A stretch of DNA of 64,000 nucleotides from Pisaster brevispinus (Eukaryota; Echinodermata; Asteroidea; Forcipulatida; Asteriidae): NCBI GenBank assembly GCA_023634235.1, contig JAMKCF010000016.1:4335001-4399000 (forward strand). The letters are read 5' to 3'. Each line of letters starts with the position of its first letter. The stretch's first letter is position 1. Position numbers and translations under genes: made by a program. Below, piece by piece: positions 1 through 64,000 of this stretch. Below the pieces are notes generated by a model. That model was not told where the DNA came from. It was given only the letters and a program-made list of their open reading frames with translations, and did not search any database.

Positions 1-746
1 ACCCAAACATGGCATCATTTTCAATTGTTCCACAGGGAATCAAAACGTGTACTGCGGCAGGAGTAAAAAGTTGTGTGGGTGTGTGTGTGTGGTTTAAAAA
101 AAAATTCACCAGCATTGGCAGCATTCATTTTCATTTTTGGAGTTTTCCAACTATCACTCTGTTCTAATTACCTATTTATCGTTTTACTTTTTCATGTAAT
201 TAATAATCTGTCGCTCGTACCATAAAATGACCTGTCTTGTCATCAGACAAAACGAGAGAAAACAAAAGTATAGTAGTAAATTATGGTTGAAGTTGCAATA
301 TTTTTCAAACTGCCGTTATGTAATTTGGCTAGTGTTTATATTAAAAATATTTATAAAGCTAAATACTTTATTCGTACTGAACTGTCAGTTTGATCTCATT
401 CTTGCGAGATTTATTATAATTCCTGAACACAAACGTCACTTCCCGAAAATGAAGAAAAAAACAACAACAACAACCGAATTTTGCCCGCAGAGCGCTGTGT
501 ACAAACCAACGCACATTATTGAGATCTATTGCGATAGGTCACAACGTGAAAATACTCTGTGAATATGTAAATTGTCACACACGCGTGATTACGTAACTAG
601 TCTTATTAGGTCACTTTGTGGTACAAGCAACGACTTGTGTCATTGTTCATTATTAACCAAGCAAATTTTCAGAGTTTACGGAAATTGAACGCACAGAAAG
701 CTCATGTGTGTTCCATGCCTATCTTTATGTAAGAATTGTTACTTAC
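1..746 (-). other. Intron 2 of peptide gene copy 1 (incomplete)
   Basis: This stretch matches intron 2 of copies 2 and 4 (about 14.9-15.6 kb and 37.8-38.5 kb). Shared landmarks are the block near 40-55 (compare 14926-14941) and the block around 580-660 just before the exon 2 donor. In copy 2 exon 3 begins about 60 bases left of the first landmark, so exon 3 of copy 1 should lie just outside the left edge. A GT microsatellite sits at 75-92. No other gene is seen. Confidence 0.7.
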
Positions 747-924
747 GTTCCATGTCATCATTTGTGAGTGGGCCCATCTTTCCTTTGCCACCCCTGTTCC
801 TGCCCTTGCCTCTCTTCACAAACTCCATTAGGTCATCGAAGGCGTAGTCCTCCTCTTCCTCAGCCAGGACAAATGTAGTCAGAACGGCCAGAGCCATGAC
901 AGCCAGAAAAATCTTTGAAACCAT
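747..924 (-). CDS. Secreted cationic cysteine-peptide precursor, copy 1 (exon 2 only, 3' partial)
   Basis: This is coding exon 2 of subfamily I. ATG is at 924-922. The acceptor CAG at 943-941 gives an exon of 747-940, and the donor GTAAGT is at 746-741. The 59 complete codons encode a hydrophobic signal peptide of about 21 residues ending VLA, an acidic propiece starting with four Glu, a Lys-Arg site at residues 37-38, and a Gly/Lys/Arg-rich segment containing MGPL. The cysteine exon is beyond the window edge. Without splicing the frame would run three more codons and stop, so the exon 2 reading frame alone is not the product. The gene uses the 5'UTR exon at 2465-2525 and the TATA box at 2550-2556. 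It differs from copies 2 and 4 at only a few residues (Asn for Ser before DDME). A secreted defence peptide is inferred from the architecture, not proven. Confidence 0.8.
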
Positions 925-940
925 TTCTGAGTTTTGTTTT

Positions 941-2464
941 CTGAAAATAAAACCCCAAATAAATCAATATCAGTTGTACTATAAAGAAAAAAAAAGGAAT
1001 AGGCATTTTATTGCTATTTTGTTCTTGCTTTGTTGTTTTTGTTTGGGGAGGGAGTAACGTAGCCTGTCAATTCGTTATCTGTACAAATGACAATTTTCAG
1101 AGCCAGTAACTTCCCACACACCACTTCAACTTTCACAAAACCGCTAGCTTCAATTTTGTTTTCTCTCATGCAAAATCTAGAAAGGAATTTGATAATATAT
1201 TTTATATTAAATGCTTGCATATTTGTGAGCAACTTGTTCAGCTCAGGCTTACAACATGTTGAAGGGCTAATAAATAGCTTAGGCCTACAGTAAACCAAAC
1301 AAAATAAAAGTAATTTAAAAATAACATACAACTAGCGAAAACTGAAAACTCCAGCTTCTGTTCAGTTGGGAAATTTTGAGTTATGTTTCGGTTTTTTTTT
1401 TGCGAAAAGCGCATGAATATTTAACACGACTAGTGCATAAAAGCACTGTTCAAAAACAAAGTGCATACATTTTAGCAAATAACTGTTATCATAAACCACC
1501 AAAAGAGAGTTGCGCTGTGCTTAGAAAAGAGGAGACGGAGCTGGACTGGGATCATCAAACTCTTGTACAACAATTAAAAAAAAAACTTATAGGTTAAGAC
1601 CATTATTGGCCTGTATTTGTTTTGTTTCACACCCAGCAGAAGTATGCGAATATTTCACGCACTTTTATCATCAAATTAATTTTAAATGACCGAATCAATA
1701 ATTAAAGGTGGTGTTATGGCCATCAAAAGCTGTTTCCTTGATTTTTCACAGCAAGTATTTCTAGAAAGTTTAAGTATTTATCATACCTTTATAAGTGATG
1801 ATCATTCAGAACAAACAAATCTTTCATTTTTGGCAAATAATGTTATTATGTACGCTGTTTCTGGTCATAAACAAAATGTAAACTGTACGTACTAAACGAA
1901 ACCATTCTTAAGAAGATAATAATTCTTATAATAATAATTATGATAATAATCAATGAAATAACATGAAGTAACCGTAAGGAAAACTGACTGAATACATTGT
2001 TTAACGATGATAGGTTGAACAAAAAAGAGTTGACTGAAGCGGAACTGATAAACTAGTGAGAATGACAACGTAAGGAAAATGCCAGCATAGTGCATGATAG
2101 CTCAAATGGTAGAGCATTGGCACATTAATCCAGATGTTGCAAGATCAAGTCCCGATTTGTCAATTATTCTATGTACAGCCCAAAATCAGTAGTCTACAAC
2201 ACTTATAAGTTCAGTAATTGGTACATACAAACAGTTGAGTTGCTACTTGTCAAAATGCAGTGGGAAAAATAGTAAGTGGCCTGTCGTTTCGACCCTAGCA
2301 GAGTCTTTCTCGAAGGCTAAATGACTACAAACCTCAACGAGTATACTGAATATCTTCAAATCGCAGATACGACCTTGCTTTAAATAAGTTGCATTTTTAA
2401 ACATCCAAAGTCAATTTGTAACGATTGTGCATTTTTTTTTTATATATAATATGTATGTACTCAC
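941..2464 (-). other. Intron 1 of peptide gene copy 1
   Basis: This is the intron between the 5'UTR exon (donor GTGAGT, complement of 2459-2464) and coding exon 2. It aligns with intron 1 of copies 2 and 4, is AT-rich, and contains a tRNA-like repeat at 2092-2158 on the opposite strand. The reading frames inside (for example 1376-1597) have no family features and are not conserved in the paralogous introns. Confidence 0.65.
2092..2158 (+). repeat. tRNA-derived sequence in intron 1 of copy 1
   Basis: It carries a tRNA A-box-like stretch (TAGCTCAAATGG, 2099-2110) and a degenerate B-box (GATCAAGTCCC). It is followed by a shared tail containing GTTTCGACCCTAGCAGAG at 2287-2304. Homologues sit at 16571-16638 and 39493-39560 in introns of copies 2 and 4. 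The acceptor stem does not pair well, so this is a SINE head or tRNA pseudogene rather than a working tRNA. Confidence 0.5.
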
Positions 2465-2525
2465 CGGTGCTGTACTGAGAAGAAAAGTCAAGTTGCTTCA
2501 GGTAGGTGTGTTGAGTCAGTGCTTG
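2465..2525 (-). other. 5'UTR exon 1 of copy 1
   Basis: This non-coding leader exon starts about 30 bases below the TATA box and ends at a GTGAGT donor (minus strand). The same exon, nearly identical in sequence and donor, is present at 16957, 32257 and 39792. It has no in-frame ATG that continues to the CDS; translation starts in exon 2. The transcription start is estimated from the TATA position only. Confidence 0.6.
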
Positions 2526-2549
2526 CTGTTGCTCGTCCACAGTGTCCCC

Positions 2550-2556
2550 TTATATA
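2550..2556 (-). promoter_or_regulatory. TATA box, peptide gene copy 1
   Basis: Minus strand reads TATATAA within CCTATATAAGG. The box and the 30 bases after it are conserved in copies 2, 3 and 4. Upstream on the minus strand, C/EBP-like (TTGCAA-type) and Rel half-site-like (GGGAATT) words recur in all four copies around 2640-2740; those assignments are suggestive only. Confidence 0.7.
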
Positions 2557-2559
2557 GGT

Positions 2560-4539
2560 TTGTTTTTACTCCAAAACATCTAGTATCGCCAAAATCATGT
2601 GAAGTAACGCGAGTCGAACACCGCTGCGAACAAACCACCATTTCCTATAATAATTGCAACTTAACCATTCATGCGAAGAGTTAATTTTATTAGCGTTTGT
2701 TATTTAATTATGCGGCCTGGGTTATGAAGGGAATTAAATGAAATGTGTCAGATGTACCCTTCTGAAAAGCTGATACTTTCTTGTATGCTGATTACTACCT
2801 CTTTCGAAAGTGCGTCATGGAGCGTAACCGCTTACCCTTCAATATGACGATCCCTGGGCCGACTATCAAATGTTAATGCACTTTCCATTTACAGTTTGAG
2901 TATGACAATTTACATAATTATTACATTAACAGTACGGAGTTTACCACGGTATTGTTGTGGGAACTCAAGGAGGACTAAGGGTTTCGTTCCACCCTTTAAA
3001 CTCCGTGGACCCCGGCTTAAATCCCTCCTATAACTGTCCATATTGCTTGAGCTTTTCTAATTTTGTTTTTTCATCTCGAGTCTAAAACATACAAATTATC
3101 GACTGACATTAATTCAGTTACCGGCACATGCGATTATGCTTGTGCAAAAAGGAAAACTAATGTCTCCTCCCAACTTTGACCTTGGTTTTGTGTGTTTTCA
3201 ACTTCTTGATATGGTTAAATTACCCTCTCCCCTCTCCATCTATTTAAGTATCCTTCTTGTTGTTCATTCCGCTTGCTCATTCTGTGGCTTTTTGGCCCCC
3301 ACCCCTCCCCCATCCCCTCTGTGTGTCTCTTTCTTTTAATTTCTTTCCATTTTACTGCTTTTGCAAAATATGCAATAATTATGTTTCATACACATGTATG
3401 TGTGTTGTGTCGACATATAGCCTGCGAAAAAGATACTGGTCAAAACGCCAGGCCAATAAATAGTATATATGATTAAATGTATAAACGGAAATTGCAAAAA
3501 ACAACATGGTAGTTTTTGACATAAAAGGTCCAATTTTGTGGCTGCGCTTACCGCCAAATTATGTGCTTGTGATCACCATTCTCCACTTACTGTGCAAGCG
3601 CCAAGATTCTGCGCTAGCTGCGTAAGAGAAAAATGCCTGAACAATCAGGTTTTCACTTTTACCTCATGGTGGGGCTGTTGAGCTTGAGACATTTATACAG
3701 GAGGTATATTTTTCATGATTGAAATGGGTGACAACGGAGGGTTGTAGACTTGAGCATTTTTCAAAGCATTGCTTATCTTTTGCAGTTATCCCTCACGGCA
3801 CAACAAGACCTAGGGTACATTCTCACTAGCCTGCTCCAATAATACAAGAGTTACAGTTCCAGTCTCTAATTGCCAGACACATATTAAACTTATTTGCTTA
3901 TTGGTCATGTTCTATATCAATAGCAACATTAAATATGATAGCGCCAGTTTTAACTGAAAATACCTACAATCTACTTGACTTTATCAGCCTTCTGTTTTGC
4001 AAATGCTTGGGATGACCGTTTCATTTATTTATTTATTTTTTATTTTTTACTCGTTGTTAGTATTGTTCACAATAATTATACATTTCTGGTGATTAAACGT
4101 TGTACCTTATCAAACTTAAAGGAAAACGGTGCCGGGAAAAAAAAAAAAACTCTCAAAACTTTGCTGTTTGGAATTACTCCCTATCTTTTTTAAAGAGTTG
4201 TTCTTGCACTGAAACACCTGCAATGTGTTGAAATTGGCGAGTAGTGATTAATAAAACATTAAATGTCCTTTTGAAATACAACCAGCGGTACAAACGGTTC
4301 GCCATTTTGTGGAGTCCATAGCAGACCGTGTGCTGTCATAGAATTGCCTACACACAAACTCACACACACCCTTACAAATGACAATAACGGGGTACCTCCA
4401 TTGTTGTTTTATTTTTCTCTTTTCTGAATAATCTCTGCAGGGTACCACTAGAACAGAGAAAAATGGCGGATAGCGTTGTTCCATTGTTAAAAAAGTACCC
4501 CTTACGTTTGCGTGCGTTAGGGCACACACTTTTATGGAT
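2560..4539. other. Upstream flank of copy 1, segmental duplicate
   Basis: Aligns along its length with 32350-34285 upstream of copy 3. Its first 400 bases also match the upstream regions of copies 2 (17050-17450) and 4 (39885-40260). I see no gene. Contents are a C/T-rich run near 3290-3330, an A-run at 4137-4149 and a weak copy of the GGGTACC-type repeat module at 4390-4500. Confidence 0.65.
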
Positions 4540-5050
4540 CTGGGGTCGATTTCACATAACTCTTCCTAACTTAGGATCGATCCTAGGATTTAGGACGAGT
4601 CCCCAGCCTTAAGATCGATCCTACGTAAGACCGATCCTAGGATCGATTTTACAAAACCGTCTTAAGCAGGACAAGTCGCAAAAAGTACTGCTACTACTAG
4701 GCATACAAACATTTTAAAATGATAACGCGTTTCGTGACATTATTTGTAAACAATCTGAAATTAATAATAAAAACAGCAAGACATCCACGTCATGTTTTCC
4801 ATGTACTCATGTGTGTCCCTGTGTCATTAATTTCAAATGTATCCTTGTTAACATTAATAATTAGATCATCCAGCCTTTAGATGCTAAATTTAGCTTTGTA
4901 TGAAGCAATGAACAATCGCTAGGGTTATAATTTAAGTACTGCCAATGATAAAAACGTCTGAGTTGTAATGATGAATGTGCTTTGCAAAGCTATTTGTTAT
5001 GTACAAAATAGGTCCTAGCCATTTTCATCCGCCCAGAACGACGGATATAA

Positions 5051-5093
5051 ATCACTGATCTCTATTATACTGAGTATAATAGAGATCAGTGAT
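5051..5093. repeat. Perfect palindrome, 20-bp arms, 3-bp loop
   Basis: ATCACTGATCTCTATTATAC at 5051-5070 is followed by TGA and then its exact reverse complement to 5093. The paralogous segment near 34765 lacks it, so it was gained here or cleanly lost there. Confidence 0.9.
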
Positions 5094-5273
5094 GTAAACA
5101 TCTCTGTAAGATGAGGTTGCGCAATATTTACACATCAACACCCTGACTAATGGTGGCGCTAAGCAAAACTATAAAACAAACTTTTGCGGGCGGTCTGCTA
5201 TTTATTGATCGATAGTAGTTAAACTAGTAGTTTTTGTTATGGAAAGTAACGTCCGTTTTACATGGTTACTCAC

Positions 5274-5467
5274 CTTTGTCTCATGTTGTAATTGGTCACC
5301 AACCCTGTCTACCAAATGCAGTATCCCCTGCCTGGTAAAGAGGTATCTATGGACAATGTCTTGGTCATTATTTTTAAACTATCTAACGGATTCCGTCTGT
5401 CACGGAAGAGGCGTTATCGGCGAAGCGCCCGTCTCTCTTCGCGGTCAGCCAACAGTAGCGGCGCCAT
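5274..5467 (-). pseudogene. Broken first exon of Harbinger-like transposase
   Basis: Homologous to the intact exon at 34945-35148. It starts with ATG at 5467 and ends at a GTGAGT donor (5273-5268). Compared with the other copy it has an in-frame stop where the Arg-rich segment should continue (near 5414) and a small insertion in an A-run near 5373 that shifts the frame. No downstream transposase exon with DDE residues can be found inside the element. It is therefore a dead fragment of a deletion derivative. Confidence 0.45.
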
Positions 5468-5697
5468 TATTGTAAGCAACACACAATAACGCATCCGCTA
5501 TGACGACCTTCATACCCGTCCTAAGTTAGGAAGGGTTCGGGGCTGTTTCCAAGGTAATTAGGACACGTTAAACCCTTCTTACCTTTTGTGAAATCGTTCC
5601 TAGGACGCGTCCTAAGTTAGGACGAGTAACTCGTCCTAACTCGAGATAAGATGAGTCCTAACTCTTTGTGAAATCGACCCCTGTTTGTGGGGTCCAG

Positions 5698-5854
5698 CCG
5701 TCGATTTCACCAAACTCTTCCTAACTTAGGATTAATCTTAGGACTTATTAGGACGAGTCCCAGCCTTGCACTGTATAATGTAAACCTTAAGATTAATCCT
5801 AAGTTACTCGTCCTAACTCGAGATAGGATTAATCCTAGTGTTTCGTGAAATCGG
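5698..5854. mobile_element. Short MITE related to the Harbinger-like element
   Basis: About 157 bp with inverted ends (CCGTCGATTTCACC against CCGATTTCACGAAAC). It contains the same GGACGAGTCC and TTAGGATTAATC words as the adjacent larger element. The paralogous locus near 35227 goes straight from the left to the right flank, giving an empty site. It has no coding capacity. Confidence 0.6.
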
Positions 5855-7399
5855 CTGCTGCTATTGTTGTTTTTTTATTCCCTTTTCTAAAGAAATTATC
5901 TGTGGGGTACCACTGTAACAAAGAAAACCTTGTTGGGTAGCATTGTTCCATTTTGTAAAGTACCCAGCACGGCGGCGCGTATTAGGGCAGAAGCTCTTTG
6001 ATCTCCCATTGTTTAAATACCCGTAGCTATTTGTATTGTATATAATATTACAACTAATTTGATCACGCTAAAACAAAACTAAAACTTGGTACGGCGATGC
6101 TTGGATTAAAAAAAAAAAAAACATTTGCCATCCACAACCGAAATTGTGTGACCCCAACCTAGGTTTAGAGATAACATGAAAACAGTTGGGCAATATTATT
6201 AATTGTTTATAAATAACTGGAAACAGTTGTCAAGTCTAGATATGTGGTTTTCTTTGTTGGTCAGGTTTTGTTTTTCTTGTATTATATGGCAAAACAGAGA
6301 GAGTAAGAGATGAAGAGAAGAAAACAAATGAAAAAAAAAAACTCATTGATTTAGGTTATGGCTAGAGTTGTGTACAGATGAAAATGTTTGTCTAGGAGCG
6401 TGTCGCATGAACATTTCTACAACATTAGTGAACTCTGGTGCAAGGCCTGCGTAAGGTCAACTTCCGGCGAAGATAAAGATACATTATTACGTACCCTAAA
6501 ATATTGAATAGTAGAACAGCGAACGGGAAAATAGATATTTTATGATTTACAAACAATCCTATATGCGCCATTTCATAACTGATGGAGTTGCTCTCTCAGT
6601 GAAGTCATGGGGTGTGTACATCCTCCGAACCCTCGCATCCTTCCTTTCCATTCCATGATTCCATCAATACATTCTTAATGGGGGTTTTTATTGTTAAAGC
6701 GACATGTTGTTTTCGATTTGTCGATTTGGGCTGTAAGAAGCGTTTGAAAGAATTTGTTTCAAAATGAAGAGGATTGAAAATAGTTTCAAAAGTAGAATAT
6801 AATGATTCTCACGAGTGTGCCTCGAGGATGTGTAGTTTTCTGCCGTATTGTGGAACCAATTTCCGGACTCCACAAAATGGCGGACCGAGTTAATCAATTT
6901 CGAGTTATATTATTTGTGTGGACCGTTATGTTATTCTTCTTTTCTATCTTATTTTCTAATATCTTTCCAATCATAATAATTTCATAAAAGAAACAAAAAC
7001 AAAAACACAACGCTTTTCAACTCGTGCTAAAGCTAAAAGCGCCCCAATTTCAAGGCAACTTGTATTTTTGCCCCCCCCCCCCCCCCCCCCCCGTCTTAAC
7101 CACTCGCTCACTGCAGTGCATACCTGTGTCCGTCTCCTATGTCCCTTGAAAATTGCCTAGTTAAAGAGTCTGTCAACCTTACTGGCTGGACCCAGTTGCT
7201 CGATCCAAGACGTCCTCGGACGGCCTTTGTGTCGACCATCCATGTGCATGGGCGGGAGAGGTGATCACTTCTTCTGCAGGTATACGGCCGTGCATGTTTA
7301 GAGCCTGTTTTGCCCTGGAGTTGTCGTCAAGGCGGGCAATGTGGCCTTTGGCACAAAACGAATTTCAGGGTAACCGATTGGACCAATCCAGACGTATTA
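5855..7399. other. Duplicated intergenic flank with C-run
   Basis: Aligns with 35227-36648. It includes an A-run at 6109-6121, a long C-run at 7073-7092 and a module at about 7150-7399 that recurs at 18540-18780 and 36420-36648. It ends exactly where the paralogue shows the Ngaro insertion point. I see no supportable gene; short reading frames such as 6694-6897 are not preserved as coding in the duplicate. Confidence 0.6.
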
Positions 7400-7960
7400 C
7401 AAATAATTCAGTTTATTATCAATAAATGATAAAATGCCTTATACTCAGTGAACATGTATAATTTTAACGCCGTCCGACATATGGCTTTTTGTGTATAAAT
7501 GTACATGAATGTTTTTACATTGTTGCTGCGCACGCGCACGGTGTAACAGGTTTACTGGGGACCTCAGAAGTGTGTTTCTGGGTCAAGGTCTGCGCATTAT
7601 GTGTTGCATTAATATTTTCATTGCAAATAATTTTTATTGATCGGGCGATGTTGTAAGTTTTACTTTTATCCAATCAGCTATTGCGGATTAGCGTGGGTTG
7701 TATAATTTTGCGGGAAATTCCTCACTTTGTCACAGTCAACCAAAGTGTTTAGACATTACAATTTTTGGTCTATACATAATCAACGTTAACTGTATGACTG
7801 TCATATATCAATTGCTTTGACTGGATGAAATAATACTTTGAGGTGGAATAGCCGTTTACCGTTGGTTGGAGTAGATATTTGCGGTTGGTTTGGAGTAGCT
7901 GTTTATGGTTGAATTTTGGTGAAACCTGAAAGAAAAGCCGAAGTTCTGTATACGCCCGAC

Positions 7961-9314
7961 ATGCCGAGGGTAAATCGCCAGGCCCCGCGAGCCCGTCAGA
8001 CGGAAGGGGTTGTTACTAAGCGCAAGAAGAGTTCTCGCCCTCGGAAGTGTGCTGGGGCCGAGCCAGATGCGCCTGAAGTCCAACAGTCTGCTCCATCGAC
8101 AACTGCCGCTCCAATCGTTGGCGTGAGTGCAGCTTTGCCAGCAACGAATTTACAGCCTCCTGGTTGCCATGGACCAACGATTGACATGACTCCATTGCCT
8201 GGGCCGGTACCGACGACGGTGACGACCAGTTCCTCCGCTGCCAGCGTCAGTACGGGAGTTCCGCCTGTTAGTGTTAGCACGCCAATATACACACCGGTTG
8301 CAGGACCCGGTGGTGAGTATGGACAGCCCCTATTTTTGAATTCGGGTCAAGACTCAGGCGTGGCTAGTGGTGTTTTAGAAGGGGTGGGACAGCCTCAGGC
8401 AATTGTTCAAGTGGGTTTTGGATCCCCACTGGGGTTACATGTTCCTCTTCAAGTCAAAGAAAAAAATTTGGCAGAGCTCGTTTGTGGACCTGGGTTTGCT
8501 ATGCAGTGATAATGCGTCTGCAGTTTTTGCAAAATCCGAGCATGCCGTCTCCACTGCTGTTTCTCTTGTCGTGGAAGGGGGACAATTGGTGCTGCGTAAG
8601 CCGGGAAAAAGCAAAACAGTTGAATCAATTGATGTGTGGCAATCTGCTTTTCGCACATTTACGTCAATTTTTCTGTCACGGCATCCATCCCGCTGCGCCG
8701 AGCTTCTGAAATAAGCTGAAATTATAAGGCTTGCCGCGATCCAATTTCCTGGGTTTGGTTGGCGTGTTTATGACCAGCAGTTTCGCTTGAAACAAGAATT
8801 GAACCCCATGCGCGCATGGGGCGATATTGACATAGAGTTGTGGCTTACTGTTACAGCCGCTGGGGTCACTGCACCAGAATCACTTCGCAGCAATTCCCAG
8901 ACCACGGTGCAATCTTACAAGTATAAGGGCACTGCTAATAGTAATACTACTAATAGAGGGCGCAACTTTTGCTATGCCTTTAACAGCAGTCAGGGCTGTC
9001 ATTATAGAGATTGCAAATTCAACCATCATTGCAGCAAATGCCAGTCTACTGGCCATGGGGCTAGTCAGTGTAAATTTGGACAGGGTGGTGGTGGTAATGC
9101 CGCACGGTGGGTGAATCACACTGTCACACATTCACAGGGTGCACATAATAATAATAGGGCCATTGCTCATGCTTCGGCTCAGCCCCCTCACCTAACACAG
9201 CGGCCAGGTAACGCTCATAAGGGCAGTGCGACAGTGAAAACTCAAATCACTGCTAGTGCGGCCCAGCCGGGAAATGGGAATTGTTCTTTTCGAGGGCTTA
9301 CCAACCCCAATTAA
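7961..9314 (+). pseudogene. Ngaro gag-like protein with zinc knuckles (disrupted)
   Basis: Starts at ATG 7961. The N-terminal part (to about 8450) is rich in Pro, Ala, Ser and Thr. A one-base indel in the A-run near 8459-8466 moves the frame, and the continuation has a stop at 8712-8714 inside otherwise coherent sequence. The same frame runs on to 9314. Near 8971-9071 lie a CCCH-like cluster (CYAFNSSQGC followed by further Cys and His) and a CCHC zinc knuckle, C-x2-C-x4-H-x4-C, expected to bind element RNA. The 3' end overlaps the reverse transcriptase frame, so the original gag/pol pair probably used overlapping frames. Confidence 0.7.
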
Positions 9315-10413
9315 ACTTTCAGTTCTAGATACATGGCTAATTGGATATGATGCAAATGTTTCTAAGATTTTGCATAATGGCTTTGCCTTTGGTTTTTCCC
9401 TAGAGTATACTGGCCACAGGGTGGCTCGTGATTCGGAATGCTTGGCTTCTGCGTTAGAGCGGCCACATCAGGTGGTACAGCAAAAACTATCAAATGAAAT
9501 AGCGTTGGGTAGGGTGGCTGGACCATTTTCTGGTCGGCCGCTCGCTAATTTACAATGCTCCCCGATAGGTTTAGTTCCGAAACACGAGCCAAACACATTC
9601 CGCCTCATACATCCTTTGTCTTTCCCCACTGGCCAATCAATTAACGACTTCATTTGCAGAGATTCATGTACGGTTCATTATGCATCCTTTGATAGGGCAG
9701 TGGGGTTGGCCGTTGAGGTGGGGTCGGGCGCATGGATGGCTAAGGCGGATGTTAAGTCGGCATTTCGACTACTCCCTGTGGCCCCTGCTGATTATGAATT
9801 ACTAGGTTTTTCTTTTAATGGTTCGTTTTATTACGATAAGTGCCTACCCATGGGTTGTAGCATTTCATGTTCTTTGTTCGAGAAATTCAGTACATTTTTA
9901 GAGTGTAAAGTTAAACTCTTTTCTGGGTCTAGATTTTTGACACATTATCTTGATGATTTTCTGTTTGTGGGTGCATCTAAAGCAGAGTGTACACGTTTGC
10001 TAGTCACATTCGAACGGGCTTGTGCCGAGCTGGGCGTTCCTTTGGCGAGGGAAAAAACTGTGGGCCCGGTGCAAATCATCACCTTATTGGGGTTAGAGAT
10101 TGATTCAATTCACGGCCAAGTGCGAGTTCCCCAGGCTAAAGTTACAGCAGTTGCCGCGCAAATTCAGCAAGCGCTGAGTAGGCGTAAGATTTCACTTGTG
10201 TGTATACAGTCCATTGTTGGCTCTTTAAATTTTTTGTGCAAGGCTGTTGCCCCTGGGCGTGCATTCCTGCGGCGTCTTATCGCTCTAACTCACGGGCTTT
10301 CTCGCCCTCATCACAGGGTACGCATTTCCAAAGGTGCCAGGCTAGACTTACTCGCATGGCTTGAGTTTTTGACCCATTTCAACGGTGTGGCTGTTTTTTC
10401 AAGCGTTTGGTAA
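9274..10413 (+). pseudogene. Ngaro reverse transcriptase domain
   Basis: A continuous frame from the overlap with gag to a stop at 10411-10413. RT landmarks are visible in order: LIHPLSFP, the first catalytic region KADVKSAFRLLPV, the template-grip region CLPMGCSISC, the YLDD active site (9946-9957) followed by FLFVG, and GLEIDS. This is the polymerase that copies element RNA into DNA. The stop at 10411 lies between RT and RNase H while the frame continues unchanged beyond it, so it is most simply a nonsense mutation. The start is uncertain: the first ATG is at 9274 and an N-terminal extension through the gag overlap is possible. Confidence 0.85.
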
Positions 10414-10869
10414 TCAAACGAAGCTATTGACTTGTTTACCGATGCAGCCGGCAGTATTGGCTATGGGGCATATTTCAATGGCAAATGGGTTCGGCGTCTG
10501 TGGTCTGAAGTATTGTTGAACAACCCTCCATCTATTGCCTTTTTGGAGTTTTTCCCACTTTTAGTCGCATTGTTCTGCTGGGCTCCTCTGTTGGCGGGAA
10601 AACGAGTTATGTTCCATTCTGATAATTTTGCAGTGGTGCACATTATCAACAAAAAGTCTTCTCACTGCTCTCAGATTATGTGCCTAGTGCGTCCATTCGT
10701 TGTGCATTGCTTAAAGTTTAATATACTAATCAAGGCTGTTCACGTGCCTGGCAAATTGAACGTTATAGCAGATGCTTTATCACGCTTTCAGATGCGCAGG
10801 TTCCGAGAAGCGGCTCCTCAGGCAGACCTAGTAATGACACCGCTTCCTGTTCTTCCTCAGCTTTGGTAG
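10414..10869 (+). pseudogene. Ngaro RNase H domain
   Basis: Same frame as the reverse transcriptase, separated from it only by the 10411-10413 stop. Catalytic landmarks are FTDAAGSIGYGAY (first Asp), the Glu in LEFFPLL, the Asp of FHSDNFAVV, and the C-terminal IADALSRF typical of RNase H domains in DIRS and gypsy-type elements. It would remove the RNA strand of the hybrid during replication. The end overlaps the recombinase frame by a few codons, with a frame change near 10800-10869. Confidence 0.8.
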
Positions 10870-11796
10870 AAAGTGAGATTGACCGCTTGCTAAATGCAGC
10901 CATGGCGCACAATACACATAAGACATATGCGACAGGGTGGAAAGCCTTTTGCCTGTTTCGGCAGCGACAGCATCTAGGGTGGTCGCCAGCATCGGTTGCC
11001 GAGGTTCGCCATTTTATTGCATGGCTGTCATTACGTGGTTTGTCTCCGTCCACGATTGCCACTTATGTGTCAGGGGTTGGTTATTTCCATAAAGTTCAAG
11101 GGGAAATGGATCCCACTAAAGATTTGTTGGTTGGGAAACTTATGGAGGGTGCACGGCGTGGATCCCCTACTCAAGACGCCCGTGATCCAATTTCTCTGCC
11201 AATGTTAGCGCAATTGGTGGCCGTACTGCCGAAGATTTGCTCCTCAACATTTGAGGCAGTTATGTTCCGAGCCGTTTTCATATGCGCTTTCTTTGGATTT
11301 ATGCGCGTTGGAGAATTTACAGTTCAGAGTGCACGCCAATCTACGGGCTCAATTTTAGCCCTGTCAGACGTAAACATTATTCATGCTAACACCCCAGAAG
11401 TATCGGCTCAAATTAGTTTTCGCCACGCAAAGAACAATCAGTCAGGACCGCCTCAACACATTCAGTTGGTAAAATCGGGTGACAAGTCAGTTTGCCCAGT
11501 TCAAGCTTTACTTGACTTCATGGCTGTTCGCCCCTTTTCTTGCTGGTCCTTTGTTTTGCCATTTCGATGGGCGTCCTTTAACTCGGTACCAATTTACCAG
11601 TGTGTTGGATAAGGCCGTGAAGTTCGCAGGGTTCACAGGGTATTGTATTCGCGGTCATTCTTTCCGTATCGGTGCAGCATCCACGGCGTCAGAATTGGGG
11701 CGTTCAGAAGGCGATATTCGGCAAATGGGCCGGTGGCGTTCTGCCGCGTGCTTAAGTTACATTCGTCCCGCTCCTGCGTGTGGACTTACTGAGTGA
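10863..11796 (+). pseudogene. Ngaro tyrosine recombinase (frameshifted)
   Basis: Phage-integrase-fold recombinase that would insert the circular DNA form. The N-terminal core-binding part reads NTHKTYATGWKAFCLF and onward. The first catalytic Arg is in GFMRVGEF. The frame is lost by an indel near 11530-11540 (in CCCCTTTTC) and resumes in another frame with HSFRIGAAS (His-x-x-Arg box), MGRWRS and the nucleophile Tyr in LSYIRP near 11757. All catalytic residues survive, so the break is probably recent. The stop is at 11794-11796. Confidence 0.85.
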
Positions 11797-11821
11797 TTAT
11801 TTCATTCCATGACACAGTATT

Positions 11822-12370
11822 TTGGTTATATACTTAATAGGTTCTGTTTGGATCATTGGGGATTCTCTTGTTCGTCGGGCAGAGTGTCCGCTGGGGTTAT
11901 CAGTGAGGGTTTTGTGGAAAGGACGAGGCGGTGCTCACATTTCCCACTTCCGTGACTTAATGTCCGACTTGACAAGGAAAAGCCCTCCTCCAGCTCTGCT
12001 GATTGTGCATTTGGGCACTAATGATATAGTAGCTGTAGATGAGTTTGCCTTGCGTATGCAGATTTCTGTTTTACTACATGATGTTGTGTTACTTATGCCA
12101 AAGACTATACTGGTTTGGTCAGATATTCTGCCGCGTATTTTCTATGTGGGCGCACGCTCTCAATCAGCGATTGAGCGCAAGCGGCGCACGGTTAATCGTT
12201 ATGCTAAGTCTCAATGCACGGCGCTTAATGCGTACTGCCTACACCATCCACAATTTGTGTGGTCAGAGACATCACTGTTCAAATATGATGGGGTGCACTT
12301 GTCGCAAATGGGTAACCAGATGTTTGTTGACAATATGCGCAACTGCATTAGGTTTTGCTTGCACTTATAA
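11822..12370 (+). CDS. SGNH/GDSL-type hydrolase of the Ngaro element
   Basis: About 180 codons with the SGNH blocks in order: IIGDSLV (Ser nucleophile, about 11859), an expected Gly region, HLGTNDIV (Asn block, about 12009) and DGVHLS (Asp and His of the triad, about 12289). The family hydrolyses esters; its role in Ngaro elements is unknown. There is no ATG at the start of the open frame (it opens at TTG), and the gap from the recombinase stop is only 25 bases. A read-through, re-initiation or a small intron joining it to the recombinase is therefore possible. It is intact across the conserved blocks. Confidence 0.75.
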   Translation: MVIYLIGSVWIIGDSLVRRAECPLGLSVRVLWKGRGGAHISHFRDLMSDLTRKSPPPALLIVHLGTNDIVAVDEFALRMQISVLLHDVVLLMPKTILVWSDILPRIFYVGARSQSAIERKRRTVNRYAKSQCTALNAYCLHHPQFVWSETSLFKYDGVHLSQMGNQMFVDNMRNCIRFCLHL

Positions 12371-12615
12371 TCATTTCAAGCGAGCGCAATTGTTATTTCC
12401 TGCTGTTGGGCTATCTTCCCTTGGTGGGCGCGCTTGGCGCGTGTGGCAAGTTTTCACGGTAAGGATAGCCACCAAACACATTTGTGGCGCTTTTGGGGGG
12501 TAATTAAGCCAGTTGTTTAATGTTTATACCCTAATTGTATTTTGTGAATTGTTTAGTTGCCATAGCGCTCCAGAGTTTCATGAGGCTATGATTCCGATCA
12601 CAGGTCACAGTGGTG

Positions 12616-12770
12616 GAAGCGCAACTATACTTTGAAGAATAATAATATGTTAAGAATACAAGTTTATGTATTTACCGTAATTGGTTTGGTTGTCTTGAAG
12701 CGCAGCTATACTTTGAATATAATATGTTAAGAATACAAGTAATGTATTTACCATAATTGGTTTGGTTGTC
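12616..12770 (+). repeat. 81-bp direct repeat near the Ngaro right end
   Basis: Two units (12616-12696 and 12697-12770) sharing GCTATACTTTGAA and TTGGTTTGGTTGTC. Ngaro elements end in split direct repeats; this may be part of that structure, though I could not match it to a clear partner at the left end. Confidence 0.6.
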
Positions 12771-12896
12771 GTTGTGTCCGGTTTGCCCAAAGTTCGGTAT
12801 CCGGAATAATTGAATAAAAACAGTTTTCAAAGGCTGTGGCATAAATTCACACAAGCAAGATTGTTTATTCTTAGTTTCATTTGGAGTCTGAGTATA

Positions 12897-14769
12897 ATTG
12901 CAGGATAATGATACCAATTGTACACTTTTCACACGTAAAGTTGCCAAAAGTCAAAAGGAAAACGCGCTGCTTGCAAAAAAAAAAGAACAACAATTATTCC
13001 AAAGTGACTTTTTATTCTGATCGTTTGCAGGTATCAGTTTACAAATATGTACGCTTTTGGTGAAGGGACAATACCCCCTTCAAATAAAAACAACAAATAG
13101 AACAAGGGCTTGTGGGAAGAAAAAAACTCAAAACGAAAACAAAAAAAACGAAAAAACAAACAAACAAAAAAACCATTGAGGACATACTGCGGATTGGTTT
13201 GTTTCAAAGTTAGATGTTTGCCAAGTGCGAATCTCATTTTATCCACTAGATTGTCCTTGGCAATGTCTACGTCTTCTGACGAGCCTGATTTATTACTCAA
13301 GAGCTTGGTCTTTCTACTGCCGTAATGTAAAAGACGACTGGGAAGTCCCTATCCTGGACACTCTGCTGGCTTCCAGCTGTTGCAATACTTCCTCTCAAAG
13401 TCTTCCCCAATACTATTGAACTGCTTGTAGATATATTACAGGTTCGAGAACCAACTAAAGAGAAGTTTATCCGCAAGTTATTATGGAAAAGTTTTGAGAA
13501 GGTGTCTAAGTGTGCATATTCACCAACGGCAACATTAAAAGGGACTCACTGTCACTCTGGATTTGGCGCTTTAGGCTATGAAGGCGTTTTAATTAAATAA
13601 ATATGGTAAAAAATATGCTTTGAAAGTAGAATATAATGATTTACTCAAAATTAATGTTAAATTAATTAACTGTATCGTTTTCCTTATACTTCGTGAACTA
13701 ACACAATCTACCATTTTGTGGCGTCAAAACGTTGATTGTACACACTGAAGGATAGTGCTAGTTCACAAAGTTAAAAGAAAACCGTAGAATTTCGAGGTAA
13801 ATTTGTGTGAATGATTATGTTCTACTTGTAAAACATCTTTCCAACCATCTCCGTTTCATAACAGTCGCTTGTTATAGCCCAAAACGTTTTATCCGACTAC
13901 AGCGTAGGCCTGTAGTAGAACATAACATTTTTCTCTGAAGCGGAGTGTGAAGTCAAGAGCCAGCCTTGTGATGTGAGGCGACATCTCATTAAAAAAAAAC
14001 AAAAAAACAAGCAAGCAAAAAAACAAACAAACGAACAAACACCCCAACACACAAACGAACAAACAAGCAAACAAGCAGTCAAACAATCCAGGAAAAAAAA
14101 AAAAAAAAAAAAACACCCCAACACCCCAACAAACAAACAAACAAACAAACAAACACCCCAACAAACAAACAAACGCAGAATCAAGAGACTTAGAACCAAA
14201 GTTATTTTGCTCATAATAAATTCATGTTTTTTTATTTGTACTCAGTCCAAGTAAGAAAGGGGAAATGTTAATGTATTGTCTAGAACAGTGGCACTGGATA
14301 AGTTTGCAGTGACCTGAAAAAACCTTTGTTATTTGTTTTCCTGTTCATAAGACAGATGATAAAATGAGACTTAATCAAGTGTTGACCTCGTTATTATAAA
14401 CTTAAGACAATCTTTTTTCGATTGCAGTCGGATCCTACCGGATTATATAAGGTAATCTTCAAAAAATCCTGCGATTTTGTATTTCCTCATTTTCTTTTGC
14501 TCAAACAGACTTTGTGTTTGCTTTAATTAACAGTCACAATTTGTTCGCACAAATGCATCTTAAATGATATTTTTAATTGGTCACCCCCCCCCCCGAACAA
14601 AAATATCAAAAAATTGAAACCAAGCTTACATTTGAAAAAAAATCCAGTTTTAGTAGAAACAAATTTGGAGCATTACAAATTATTTGGCATTATTTAAAAG
14701 TAAGACACTAAAAATATATATAGCTTCTCGGTAGATGTTAGGTCCAGTCATCCAGGTCCAGTGTTGGTT
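12897..14769. other. 3' flank of copy 2, duplicate of 36655-37698
   Basis: Resumes the host sequence after the Ngaro element and aligns with 36655-36830 and then 36840-37698. About 880 bases (13050-13925) are absent from the other copy. A low-complexity AAAC/AAC tract lies at 13985-14175 with an internal A-run at 14093-14113, and a C-run at 14585-14594. An unassigned reading frame lies at 13331-13600. Confidence 0.6.
13331..13600 (+). other. Unrecognised 90-codon open frame without ATG
   Basis: An open frame ending at TAA 13598-13600. It reads with protein-like composition (for example FIRKLLWKSFEKVSKC and GFGALGYEGV) but begins directly after a stop and has no Met. It lies inside the 880-base segment missing from the paralogous region at 36.83 kb, so it is probably a fragment of an inserted mobile element. 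I cannot assign a family. Confidence 0.2.
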
Positions 14770-15789
14770 TTAATAGCCACCACAGATGAGGTAACGCTTG
14801 TCGTTAGTAAGTGCCAACCGTTTATCACAGACGCATCTTTGGCCAAATTTGTCGCAAGCTGGATTTTGTGGAAAGAAAATGGAAGTAATTTTATTTTTCA
14901 TTTGTATATGCAAGTTTGCCCAGGGAATCAAAACGTGTACTGCATATGAAGATGTTAACTTATAAGTTTGCAGCGGTTTGACAGCATTCATTGTAAAAAT
15001 ATAAAAAAAGTATTCCAACATTCAGTTCTATTTTTATTGTTATATTATTATTATTAGTATATATGTTTATATTTTCATTAATAATCTGTCGCTCGTACCA
15101 CAAAGTGACCTATCTTAACGTCAGAAAAAAACGCTATAGTAAACAAAAAGTGTAGTAGTAAATTATGGTTAAAGTTGCATAAGTTTTAAAACTGCCGTTG
15201 TAATCTGGTTACTGTTTTCTTAAAAGCAAAAAAACAAGCTGGAGACTTAATTCAAACAGTTTTACATTCCTGCAAGTTTAATAAAAGTCAACAATTCCTG
15301 AACACATACGTCAATTTGTGAAAAGGAAGGGGAAGACGAGTTTTACTCGCAGGGCGCTGCTGTGAACAATTCAACGCACATTATTGAGATCTGTTGCGAT
15401 AGGTCACGAAGTGAAAATACTAAATGAATATGCAAATTGTCACACACGAGTGATTCAGAACTAGTTCTTATTAGGTCACTTTGTGGTACTAGCAACGACT
15501 TGTTTCGTTGTTCATTATTAACCAAACAAATCTTCAGAGTTTACGGAAATTGAACGCACAGAAAGCTCAGGTGTGCTCCATGCCTATCTATCTGTAAGAC
15601 TTGTTACTTACGTTCCATGTCATCACTTGTGAGTGGGCCCATCTTTCCTTTGCCACCCCTGTTCCTGCCCTTGCCTCTCTTCACAAACTCCATTAGGTCA
15701 TCGAAAGCGTAGTCCTCCTCTTCCTCGGCTAGGACAAATGTGGTCAGAACGGCCAGAGCCATGACAGCAATAAAAACCTTTGAAACCAT
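14770..15789 (-). CDS. Secreted cationic four-cysteine peptide precursor, copy 2
   Basis: Two coding exons, 15612-15789 and 14770-14858, give 88 residues. The donor GTAAGT (15611-15606) and the acceptor ending CAG (14861-14859) join in phase 1 across a Pro codon. The predicted signal peptide is residues 1-21. The acidic propiece, residues 22-36, is followed by Lys-Arg at 37-38. The mature part of about 50 residues begins GKGRNRGGKGKMGPL and continues into exon 3, where cysteines follow C-x6-C-x-C-x14-C (CDKFGQRCVCDKR ... YLICGGY). Basic N-terminus, acidic propiece and two potential disulfides fit a cysteine-rich antimicrobial peptide; starfish peptides such as PpCrAMP are the natural comparison, but homology was not tested. 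The 5'UTR exon is at 16957-17018. Confidence 0.85.
14859..15611 (-). other. Intron 2 of copy 2
   Basis: A 753-base phase-1 intron with GT-AG ends. It is homologous over its length to the intron of copy 4 (37788-38541) and to the left end of the window. I see no gene or structured element inside. Confidence 0.8.
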
Positions 15790-16570
15790 TTTTTTTAATT
15801 TTGTTTGCTGAAAATAAAATACAAATAAATCAGTATTAATTGTAGAATATAGACAGGGAACAAGCATTGTTTCTTTGTTGTTGTTGTTGTTGTTGTGGTT
15901 TGTTTTTTGTTTTGGTTTTTGGGGGGAGGGCGTAACGCTGGCAGCCAATTTGTTAACTGTTCGCTAAGACAATCTCGAAACCAGTAAAACCCAAATAAAT
16001 GACTATTTATTGTATTATAAAAAAAGGGAAGAGTAATTTTTTTTTCTAGCTTTGTTGTTTTTGTTGTAAAGTTGCCTGCCAATTCCTAATCTGTACATTT
16101 TGACAATTAAAGCAAGTAACTTCCTACACACCACTACAACTTTCGCGAAACCGCTAGCTTCGAGATTTTTTCTCTCTCATGCAAAATCTGGAAAGGAATT
16201 TGAGAATAAATTTCATACTAATTGCTTGCATATTTTGTGAGCAACTTGTTTAGCGCGGGCTTACAACACAGTTGTTGGCTGAAAAATATTTGTTTAGGCC
16301 TCCAATAAATCATGAAAAAGGTAAATTAATAATAATTTACAACTAGCAGAAATCGGAAACCCCAGCTTCTGTTTAGTTGCAAGCTTTGTAATAAAATCAC
16401 ATGAATTAACATTGGAATGTCCTGCAATCCAATTTGTTAATAAGTAATAAACACAAGGGAAACTGACTGAATAAATTCTTTAACGTTAATGGGTTGAACA
16501 AACAATAACTCAATAAAGCAGGACTGATAAAATAGCGAGAATGATAACGTAAGAAAAATCCAAGCGTAGT

Positions 16571-16638
16571 GCATGATAGCTCAGATGGTAGAGCGTTGGC
16601 ACAATTAATCCAGAGGTGACAGGTTCAAATCCTGCTTT
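16571..16638 (+). repeat. tRNA-derived sequence in intron 1 of copy 2
   Basis: The best preserved of three homologues. The A-box is TAGCTCAGATGG and the B-box GGTTCAAATCC. The downstream tail contains GTTTCGACCCTAGCAGAG near 16769, shared with the other copies and found inverted at about 46552-46600. Probably a tRNA-derived SINE head; the terminal stem is poor. Confidence 0.5.
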
Positions 16639-16956
16639 AGTAAATGATTTGATGTGCAGCCAAAAATTGTTCAATTCAGTAGTCTTCAAAACTTCTGTAG
16701 TTGGTAGATACAAACAGTTGAGTTGCTACTTGTCAAAATGCGCTGGGAAAAAAAAAGTAAGTGGCCTGACGTTTCGACCCTAGCAGAGTCTTTCTCAAAG
16801 GCTAAATGACAAGACTATAAACATAAATATGTATACCGTAAATATTTTAATCGCAGATACCACCATTGCTTCAAGTAGGCTGCATTTTTAAATATCCAAA
16901 GTCATTTAATAACGATGGTGCATTGCTTCTAACATTTAGAGAGTGTGTGTACTCAC

Positions 16957-17018
16957 CGGTGCTGTACTGAGAAGACAAAATCAAGTTGTTTCAAGTGGGT
17001 GTGTTGAGTCAGTGCTTG
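16957..17018 (-). other. 5'UTR exon 1 of copy 2
   Basis: Leader exon ending at a GTGAGT donor (16956-16951). It is nearly identical to the leader exons of copies 1, 3 and 4. Intron 1 runs from 16956 to 15808. The 5' end is placed by distance from the TATA box. Confidence 0.6.
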
Positions 17019-17042
17019 CTGTTGCTCGTCCACAGTGTCCGC

Positions 17043-17049
17043 TTATATA
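17043..17049 (-). promoter_or_regulatory. TATA box, peptide gene copy 2
   Basis: TATATAA on the minus strand in the subfamily I promoter context. Conserved upstream words include the TTCCTTTAATAATTGCAAC region and a GGGAATTATA word near 17220. Confidence 0.7.
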
Positions 17050-18936
17050 GGAATTCATACTCCAAAACATCTGGTATCGCCAAAATCATGTGAAGTAACG
17101 CGTGTCGAACACTGCTGTGAACAAACCACCATTTCCTTTAATAATTGCAACTTCACCGTCCATGCGAAGAGCATTTTTTATTAGCGTTTGTTATTTAATT
17201 ATGAGGCTCGGGTTATGACGGGAATTATATGAAATGCTTGTCAGATGTACCCTTCTGAAAAGTTGATCCTTTCTTGTCTGCTGATTACTACCTCTTTCGA
17301 AAGTGCGTCATTGAGGTTAACCACTAACCCTTCAACATGATGATCCCTGGGCCGACTATCAAAATGTTATTACACTCTCCGTATACGAGTTTGAATAGAT
17401 CAATTTTCCATCATATAATTAGCAGATCGTAGTTTACAAAGGTATGTTTAGTTCATCATAAAGTACAATTTTTCAAGGGTTTCCCATGTTGTGAAAATGA
17501 AGGTGGTCTAGTGGGTTCTTTCAACTCAGTAGACTGCGTTTCGAATCCCACCTATAAATGTTCCTAAGGCTGATTGCTTGTCACACATTGGGTTTTATAG
17601 CAAACTGTATTTTGTAAGGTAATCAACACACAAACCTTACGGATCCAGTTTGTGGGGTCCTGCTATTGTTCGCCTAGTACTCCCTTTTCTAAAAATATAT
17701 CTCGTGGGGTCAAGGTCAAACAAAGAATTCCATTGTCGGGTCCATCGTTCCATTGTTGAAATTACCCCGCAAGGGCATTCCCGTAAGCCTCCCCCCACCC
17801 ACACACACACGCCCACACACACGTGTGTAAACAACGGCAATCGTGGACCCTCCTTTCTTCAACCCTTCGTGATAGCAACAGGGGACCAGCCACAAAATAA
17901 TGTCGTTAAACAAAAACAGGCACGTTAAACTCAATGGTTTGGTTGGGACCAACGTGGTCCCGGAAGTTCGAACACGCGCGAGACGTGCACAGTCTATTAA
18001 AAAAAAAACTAACGAATAGGTGGTTGGGACATGTCTCGAGAGGCAACAGTTTACTGATGAAGCGAGAAGAGAACAAAGCTTCTTGATATAGGCCTACTTT
18101 AGGGCTAAAGTTATGTAGAGATGTAAACGTTGGTCTACGAGCGTGTAGCATGAATAACTACCAGTGTCAATGGAAGCGCACAGATTTGTACGCGCGGCGC
18201 ACAGGATTGGCCAATGAACAACCTCATTTTGACCTCTAGGTGAGGGCGCCCTACTGATATGACGTCATGTGCATCAGGTCTATAATGATTTATGCGATGT
18301 AATCTAAAATATTGAACAGCTGAACAGCGGGTTGGAAAATACATGGTTGTGAAATCCAAGCAATCTTGTTGTACCTTCTCAAAACCGATGGAGATGATCT
18401 CTCAATGAAGTCCTGGGGTGTCTTCCTTATCCGCCCCCTGGCACCCTTCCAGTTCAATCCAGGGTCCTAAACAATGCATTTTTACATTTATAAATTGTTC
18501 ACAATCCCCCCCCCACACCCTGAATTTGTTCACTCAATGTACCACATATATATCTGGGGTCCGTCGCCTTGATCTCAGATGTCCGTGGTTAGCAGCTAAG
18601 TTCAAGAGCCTTGCCAACCTTGCTTCATGGACCAAATTGCGCGATCCAAGAAGATACCTTCGGATAGCTTCTAGGACTTTACCATCCAGGTAGCGGGTCG
18701 ATTCTGCCTCCGCAGCTATGGCTAAATTTAGTGCCTTTTTACCGGGTCTTGTCGTCAAGGCGGGCAAAGTGGCCTTATGCACACCACGATCTTCAGTGTA
18801 GCTAATTTGACCAATCTAGGAGACTTTTGTAAAATCAAGGCAGGATAATAATCCCAATTTACACTACTTATACGCTACAGTGGCCAACATTCAAAACGAG
18901 AACGCGCTGTTTGAACCAGTCAACATCATTTCTTTT
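17050..18936. other. Upstream flank of copy 2
   Basis: 17050-17600 aligns with 39885-40430 upstream of copy 4. One unit of the GTGGGGTCC module is at 17652-17900 (compare 50107-50260), with a CA tract at about 17805-17822. 17960-18160 matches 41010-41240 and 51530-51730. 18540-18936 matches the module at 7150-7399 plus 12897-12990 and at 36420-36760. No gene is supported. Confidence 0.6.
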
Positions 18937-19447
<511 letters not shown>

Positions 19448-19539
19448 CTACATTAGGTGTTTGTGAACAAACACAAAGCTGTTCCGTTTTGTTTTGTTTA
19501 TGATTAAATATCCAGACATTTAAAGTGAGCCTAAGGTCA

Positions 19540-20336
19540 AGATTGAACGACATGGTTCCACTTCCGGTTGACCCGAAGTAAACGTCAACATGGGGTAACG
19601 GTAACCCAAGGCTTATGTTCAATGCTCAAAGGGTTTATACCTGAAAAAAAGAAAAACGGCTGTGTAGTTCTTGAGATATGGTCCCACTTCCAGTTGACCC
19701 TGAAGAAAGGGTCAACATTGGGTCAAGGTAACACAAGGCTTATCTTCAATGCTCAAGGGGTCTTTAACTGAAAATAAATTGAAAATCGGTTGTGTAGTTC
19801 TTAAGATATGGTTCCACTTCCGGTTGACCCGGTAGTAAAGGTCAACATGGCGTCACAGTAACCCAAGTTCAACCTTCAATGCTCAAAGGTTCTATAACTG
19901 TAAATAAATTGAAAATTGGCTATGTAATTCTTGAGATATAGTCACACTAGAAGTAAAGGTCAACAAGGTGTCAGGGTAACCCAAGTTCAATCTCTAATGT
20001 TCAAAGGATCTATAACTGAAAAGAAATTGAAAATCGGTTGTGTTGTTCTTGAGATATGGTCCCACTTCCGGTTGACCCCGAAGTAAAGGTCAACATGGGG
20101 TCACGATTTCCCAAGGCTAATCTCCAATGCCAAAGGAGTTTATAACTGAAAAAAGTTAGAAAATCGGTTGTGTAGTTCTTGAGATATGGTCCCACTTCCG
20201 GTTGACCCCGAAGTAAAGGTCAACATGGGTCACGATTTCCCAAGGCTTATTTCCAATGCCCAAGGAGTCTATAACTGAAAAAAAGTTTTAAAATCGGACG
20301 TGTACTTCTTGAGATATGGTGCTGCAAAGATTAACT
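19540..20336. repeat. About 130-bp tandem repeat, left foldback arm
   Basis: About six units. CTTGAGATATGG or a close variant recurs near 19670, 19800, 19930, 20048, 20178 and 20308. Each unit has CACTTCCGGTTGACCC, an AAGTAAAGGTCAACATGG-like word and TATAACTGAAAA. One unit is about 12 bases short. Confidence 0.85.
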
Positions 20337-21343
20337 AATTAAATATTTAAATGAAGATCAATAAATAAATCAATAAAGAAATCAATAAATAATTTATAAA
20401 AAATTACATTCAGAGTTAAGTTTATGTTCATGATAACTCTTTCATCTGTACACTTTAGAATATTAGGCATAAAGAAAAAACGTGTACAAACGCTAAGGAT
20501 TTTAGGCGGAAACAGAATGATTCTGCATTCTCACGAAAACCCTAAACCTACGGAATCTAAATGTATTGGTTGTGTACAAACCCAATGGAGTATGTACAAA
20601 GTAATGGGTCCAATACTCGGTTAGAAATCTAATAAAAAAGCTGCGCACTTCGCGACAATGTCGTAGACTCTTCTCAAGTAAGTCCTCAACTCATATAGGT
20701 CCACACCGTATTGCATGAAGCATAGAGAAGGTTTAAAAAAATCTAAAAGTGCCTGCATCCAGTTTGTGAAGTACTACGTTGTACCACTACGCCAAGATTT
20801 TCATCTATTCGTTAATTATAGACGTACCTTGATTGCTTTTAATGGACTGAAACATCTCTTATTAAAATCAGTTAATTTTTCAACAAAGAATATGAAATTT
20901 AGGAAACAAACAGACAACTTATTTTGAAGTTATTGTGTTTTTGACTAGTAAAACGTTTTCACAGAAAACAAAACGCGCAAACGTATGACGTCATGATGAC
21001 GTGACTGAAAATTTTAGGCTGGAATGCACATCTACAATTCAAGACAAGTCCATAACCGAAAAAGTTTAAGGATTGGATGTATACTTCTTGAGATATGGTG
21101 GTTACAAGATTGGCTAATTAAATATTCATACCGCTGTCACGTGAATAATTAAGTAAGAGTGATAATCTAATTACGTCTAAAATTTAAGTCAGGCCATAAG
21201 CTTTTATATGGTATATGAATTGTCTAGTTCTGATAGTTCTAAGAGGGACATTTGACACTAAGAAAAGTCAAGTGTTATGTCAATAGGGTTTTAGGGAAAG
21301 GAAGCATAATAAGAAGTAAAATACAAATCTCGACGATTACAAT

Positions 21344-21373
21344 AGCTGTTCCGACTGAAAGTTCGGAACAGCT
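21344..21373. repeat. Hairpin AGCTGTTCCGAC ... TTCGGAACAGCT
   Basis: A short near-perfect palindrome with 12-13 base arms. The same arms recur at 21854, 21925, 30921, 30975 and 31055. It directly precedes the SINE at 21380. Confidence 0.85.
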
Positions 21374-21379
21374 AATAAT

Positions 21380-21789
21380 GGCTATTTATATAGCGCTCAT
21401 ATCCGTCACTCAGTGACGCTCAAGGCGCTTCAACATTAAGTATTTTCCTGCAAGGTATTTGGAGGCTACGTTTGAAGTATGAGACCTACTCCTTTACATA
21501 GCACCATGTAATGGTTTACAAGGTGCTGTGGCGCAATATGCTGCCAATCAAACCAGGAACACCGGGGCGGACCACTTCTCTTTTCGATAAGTGCACTGGG
21601 TTATTTTACGTGCGTTACACAACACACGGGACCAACGGCTTTACGTCCCATCCGAAGGACGAAGCAATCATGGTTAAGTGTCTTGCTTAAGGACACAAGT
21701 GTCACGACTGGGACTCGAACCCACACTCTGCTGATCAGAAACACCAGAGCTTGAGTCCAGTGATCTTATCCGCTCGGCCACGACACGCC
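21380..21789 (-). mobile_element. tRNA-Leu-derived SINE with conserved central domain
   Basis: Read on the minus strand, the head (from about 21789) has TGGCCGAGCGGATAAGA (A-box), GGACTCAAG (an anticodon-loop-like CAA context), a long variable-arm-like stretch and GGTTCGAGTCCC (B-box). The body includes CGTCCTTCGGATGGGACG, a type of conserved core known from widely distributed metazoan SINE families. The tail ends near 21380 in GAGCGCTATATAAATAGCC. A second copy is at 58189-58597. It sits inside the foldback element. Confidence 0.75.
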
Positions 21790-21853
21790 ACTATCCTGTT
21801 GTATTTTTTTCTGAAAGCTTGCAAGTATCAATCAGTGAAAATTTGCGATTTTT

Positions 21854-21978
21854 AGCTGTTCCGACTTACTGTCGGAACAGGTTTTGTTTTCGACGAGATT
21901 TTTATTATTTTTATTATTATTATTAGCTGTTCCGACTTACTGTCGGAACAGGTTTTGTTTTCGTCGAGATTTTTATTA

Positions 21979-21980
<2 letters not shown>
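21854..21980. repeat. 71-bp tandem hairpin repeat
   Basis: Two units, 21854-21924 and from 21925. Each starts with the AGCTGTTCCGACTTACTG hairpin, then GGTTTTGTTTTCG and a TATT/ATT-rich tail. Related hairpins occur in intron 1 of copy 3. Confidence 0.85.
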
Positions 21981-22010
<30 letters not shown>

Positions 22011-22349
22011 CTTTGTTTCCACCTAAAATCCCATAGCATTTGTACACGTTTTATGTATACACCCAATATCCTAATGTTTAAATATGAAGGGGTTTGGTCC
22101 TATATCAAATTGAAGCTCAGTACATAAACTTAACATTTATTGTGATAGTTGTTAAAATTCTTAATTAAGAACAATTAATTAGCCACTTTAGAGCGAGGTG
22201 AATATTTAATAACCCAGCCTTGTAAGCACCATATCTCAAAAAGTATACCGCCGATCGTCAAACTTTTTTTAGTTTTAGACTTATGAGATACTGTAGATGT
22301 GCTTTCCGGCCTAAAACAACGAACGACGTCATAATGACGTCATTTATTG

Positions 22350-24842
22350 CGCATTTTCGCCCGTGCACAAAACACATGGAGATAGTGGAATCAAATCCGA
22401 CTTCTAGAAACATATTTTTTCAATTAAGCTCAAATTTAACGTCCTAGATTACACAAATGTTTCTTAAAACAAGAAAGATTTTATTGAACTTCAGTTTAAA
22501 ATCATCAAAACTTACCAAAACATTGTCAGTAAAAAAAATAATAAAATCTCAGGCAAATTTAACGCCACGGGTACTTTGCCTATAATCTGTGAGTTTATAA
22601 ATAAAAAAGGAGTCAAGTTTAAAAAAAATAAATAACAATTGAGGGCGCTATACGAGTTTAACGGTGCTCTTGCTTGCTTTTTTTCAACTCGATCAAGTCT
22701 TAAACCCATATGATCTGTGTTTTTGCGATTTTGTATGTAGAGTATATTATAAAGAGTCATTCCTGTGCCGACTGACACAAGTCTACGTTCATTCACAAGA
22801 ATCGAGAAGAATTTTCTTGCTCTCAGCGCAGAGCGACGTGTCCGCTCAGATCTTGTTGTTATTCAGCGTGAACGTTGAAAATAGAACGCCGTGTGTTGGG
22901 ACGATGTTGCCCGCGTGTCAGACTTGTCTGCGCTTGGGTCCCGTTCACCGGAAAACGATCTTTTAGGTTTCTTATGCAAAGGCATTACTTGAAGCTGAAT
23001 CGTGAAGGAAACAAGGCTTCCCATTCGCCTGAAACCACGTTTTTAAGGTTCTTGTGCGAATGCATTACTTCGGGAAATCACTATGTAGCAAACAACAAAC
23101 CTGTTGGGGGTTGCAATGAGGCTCGAATTGTAGCTGAATGGGGAAAGGTGTAGAAAATAAAAAATACATTTTACATGGGTGTGCATGAAGAGCCAAAATG
23201 AACAATAAAGTCATATCCAACATTTACTATTTTAGCCCAACAAAAACATTCAGTATTAAAAAGACACAACAAATGTTAGTACAATAGCATAGACCAAAAT
23301 TTAAATCGTCTACCCACAATTTGTATCTGCTACTAAAGCGCAATTGTGGCATGCACTGAGATGTTACAGTGTATCAGCGGAAAGCAGGCGTAGTAACAGA
23401 GTAATGATTCGTTTTGAATTAATAATTCGTTTCAAATTCATAATTCGTTTCGAATTCATAATTCTTTGATAAGAGTGGCAGTTCGTGTTATGTACTAACT
23501 TATTAACTTATACCGCATTTAATATTTTATCGCAACAAAAATAACAAACACGATATTCAAAAGTTTTTTTTTTTTTACAATTATATCTTTACATACTAAC
23601 TTGTGAGACCTGTGGTGTGATTGCTTTACTTACTAAATTATGAGACCTGTGGTGTGATTGCTTTACGTACTGAATTGTGAAACCTATTCCATGATATACA
23701 GTCTTGTGTGGTTTGCGTACTAACTTGTGAGACCTGGACCCAATTTCATGACTCTGCTTACCGTCAGCAAAAAACCGACGCTTACGTCGTATTTCAGGGG
23801 TTAGCAGAGAATAACGGCTTTTTCTCGTGTGTACTTTACATAACTAGGCATTCTTCGCTTACACAGCTAGAGCAGAAATTTGACGCTTCCAAAATAAGCG
23901 GAGAATGGGTGACTGTAAGCATGGATTTAGGCAGTAACCAGAGCCATGAAATTGGGCACATTCGTTTAAATGAGGGATAGTTCACTTTATACGCTAAGTT
24001 GTGAGACTCAGGCCCAAATACATGGCTCTGCTTACCAAAAGCAAATAATCAACGCTTACGGCAGAGAATTCCGTGCTTACGTCAAGCGTATTTCAGGGGT
24101 TAGCAGAGATTTTTGGCTTGTGCGCGTGTTTACTTCACGTAACTATGCATTCTTCGCTTACACAAATAGCACAAAAATTTGACGCTTCCAAAATAGGCGG
24201 AGAATGGGTGACTGTAAGCATGGATTTCGGCAGTAACCAGAGCCATGAAATTGGGCTCATTTGTTTAAATGAGGGATAGTTCACTTTATACGCTAAGTTG
24301 TTAGACCCAGGCCCAAATACATGGCTCTGCTTAACAAAAGCAAATAATCAACGCTTACGGCAGCAAGTTCCGTGCTTACGTCAAGCGTATTTCAGGGGTT
24401 AGCAGAGATTTTTGGCTTGTGGGCGTGTGTACTTGACGTAACTAGGCAATTATTATAGTCAATGTTTCACAGCACTTTTTGATTAAATTGTTTTACATTT
24501 ATCCGAACTGTAAAAATGTAAAAGTTTAACCGGTTGATCGGTTGGTTAACCGTGTAACCGTCACAGGCTTAGTATACATGCTAACTTGTGAGACATGTTC
24601 CTCAATAACAAAATTTCGAGTAAAAAAAACATTAACACATCTGCGGTTGTGATCAAAAACATTGCCTCTTCAGTGCAACATTATTTGGCGCTGCACAATC
24701 ATCCTGCAAAATAAATGAGCATGTGCAATCGAATTGTTGTGGAACGCCCTCTAGCGTTCAATGTTTCTTGCATTTAATACCTCAAGCACAGTTTTCATAT
24801 AACAAAGACTATGAGCCTGATTGGAAACGATAATTATGAGCA
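22350..24842. other. Interior of the right foldback arm, unassigned
   Basis: It contains no match to the left arm and is probably a later insertion. A diverged internal duplication lies at about 22960-23080 (GGTTTCTTATGC against GGTTCTTGTGCG). An AATTCGTTTC-type short tandem lies at 23410-23465, a 51-bp tandem at about 23600-23690, and a roughly 300-bp tandem at 23790-24450. No gene is recognised. Confidence 0.5.
23790..24450. repeat. About 299-bp tandem repeat
   Basis: TTTCAGGGGTTAGCAGAGA recurs at 23792, 24091 and 24390, giving two full units and part of a third. Similar reading frames in the units come from the repetition and carry no family motif. Confidence 0.85.
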
Positions 24843-25290
24843 TTTCAAGTTCTTTTCAGGTATAGACTCATTGAAGACTGAACTTGGTTTACCGTGACCC
24901 CATGTTAACCTTTTTCTTCCGGGTCAACCAGAAGTGGGACCATATCTCAAGAACTACATAATCCAATTCCATTTCTTTTCAGTTATTAGATCCTTTGAAC
25001 ATTGAAGATTGAACTTGGGTCACCGTGAACCCATGTTAACCTTTACTTCCGGGTCAACCAGAAGTGGGACCATATCTCAAGAACTACATAATCCAATTCC
25101 ATTTCTTTTCAGTTATTCGATCCTTTGAACATTGAAGATTGAACTTGGGTTACCGTGACCCCATGTTGACATTTACTTACGGGTCAACCGGAAGTGGGAC
25201 CATATCTCAAGAACTAAACACCCGATTTTCAATTTCTATCAGTTAAAGACCCCTTGTGCATTGAAGATTGAACTTGGGTTTAATCAAAGC
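24843..25290. repeat. About 130-bp tandem repeat, right foldback arm (inverted)
   Basis: About three and a half units, reverse complement of the left array. CCATATCTCAAGAACTA recurs near 24940, 25070 and 25200. Confidence 0.85.
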
Positions 25291-25335
25291 TCAACAAAAC
25301 GGAACAGCTTTGTGTTTGTGCACAAACACCTAATG

Positions 25336-27120
25336 TCTAGTTATATTTATATTTTGAAACACCCAACAATGTCATGGTATGGTCTATACCATAATGTTGT
25401 ATAACAAACTTTGTTTCCTCTACAAAAAGACTGGTAACCTTTTTTTCAAAATGTCCAAGGTCCCTCCTGAGACCTGGCCAAATAGCATGTAAAAAGTAAA
25501 AACACAGGGTTGATATTTTGACCAAAAACAAAATGGACCTCCTTTTAAGTAATTTCTACATAGGTCGTAAAATTATCCCTTGGCCTAGGGCCAAATGCCA
25601 CGTCTGACTGTAACCAATCAAGTCCTCACCAGATGGCTACCAGATAGCTTGACGAGCTGGCGTTTGTTTGTGTGTTTGTTTTTTAGTCCAAAGGCTTTTA
25701 TCTGATGTTTCAAAGAATTTGAATTGATTATTTTCACCGAAAACTAATCAAAATTACCAGAAAGCTCCATTGAAGAATTTCTGAGTTTTGGCCTAAAAAA
25801 CTTGGACATTATTAATGCTTTCACCCATTATTTGTGTTTACCTTGAATTAGCTGGCCCATTAAACTTAATGGGTGAGCAGTTAAGCTACCAGGGGCTGCA
25901 CTATTTGTTTCTGCATGATCCAATTATGTCCACTGTCTAAAAAAAGCAATAACATGGATATAACAAGTGTGAGTTTTCAGACGGAAAGGATGTTTCATTT
26001 GAGCCCCTTTCTGTATTGGTGCTTTCTAGTAATGAAATGTTTATAATAAAACTTACTGTTTGAGAACAGTCCGTGTGGGTAAGCGTGTTTTTTCATGTCA
26101 TGCAGGGTTGAAAATTCCCAAGGAAATTGTTATCAAATCTCTTAACCTTGTGATTGTAATCACTCCTGGCTGAAATCAATCACGTCCTCAACAGATGGCT
26201 TCAAGATGGATGGACAGGTTGAGTTTGTTTAAAGACTGTTATGATATCATTTATAATATCATATAGCGCGCCACCATGAGTTTAAAAAAGATGGATTTGT
26301 ACACGCAACATTCCTTCGCATTAGTTAATCTATAAGTTGCTCTTCATAAATATATTCAGTAGTGTTACCCCCGGAGGTGGGGTGGGGTCTTAGATCCCAC
26401 GCAGCCGTAACAAAGAAAACAAATAGTTTGTACACTCTAGCCTCCCAGAAAACTTAGTTTCCCCCCACGCAAAGACTGTCTTTTTATGTCACTTGTATCA
26501 GCGTTGAAATCCTAGTTTATAACAAATACATAATACCCAAACACCCTTTTTAGCGCCGTAAACCAAAAGTGCGTCACTTTCTAGAGAAGGAATTACTAAT
26601 ATAAGGAAAAAAATAAAAATAAACAAGAGCAAAGAAAGGGATACTTTAAATTGTCTTTTTTTTATGTACAGTACGTTGTAAAGCTGGGCTTATTTTTGAG
26701 GATTTTTCCATGGCTTTAGACAAGTTTAGTTAACCACTTTCGTCGATTTTTCAATTTTTCAAACAGTTAAAAGTTAAAAGACGTCAATTTCATTTCCTTG
26801 GTTCGTATCAAATGTTAAGACGGGACACTTTACAGGTCAGAAACTCTCGGATCTGAATTGATCCAAATTCCAGTTCTCTTGGGGTCTGACCCATTCCTTC
26901 ATTTATTTTCGAAAGACAAGTTTCTTTTCTCTCATTTGTTACTAACTTAGGTTCGGAAAAACTACATTTTTGATCCGACGTCAGAGTAAAAAACTCACAA
27001 AAATTACCAGGCGATTTTTTTCCAGTTTGATCATTCCTTCCTAGACTCCAAAGTACTCCTTGTTTCAATTGCACAGGCTAATTTGCATCAATCAATCAAC
27101 CAATCAATCAATCAACCAAT

Positions 27121-27166
<46 letters not shown>

Positions 27167-28075
27167 ACAAAACTCCACATAAATATTGCTTTAACTTGTA
27201 ATGCTGTCATGCACACACAAACTCCCGGCTGAAATTTGACCCGGATTCCAAAGTCCGTAATGCCTAAAGAATTTATAGGGTAGTACGACTCTTGATTTGC
27301 GTCAAATCGACCCAGAAATGGTTCAAACTAGTCTCTTGGTTAGGCTCCTTGGGACCTGCAATCCGGGTCGATTCTGGCTCTGGTGTTTTTAGAATGTAAT
27401 AACTGTCGCTAAACAACTTGTTAATAATTAAAAACACGTAGAGACAAATAGTTATCCATGCTTTTAAAAGTAACTTTATTCCGAACCAATCAAAACTAAG
27501 ACAACATGTGTTATGTTTAATTCTGGTAATTTTTAGAATCTATACCTCTTTCAGTTTTCAGTTTGTCTAATTAAAAAATGCCATTATTTCATAGTAGTAC
27601 AAGCAATGTTCTTATAATAGTCGGAATATTGGCGCTGGACCCTTTCGTTTAGTGATTTTACACATTATTTTGTTAAAATGCTTCCAAATCCTCTGAATGC
27701 GTCATTTGTTAGCTATGAAAGTTACGTACACACAAAAGTTTGGATAGACTCGTACTCTTGGCAGATCTAATTATTCAAAACAGATGAATTATAGGACAGT
27801 ATTTCAATTTTGTTAAACACTTTATAATTAGCTAAACACCCATGCACGGCTTTGATTTACTTTCTTATGTGCTGCGGAGAATGGCATGTTATTTCAAAGA
27901 TCGTATAATGACGTTGCAGTGACGTAGTTTTAGTTAAAAACAAGTTATGGTTTGTGTGGTTATGGTAACACTCTCTTGTACGACGGCGGTATACAGCGTC
28001 TCTTTAGGTGGATGGTTCTTGAGAGATAAACTAACAGAAGGAAGCAAACTCTAAAACGTAATCTGGTTGGCGTGT
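25336..28075. other. 3' flank and 3'UTR region of copy 3
   Basis: Aligns with 41380-45465 (copy 5) and 51880-54428 (copy 6). An AATC/AACC microsatellite is at 27088-27165, and a conserved 80-bp block at 26827-26908. A minus-strand AATAAA is at 27480-27475, at the same place relative to the stop as in copies 5 and 6, and is a good poly(A) signal candidate. Minus-strand reading frames here (25337-25531, 26808-27074) are not convincingly coding. Confidence 0.6.
27475..27480 (-). terminator. Candidate poly(A) signal, copy 3
   Basis: AATAAA on the minus strand within a block conserved in copies 5 (44828-44833) and 6 (53798-53803). It lies about 600 bases below the stop codon. Confidence 0.45.
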
Positions 28076-30729
28076 TTAGCCGGACCACACCAAGCAGATC
28101 CTTCCATCAGCTGCACGGTAACACCCTGAAAAATTAAAAGTGTGAACATTTTAAATATACGATTTCAACAACAACTTGAAATCAAGTGTTCTTAAGAACA
28201 ATCATTGAGGGATTTCAGTTGATGGAACAAAAAAAAAGATTTTCATGGTTTAATACTGACAATAACAAGTCAAATGCATTGATAAGTTTGGTCCTACACG
28301 TTAAATTACTAATTGTACTAAAATGATAGGTAAGAGGTAAGATTTGTCGTTTTAGAGCTTCCTGTTTGAATCGGAAGAAAAGGCAAAAATGGGGTCATGT
28401 TTTATAATAACATTTCAATGCAGACAATACAACAGTTAATACTTTGTGACATGTTAATCTAGAGATGTGATTTGATAAATTTGAACTTCCTGTTCCTGGG
28501 GTCATGTTCTGGAATAAACTGTTAACTATGTCAAATGTTACAGGACGCCACAAAGAATATGACTTTTTGGCAGGTGGTTCAGGAGATGTGAATTATTTTT
28601 ATTGTATAGCTTCCTGTTTGTAACGGAAGTAAATGTCAAAGTGAGTAATGTTTGTAAACAAACTTGTACTGCAAGCTACAAAACGGCACAATAATTTTAA
28701 CTCGCGATTCGGGATATACGACTTGTAGAAAAATAATTTTTGAATGAATGTAATTTCACATCTGACGATGTCAATATGATGATAACGTATGTTTCTCAAA
28801 CTAAGTTTTGGTTGTAAGCTACAATTATGTAAAAATAGTTGTCGCCATGCAATGCCTTCGAACGAAAACCCTGAAAGTTCAAAATTTCACCTTTTGGTAT
28901 AGAGTTAACACACATTTGTAGAGGGTGCTGGAAACAGGTGGTGACCTCATAATAATTAGCAATTGAAATCTCGGGTCTCGAAAAGATTTCATATTTATCA
29001 TAACACTAGGTAACACACAGGCCTGATCAAATTTAATACCTGCACAAGTAGCGCAACACACCGCAATTGTATTTACCACGCAGGCAACGGGACAGAAATT
29101 GTTGCAAAAAAAATTCATTGACTTTTACGTTTTACAACAACGTTTTTACTGTCCTTCATTTGAAACTGTAGCTTATTCAAGTGCGACAATCTCTGACTCA
29201 TTGCACATATTTATCGTAGAAATACATTGTGCATACTTGGATTAGTTGTTATGACATGGATTAATACATTTTACCCCATAAACAATCAGATTCTTTATTT
29301 GGCAAAGACCCCAAGTCAGCTCAGCCGTGATGCCCTTTTCAAGGCTTAACCTTACTTCTTTAAACAAGCCTTGGCGGCGATCCCTGAGTAGGGCATAAGC
29401 CAAGAAGGCTAGCTGCCTCTGTCCCGGACTTCAGGGCTGACCTTTACGCAAATTGCTTGTGTGGATCTTGAACCAAAAAGGTTGGACCGTGGTTCAAGCA
29501 AAACTTGCAGTTAACTTCGCGCAAAGGCGGGAAGACTCATATTCGGTACAGCTTTCATTGCTGGTTAACACACATTTTTGAAACCCACCACCACCCCTAC
29601 CATATGCCTTCTCAAACCCAGTGGTTTTCCTGATGTTGTTCGTTACTTCTTTTATAACTCAATACTTAGAGCTGTCTCTAGTTCCTGTGGGTCTATTTTA
29701 TGTGCTACAACTGCATGTACCAGCAGTAGAGTCGTTTCATATTCCTTTGTATATTAATTTGCTGATGGTTGCAAAAATGATGTTGTTTTTTGTATAAACT
29801 TAACCGGGCTGTGCGTTCCCACCACACCGGCTATAGTTATATTTATCTGCTCACTCTATTATTGTGGGTTATTGCTAAGCTGTTTCTTTTACTGTGGCAC
29901 TATTTTCTGGGGTCAAACAAATAAAAATGGGGGTTAGTGTAAACATGTTAAGGTTGTATTGTTTAATTTGGTAACACTGGCAGCACCCTCTAGTTCAGGT
30001 TGGGCTGATTTATGTACTCCGACCGCACGGGGGTACCAGCGGTGGAATCACTTTAAGTCTTGTAGGCATTTGTGTCATTATATTGAAGTATAAAAAACAC
30101 TGTCGCTTTTTTTTGTACAGAGGCTGGGCAAGCTGCCCCCTTTGTTTTCTATGTCAAGCATTTAAGCATTGTGTGATTATGCCATTTTGTGTTTAAGCTG
30201 TGTTGTTATATGTTTTGTGGAGGCTGGGCAAGCTGCTCCCTCTTGTGTGTGGCAAGCTGCCAAGGAACCCGTGCCTGGTAAAATGTTTTTGGGGGGCAAG
30301 GTGCTCCTTAATTGATTTGTTTTCTTTGCTAAACTGGTGGATGAGCCATCAAAACAAAATATTGTTTTGAAAGAAGTAATTACGTTCTTGAAAGTGAATG
30401 ACTGTTGAATGACTTGCTATATAAACATAAAATGTAAAGACACTTGATTTCATCGTTCAAGTTAAGTCTGTAATAACTTTGTTAGTGATTTTTAGAAAAT
30501 AGTTTATTGTGAACTGTGGACTAATATGTTACTATAAAATACCCTCATGTCACTTACCGTCAGAAACAGCTCGTTTCAATGGTCCCATCCTTGCTTGACC
30601 ACCTTGGTTCAATTGCTTTCCTCTCTTGAAATACTCCAAGCCGTCTGGTGAATACTCCTCCTCATCGGCCATGACGAAAGCAGTCATGATGGTGAGAGCC
30701 ATAAGAGCAAGGAGCAGCTTGGCGGCCAT
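28076..30729 (-). CDS. Diverged secreted peptide precursor with two cysteines, copy 3
   Basis: Exon 2 (coding 30558-30729, donor GTAAGT at 30557-30552) and exon 3 (28076-28125, acceptor after TTTTTCAG) give 73 residues. The signal peptide (MAAKLLLALMALTIMTAFVMA) is cut here by position at about residue 21. The acidic propiece ends in YFKR. The following segment keeps GG and MGPL but has lost most basic residues and ends in a second Lys-Arg. The last 20 residues hold CYRAADGRIC and end LVWSG. The stop codon and the sequence after it align with copies 5 and 6, so the product is shortened internally by 27-33 bases rather than by an early stop. The 5'UTR exon and promoter are of subfamily I. It may be a new bioactive peptide or an eroding paralogue. 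Confidence 0.75.
28126..30557 (-). other. Intron 2 of copy 3 (2.4 kb)
   Basis: Three times longer than intron 2 of the other copies. The extra sequence includes diverged repeats of GCTTCCTGTTTG (28350, 28608), a 29300-29560 stretch with many short inverted words (AAGCCTTGGCGG, CCAAGAAGG), a diverged pair at 29686 and 29995 (both with a GTACCAGC word), and GGCTGGGCAAGCTGC repeats at 30123 and 30223. Probably one or more unidentified insertions. No gene is recognised. Confidence 0.55.
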
Positions 30730-30920
30730 TTTTTTTCAGGGAATTCTGCACGAAATCAATGTTTTAACACTTAGCAGTATTTTTATTTTTTTTTTGTATA
30801 ATGTATACAATGTACAATTAAAGTATGGTTCTAGAAAATCTTCCAAAAAAGTGTGCGGGGGCTGTTGATCAACAACTAAAAAATATATATGCATGTATAT
30901 TTATATTTGTTTTTATTATC

Positions 30921-31083
30921 AGCTGTTCCGACAGAGTAGTCGGAACAGTTATTGTTTTCGTCAGGATTTGTATTTAGCTGTTCCGACATTTTGTTCCAAC
31001 AGCACGTTTAATCACAAATTTGTATTAGCTGTTCCGAGTATTTTTGTCTTTGTTGGCTGTTCCGACATAGTAGTAGGAACAGC
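30921..31083. repeat. Cluster of AGCTGTTCCGAC hairpins in intron 1 of copy 3
   Basis: Hairpins at 30921-30948, 30975-31003 (one arm altered) and 31055-31083, plus a lone arm at 31027-31037. Each is followed by ATTGTTTTCGTC or TTTGTATT. They are the same family as the hairpins at 21344-21951. Confidence 0.8.
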
Positions 31084-32256
31084 TATTGTTTTCGTCAATA
31101 TTTGTATTGATTTTATTCTTATTGCTTTATATACTTCCATAAAAAAATTTAAAATTAAAATTGTTTATCAACCAAAATTATCTATGTCTATGATACAAAA
31201 GCAAGTATATAAGTTGCGTCTCTGCTTGATGAACAGACCGCAATACATGTATAACTTCATACATATAACTCATCCCTTTATACAAACATACCAACACCCA
31301 GCTCAATCAGTATGACTTCGACAAGTGCATTCTTAATATGACGTCACAAGACACATGGTAACGTTATCATGACTTCATATACATTTTCACCTATAACACC
31401 TTCGTGACTATGAACACACCACGATCCAACTCAAGCGGACTTGTACTTTTGTAGATATCTGACTTTTAAAAAAAATGCATCTTTATTCTAGTCAGTGCAC
31501 GTATGCTCTACCAAGCCTGATTGTAGAATGTTTCGTTAAAAGATATAAATTTAGTGGTAAATTTGTTTAAAGTTATAAACAAACCATGCAATAATTTCAC
31601 CATGACGTTATGTAATTTGTGTTACCTTAAACGTGTCTGTGTATATATGTTTACCAATGTTTAACTCAGTCAAACGTGTACTTACGTAGATTTAGACAAA
31701 AAAAAATGCAACTTAATATGACGCCATAACACGTTAAGACCGGTGTAAAGATGACGTCACAAGGCACAAACTCTAAGGTCTATGTGTATTCCACGTTTGA
31801 TTGTTATCTGATGTTGTTTGATGGGAATGGTGCCGTCCAGAAAATGCATGCACAGATTATTTGGGATTTGAAATATAACCACAACAAAAAGATAATAAAA
31901 AAAAATAAATAAGGATAGTGGTTGTAATTACATAAGTAAAATATAACATGAACTGTAGGCAACAAAAAGGTACGAAAATGATATCTTTATGACATTCGAA
32001 ATTTGTGTTTGATCAGGAAGGAGTAGGTCTAACTGGATCACGTTGTTAGGACAGTACACACTTGAAAAAAAAAACTTGTAAAAATGAAATTAAACATTGG
32101 TTCCCCCTGAGCCCTGACCCATTTTTCAAAAATTTTGAAGAAAGTATTTGTTTCCGAATTTTGTCTAGGTTTTCAAGGCCAATTTGAACAATAAAACCCG
32201 TCCTTCTAATGTTAACGAATGTGCATTTCTTTTAAAATATACATGTATGTACTCAC

Positions 32257-32316
32257 CGGTGCTGTACTAAGAAGACAAGTCAAGTTGCTTCAGGTAAGAG
32301 TTGAGTCAATGTTTGC
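32257..32316 (-). other. 5'UTR exon 1 of copy 3
   Basis: Leader exon of subfamily I type, ending at a GTGAGT donor (32256-32251). Intron 1 runs to the acceptor CAG at 30748-30746, just above the subfamily II-type coding exon. The pairing of this leader with that CDS is inferred from order and strand. Confidence 0.55.
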
Positions 32317-32339
32317 TGTTGCTCGTCCACAGTGTCCCC

Positions 32340-32346
32340 TTATATA
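32340..32346 (-). promoter_or_regulatory. TATA box, peptide gene copy 3
   Basis: TATATAA on the minus strand in the same promoter context as copies 1, 2 and 4, unlike the otherwise closer copies 5 and 6. Confidence 0.65.
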
Positions 32347-32349
32347 AGG

Positions 32350-34285
32350 TTTGTTACCCCCAAAATCTGGTATCGCCAAAATCAAGTGAAGTATGGCGTG
32401 TCGAACACTGCTGCGAACAAATCACAGTTTCCTAAACTAATTGCAACTTCACCGTTCATGCGAAGGGCTTAAATAATTAGCGTTTGTTATTTAATTATGA
32501 GGCTCGGATAATGACGGGAATTACATGACATGCTTGTCAGATGTACCCTTCTGAAAAGTTGATATATTCTTCTATGCTGACTACTACCTCTTTCGAAAGT
32601 GCGTCCTTGAGCGTAACCACTTACCTTTCAACATGACGATCCCTGGGCCGACTATCAAGCGTTACTGCACTTTCCATGGTATTTTTGGTTCAACATTTAA
32701 AGCACAGTTTCTCACAGGCTTCCCATTTTGTGAGAAATCAAGGTGGATTGAGGGTTTCTTTCCATCCCTTTAAACTCCGTGTACCCCGGTTTGAATCACA
32801 CCTATAACTGTCCATATTGCTTGAGCTTTTCTAATTTTTCATCTCGAGTCTAAAACTTATAAATTTTCGACTGTCATTAATCCATTTACCAGCACTTGCG
32901 ATTGTGCTTGTGCAAAAGGCAAAACCAATTTCTCCTCTTAACTTTGACTTTGCTTTGTGTGTTTTCAACTTCTTGTTGTGGTTTACTCACCCTTCCCATT
33001 ACACATATATTTAAGTCTCCTTTTTGTTGTTCATTCCATTTGCTCATTCTTTGACTTGTTGACCCCTCTACCTCTCTCTCTCTCTTTGTTTTAAATTCTT
33101 TCCAATTCACTGCTTTTTTTCAAATTCTCTAATAATTACGTTTAATACATATGTATGTGTGTTGTGTCGACAATTACCCTGCGAACAAGATACTAGTCAA
33201 AACGCCAGGCCAATTAATATTATATATAATTATATGTATAAAAAAACATGCCAAAATTTTTTTTACGATAATTATCAATTACAAAATGGTGGTTTGTGAC
33301 ACAAAAGGCCAAATTTTGTGGCTGTGCTTACCGCCAAATTATGTGATCACCATTCTCCACTAACTGTGCGAGCGCCAAGATTCTACGCTAGCTGCGTAAG
33401 CGAAAAATGCCTGAACAATCAGGTTTTCCATTTTACCTCATATGGGGGGGGGGCTGTTGAGCCTGTGACATTATATACAGAAGGTATATTTTTTCAAGAA
33501 GGAAATGGGTGACAATGGACGGTTGTAGACTTCAGCCTTTTTCAAAACATTGCTTATATTTTGTAGTATCCCTCACGGCACAACAATAACAAGGGTACAT
33601 TCCCACTAGCCTGTTCCAATAATACACAAGTTACAGTTCCAGTCTCTTATTGCCAGACACATTATAAACATGGTCATGCTCTACATCAAAAGCTGCATTA
33701 AATATAAAAGCGCCAGTTTTAACTGAAAATACCTACAATCTACCTAACTTTCTCAGCCTTATATTTTGCAAATGCTCGGGATGAACGATTCAGTTTCTTG
33801 TTCACTCGTTGTTAGTATTGTTCACAATAATTATACATTTCTGGTGATTGAATGGTGTAGCTTATCTTACTAAAAGGGGAACGTTGCCGGAAAAAAACCT
33901 CTCCAAACTGTTTGGAATTACTCTCTATCCTTTTTAAAGAGTTTGTTCTTGCACTGAAACACCTACAGTGTTTTGAAATTGGCGAGTAGTGATCAATTAA
34001 ACATTAATTTTCCTTTTAAAATACAACCAGCGGTACAAACGGTTCGCCATTTTGTAGTGACCATAGCAGACCGTGTGCTGTCATGGAATTGCCTACACAG
34101 GAACTCACTCACCCTTACACACGACGATAAAAGGGTACCTCCATTGTTGTTCTATTTTTCTCTTTTCTGAATACATTCTCTGCTGGATACCACTTGAACA
34201 AAGAAAACAAATTTCGGGTAGCGTTGTTTCATTGTTAAAAGTACCCCTTACGTTTGCGTGCGTTAGGGCACACACTTTTACGGAT
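32350..34285. other. Upstream flank of copy 3, duplicate of 2560-4539
   Basis: Collinear with the flank of copy 1. It includes a CT-rich tract (33072-33086), a G-run (33445-33453) and the GGGTACC-like module at 34130-34250. No gene is seen. Confidence 0.65.
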
Positions 34286-34288
34286 CTG

Positions 34289-35211
34289 GGGTCGATTTCA
34301 CAAAACTCTTCTTAACTTAGGATCGATCCTAGGATTTAGGACGAGTCCCTAGCCTTAAGATCGATCCTAGGATCGATTTCACAAAACCGTCTTAAGCAGG
34401 ACGAGTCGCAAAAAGCACAGCTACTACTGGGCATACAAATATTTTTAAATGATAACGCGTGTGGTGACATTATTTGTAAACAATCTGAAATTAATAATAA
34501 AAACAGCAAGACATCCACGTCATGTTTTCCATGTACTCATGTGTGTCCCTGCGTCATTAATTTCAAATGTAGCCTTGTTAAAATAATAATTAGATCATCT
34601 AGCCTTTAGATGCTAAATTTTGCTTTTTTATGAAGCAATGAACAATCGCTAGGGTTATAATTTAAGTACTGCCGTCTGAATTTTAAGGATGAATGTACTT
34701 TGCGAAGCTATTTTGTATGTACTAAATAAGTCCTAGCCCTTTTCAGCCGCCCAGAAAGACGGATGTAAACATCAGAGTAAGATGAGGTTGCCCAATATTT
34801 ACACATCAATACCCTGACTAATGGTGGCGCTAAGCAAAACTATAAAACAAACTCTTGAGGGCGGTCTGCTATTTATTGATCGGTAGTTGATAAACTAGTA
34901 GTTTTTGTTATGGAAAGTAACGTCCGTTTTACATGGTTACTCACCCGTGTCTCATGTTGTAATTGGTCACCAACCCTGTATACCAAATGCAGTATCCCCT
35001 GCCTCGTGAAGAGGTATCTACGGAGAATGTCTTGGTCATTTAAACTATCTAACGGATTCCGTCTGTCTCGGAAGAGGCTTTCTCGGCGAAGGCGTTCTCG
35101 CCGAAGCGCCCGTCTCTCTTCGCGGTCAGCCAACAGTAGCAGCGCCATTATTGTAAGTAACTCGTCCTAACTGTAGATAAGACGAGTCCTAACTCTTTGT
35201 GAAATCTACCC
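34289..35211. mobile_element. Harbinger-like DNA transposon remnant, right copy
   Basis: Duplicate of the 4543-5680 element at the paralogous site, with the same CTG flanks (34286-34288 and 35212-35214). It is 923 bp, shorter by deletions near the right end and by lack of the 5051-5093 palindrome. It carries the better-preserved transposase exon. Confidence 0.5.
34945..35148 (-). pseudogene. Intact first exon of a Harbinger-like transposase
   Basis: ATG at 35148 opens 68 codons that end at a GTGAGT donor (34944-34939). The sequence is Arg/Glu-rich, then RRNPLDSLNDQDILRRYLFT, then RQGILHLVYRVGDQL and HETR. This pattern (a RY-x-F-x-R-x-x-I-x-x-L segment followed by a Thr-Arg) resembles the start of PIF/Harbinger nucleases before their helix-turn-helix region. 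The catalytic exons are missing from the element, so it cannot encode an active enzyme. The family call is from recollection of the domain pattern and should be searched. Confidence 0.4.
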
Positions 35212-35214
35212 CTG

Positions 35215-37698
35215 GTATGTGGAGTCATGCTATTGTTGTTCTTTTGTTCCCTTCTCTAAAGAAATTATATGTGGAGTACCACTGTAAGAAAAAAAAACCT
35301 TGTTGGGTTGCAATGTTCTATTGTATTAAGTACCGGTAAGGCGGCGTGTATTAGGGCAGAAGCTCTTTGATCTCCCGTTGTTTAAACACCCGTAGCAATT
35401 TGTATTATATATATTACAACTAATTTGATCACACTAAAACAAAACTAAAACTTTGTACGGCGATGCTTGATTTTTAGAAACCCCATTTGCCATCCACACC
35501 CGAAATTGTGTGACCCTAACCTAGGTTGGGCAACATTATTAATTGTTTATAAGTAACTGGAAACAGTTGTCAAATCTAGATATGTGGTTTTCTTTGTTGG
35601 TTTGTTGAATTTGTTTCCTTTTTTATATTATATTGCAAAATAGAGAGAGTGAGAGAAGGAGAGAAGACAAACAAGTGAACAAGAAAAAAAGCTCCTTGAT
35701 TTATGTTGTGGCTAGAGTTATGTAGAGATGAAAATGTTTGTCTAGGAGCGTGTCGCACGAACATTTCTATAACATTATTGAACTATGGTGCAAGGCCTGC
35801 GTTTAAAAGGTAAACTTTCAGCGAAGATAAAGATATATTATTAAATGCTTTAAAATATTGAATAGTAGAACAGCGAACGGGAAAATACATATGTTATGAT
35901 TTACCAACAATCCAATATGCGCCATTTCATAACTGATGGAGTTGCTCTCTCAGTGAAGTCCTGGGGTGTGTACATTCTCCAAACCCTTGCATCCTTCTTT
36001 TCCCTTCCATGATTCCATCAGTACATTTTTAATGGGTTTTTATTGTTAAAGGGACATGTTGTTTTCGATTTGGGCTGTAAGAAGCGTTTAAAAGAATGTG
36101 TTATAAAATGAAGAGGATTGCACAGATGTTTCAAAAGTAGAATATAATGATCCTCATGAATGTACATCGAGGATGTTTCTTTTTCTGCCATATTGCGGAA
36201 CACACCTTCGGACTCGACAAAATGTCGGACCGAGTTAATCAATTTCGAGTTATATTTGTGTGGACCGTTATGTTACTTTCTTTTCCAACATCTTTCCAAT
36301 CATAAAAACATAAAAAAATCAATTCGTGTTGAAGCCAAAAGCTCCCCAATTTCAAGGCAACTTGTGTCCCCCCCCCCGTCTTAACCACTCGCTCACTGCA
36401 GTGCATACCTGTGTCTGTCTCCTATGTCCGTTGAAAGTTGCCTAGTTGAAGAGTCTGTCAACCTGGTTGGACCCAGTTGCTCGATCCAAGATGTCCTCAG
36501 ACGGCCTCTAGGTGTCGACCATCTGCTTCTGCGGGTTACGGTCATGCATGGTTAGAGCCGTTTATGCCCTGGTCTTGTCGTCAAGGCGGGCAATGTGGCC
36601 TTTGGCACAAAACGAGGGTAACCGATTGGACCAATCCAGACGTATTAAAAATCCTTGCAGGATAATGATACCAATTGCTCCCTTTTCACACGTAAAGTGG
36701 CCAACAGTCAAAGGGAAAACGCGCTGCTTGCACTAATAAATAAAACAATATATACAAAAGAAAGGAACAACAATTATTCCAAAGTGACTTCTTATTCTGA
36801 TCGTTTGCAGGTATCAGTCTACAAATATGTTTTCTCTGAAGCATTTTTCTCTGAAGCGGAGTGTGGATTCAATAGCCAGCCTTGTGATGTGAGGCGATAT
36901 CTCATTAAAAACAAACAAACAAACAAGCAAGCAAGCAAAAAACAAACAAACAAACAAACAAACAACCCCCCCCAAAAAACCAACAACAACAACAACAACA
37001 ACAACAACAAACGAACAAACACCCCAACAAGCAAGCAAACAAACAAGGAAAAAACAAGGAAAAACTAACAAACAAACAAACAAACAAACAAACCAACCAA
37101 CGCAGAATCAAGAGACTTAGGGCCAAAGTTCTTTTGCTCATAATTAATCCATGTTTTTTTTATTTGTACTCAATCCAAGTAAGAAAAGGGGAAATGTTTA
37201 TGTAATGTCTAGAACAGTGGCACTGGATAAGTTTGCAGTGAGCTGAAAAAAATTTGTAATTTGTTCCTGTCCATAAGACAAATGATACAATGAGACTTAA
37301 TCAAGTTTTGACCTTGTTATTATAAACTTAAGACAATCTTTTTTCGATTGCAGTCGGATCCTACCGGATTATATAAAGTAATCTCCAAAAAATCCTGCGA
37401 TTTTGTATTTCTTCATTTTCTTTTGCTCAAACAGACTTTGTATTTGTTTTAATACAGTCACAATTTGTTCGTGCAAATGCATCTTAAGTGATATGTATAA
37501 CTGGTCACCCCCCCCCCCCCCCTCCGAAACAAAAATCAATCAAATTGAAACCACGCTTACATTTGAAAGCAATTCAGTTTTGGTAGAAACAAATTTGGAG
37601 CATTACTTATTATTTGGCAGTATTTAAAAGTAAGACAGTAAAATATATATTGCTTCTCGGTAGATGTTAGGTCCAGTCATCCAGGTCCAGTGTTGGTT
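35215..37698. other. Duplicated intergenic region before copy 4
   Basis: 35227-36648 matches 5855-7399. 36648-36655 is the empty Ngaro site. 36655-37698 matches 12897-14769. A C-run is at 36369-36376, and an AAAC/AAC low-complexity tract with a C-run lies at 36909-37093. A further C-run is at 37508-37522. Frames through the tract are low-complexity only. Confidence 0.65.
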
Positions 37699-37951
37699 TT
37701 AATAGCCACCGCAGATGAGGTAACGCCTGTCGTTAGTAAGTGGCAACCGTTTATCACAGACGCAACTTTGGCCAAATTTGTCGCAAGCTGGATTTTTGAG
37801 GAAAGAAAATGGAAGTAAAAAAATATTGATTTACTTTATTTTTTCATTTGTATTCGCAAGTTCGCCCAGGGAAGCAAAACGTGTAATGTAGATGCAGATG
37901 TAGATTACAGTTTTCCAACAATCAGTTCTATTTTTATTTTATTATTATTGT

Positions 37952-37983
<32 letters not shown>

Positions 37984-38719
37984 ATATATATTTGTATTTC
38001 CTTTAATAATCTGTCGCTCGTACCCAAAAGTCTTGTCATAAAAAAAATAAAAATAAAAAAATAGAAAACAAAAAGTGTAGTAGTAAATTCTGGTTGAAGT
38101 TGCATAATTTTCCAACTGCCGTTGTAATCTGGTTAGGCCCACTGTTTTTCTTAAAAACATAAAAACAAGCTTGAGACTTTATTCATACAGTTTTACATTC
38201 CTGCAAGTTTAATAATAGTCAATAATTCCTAAGCACATACGTCGATTTGTGAAAAAGAAGGGGAAGACGAGTTTTGCTCGCAGAGCGCTGTGTACAAACC
38301 AACGCACATTTATTGAGATCTGTTGCGATAGGTCACTACGTCAAAATACTAAGTGAATATGCAAATTGTCACACACGCGTGATTACGTAACTAGTTCTCA
38401 AAAGGTCACTTCATGGTACGAGCAACGACTTGCGTCGTTGTTCATTATTAACCAAACAAATCTTCATAGTTGACGGAAATTGAACCAACAGAAAGCTCAG
38501 GTGTGCTCCATGTCTATCTATCTGTAAGACTTGTTACTTACGTTCCATGTCATCACTTGTGAGTGGGCCCATCTTTCCCTTGCCACCCCTGTTCCTGCCC
38601 TTGCCTCTCTTCACAAACTCCATTAGGTCATCAAAGGCGTACTCCTCCTCTTCCTCGGCCAGGACAAATGTGGTCAGAACGGCCAGAGCCATGACAGCCA
38701 GAAAAATCTTTGAAACCAT
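37699..38719 (-). CDS. Secreted cationic four-cysteine peptide precursor, copy 4
   Basis: Exons 38542-38719 and 37699-37787 give 88 residues. The donor GTAAGT (38541-38536) and acceptor CAG (37790-37788) join in phase 1, as in copy 2. An upstream in-frame ATG at 38755-38753 lies above the acceptor CAG (38738-38736), so the start is 38719. Signal peptide, Glu-rich propiece, Lys-Arg and GKGRNRGGKGKMGPL are as in copy 2. Exon 3 keeps C-x6-C-x-C-x14-C but differs from copy 2 at three residues: Arg to Ser before the second Cys, Ala to Pro and Lys to Arg in the last loop. The function is inferred as for copy 2. Confidence 0.85.
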
Positions 38720-39492
38720 TTTTGAATTTTGTTTGCTGAAAATCAATCCAAACAACTCAGTATTAACTGTAGAATATAGAAAAAGGGAACAAGCATTGTT
38801 GCTTTGTTGTTGGTGTTGATTTGTTTGGTTTGTTTTTTGCTTTGTCTTTTGGGGGGAGGGCGTAACGCTGGCAGCAAATGTGTTAATTGTTCGCTAAGAC
38901 AATCTCGAAACCAGTAAAACCCAAATAAATGAATATTTATTGTAGTATGAAGAAAAAGGGAATAGTCTTTTTTTTTAGCTTCGTTATTTTTGTTGTAACG
39001 TTGCCTGCCAATTCCTAATCTGTACATTTTGAGAGTAAGTAACTTCCTACACACCACTACAACTTTCACAAAACCGCTAGCTTCGAGATTGTTCTCTCTC
39101 ATGCAAAGCCTGGAAAGAAATTTGAGAATAAATTTAATACTAAATGCTTGCATATTTTGTGATCAACTTGTTTAGCTCAGACTTACAACACAGTTGTTGG
39201 TTGAAAAATAATTGTTTAGGCCTCCATTAAATCATGAAAAAAGGTAAATTAATAATAATTTACAACTAGCAGAAATCGGAAACTCCAGCTGCTGTTTAGT
39301 TGCAAGCTTTGAAATAAAATCACATGAATTAACATTGGAATGTTCTGCAATTCAATCAGTTTACAAGTAATAAACACAAGGGAAACTGACTTGATAAATT
39401 GTTTAACGTTGATGGGTTAAACAAACAATAATTTAATAAAGCAGGACTGATAAAATAGCGAGAATGATAACGTTAAGAAAATGCAAGCATAG

Positions 39493-39560
39493 TGCATGAT
39501 AGCTCATATGGTAAAGCGTTGGCACATTAATCCAGAGGTAGCATGTTCAAGTCCTGCTTT
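39493..39560 (+). repeat. tRNA-derived sequence in intron 1 of copy 4
   Basis: Third homologue of the intronic tRNA-like element, with TAGCTCATATGG and a degenerate ATGTTCAAGTCC box. The GTTTCGACCCTAACAGAG tail follows near 39607. Confidence 0.45.
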
Positions 39561-39791
39561 AGTAAATTATTCGATGTGCAGCCCAAGACAAAGTAAGTGG
39601 CCTGACGTTTCGACCCTAACAGAGTCTTTCTCAAAGGCATAATGACAATACTACAAACATAAATAGGTATACCGTAAATCTTTCAATCGCAGATACCACC
39701 ATTGGATCAAGTAGGCTGCATTTTTAAATATCCAAAGTTATTTTGTTAACCATGGTGCATTCATTTTAACATAGCAAATATATGTACTCAC

Positions 39792-39854
39792 CGGTGCTGT
39801 ACTGAGAAGACAAAATCAAGTTGTTTCAAGTGGGTGTGTTGAGTCAGTGCTTGT
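39792..39854 (-). other. 5'UTR exon 1 of copy 4
   Basis: Leader exon with a GTGAGT donor (39791-39786). Intron 1 runs to 38736. Nearly identical to the leader of copy 2. Confidence 0.6.
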
Positions 39855-39877
39855 TGTTGGTCGTCCACAGTGTCCCC

Positions 39878-39884
39878 TTATATA
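39878..39884 (-). promoter_or_regulatory. TATA box, peptide gene copy 4
   Basis: TATATAA on the minus strand in the subfamily I promoter context. Confidence 0.7.
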
Positions 39885-42611
39885 GGGTTTTCATACTCCA
39901 AAACATCTGGTATCTCCAAAATCATGTGAAGTAACGCGTGTCGAACACTGCTGTGAACATACCACCATTTCCTTTATTAATTGCAACTTCGCCGTTCATG
40001 CGAAGAGCTTATTTTATTAGCGTTTGTTATTTAATTATGAGGATCGGGTTATGACGGGATTTATATGAAATGCTTGTCAGATGTACCCTTCTGAAAAGTT
40101 GATCCTTTCTTGTCTGCTGATTACTACCTCTTTCGAAAGTGCGTCATGGAGCGTAACCACTTACCCTTCAACATGCGAATTCTGGGCCGACTATCAAAAT
40201 GTTATTACACTCTCCGTATACGAGTTTGAGTAGATAAATTTCCCATGTTATAATTAGCAGATCGTAGTTTACAAAGGTATTTTTAGTTCATCATAAAGTA
40301 CAATTTTCACAGGTTTCCCATATTGTGAATATTAAGGTGGTCTAGTGCGTTCTTTCAACTCAGAGACTCCGTTTCGAATGCCACCTGTAACTGTTCCTAT
40401 AGCTGATTGCTTGAGCCTTTTCAAGGTGCTCTTCTATCGTCTAAAACAGATTTGTAATCGCCTGATATTAACTTGCAATTTTTGCTTTTATCAACTTAAA
40501 AAGCTCAGTCTCCTTAACTTTGATTTTGTATTTTGTGTTTACCACCTTCTGTGGTTAAATTTCCTCTAGCCCTCTTGTTTTTGGTGTTATGTTTTTTGTT
40601 TTCCTAATTGTTAATGATTTGCTTTTTGTTTAAAAAAGAATTGTTATAAAGTTAATGTTCAAGATAACAGAAGAACCTTTTTTCACATGCAGTTCTGCAT
40701 TCGGGTTTACATATGCAAAAGTATAGAAGGAGGTTTTGGAAGACGTGGTTTAAGACTACTCCCTCCCCAGATTTGCCATATAAAACGTAGCCTGGTGCCA
40801 TCGCTGAGTTCAATCAATGAAAAAAGGGCACATGAATGTGAATGCAAACAAATCTACTCTCAACCAATCAGGTTTTGCCTTGGCCTCATCGGGGAGGGTT
40901 CTGCTTGAGCTGTGACGTCATAAACAAATGGTTTATGTTGTATGAAGAAAAGGGGTGAGACAGGAAAGTTTTGTGTTTCAGCATTTTCAACGCATTGTTT
41001 ATCTTGTTGTATCGAAGTTCGAAAACGCGCGAGACTTGTACGAAAAACAAAATGCCGAAGAGGTGGTTGGGATATGTCTCAAGAGGCGACGGTTTACTGA
41101 TTTGTAGGAAATAGAGAGAGAGAGAGAGAGAAAAAGGAAGAAGCGAGAAGAAAACAAAGCTCCTAGATAAAGGCCTGTTTTAGGGCTTGAGTCATGTAGA
41201 GATGGATACGTTGGTCTAGGAGCGTGTAGCATGAATAATTATATAGTATTCTAAAACTACGGTGGTGGACGTGCACGTGTAAAGGTAGACTACCAGTGAA
41301 AATAATGATTTTATTATTGTTTTTCTTCTGAAAACATGTGTCAATCAGTGAAAATGTGTGATTTGTTTGTTTTTATTTTTGAACATCCGACGATGTCATG
41401 GTACTGTCTTTTACCGAATGTGTGTAAACAAATGTTGTTTCCGCTGCTCAAAAGATTGTTAACTTTTTTTTCAAAACTTCCAAGTTCCTTCTTGAGAACT
41501 GGCCAAATAGCATGTGAAAAGTAAAAAATCCAGGGTTGATCTTTTGACCAAATACCAAATTCCATCTATGACCTCTTTTTAAATAATGTCCTCATGGGTT
41601 GTAAGGTTACTCCTTGGCCTAGGGCCAAATGCCACGTCTGGCTGTAATCAATCAAGTCCTCACCAGATGGCTACCAGATAGCTCGACGGGTTGGAGTTTG
41701 TTTGTTTGTTTGTTTGTTTGTTTGTTTGTTTGTCTTTTTGTCTTTTTGTTTGTTTGTTTGTTTTTGTTGTTTTGTTTTTTTGTTTTGTTTTGGTGGGGTG
41801 TTGGGGTGTTTGTTTGTTTGTTTGTTTGTTTGTTTGTTTCGGGGTTGCTTTTAGTCCAGAGGCTCTTATCTGATGTTTAAAGGAATTTGAAAAGGATTAT
41901 TTTCACCGAAAACTAATCAACATTACGGGAAAGCTCCATTAAAGAATGTCTGGTACACACATCCTCGATCCCAATATGTGTGTGAGTCAGTCGCACTTAC
42001 CGTCTTGAATAACTTGTACGCAGCTTTGTACACATGCAATTGGACTTGCTACCAAAATTTGAAGTAGCAGTTTGATCGGTTAAGAATCGTGAAGACAAGA
42101 ATATTCATCATATATCTTGCAGCGTATGGCATCTTGCAGCTACCTGGCGCACATGTCATTCTTTGATAGGGGGTTTATTATCGATAGTAACATTTTATGA
42201 TAATGCAATGGTCAAATTTATCTTAAAAGAAAGTCAAGAAATTGTTATAATGATTAAAATATTATGCTTTTTACATTGATGTTGGCAAATGAACTGTCAT
42301 AAAAAGCCAACAGAAAAGATACATTCCCATGTTTATAATGAACTCTTCCAATTTTGTCCGACGAGCTACCATTGGCCCTCTCTATGGCAACTTTTGCATA
42401 TGCAACGTAAAATTTACCATAGTATCAATATTCGGCTGGGAACAAGCTACTCAAGTCGTTAGAGCTGACGGACCTTGCCACGCACTACCTACGACTGTTG
42501 CATGAATGTATAATCGCACTGTGACTGTTGCATGGACGGCAGGATGTGTGTTTGTAATAGGCAGCGCTGGCAGACAAAATAGACACTGACTAACGACTTT
42601 TCACAAATTCT
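39885..42611. other. Region between copy 4 and the ATATC array
   Basis: 39885-40430 matches the flank of copy 2. 41010-41240 is a recurrent module (also 17960-18160 and 51530-51730), with a GA tract at 41112-41130. 41380-41690 is the empty site of the foldback element. A GTTT microsatellite lies at 41698-41840. 41940-42600 seems unique. No supportable gene. Confidence 0.6.
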
Positions 42612-43376
42612 CATCACATCACATCATATCATATCATATCATATCATATCATATCAAATCATATCATATCATATCATATCATATCATGTCATATCATATC
42701 ATATCATATCATATCATATCATATCATATCATATCATATCATATCATATCATATCATATCATATCATATCATATCATATCATATCATATCATATCACATC
42801 ACATCACATCATATCATACCATATCATATCATATCATATCATATCATATCATATCATATCATATCATATCATATAATATCATATCATATCATATCATATC
42901 ATATCATATCATATCATATCATATCATATCATATCATACCATATCATATCATACCATATCATATCATATCATATCATATCATATCATATCATATCATATC
43001 ATATCATATCATATCATATCATATCATATCATATCATATCATATCATATCATATCATATCATATCATACCATATCATATCATATCATACCATATCATATC
43101 ATACCATATATCATATCATATCATATCATATCATATCATATCATATCATATCATATCATATCATATCATATCATATCATATCATATCATATCATATCATA
43201 TCATATCATATCATATCATATCATATCATATCATATCATATCATATCATATCATATCATATCATATCATATCATATCATATCATATCATATCATATCATA
43301 TCATATCATATCATATCATATCGTATTATACCATATATCATATCATATCATATCATATCATAATCATATTATATCA
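42612..43376. repeat. ATATC pentanucleotide array, about 760 bp
   Basis: Almost pure ATATC units with scattered variants (ACATC, ATACC) and a few frame slips near 43107 and 43330. The open frame through it (repeating SYHII) is an artefact of the five-base unit. A much shorter array lies at the paralogous site at 52053-52140. Confidence 0.97.
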
Positions 43377-45465
43377 CTGTAAAGGAAATAATTGCATGCT
43401 CATTTTAAACAAATAGCTAGAAACACAACGACTGTGTAAGCGTATGAGTTTGTTTTGCCCCCTATCAATTTGTTTTTTAATTATTTTGAAATGCTCACTA
43501 AAGTTTACCCCTGGGAATTTTTAAACAAAGCAACAAGTAGAAAGATTTATACTGGTGTTTTTTTTTTTTATTGTGATCAAAATCTGAAGTTGCTTGACTT
43601 AATTATAAGTCATACAGTTACTAGGTCTATTGTACCATCGACTGCACAAATACATTACAAAAGTGGTTAACACAACTTAAAACATCCAAGAAATCTTCCC
43701 GTGGTCATTTATTGATACTCGTGTCGTGGTCGATTTTTGTTTCAAGAATAGCGCGCCACCATGAGTTTACATGACCATTTTATTGGTTCATTTAGCACTT
43801 TATATGCAAAATACCGTCACATTAGTTAACCTATAACTTGATCTTCATACAAATAATCAGTAGTGTGACCGCTGGAGGTGGGGTGGGGGTCTCAGATCCC
43901 ATGCAACCGTAAAAAAAGAAGAAAACAAATTGGAATGTACACTCTAGCCTCCCACAAAATTTAGTTTTTCCGCACGCAAAGACTGTCTTTTTTATGTCAT
44001 TGGTATCAGCGTTGAAATCCTTGTTCATAATAAATATATATTAAACAAATACCTGTATTCAGCGCCGTAAACCAAAAGTGTGTCCTAAAGCACTTTACAG
44101 AGATGAATTGTTTTTGTACAGTACGTTATAAAGCGGGGACTTACTTTTAAGGATTATTTCATGGCTTTTTACAAGTTAACTTAACCACTTTCGTTGAATT
44201 TGCAAAGTTTCAAACATTAAACAAGTTAAAAGACGTCAATTTCATTTCCTTGGTTTGTATATTTAGACAATACACTTTACAGGTCAGAAACTCTCGGATC
44301 TGAATTGACCCGAATTCCAGTCCTCTTTGGGTCTGACCCATTCCTTCATTTATTTTCTTAAGACAAGTTGTTTTGCTCTCATTTATTACTAACTTTGATT
44401 CGGAAAGATTATAATTTAGATCTGACGTTAGTAAACACCTCACAAAAGTTACCAAACAAATTTGTTTTCTTCTCAAGTTTGATCATCCCTTTCTGGACTA
44501 CGAATCACTCCTTGTTGCTGTCGCAGAGGCCGAAATGCAAACTCAAAATAGATTGCTTTAACCTGTTATGCTGTCATGCATCGGGTAAAATTTAACCCAG
44601 ATTCAACATTCCGTAAGGCCTGAAGAGTTAATAGGGTAGTACGATCCTTAATTTGCGTCAAATTGACCCAGAAACGGTTCAAACTAGTCTCCAGGTCAGG
44701 CTCCTTGGAACCTGCAATCCGGGTCGAATCTGGCCTTGGTGTTTTTAGAATGTAATAACTGTCACTAAACAACTTGTAAATAAAAAACACGTAGAGACAA
44801 ATAGTTCTCTTTGCTTTTAAATGTAACTTTATTCCAAACCAATCAAATATAAGACAACATGTTTTATGTTAAATTCTTGTAATTTTTAGAATCTATACCT
44901 CTTTCAGTTTTCAGTATTTGTAACTAAGACATGCCATTATTTCACAGTAGTACAATCACTGATCTTATGATAGTTGGAATATTTGCACAGGACTCGTTCT
45001 TTTAGTGATTGGACCCGGTTTTTGTTAAAATTTATTCCAAAAGAGTCCCTCGAATGCGTCCTTCGTCAGTTACAAAATTTGAGCACACACAAAAGATCGA
45101 AGACATGCGTACTCTTGGCAGATCTAAATGTTAACAATAATTGGATGTAGGCCTACATTTCGATCTCATTGAAAACTTCAGAATCAGCTAGATACCAAAA
45201 CATGGCTGAGATTTACTTTTGTAAGTGCAGCAGCGATGCGATGGCAGTTCAAAGATCGTATTGACGTCACAGTGACGTAATCTAAAATGGAAACAAGGTA
45301 TGGTTTCTAACCATTGGGGTAACACTCTTTTCAACTGTGGTATAAACTAATCGTGTCTGTTTAGGTGGGTAGTTCTTAATTAAAAGTTAAACAAAAAGAA
45401 GGAATCACACTTTGAATGTCATCGGGGCGGGGTCAAGGTGTATGGTGTTAGATCGTTGTGGGTGT
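43377..45465. other. 3' flank and 3'UTR region of copy 5
   Basis: Aligns with 25900-28075 and 52290-54428. The conserved 80-bp block is at 44273-44356. A minus-strand AATAAA at 44833-44828 marks the likely 3' end. Paired TGACGTCA-type words occur near 45251-45272. No other gene is seen. Confidence 0.6.
44828..44833 (-). terminator. Candidate poly(A) signal, copy 5
   Basis: AATAAA on the minus strand about 630 bases below the stop, at the same aligned position as in copies 3 and 6. Confidence 0.45.
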
Positions 45466-46497
45466 TTAACTTTCGTGACAGATGAGAAATCGGTCGTTTC
45501 CAAACTTTCTCTTGTCGCACACGCAGCTCTGGCCGAACTTGTAACAGTCTGTAAAAGAAAAAAAATGTGAAAACTGTAAGCACATGATAACAATAATAAC
45601 AAATACAAAAAAGAACACGGAGAAGCAAAGATTGTATATCTGATTGGCTATTTTACTCATGGCTATACCAGCAAGTTTATCAATTATAGTTACTTCATTT
45701 TTCCAACACAAAGCAAGGCTTCAGATATAATTTAAGAACTGATGGGTACTTATGGTGATTAAGGTGATTATGGTGATTAAGTGTTGTGGTGATTAACACT
45801 TATAGTAACATTTCTCAATAATTAATCAATGAAATACAAAGTGCTGCAGCGCAGGGGTGTGAGGTAATACATTTGCGTTTCACGAAGTGACCAATCTGGG
45901 AGCGTGGTTTTTGTTACGATAGTGACCTATCGCGATAGATCTCATTATCAATTGGTTTGTACACAGCGCTCTTTAGGCAAACTCGTTGTTCTTTGTGTTG
46001 TCTTACAAAGTGCCGTCTGTTGTTTAGATTTTGATTTTTAATTGCTGCAGGAATGAAAACACATTGACAGTGCTGTACGAGTAAAGTAGTAAGCTCTATT
46101 TTTATCTGGACAAGTTGAATACAAACAGTTAGCTGACTCCGAAACAGCAGTTCGAAAAATAGTGCAACCTTAATGGCAAATAACCCTAACCCTAACCCTA
46201 ATCGCGATTTTCTCTTTGTCTTTGTTCCTCGTTTTTATGCAGTGAACAAGTTTGGACATTTTGTGGTACGAGCGACAAATTACTGTACACCTCTAGAAGA
46301 CAAACTGGTCACTGACCTTCAAGATCAGCTTGTGTCAAAGGTCCCATCCTGTTCTTTCCACCTCGGTTCCTTCCCTTTCCTCTCTTGACGTACTCCATGA
46401 GGTCTTCCACTGGGAAGTACTCTTCCTCCTCATCGGCCATGACGAAGGCAGTCATGACGGCAAGAGCCATAAGAGTAAGGATCAACTTAGCGGCCAT
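45466..46497 (-). CDS. Secreted cationic four-cysteine peptide precursor, copy 5
   Basis: Exon 2 (coding 46317-46497, donor GTCAGT at 46316-46311) and exon 3 (45466-45548, acceptor after TTTTACAG) give 87 residues. The signal peptide MAAKLILTLMALAVMTAFVMA is followed by an acidic propiece with four Glu and Lys-Arg at 38-39. The mature part of about 48 residues starts GKGRNRGGKNRMGPL and has cysteines C-x6-C-x-C-x12-C (CYKFGQSCVCDKR ... FLICHES). This is subfamily II: a different signal peptide and tail from copies 2 and 4 but the same plan. Intron 2 holds a telomere-like patch at 46181-46201. The promoter is of the second type (48406-48412). Confidence 0.85.
46181..46201. repeat. Interstitial telomere-like repeat (TAACCC)
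   Basis: Three and a half TAACCC units in intron 2 of copy 5. Copy 6 reads directly from the left to the right flank (near 55122), so the patch plus a short GGCAAA leader was inserted. Confidence 0.85.
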
Positions 46498-46510
46498 TTT
46501 GAATGGATTT

Positions 46511-48325
46511 CTGCACAAATGCAAAAAACCAAAATAACACAAATTATGATTTAGCCTTCGAGAAAGACTCTGCTTGGGTCGAAACATCAGGCCACAAACT
46601 ATTTATTGCAATAATAATGTTTAATAAAAATAATAACAATAATAATAATAACAATAATATAACAAACGTAGAAAAATGGTAACAACAAAAGGTAAAACGC
46701 TAAATAAATAAATAAATACATAGTAATAATAATATTAAGAGTAAAAATGAAAGGAGTGATTTGGAGAGCAGCGAGGATCCTGAGAAAGACCGATGAGATC
46801 TAAGGCAACGGGACGTAGCCCGACTCGAGGAGTTAACCGCACAAAGGAAACTCTTATCTTTCTTTTGCTTGCTTAGATACTTTTTTTTTTTTTTTTTTTT
46901 TTTTTTTAACTGTTGTGTGCTCCAGAATTGCATCTATGATAGAGATAGCCGTGTTGGTCTTATAGATGAAACAAGGAAATGGTAGCATAAAAAGAGCTGA
47001 AACGGAAAGTTAGTTTTGTTTTTACAGTGAAGACGCATCAAGACCCTAACGCATGAAGAAAAATATGTAAACCCTTAACGTCCCCACGCACCCTCGACTA
47101 CGCTGCAAAAACTGGGGCGTTAAAATTCTTAAAAGAGAACCAAATAGAACATTTATGTGAATTAAAATAACACCGATATATAGTTGTGTCGGCAGAAATT
47201 AATGTTACTTTAACACCCTCGGTTTTTGTGATTCAAAGTCACACTTCCTTGTGTTACGATTGAGCAAGGCGTTCTGGGAAAACAACGGCGCGGCGAGATT
47301 GCACTCCAGTGGGAACGAGGTTGATGCGGTTAATCACGCGCACACATTCGTTTTTGTTTCTTGTTCTTGGAAATGCTAAACACCACTTGCTTATTTTGAT
47401 TGCCGAATTAAAAACATGGCTCTTATTTCTGTGTACAGGTCAACAAATGTGTGGGGACCCGTTTTCAGAAAAGTAATGGTATTTTTTTGTTTTTGATTAG
47501 TTGGTCCAATGTCACGTATTAGTTTGTATTCTGCAATCGGAACCGTTCTTTCATTGCTAACGGTGCCAGTTTTAAAACGAAATGATATTACAAAAACAAT
47601 TTCAAAACATAATATTAGTAAAGTCTTGTCGATACCAATTTCCTTCGTGATCACTTCAAGTTGCCAAGTATAGAAATAAAAATAATAATAACAAATAATA
47701 CTAGTAATTAAAAATAATAAAACATAAAAAGTGCGATATAAAGTAGAAAACCAAAAACGTTGCCACGTCAAGCCTGCTTATAAATTGATTGGTTTTCGTT
47801 GGTAACCTTCTTTGGTAGATCATGAAACGATTTTGCGTTTAAACGTTCAAGCACTATCATTTCGAGACATACATCGGCGTACCTTAGCACTGACTGGTGC
47901 TCCGATTAAGAAATGTATTGACTAGATAATCAGATTAATCAGATTGATTTCTGCTCTTATCTTAAAATTGCTTCCAAGATAAGACTTCTTAAGACAAGTT
48001 GAAGCACCACATCAGAAATCAACCGGTTTCATCTTTGAAAACATAAAACTAAGATATCGCGAATGATTCCTGGCAGCGGGTAACGCGTTTCAACATTAAA
48101 GAACATGGTAACAAAAAAAAAAAAATAAATAAAATAAAAAATAAATAAACGAATAACTTGCAATAATTCCAATGAGAGCCTTGTGTTGAAACAGATATTG
48201 ACAATTTGCTCTTTGTGTGTTGAGATACCATTCGAAGATAAAAAAAGATCAAAGTAAAAATAAAAAAACATAAAAAAACATACCAACAAAAATGGAGACA
48301 GCAAAATGAGAGTGTTTCAACTTAC
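46511..48325 (-). other. Intron 1 of copy 5
   Basis: From the donor GTAAGT (48325-48320) to the acceptor CAG (46513-46511). It holds an inverted copy of the GTTTCGACCC tail at 46552-46600, AAT-rich tracts (46610-46735), a 28-base T-run (46880-46907) and A/T-rich repeats near 48113-48150. It aligns with intron 1 of copy 6. Confidence 0.65.
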
Positions 48326-48382
48326 CTTTGGTGTTTCTCGAACAAAAAGCTAGAAAAATTCAGCGGAAGAGCGAATGTGTGT
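48326..48382 (-). other. 5'UTR exon 1 of copy 5
   Basis: Leader exon of the second type ending CCAAAG before a GTAAGT donor. It is unrelated in sequence to the leader of copies 1-4 and is shared with copy 6 (56940-56996). Confidence 0.6.
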
Positions 48383-48405
48383 GGAATGTGTACTTGGGGC
48401 TGGTC

Positions 48406-48412
48406 TTATATA
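48406..48412 (-). promoter_or_regulatory. TATA box, peptide gene copy 5
   Basis: TATATAA on the minus strand. About 150 bases upstream (48413-48565) are almost identical to 57027-57185 of copy 6, including the palindromic-looking GTGTGTCATTGCCCACACAC. Confidence 0.7.
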
Positions 48413-51400
48413 GGATTCAGGTGCTCCATCACCAGCAGGAAGAAGCTGGATTACTGTTCAGTAAAGTGTGTCATTGCCCACACACTGTCATCGACTTTGA
48501 TTTAATTACCAGGGGTGCTATTAATCAAGCGTATCCACCTGTTCTATATTGATACCTGATAATGACGAGACCAAACTTTTGTTTTTTGTTGTTGTTTCGC
48601 TTGATCCGGTTTCAACTGAACTGATTTCCAACCAGGCTATAATACGCCCGAACGTATTTTTTTTTAGACAGCAAGATTCATTCGGGTTCATTACTGGTGT
48701 TCCATTTTAATTTGATTTGAACCAGCTCAAAAATTTAAACGTTACCCCCCCCCCTTAAAAACATGATGAGGAAGCGATTGTATCAAGTTGTTGAAGGAAC
48801 TATACGATTATTTGTTCAGTCAATACTGGTGTTCCACTTTAATTTAATTTAAAACCAGCTCAAAAAATCTCCTCCCCCCTTAAAAGCATGACGAGGAAGC
48901 GAGTGTTTCAAATTGTTAAATGAATTGCGCAATTATATTTTTTTAAAATCCTAGTTTTTTTGTTTTTATATTCTTATATTTTCTTTGTTATTAATGTGTT
49001 AATAATTTTAAGTTGTTCTTCTTTTAGTGTTTTAATTCGGTTAGGCTTCTGATTATTACTATTTTATCTATTAATTAACTTATTGTTTATATTTTTTCAG
49101 CAGTATTTACTAGATTGTTTGGTATTTTTGTTTTTTAATTTTTGTATGGTGGTTGTTTTTGTTTTTTCATTTGACTTTTGGCGGGTTACAGATATCTTTG
49201 TTGCTGTTTATAATATTTGTGTTTATTATTTTACTTGTCATGTTTTCTTTACTTTTTATTTTAATTTAGTTTGCTGTCTGTTTTAAATTATCGAATTTAT
49301 ATTGTATTTAAGAAGCGGGTCTAAAAGGACAAATCTTGTTTTGTTATTTTTTATTTTATTTTTTTTGCCTTCGCCTTCGCCCTTATGGACTTCCATGACC
49401 TAAGCTTCCAAACTGTCTCCACTTTTTGGCGTGACTCACAAACCACAGAGCAAGAGATAAATAGTGTGGCTATTCATGAATGCAATAATACTTATTGTAT
49501 TGTGTGGTCAGCAGGGTGTTACAATTCTGCCAGGCTAATACAAAAATATAACACAAACATGAAACTTGAAATGCTTTTTTATTTATTACTTTTCTTTGTT
49601 CAACCCACAATTATTTATGATTTAATTGCCTCTAATTAGACCAAAATTAGTAAGAAATTATTAAACAAAAATCAGACCAAAACTAATTAAAAATGAATAA
49701 AACAAAAACAAATCGAGGCTTAAGTAATTCCAGACAACAACTGGGCATGTAAAGAAGTCACTTAGATGTCAACAAATCACGGAATACGAAATATGACAAT
49801 GTTATAACTACAGGAGGGGGCGTCACATACAACTGGAAGACCTAAACGGATCTGAGGGTCTCTGGGGACCTACCACCCATAAGGGTTAAAATTACTTCCT
49901 ATCCTTTTCAAGAGTTGTTCATGCACTGAACACATAGAGTGTGTTGTAATAAGTAAGTAGTGGTTAAACAAAAAAGAACATTCATTTTCCTTTTACAATA
50001 CTACCAGCGCAACAAACGGTCCTCTATATTGTGGTGTGACAAATTGGGTTTTATAGCAAACTGTGTTCTGTGAAGGTAATAAACACACAAACCTTACGGA
50101 TCCGGGTTGTGGGGTCCTTTTATTGTTCGTCTAGTACTCCCTTTTCTAAAGATTTATCTCGTGGGGTCCAGGTCAAACAAAGAATTCCCTTGCCGGGTCC
50201 ATTGTTCCGTTGTTGAAAATAGGCCACAAGGGCGCTCCCTTAAGCCAACACACACACACACACACCTTCCCTTACCGATGGTGGCTTGTGGGGTCCTGCT
50301 ATTGTTGTTCTATTTGTCCCTTTTCTAAAAAATTATCATGTGGGGTACAGGTTCAACAAAGAATTCTCTTGTTGGGTCCATTGTTCCGTTGTTTTGGAAC
50401 ATACAAGAACCGGTGGGTGTGCTCACACACACACACGCGCGTAAACACCGGCAATTGTGGCCCCTCCACTGTTCAACCCTTTGTGATAGCAACCGTGGAC
50501 CACATTTTGTCCTTTGTGATAGCAACCGTGGACCTATTGTGCCTTTTGTTATAGGTCCCCGGTTTGAATGTGTATACCAAACCACACACACACAAACAAC
50601 CTTACGGATTTGGTCTGTGGGGTCCCACTGTTTTTCCCTTTTCTAAATAGTTCTCTTGTTGGTCCAAAGAATTATCTTGAGGGGTTAAAATGTTCTATTG
50701 TTGAAAATACCCCACTGAGGCGCTCCCGCAACCCCACATGTGTAAACACCGGCAATCGTAGACCCTCCCTCGCTCAACTTTTTGGATAATAGCCATAGAC
50801 CACAATGGTTTCATTTGTGATAACAATCGGGGACCTAATGTACCTTATTTTATAGGTCAACGGTTTGAATGTGGATACCTACCCACCCTTACACACATTC
50901 TCTAAAATGCATGCTTATAGAGCGTTCTTTTGTTCTTTCCTTTGTCCCTGCACTTAACAATTTCCCATAGACTTTGTACACAAAATTTCCTTTGGAGCAC
51001 CCTGGTTTTTAGAGCTTCAATATGGAGTCCTTTTATGTTCCGTTTTTGTTCAGGTACCAAAAGTGAGAGCACCCTTAATATGGATTTTGCATATGCATCG
51101 GGTAAAAATTGACCCAGATTCTGTTTTGTATTCCCTTTTTTGAAGAATGTCCTTATGGGGTCCAAGTTGAATAAGAGTTCCCTTGTAGGGTCCATTGTTC
51201 CGTTGTGTTTTGGACCCCACAAAGACCCATGCGTATGCCCACCCACACTCACACACCCTCTTTGTTCTCCCATTGTTTTCTCCCAGGTTTAGTGATGAAG
51301 GACATCAATTGGGAAAAAGGAATGTTTCCAAGTAACTGGAAACAGTTGCCAAGTGTAATTATGTGGTTTTCTTCGCGGGTTTGTTAAAATTTATTTCAGT

Positions 51401-51830
51401 TTGATGTTTTTCCACGACCAAATTTTACTTTAAAAACAGTTTATACAGCCTCAAGCGACGTTAAACTTGACTATTTTTACCGAAACAAAACGGGCACACG
51501 TAAAGCTCAATGATTGGGACCAACGTGGTCACGGAAGTTTGAAGACGTGCGAGACTTGAACGGTCTATTGAAAAAAAATGCCGAAGAGGTGGTTGGGACA
51601 TGTCTCAAGAGAGAGAGAAAGGAAGAGGCGAGAAGAAAACAAAGCTCCTTGATAGAAACCTATTTTAGGGCTAGAGTTATGTAGGGTTGGATACGTTGGT
51701 CTAGGAGCGTTTAGCATGAATAATTATATAGTATTCTAAATCTATGGTGCTGGACGTGCCTGTGTAAGGGTAGACTACCAGTGAAAAAATAATAATTTAT
51801 TGTTTTTCTTCTTAAAACATGCATGTATCA
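48413..51830. other. Upstream flank of copy 5
   Basis: 48413-49400 matches 57027-58130 of copy 6 and includes two units of a roughly 125-bp tandem (48700-48930). 49870-49990 matches the flank of copies 1 and 3 near 4160-4250. 50100-51290 holds tandem GTGGGGTCC modules. 51530-51730 is the recurrent AAGAGGTGGTTGGGACATG module. No gene is seen. Confidence 0.55.
50100..51290. repeat. Tandem GTGGGGTCC modules with CA tracts
   Basis: Units begin near 50108, 50289 and 50618 (GTGGGGTCC then CCCTTTTCTAAA), with a reduced unit at 51133-51215. Between them TTTGTGATAGCAACCGTGGACC is duplicated (50482, 50514) and CA tracts occur at 50252-50264 and 50426-50438. A single unit is at 17652-17900. Reading frames here follow the repeat and are not genes. 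Confidence 0.7.
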
Positions 51831-51879
51831 ATCAGTGAAAATTTGTGATTTTTTGAAACAAATTTTGTTTCCTCTGCTC

Positions 51880-54428
51880 AAAAGATTTTTTTTTCTTCAA
51901 AATTTCCAAGTTCCTTTTTGAGAACTGGCCAAATAGCATGTAAAAAGTAAAAACCCAGGGTTGATCTTTTGACCAAAAATGAATTCCATCAATGACCTCC
52001 TTCGAAATAATTTCCACATGGGTCGTAAGGTTATCTCTCTTGGCCTAGGATTATATCATATCTTATCATATCATATCATATCATATCATATCACATCATT
52101 TTATATCATATCAAATCATATCATATCATATCATATCACTCGCTTAAAATTGTTGACTGAAACTCAATATATTCGATTGAGACTAGTGACAAAACCATCT
52201 GCAGTAGTTTCAATCGATTAGAGTGAATTTCAGTCTAAAACTTTAAGAGAGCACATCATATTATATCATATCATATCATGTACTACATTCACTCTATTGG
52301 AAATAAGTGCATGCAAATTTTAAACGTACTGCTAGGAACACAACGACTGTGTAAGCGTGTGAGTTTATTCTGCCCCCTATATTTTTTTATTGTATTTTTT
52401 CGAGATGCTCACTAAAGTTTACCCGTGGGAATTTGTAAACAAAGCAACAAGTAAACAGATCTATACACGCGGATTGTTGTTATTGTGCTGAAGATGGATT
52501 ATCAAAATGTGAAGTTGCTTGACTTAGTTGTTAGCCATACACTTACTAGTTCCGCTGTACCATCGAACACTTAAAGACATTACAAAAATGGTTAACACAG
52601 CTTAAAACATCCAAAAATTCTTCCAGTGATCATTACTTGATACTCGGGTCGTAGTCGATTTTTGTTTCAAGTATCGTAATATAGCGCGCCACCATGAGTT
52701 TACATGACCATTTTATTGGTTCCTTTAAAAGAAAATGGAACTTTATACGCAACATATCTTCGCATTACTTAATATATAGCTTGCTCTGCATAAACGTATT
52801 TAAACATATTTAGTAGTGTTGCCGCTGTAGGTGTGGGGGTGGGGTGGGGGCTCAGATCCCATGCAGCCCCTAAAGAAGACGCAAAGACTGTCGTTTAATG
52901 TCACTGGTATCAGCGCTGCAATCTGTGTTTTTCAGCGCCCTAAACCAAAAGTGCGTCCCAAGGCACTTTACAGAGATAGAAATACTATTGACAAGAAACA
53001 ACAAATAAATAAACCTAGAGCCAAGAAAACAAACGTTAAATTTGATTTTTGTTTTCTTTTTTGTAGTACGTTATAAAGCGGGGGCTTACTTTTGAGGTTT
53101 TTTCCATGGCTTTTGACAAGTTAACTTAACCACTTTCGTTCAATTTTCAAATTTTCAAACATTAAAAAGTTAAAAGACGTCAATTTCTTTTCCTTGGTTC
53201 GTATCAACATTTAAAACAAGACACTTTACAGGTCAGAAACTCTCGGATCTGATTTAACCCAAATTCCAGTTCTCTTGGGGTCTGACCCATTCCTTCATTT
53301 ATTTGCTCTCATTTATTACTAATTTGTATTTGGAAAGATTATAATTTAGATCCGACGTTAGTAAACACCTCAGAGAAATTACCAAACGAATTTGTTTTCT
53401 TCTCAGAGAAATTACCAAACGAATTTGTTTTCTTCTCAAGTTTGATCATCCCTTCCTGAACTACGAAGCATTCATTGAAGTAGTCGCAGAGGCCGAAATG
53501 CAAACTCAAAGTATCTTGCTTTAACCTGTTATGCTGTCATGCATCGGGTAAAAATTGACCCAGATTCAACATTCCGTGAGGCCTGAAGAATTTATGGGGT
53601 AGCACGACCCTTAAGTTGCGTCAAATTGACCCAGAAATGGTTCAAACTAGTCTCTGGGTCAGGCTCCTTGGGACCTGCGATCCGGGTTGATTCTGGCCCT
53701 GGAGTTGTAAGAAGGTAATAACTTTCACTAAACCACTTGTAAGTATTTAAAAAAAAAAACGTAGAGACAAATAGTTCTCTTTGCTTTTAAAAGTAACTTT
53801 ATTCCAAACCAATCAAAAAAAACATTTTGTTATGTTCAATTCTGCTATTTTTTTGATTCTATACCTCTTTCAGTTTTCAGTATTTGTAATTAAAACATGC
53901 CATTATTTCATAGTTGTATGTACAAGCATTGATCTTATGATAGTTGGAATATTGGCACAGGACTCGTTCTTTTCGTGATTGGACACAGTTTTTGATAAAC
54001 ATGATTCCAAATCCCTCGAATGCGTCCTGAGTCAGTTACAAAATTTGCGTACACACAAAAGATCGAAGACATGCGTACTCTTGGCAGATGTAAATGTTAA
54101 CAATAATTTGATGTAGGCTTACATTTCGATCTCATTAAAAATTTCAGAATCAGCTAGATACCCAAACATGGCTTAGATTTACTTGTGTAAGTGCAGCAGC
54201 GATGCGATGGCAGTTCAAAGATCGTATTGACGTCACAGTGACGTAATATAAAATGGAAACAAGGTATGGTTTCTAACCATTAGGGTAACACTCTTTACAA
54301 CTGTGGTATAAACTAATTGTGTCTGTTTAGGTGGGTAGTTCTTAAGAGTTAAACAAAAAGAAGGAATCACACTTTAAAACGTCATCGGGGCGGGGTCAAG
54401 GTGTTTGATGTGAAATCGTTGTGGGAGT
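51880..54428. other. 3' flank and 3'UTR region of copy 6
   Basis: Paralogous to the flanks of copies 3 and 5. A short ATATC array lies at 52053-52140 and remnants at 52256-52279. The conserved 80-bp block is at 53222-53303. A 41-bp direct duplication with GAATTTGTTTTCTTCTC lies at 53363-53440. A candidate AATAAA is at 53803-53798 (minus), and TGACGTCA-type words near 54228-54245. No gene is seen. Confidence 0.6.
53798..53803 (-). terminator. Candidate poly(A) signal, copy 6
   Basis: AATAAA on the minus strand at the position conserved in copies 3 and 5. Confidence 0.45.
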
Positions 54429-55435
54429 TTAACTTTCGTGACAGATGAGAAATCGGTCGTTTCCAAACTTTCTCTTGTCGCACACGCAGCTCTGGCCAAA
54501 CTTGTAACAGTCTGTAAACAAAAATTGAAAACTGTAAATACATGATAGCAATAGTGACAACAACAACAAATTACACGGAGAAGCAACTATTTTATCTGAT
54601 TGGCTACTTTACACATGACTAGACCCGCAAGTTTACCAGCTATAGTTACTTCATTTTTCCAACACAAAGCAAAGCTTCAGAAATAGTTTAAGAACTGAAG
54701 GGTACTTATGGTGATTATGGTAATTAAATTGATGATGGTGATTAAGTGTTGTGGTGATTAACACCTATTAGTATAAACGATGTATCAAGTGACATTTCTC
54801 AATACGCCACTTAACCAATGAAATACAAAGTGCTACAGTGCAGGTGTGAGGTATAAATACATTTGCGTTTCACGAAGTGACCAATCTGGGATATCGCGAT
54901 AGATCTCATTATCAATTGCAAACTCGTTATTGTTTTTGTTGTTGTTGCTGTTGTCTTACAAAGTGACGTCCGTGTTTAGGAATTGATTTTTAACTGCTGC
55001 ATGAATGAAAGCACACATTAACAGGGCTGTACGAATAAAGTAGTCAGCTTTTTTCTGGACAAGTTAAATAAAAATAGTTAGCAGACTCCAAAACAGCAGT
55101 TCGAAAAAGAGTGCAAACTTAATCGCGATTTTCTCAAAACACTATTGTTGTCCTTCTTTTTTTCCGTGTTTTTGTGCACTGAAAAAAGTTTGGACATTTT
55201 GTGGCACGAGCGACAAATTACTGTGCTCTTCTAGAAAACAAAATGGTTACTAACCTTCAAGATCAGCTTGTGTCAAAGGTCCCATCCTGTTCTTTCCACC
55301 TCGGTTCCTTCCCTTTCCTCTCTTGACGTACTCCATGAGGTCTTCCACTGGGAAGTACTCTTCCTCCTCATCGGCCATGACGAAGGCAGTCATGACGGCA
55401 AGAGCCATAAGAGTAAGGATCAGCTTGGCGGCCAT
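54429..55435 (-). CDS. Secreted cationic four-cysteine peptide precursor, copy 6
   Basis: Exon 2 (coding 55255-55435, donor GTTAGT at 55254-55249) and exon 3 (54429-54511, acceptor after TTTACAG) give 87 residues. The product appears identical in protein to copy 5; the coding differences I see are silent (two near the start, one in exon 3). Signal peptide, acidic propiece, Lys-Arg, GKGRNRGGKNRMGPL and the C-x6-C-x-C-x12-C tail are all present. With copy 5 it forms the most recent or best-homogenised pair in the cluster. Leader exon 56940-56996; promoter 57020-57026. Confidence 0.85.
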
Positions 55436-55449
55436 CTTGAAGGGGAATT

Positions 55450-56939
55450 CTGCACAAATGCAAAACAAATATATATATAAATAATAATAAATAAAACAAT
55501 ATCAAAATAGCAGGAACAATATGACTAAAAACATTCATGAGAAAGACCATTGAGATCTAAGGCTACGGGACGTAGCCCGACTCGACTTGTTACCGGCAGA
55601 AAGGAAAATGTTATCTTTCGTTCGCATGCTGGTATAAGATCAAATAATAGTGTAACATATTTCGGTGTACAATTAAAAACACAATAAATACTTGGTGCTC
55701 AAGAGTTGCAGCTATGATAGAGATGGCTGTGTTAGTATGATAGATAAAAATAATAAGGACATGGTAGCATAATACGAGATGAACAGTAAGTTAGTTTAGT
55801 TTCACAGTAAGAAGACGCATCAAGACCCTTACGCATTAAAAACAACTGTGAACCTATCACATCCCCACGCACCCTCGACTTAACTGCAAAAACTGGGTAG
55901 TTAAAATACTTAAGAGAGAATCAAAATAAACACCATAGTGAGTTAAAATAACACCAACATAGTTGTGTCGGCAAAAAAATAGTGTTACTTTAACACCCTA
56001 GCTTGTAAATTTTTATTCCTTTCGGTTTTTGTGATTCAAAGTCAAACTTCCAGTACAATTGAGCAAGGCATTCTGGGAAAACAATGGCGCGGTGAGATCG
56101 CACTCCAGTAGGAACGAGGTTGATGCGATTTATTACGCGCACACAATCGTTTTGTTTCTTGTTCTTGTAAAACTCTAGAGTTAAAAGAAATGCTAAACAA
56201 CACTTGCTTATTCTGATTGCTGCATTAAAAACAGGGCTCTGTTTTCAGAAAAGTAATATATTGGGCTTTTTTCTTTTCTTTTTTGAATTAGTTGGTGTTC
56301 TGCAATCGAAAACGTTTTTTCAGTGCTTATGGCGCCAGTTTCATTATTATAATAAAAAATAAAATTTCAAAACATATAACTGGTAAAATAGAAAACCAAA
56401 AACGTTGCCACGTCAAGCCTGCTTATAAATGGATTGGTTTTCGTTTGTAACCTTCTTTGATAGATCATGAAACTCAATTACTTTTAAACGTTCAAGCAAT
56501 ATCAATTCGGGACATCCGTCGACGTACCTTAGCACGGACTGGTGCTCCGATTAAGAAATGTATTGACTAGATAATCAGATTGCCAGCGAATTGTGACTAA
56601 CTGGTACTTCGTTTGTATTTATTGTTTGGATAAGGTTAATCGTATACCAGCGAAATGTTTAATCTTCAGCTCTAATCTTAAAATTGCTTCCAAGTTAAGA
56701 CTTGTTTAGGCAACAATGATTCCTGGCAGTGGGTAATGCGTTTCAACATTAAAAGCATATAAAAAAATAATAACAATACAAATTGCAACAATTTCAATGA
56801 GAGCCTTGAATTGAAACAGATAGTGATAATTTGCTTTTGGTGCGAAATCGAACTAAAATAAGATAAAAAGTAAACAATAATAAACACAAAAATACATTTT
56901 GTAAAATGTAGAAAGCAAAATGAGAGTGGTTCAACTTAC
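55450..56939 (-). other. Intron 1 of copy 6
   Basis: From the donor GTAAGT (56939-56934) to the acceptor CAG (55452-55450). Aligned with intron 1 of copy 5 but without the long T-run and with several short deletions. No gene is seen. Confidence 0.65.
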
Positions 56940-56996
56940 CGTTGGTGTTTCTCGAACAAAAAGCAATATAAATTCAGCGGAAAAGCGAATGTGTGT
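56940..56996 (-). other. 5'UTR exon 1 of copy 6
   Basis: Leader of the second type, ending before a GTAAGT donor. Nearly the same as 48326-48382. Confidence 0.6.
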
Positions 56997-57019
56997 GGAG
57001 GGTGTACTTGGGGCTGACC

Positions 57020-57026
57020 TTATATA
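57020..57026 (-). promoter_or_regulatory. TATA box, peptide gene copy 6
   Basis: TATATAA on the minus strand, with the same strongly conserved upstream 150 bases as copy 5. Confidence 0.7.
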
Positions 57027-58188
57027 GGATTCGGGTGCCCCATCAACAGCAGGAAGAAGCTGGATTACTGGTCAGTAAAGTGTGTCATTGCCCACACACT
57101 GTCATCGACTTTGATTTAATTACCAGGGGTGCTATTAATCAAGCGTATCCACCTGTTCTATATTGATACCTGATAATGACGAGACCCAACTTTTGATTTA
57201 TGTCTTTGTTTCGCGTGATCCGGTTTCAACTGAACTGATTTCCAACCAGAATATAATACGACCGAACGTATTCTTTTAGACAGCAAGAGGCATCCGGGTT
57301 CATTATTGGTGTTCCAATTTAATTTAATTTGAAACCAGCTCAACATTTAAAACTCCCCCTCTCCCCCTTAAAAGCATGATGATGAAGCGAGTGTATCAAG
57401 TTGTTAAATGAACTATACGATTATTCATACATAAACTACTGGTGTTTCATCTTAATTTGAATTGAAACCAGCTTAACAATTACAAGTTTACCCCCTCCTC
57501 CTTAAAAACATGATGAGGAAGCAAGTGTATCAAGTTGTTAAAGGAACTTTACAATTATTTATAGTCATTACTGCTGTTCCAATTTAATTTAATTTGAAAC
57601 CAGCTCAAAAATTGAGAGTTTATCCCCCTCCCTTCAAAGCATGGTGAGGAAGCGAGTGTATCAAATTGTTAAGTGGAATTCACGATTATTAAAAAAAATC
57701 CCAGTTTTGTTGTTTAAACTACTATAGTTATATTTTTATGTGTGTATTTATAAGTTTAAATAGTTCTTCTTTAAGTGTTTTGTTTCAGTTAGGCTTCGAT
57801 TTATCATTATTTGTCAATTATTATTTAAGTTATTTTATTCTTTATTTAACAGCATTTACTACATTTTTTTTTTGGGGGGGTTGTTGTTGTTGTTGTTGTT
57901 TTTTCTTTTGGCGGGTTATAAGTTTCTTTGTTGCTGTTTATAATATATGTTTATTCTTTTACTAGTCATTTTTTCGTTACTCTTTAGTTTACGTAAGTTT
58001 GCTCTCTGTTTTATGTTATCGACTTTTTATTGTTTGTAATGAGCGGCTCTGAGAGGACAATTAGTTGTATTAATTTATTTATTTGTTTTGCCTTTGCCCT
58101 TTCCTGAAAATTCATGACCTAAGCTGTTTTAGCTATCAATTTTTTTAAATTTATTAATAATAATAATAATTATAAAAATAATGTTTAT
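57027..58188. other. Upstream flank of copy 6
   Basis: Paralogue of 48413-49400. It has more than three units of a roughly 130-bp tandem (57298-57690, each with GAAACCAGCT and GAGGAAGC words and a C-rich run) where copy 5 has two. T/G-rich low complexity follows at 57865-57905. No gene is seen. Confidence 0.6.
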
Positions 58189-58597
58189 GGCTTTTTAAAT
58201 AGCGCTCATATCCATCACTCAGTGACGCTCAATGCGCTTCAACATTAACTATTTTCCTGCAAGGTATGTGGGGCTTCGTTTGAAGTATGAGACCTACTCC
58301 TTTGCATAGCACCATGTAATGGTTTACAAGGTGCTGTGACGCAATATGCAGCCAATCAAACCAGGAACACCGGGGCGAACCCCTTCTTATTTCGATAAGT
58401 ACAATGGGTTCTTTTACGTGCGTTACACAACACACGGGAATAACGGCTTTACTTCCCATCCGAAGGACAAGGCAAATGGTTAAGAGTCTTTCTTAAGAAC
58501 ACCTAGTGTCACGACCGGGACTCGAACCCACACTCTGATGAGTCAGAAACACGAGACTTTGAGTCCGGTGCTCTTATCCGCTCGTCCACGACACGCC
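58189..58597 (-). mobile_element. tRNA-Leu-derived SINE, second copy
   Basis: Homologous to 21380-21789 along its length. The head, on the minus strand, has TGGACGAGCGGATAAGAG, GGACTCAAAG and GGTTCGAGTCCC; the core has CCTTCGGATGGGA; the tail ends in GAGCGCTATTTAAAAAGCC. Being outside the foldback element, it shows the SINE is independently dispersed. Confidence 0.75.
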
Positions 58598-59384
58598 ACG
58601 TGTTAAAATTAAACATGTTAGAACAGTTTGTAAGCCGTTTCGGAAGCTTTCTTGCATGAAATGCAACTCTAAAACTCTTTGGATAACAACACTGATAACA
58701 ATCTAAAGACAAAACATAAATGGATGGGGGAAAAAACTCAAGTAAATAAATCTACATTTAAAATGCTTACGTAGAAATTGGGACTGTTATCTAATGTTCC
58801 CAAATGTTTTTCCACCACAAAACGAATACCATCAACAATTGTTCGTGGCCACAATGTCGTATCTAATGACTTGCTCGTACACGGCTACATGTTTGAATTC
58901 ACTCTTCCCTCTGTAAACAAAACGACGGTTGCAACTAAAAAGGAAAGTCACTTTATAACAAAGGAAGTAGGCTGCTTTTAGCCAAACATGAGAGTGAAAA
59001 CGTAAAGTTTACTGGTCACTTGGTATTGTGACATTATATATTATAATTTCCACATAAATTCAAGAGTTAAACAGAAAATAAAAGGAAATATTTCCGGTTA
59101 CGCCACTGTATTACGGGATCGAGATGCTGTATGGCCTCAACTTGATTAGGGGATCAAGAAATCACTTTTCCCGGTAACATTTCTGTCAGCAAAAAACAGG
59201 CAAGCCTACCCAGAAATATCAATAATTAATAGGAACACACAGTCATCCACCATTGAATGAAGACTCTAACGAATTCTAGGTCACAATTAACCCGGAAGGT
59301 CCGAGGGGAAATTACCCTTAACTTTGTCAGACTGACCTTGGAACTTGCTTTAAAAAAGAGACTTTATCTCAGATTATGCGTCAG
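58598..59384. other. Intergenic, nothing recognised
   Basis: No homology to the other blocks that I can see. The longest frame (58778-58981) has no motif or family resemblance. Confidence 0.5.
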
Positions 59385-61595
59385 TTTGACCTATAATGGG
59401 TTATTTTGAAACAGATGCTGGGTAAGTTTGACATATTATTGTTGATGGTATTTGAAACAGATTCTGGGTAAGTTTGACCCATTATGGGTTATTTCGAAAC
59501 AGATTCTGGGTAAGTTTGACCCATTATGGGTTATTTTAAACAGATTCTGGGTAAGTTTGACCCATTATAGGTTATTTTGAAACAGATTCTTGGTAAGTTT
59601 GACGAATTAGGGATTATTTTTAAATAGATTTTGGGTAAGTTTGACCCATAGTGGGTTATTTTGAAACAAATTCTGGGAAAGTTTGACCCATTGTGGGTTT
59701 TTTGAAATATATTATGCGTCAGTTTGACCTTTTATGGGTTATTTTAAACAGATGCTGGGTTTAGTTTGACCCATTATGGGTTATTTTGAAACAGATTATG
59801 GGTAAGTTTGACCCATTATGGGTTATTTTGAAACAGATTCTTGGTAAATTTGACCCATTATGGGGTTTTTTGAAAAAGATTATGGGTGTTTGACCCATCA
59901 TGGGTTATTTTGAAACAGATTTTTGATAAATTTGTTTACCCACTATGGGTTATTTTGAACAGATTCTGTGCAAGTTTGACCCATTATGGGTTTAAAACAG
60001 ATTTTGGGTAAGTTTGACCCATTTTGGGTTATTTTGAAACAGATTCTGGGAAAGTTTGACCCATTGTGGGTTATTTTGAAATATATTATGCGTCAGTTTG
60101 ACCTATTATGGGTTATTTTGTAACAGATGCTGGGTAAGTTTGACCCAATATGGGTTATATTGAAACAGATTATGGGTAAGTTTGACCCATTGTGGGTTAT
60201 TTTGAAACACATTCTGGGTAAGTTTGACCCATTATGGGTTATTTTGAAACAGATTATGGGTAAGTTTGACCCGTTATGGGTTATTTTGAAACAGATTATT
60301 TGTAAGTTTGACCCATTGTGGGTTATTTTGAAACAAATTTTGGGTAAGTTTGACCCATTGTGGGTTATTTTGAAACAGATTCTGGGAAAGTTTGACCTAT
60401 TATGGGTTATTTTGAAACGGATTCTGTGTAAGTTTTACCCATTGTGGGTTATTTTGAAACAGATTATGGGTAAGTTTAAACCATTATGGGTTATTTTGAA
60501 ACAGATTATGGGTAAATTTGACCCACTATGGGTTATTTTGAAACAGATTATGGGTAAATTTGACCCATTATGGGTTATTTTAAAACATATTATGGGTAAT
60601 TTTAACCCATCAGTGTTATTTTGAAACAGATTCTGGGTAAGTTTGACCCATTATGGGTTATTTTAAACAGATTCTGGGTAAGTTTGACCCATTATGGGTT
60701 ATTTTAAACAGATTCTGGGTAAGTTTGACCCATTATAGGTTATTTTGAAACAGATTCTGGGTAAATTTGACCTATTATGGGTTATTTTGAAACAGATTCT
60801 GTGTAAGTTTTACCCATCAGGGTTATTTTGAAACAGATTCTGGGTAAAAAGTTTAAACCATTATGGGTTATTTCGAAACAGATTATGGGTAAATTTGACC
60901 CACTATGGATTATTTTGAAACAGATTCTGGGTAAATTTGACCCATTATGTGTTATTTTGAAACAGATTCTGGGTAAATTTGACCCATTATGGGTTATTTT
61001 TAAACAGATTATGGGTAAGTTGTACCCATCAGGGTTATTGTGAAACAGGTTCTGGGTAAGTTTGACCCATTGTGGGTTAATTTGAAACAGATTCTGGGTA
61101 AATTTGACCCATTATGGGTTATTTTGAAACAGATTCTGGGTAAATTTGACCCATTATGGGTTATTTTGAAACAGATTCTGGGTAAATTTGACCCATTATG
61201 GGTTATTTTGAAACAAATTCTGGGTACGTTTTACCCATTGTGGGTTTTTTGAAACAGATTCTGGGAAAGTTTGACCTATTATGGGTTATTTTGAAACAGA
61301 TTTTGTGTAAGTTTTTACCCATCAGGGTTATTGTGAAACAGATTCTGGGTAAATTTGACCCATTATGGGTTATTTTGAAACAGATTCTGGGTAAATTTGA
61401 CCCATTATGGGTTATTTTGAAACAAATTCTGGGTACGTTTTACCCATTGTGGGGTTTTTGAAACAGATTCTGGGAAAGTTTGACCTATTATGGGTTATTT
61501 TGAAACAGATTTTGTGTAAGTTTTACCCATCAGGGTTATTTTGAAACAGATTCTGGGTAAGTTTGACCCATTATGGGTTTTTGAAACAGATTCGG
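59385..61595. repeat. 42-bp minisatellite, roughly 50 units
   Basis: The consensus contains GGGTAAGTTTGACCCATTA then TGGGTTATTTTGAAACAGAT. Each unit holds a short palindrome, ACCCATTATGGGT. Many units are exactly 42 bases, so open frames repeat a 14-residue motif (GKFDPLWVILKQ plus two residues), for example 60127-60624. Irregular unit lengths break the frames, so no gene is supported. Confidence 0.93.
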
Positions 61596-61881
61596 GGTCA
61601 GACTGACCAATATCTAAATTTGATTTGTAAAACTGTTCGACAAGTCAACAAAATGCCGTACTTGTGTCGCTAAGAGAAAACATTTTGAAAGCTTTTACCG
61701 TTCCTGTACGGTGTTCCACACCTTTAACCTTGCAATGAGGCACGTTATCACAGAGCTGTGGCACATATAAAGAAAAACATAACCATTACAAAATGGTAGA
61801 TCCCAACCCCGTGATACTCCATGATATCCTACAGTGTACCATTACACACGTTTTAGAAGGGGTGTCAATCAACATTAATAA

Positions 61882-62046
61882 GGGAATAAAAGAGTGGCGA
61901 CGAGTTCTTAAACGGCCGTTTAAAACCGGCAGGGTCGTGGCCGTGCGATAAAGTCCCGAGCCGAAGGCGAGGGCCTTTATCGCACGGCCACGCCCCTGCC
62001 GGTTTTAAACGGCCATTTAAGAACGAGTCACTACTCTTTTATTCCC
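61882..62046. mobile_element. hAT-like hairpin MITE
   Basis: A 165-bp element made almost entirely of one inverted repeat. The outer ends are GGGAATAAAAGAGT and its complement, with about 75-base arms including TTTAAAACCGGCAGGG and CGTGGCCGTGCGATAAAG. The flanking octamers ATTAATAA (61874-61881) and ATTCATAA (62047-62054) match at seven of eight positions, consistent with an 8-bp target duplication as made by hAT transposases. No coding capacity. Confidence 0.75.
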
Positions 62047-62054
62047 ATTCATAA

Positions 62055-64000
62055 ATGCCCTTTTGTTAAATATCGAAAAATCTGTCACAATCTGTGACAA
62101 TCTGCTTCGCAGCCGAATTTTCGAAGTTTGTACATTTTCAAAAAATGTTTCAAACATTCTGTTTGGTGCGCGTTGGGTTGTGTGTGCGCGCGTGTAAAAA
62201 TAGACTACGCGCTGGTACTAAAAGCTATGTTCTGTTCCGCGTAATTAAATTGGCGTACATGAGCTTGCGCGCCCAACACGCGAAGCCAGCCGGTTTTAAC
62301 TGCTCTAGCTATGTCTTTATCAGCCGATTAAACACCCCCACGTGACATGCTCTCCACCAATAGGAATAGCGAAACTGTCCGGGGTATTTATGATCGATAT
62401 TTAAAGTCCAAACAATTAATTATTTTATATATTAAATAACATTTACGCCATAATCATTTTTAGTTTAGTCTCAAGCTCACAATTCAGTTTATATTTATAT
62501 AATGTAACTCCCCACGCCCAGACAAACTATACTGTTTAAACTCAGAACTGGATTTATTTTGTTCATAAAACAACTGAAATTACTTTCTTAAAAATACAAA
62601 TAACAAAACAAGAAAAAAATAAAAAAACGCACAATTGGGACATATTATGTTAGGATTTAACAACACTTTTAAGGTATCACAATTACACTGATCTCAAGCC
62701 TGACATTTTACTTTTCCCTCACTGTTAATGTCATTTCAGTATTTCTTGGGAGATGATTATTTCATCCACACCAATCTGTTTAGTTTCCTAATTAATCAAA
62801 ATGGTAAGCCTATAAACCGTATTGAATATGACGTCACCATTCAAATATCTGCCCTGCAACATGGCGTCTAGCGTGTGCGTGATGGTGTGCGTGCTTTATT
62901 GATGTACGCGTTTAGACGCGCATACGGTTTGCCCTACAAGATGGCGACTTTCATAGCAACAAAGGGGTTATTCAATACGGTCTATAGGACAAAAGAAGAT
63001 ATTGTGCCGCGGACCCAATGCATACAAATAGCCTACAAAATCAACATATTAAATAGATCCTGCTAAAGTTCAGGCGTGTGCGATAATGCGTGTCTCTCTT
63101 CTCCCTCCCCCCTTTTTAAAGTTGTTTAACGAAAGGGATCAAGATAGTTTGGCATGTCAAGTACCTTATCGGTTCTTTTGTGTGAACATAACAATGGGAA
63201 TGTTGCTAAAAAACACTTAAAGTTAAAACACTTGGATAACAAAGGGAAGCCATGACGTAAACAAGCATTTGCATCTAAAGTCAGCAACTTGCTGGAGACT
63301 GAAGACAGTAGAAATCAAGGGTCTCAAAGATTTAAGATTGTTATCAAGACACAGATTCTTCAAAAATGAAGTGTGTTTAGCAAATATATCGATATTAATT
63401 GCGGAGACAAAAAACGAAGAAGAAGAAGACTAACAAATCTCCACTTGATTGTGTTGACTTACGCTTGGCACCTTGTCTTTGACACAATGAAACATTTGTA
63501 TTTGTATTTGTTTATTTTTTTTCTACTTTGAATAGTTCTTTAAAACAACAGTAGCAGGACCAGATAAACCTCATCCATAAGGTTGCGTGAATGTGTGTAT
63601 CTAAGAGCGTTGATCTTGGTATGTAGACACAAACAATGTGAGAAGAACAAAAAGAAGCCCGTAATTTATCGGGACGACGAACTTGTACCTGCTGTGAACA
63701 TTCCCTGACCCAACATTTTTATAAACTCATTTTATTTCAAATACACATTGATATCAATACTTCATGAAAATTTCTAAACACAAATAATTAAATAATAACA
63801 TGATAACAATAATAAATCAAATTTTACAACACAGGGGGAAAAAGTGTTGAAACAAATCAAAGTGATCGATTTGGGGGTCTTTGTGAATGTGGAGGGGGCT
63901 ATTGGTGGAAGCAAATTGCCCCATTTAACCGTAAATGGTCTTTAACCCTAGATTACGTTTGTTACAGATTTACCGAGCAAAGAAAACCACACTCCTTGAG
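62055..64000. other. Right end of window, no gene recognised
   Basis: 62150-62300 is locally CpG-rich. An inverted repeat pair (62809-62827 and 62970-62988) bounds 180 bp. AAGATGGCGAC at 62938-62948 resembles a YY1-type promoter word, but no gene follows that I can support. The rest is AT-rich. Frames at 62094-62345 and 62875-63066 have no recognisable features. Confidence 0.45.
62809..62988. repeat. 180-bp segment with 19-bp terminal inverted repeats
   Basis: CCTATAAACCGTATTGAAT at the left and its reverse complement with one mismatch at the right. Possibly a MITE; no clear target-site duplication. Confidence 0.45.

What the first reader, a model, noticed from the sequence alone, without database searches (positions are those of the whole stretch)
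747..57026. Six-gene tandem cluster of secreted cationic cysteine peptides, all on one strand
Exon 2 is short and exon 3 very short, so gene finders are likely to miss the exon 3 cysteines and report truncated frames. After conceptual splicing, five complete genes and one partial gene share a signal peptide, an acidic propiece, a Lys-Arg site and a basic Gly-rich segment with MGPL, and then cysteines. Donors and acceptors are canonical and in matching phase in all copies. This design is typical of antimicrobial peptide precursors. A similar starfish family (PpCrAMP) is known to me by name only; I could not compare sequences.
Basis: partly seen in the sequence, partly recalled or inferred. Interest (0 to 1): 0.85.

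Follow-up and report, generated by a model that had tools for sequence, protein, structure and literature searches.

The report
Starfish CrAMP antimicrobial peptide gene cluster
Six genes here look like starfish cysteine-rich antimicrobial peptide (CrAMP) genes, a known but little-studied family, and they are one slice of a much larger cluster of about 27 copies on the same contig.

Summary
Six genes lie on the minus strand with canonical splice sites and phase-1 introns between exons 2 and 3; gene 1's exon 3 lies just outside the window. Spliced products match Asterias starfish proteins along their whole length, one of them named CrAMP-2. So this is the starfish cysteine-rich antimicrobial peptide (CrAMP) family in another, unnamed, probably forcipulatid genome.

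New beyond the finding: the window is one slice of a ~460 kb cluster with 26 detected exon-2 loci on both strands, plus a divergent 27th gene. A 142-nt TATA-box/exon-1 cassette matched 22 places: 19 in this cluster, 3 on other contigs that also carry family exons. Each of the 19 precedes an exon 2 on the same strand; 7 of the 26 exon 2s have no such match.

Gene 3 is an outlier: A-type promoter, B-like body, only two cysteines and a second Lys-Arg site. In its subfamily exon 3 is no more conserved than intron, whereas exon 3 of the four-cysteine genes is.

Most likely function: secreted cationic host-defence peptides freed at Lys-Arg (inferred, not shown). Membership in PpCrAMP proper could not be tested by sequence.

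The parts
747..924 (-). Gene 1 (A type) exon 2 CDS: signal peptide, acidic propiece, KR, basic GKGRNRGGKGKMGPL segment; its exon 3 lies outside the window (contig C16 4334927-4334839)
2465..2558 (-). Gene 1 TATA box (from 2558) to exon 1 donor; predicted 5' untranslated exon, transcription start inferred
14770..14858 (-). Gene 2 (A type) exon 3 CDS with stop: C-x6-C-x-C-x14-C module
15612..15789 (-). Gene 2 (A type) exon 2 CDS
16957..17051 (-). Gene 2 TATA box to exon 1 donor
28076..28125 (-). Gene 3 (C type) exon 3 CDS: short, two cysteines (GCYRAADGRICLVWSG), ends in Gly
30558..30729 (-). Gene 3 (C type) exon 2 CDS; carries a second Lys-Arg after MGPL
32257..32348 (-). Gene 3 TATA box to exon 1 donor; A-type cassette upstream of a B-like body (mosaic)
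37699..37787 (-). Gene 4 (A type) exon 3 CDS
38542..38719 (-). Gene 4 (A type) exon 2 CDS; spliced product 76% identical to Asterias rubens CrAMP-2
39792..39886 (-). Gene 4 TATA box to exon 1 donor
45466..45548 (-). Gene 5 (B type) exon 3 CDS: C-x6-C-x-C-x12-C module
46317..46497 (-). Gene 5 (B type) exon 2 CDS
48326..48414 (-). Gene 5 TATA box to exon 1 donor (B-type promoter)
54429..54511 (-). Gene 6 (B type) exon 3 CDS; protein identical to gene 5
55255..55435 (-). Gene 6 (B type) exon 2 CDS
56940..57028 (-). Gene 6 TATA box to exon 1 donor (B-type promoter)

Best explanation
These are members of the starfish CrAMP (cysteine-rich antimicrobial peptide) family, in a large multigene cluster. 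Read from sequence: a predicted untranslated exon 1 sits behind a TATA box. Exon 2 encodes a signal peptide, an acidic propiece ending in Lys-Arg, and a Gly/Lys/Arg-rich N-terminal arm. Exon 3 encodes a four-cysteine module. Inferred: the precursor is secreted, the acidic propiece masks the basic peptide, a furin/proprotein-convertase-type protease cuts after Lys-Arg, and the 48-50-residue mature peptide (net charge +4 to +5, pI 9.1-9.3 in genes 1, 2, 4, 5 and 6) forms two disulfides and acts on microbial membranes as a host-defence peptide. The cluster probably grew by segmental duplication, tandem and perhaps inverted. Gene 3 belongs to a subfamily whose cysteine module is no longer visibly constrained. 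It is either decaying or re-purposed to release a linear basic peptide through its second Lys-Arg site.
For: Spliced gene 4 matches Asterias rubens CrAMP-2 at E 6.5e-36, 76% identity over 98% of the query. Type B genes match an A. amurensis protein, and P0004 has a continuous frame across the exon 2/3 junction on a 2189-base record. In the tree CrAMP-2 lies in an unresolved group with the A type, and A. amurensis P0003 in a supported group with the B and C types. Canonical splice sites and phase 1 hold in all six genes. Exon 3 of genes 5/6 has 1 difference in 81 nt (silent) while intron 2 is 84.6% identical, p about 2e-5 if exon 3 changed at the intron rate. A 142-nt TATA/exon-1 cassette matched 22 places in the genome: 19 in the cluster, each followed by an exon 2 on the same strand within 1.0-8.3 kb, and 3 on contigs C237 and C267, which also carry family exons. 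Long direct repeats tie the copies together.
Against: No expression, peptide or activity data for this species were available. No Pfam match for spliced genes 3, 4, 5 and no PDB match for the gene 4 mature part. The AlphaFold model is not interpretable: mean pLDDT 51.4 from 5 sequences. No kappaB-like site was found within 500 nt upstream of the six TATA boxes, so the promoters give no direct sign of immune induction. 7 of the 26 exon-2 loci, genes 5 and 6 among them, had no cassette match. Gene 3 and its relatives do not keep four cysteines.
Confidence: 0.88

Rival explanations
1. The peptides are secreted signalling peptides (neuropeptide- or hormone-like) rather than antimicrobials: dibasic cleavage, disulfides and small size fit both classes.
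For: One peptide per precursor with Lys-Arg cleavage; gene 3 could yield a two-cysteine peptide ending in Ser-Gly, a possible amidation signal. No activity data were available.
Against: High copy number (26 exon-2 loci on one contig), amino-acid divergence of the cysteine module among A-type copies (dN 0.03-0.14, dS 0.06-0.19 over six pairs), positive net charge, and a relative named CrAMP all fit host defence better.
Confidence: 0.07
2. Gene 3 and the other C-type copies are dying pseudogenes that merely keep a readable exon 2.
For: C-type exon 3 is 72% identical between gene 3 and g4117, no better than the adjacent intron (72%) and worse than the 3' flank (86%). Cysteine number varies 1-3 among the five copies whose exon 3 was read. 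g4160 has lost its ATG, and one C-like copy has an in-frame stop.
Against: Signal plus propiece (92%) and basic segment (86%) are better conserved than the intron (72%) in the same pair. Of six C-type copies with a cassette match, five keep exon 2 free of stops.
Confidence: 0.5
3. The extended cluster size is inflated by unmerged haplotypes or assembly mis-joins; the true family is smaller.
For: Contigs C237, C267 and C373 carry copies with the same scores as C16 copies, and pairs of C16 loci mirror each other around about 4.139 Mb, as a mis-joined inverted haplotype would. g4117 and g4160, one such pair, are 98-100% identical.
Against: The copies of the window itself are not near-identical: intron 2 is 77-85% identical among genes 1, 2, 4 and between 5 and 6, so they are separate loci.
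Confidence: 0.25

Closest known systems
CrAMP-2 of Asterias rubens (UniRef name; NCBI LOC117301867; P0001)
   Same: Whole precursor aligns: signal, acidic propiece, FVKR, GKGRNRG..MGPL, four cysteines C-x6-C-x-C-x14-C; 76% identity over 98% of spliced gene 4
   Different: 24% divergence; the A. rubens protein ends one residue after the fourth cysteine, gene 4 three residues after it. Its genomic layout was not examined
Uncharacterized Asterias amurensis protein (P0003)
   Same: Groups with genes 5/6; same cysteine spacing C-x6-C-x-C-x12-C and same architecture
   Different: No functional name; several substitutions in propiece and mature part
PpCrAMP of Patiria pectinifera (Kim et al. 2018, paper not held)
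   Same: Reviews call it a sea-star cysteine-rich AMP from coelomic epithelium, predicted beta-hairpin, and prototype of a family in echinoderms (passages of PMC6891385, PMC11767717, PMC11273428). From memory only: 38 residues, four cysteines, C-terminal amide, and an intron between basic and cysteine-rich parts
   Different: Mature A/B peptides here are 48-50 residues and genes 1, 2, 4, 5, 6 do not end in Gly; sequence comparison was not possible. The divergent E-type gene (36-residue mature part, outside the window) is nearer in length
Sea-urchin strongylocins and centrocins
   Same: Echinoderm AMPs, strongylocins being cationic and cysteine-rich (review table in PMC12466427, passage)
   Different: Six cysteines, or a two-chain heterodimer, per that table; no sequence comparison made here

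Membership tests
Starfish CrAMP (Asterias CrAMP-2 type) | Full-length sequence homology of the spliced precursor to a protein named CrAMP | tested here: met
   Gene 4: E 6.5e-36, 76% identity, 98% coverage; tree with all six genes
Starfish CrAMP (Asterias CrAMP-2 type) | Signal peptide, acidic propiece ending Lys-Arg, basic arm, four cysteines | tested here: met
   Met by genes 1, 2, 4, 5, 6, signal peptide judged by eye, no predictor run; gene 3 has two cysteines
Starfish CrAMP (Asterias CrAMP-2 type) | Four-cysteine module in gene 3 | tested here: not met
   Only C23 and C32 in the mature part; gene 3 is filed as a relative, not as a CrAMP in the strict sense
PpCrAMP | Sequence homology to the Patiria peptide | not testable with these tools
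   Paper not held; none of the 9 proteins returned bears a Patiria name, but only 2 of the 9 bear any name
PpCrAMP | Intron splitting the mature peptide into a basic and a cysteine-rich part (recalled, no call) | tested here: met
   Phase-1 intron between the basic arm and the cysteine module in all six genes
PpCrAMP | C-terminal amidation (recalled, no call): a terminal Gly donor | tested here: not met
   Genes 1, 2, 4, 5, 6 end in NY, GY, GY, ES, ES; only gene 3 ends in SG
Antimicrobial peptide (function) | Kills or inhibits microbes | not testable with these tools
   No assay available

The most novel reading that the evidence does not exclude
A modular starfish defence-peptide supercluster. 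One promoter/exon-1 cassette stands in front of several different peptide-coding bodies (A, C and D types) across about 400 kb. In the C subfamily, including gene 3, an A-type promoter was joined to a B-like body, which then gave up the cysteine fold and gained a second Lys-Arg site, so that the secreted product is now a linear Gly/Gln-rich basic peptide plus a short, possibly amidated, two-cysteine loop peptide.
Probability: 0.3. Interest if true: 0.6.

Novelty: new member of a known kind. Interest (0 to 1): 0.42.

Why it matters
A 2025 review calls PpCrAMP the only AMP known from a sea star (PMC11767717, passage), though another review speaks of AMPs from A. amurensis as well (PMC11273428, passage). 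Here the family is laid out as a large cluster of coding units, most with a shared promoter cassette, so copy number, gene conversion and expression can be studied locus by locus. That is useful for echinoderm innate immunity and for sea-star disease work. It also shows that database entries for this family are often cut off at exon 2 (4 of the 9 found), which hides the cysteine module.

Tried and rejected
A short DNA pattern for MGPL in the whole genome was uninformative: 560 and 587 matches against 525 and 620 for its control. Pfam search of spliced genes 3, 4, 5 and PDB search of the gene 4 mature part: no match. AlphaFold on P0004 with 4 relatives: mean pLDDT 51.4, rejected as evidence; no fold search was run. 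kappaB-like motif scan upstream of six TATA boxes: none. A first null test with x12-13 spacing missed the A type (2 hits; 1 hit in 100 shuffles); redone with x12-14. Exon-2 partners for two orphan exon 3s (4128209 and 3970083) were not found, but only 541 and 571 bases were read. Copy g4220 has an intact exon 2 but no recognisable exon 3 before the next gene. For the C-type copy at 4167355 no exon 3 was found in the stretches read. Papers: ten searches; the one for a starfish AMP gene cluster listed 5 papers, none on this by title. Subscription papers are mostly not held.
Full report
WHAT IS THERE. The window is C16:4335001-4399000 of a 549.7-Mb genome in 512 contigs. Six copies of a signal-peptide exon lie on the minus strand, with ATG codons at 924, 15789, 30729, 38719, 46497 and 55435. 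Each ends at a phase-1 donor. A short last exon follows: 14858-14770 (gene 2), 28125-28076 (gene 3), 37787-37699 (gene 4), 45548-45466 (gene 5) and 54511-54429 (gene 6). Gene 1's last exon lies 73-161 bases beyond the left edge, at contig 4334927-4334839. All six spliced frames are open, 73-88 residues long. An untranslated exon 1 can be predicted as well. The motif CCTATATAA or CTTATATAAGG occurs six times on the minus strand of the window, once upstream of each gene, 1.2-1.9 kb from the ATG, and each is followed 89-95 nt later by GTGAGT or GTAAGT.

CHANCE. The pattern 'pyrimidine-AG acceptor, phase 1, C-x6-C-x-C-x12-14-C, stop' occurs four times in the window, all in these genes. Of 1000 dinucleotide shuffles, 994 had none and 6 had one; 100 kb of the same contig outside the cluster had none.

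IS EXON 3 REALLY CODING? Three lines say yes for the four-cysteine genes. First, database proteins carry the same exon 2-exon 3 joint as one continuous frame: P0001, P0003 and P0004 for types A and B, and P0007 and P0008 for the divergent E type outside the window. P0004, P0007 and P0008 sit on records of 2189, 3211 and 1394 bases, so they are probably transcripts (inference). Second, genes 5 and 6 differ at 1 of 81 exon-3 positions (silent) and 2 of 180 exon-2 positions (no amino-acid change), while intron 2 is 84.6% identical over 706 aligned bases; at the intron rate, so few exon-3 changes have p about 2e-5. Third, among genes 1, 2, 4 and g4241 (six pairs), exon 3 differs at 4-11 of 87 positions (87-95% identical) while intron 2 is 77-89% identical. 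The margin is smallest for gene 1 with g4241, 94% against 89%.

WHAT FAMILY. Spliced gene 4 finds Asterias rubens LOC117301867, named CrAMP-2 in UniRef, at E 6.5e-36 and 76% identity over 98% of the query. It also finds an A. amurensis protein. In a tree of 19 precursors, CrAMP-2 lies in an unresolved group with the A type (genes 1, 2, 4). The A. amurensis protein lies in a supported group with the B type (genes 5, 6) and the C type (gene 3 and relatives). So the B/C and A lines probably parted before this species and Asterias did. P0001 and P0003 are both listed with a longest contig of 15,767,093 bases, a hint that the two types share a chromosome in Asterias too (not followed). No Pfam model matches genes 3, 4, 5 and no solved structure matches the gene 4 mature part.

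THE WINDOW IS A SLICE. An exon-2 search of the whole genome gave 30 matches: 26 on C16 between 3.961 and 4.390 Mb, and four on contigs C237, C267 (two) and C373. The 26 are on both strands, 11 plus and 15 minus. An exon-3 search gave 23 matches: 19 on C16 between 3.960 and 4.389 Mb, and four on the same other contigs. Both are lower bounds by the tool's own statement. A divergent E-type gene (ATG at contig 4419626, exon 3 at about 4416280-4416195) adds a 27th locus. Not all are intact: g4325 is frameshifted, two exon-2 matches contain a stop, g4160 has lost its ATG, and g4220 shows no exon 3. I read 19 of the 27 loci at least in part; the type of the other 8 is judged from the match tables alone.

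SHARED PROMOTER CASSETTE. A 142-nt query spanning the TATA box, exon 1 and its donor (98% identical to gene 4) matched 22 places in the genome: 19 on C16 between 3.9705 and 4.3749 Mb, two on C267 and one on C237. For 19 of 19 on C16, the nearest downstream exon 2 of either strand is on the same strand, 1.0-8.3 kb away. Those 19 exon 2s comprise A, C and D types. The other 7 of the 26 exon 2s had no such match: genes 5 and 6 and the loci at 3961381, 4101096, 4117104, 4160978 and 4176847. Genes 5 and 6 have a different upstream sequence that still has the TATATAA box. A genome search with the B-type promoter did not complete.

GENE 3. Its upstream part (window 32210-32658) is 85-86% identical to genes 2 and 4, whereas exon 2 (79%) and the 3' flank (73%) match gene 5. 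It is thus a mosaic. It has a second Lys-Arg after MGPL and only two cysteines. Related copies read GCYRAADGKICLVWSSQITF (g4134), GTSSPADGRICLVWSL (g4117 and g4160) and SYNVAAAGCVCLIIC (g4205, assigned by similarity at 9.4 kb from its exon 2) in exon 3. Between gene 3 and g4117, exon 3 is 72% identical, the last 400 bases of intron 72% and the 3' flank 86%, while signal plus propiece is 92% and the basic segment 86%. A BLAST alignment of about 460 bases around exon 3 gave 83.6% for that pair, which makes exon 3 the less conserved part. The cysteine module is therefore not under visible constraint in this subfamily, unlike types A and B. Decay and re-purposing both remain open. The close pairs (gene 3/g4134, where exon 3 is 92% and intron 96%, and g4117/g4160) are too similar to decide.

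HOW IT MOST LIKELY WORKS. Read from sequence: hydrophobic N terminus taken as a signal peptide (no predictor run), acidic propiece (net -5 with cleavage assumed at residue 22), Lys-Arg, basic Gly-rich arm, four-cysteine module, mature net charge +4 to +5 and pI 9.1-9.3 in genes 1, 2, 4, 5, 6. Inferred: secretion, cleavage after Lys-Arg, two disulfides, membrane-directed antibacterial action. Reviews describe PpCrAMP as isolated from coelomic epithelium (PMC6891385, passage), as a predicted beta-hairpin with antibacterial activity (PMC11767717, passage), and as prototype of an echinoderm family (PMC11273428, passage). I read only those passages; the primary paper is not held. My memory of it (38 residues, C-terminal amide, intron between basic and cysteine parts) comes from no call. 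The AlphaFold model has mean pLDDT 51.4 and is not used.

AGAINST. No kappaB-like site lies within 500 nt upstream of the six TATA boxes. No expression data were available. Mirror-symmetric C16 loci around 4.139 Mb and equal-scoring copies on other contigs warn that the copy number of the wider cluster may be inflated by the assembly.

VERDICT. A correct reading of raw sequence: real genes, correctly spliced as far as can be told without transcripts, of a known starfish AMP family. New here are the extent of the cluster, the shared promoter cassette, the subfamilies and the mosaic gene 3.

Noticed in passing
window 7913-12503 (+): A retroelement lies between genes 1 and 2: reverse transcriptase (PF00078, E 2.6e-15), phage-integrase SAM-like N-terminal domain (PF02899, E 1.8e-06) and a GDSL-like hydrolase ORF. 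The order suggests a DIRS/Ngaro-type tyrosine-recombinase element (name recalled).
   Followed up: partly
contig C16 about 4.06-4.22 Mb, centre about 4.139 Mb: Pairs of family loci and promoters mirror each other on opposite strands (e.g. 4101096+/4176847-, 4110548+/4167355-, 4117104+/4160978-), suggesting a large inverted duplication or an assembly mis-join.
   Followed up: partly
window 59370-61598: Minisatellite of 42-bp units, 53 copies, with long open frames through the repeat.
   Followed up: no
window 18939-19444 and 42613-43376: Long simple arrays: AAT x 169 and ATCAT x 152.
   Followed up: no
window 46181-46201 (-), intron 2 of gene 5: Short run of TTAGGG-type telomere-like repeats inside the intron.
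   Followed up: no
L011/L012, contig C16 4416195-4419626 (-), outside the window: Divergent E-type gene with a 36-residue mature part beginning GRGGSARRC; database relatives are 92% and 58% identical. A candidate closer in length to PpCrAMP as I recall it.
   Followed up: partly
window 34873-35166 (-) and 5209-5475 (+): Repeated coding-like fragment resembling the start of a Harbinger-type transposase (recalled resemblance); no Pfam match for the first fragment.
   Followed up: no
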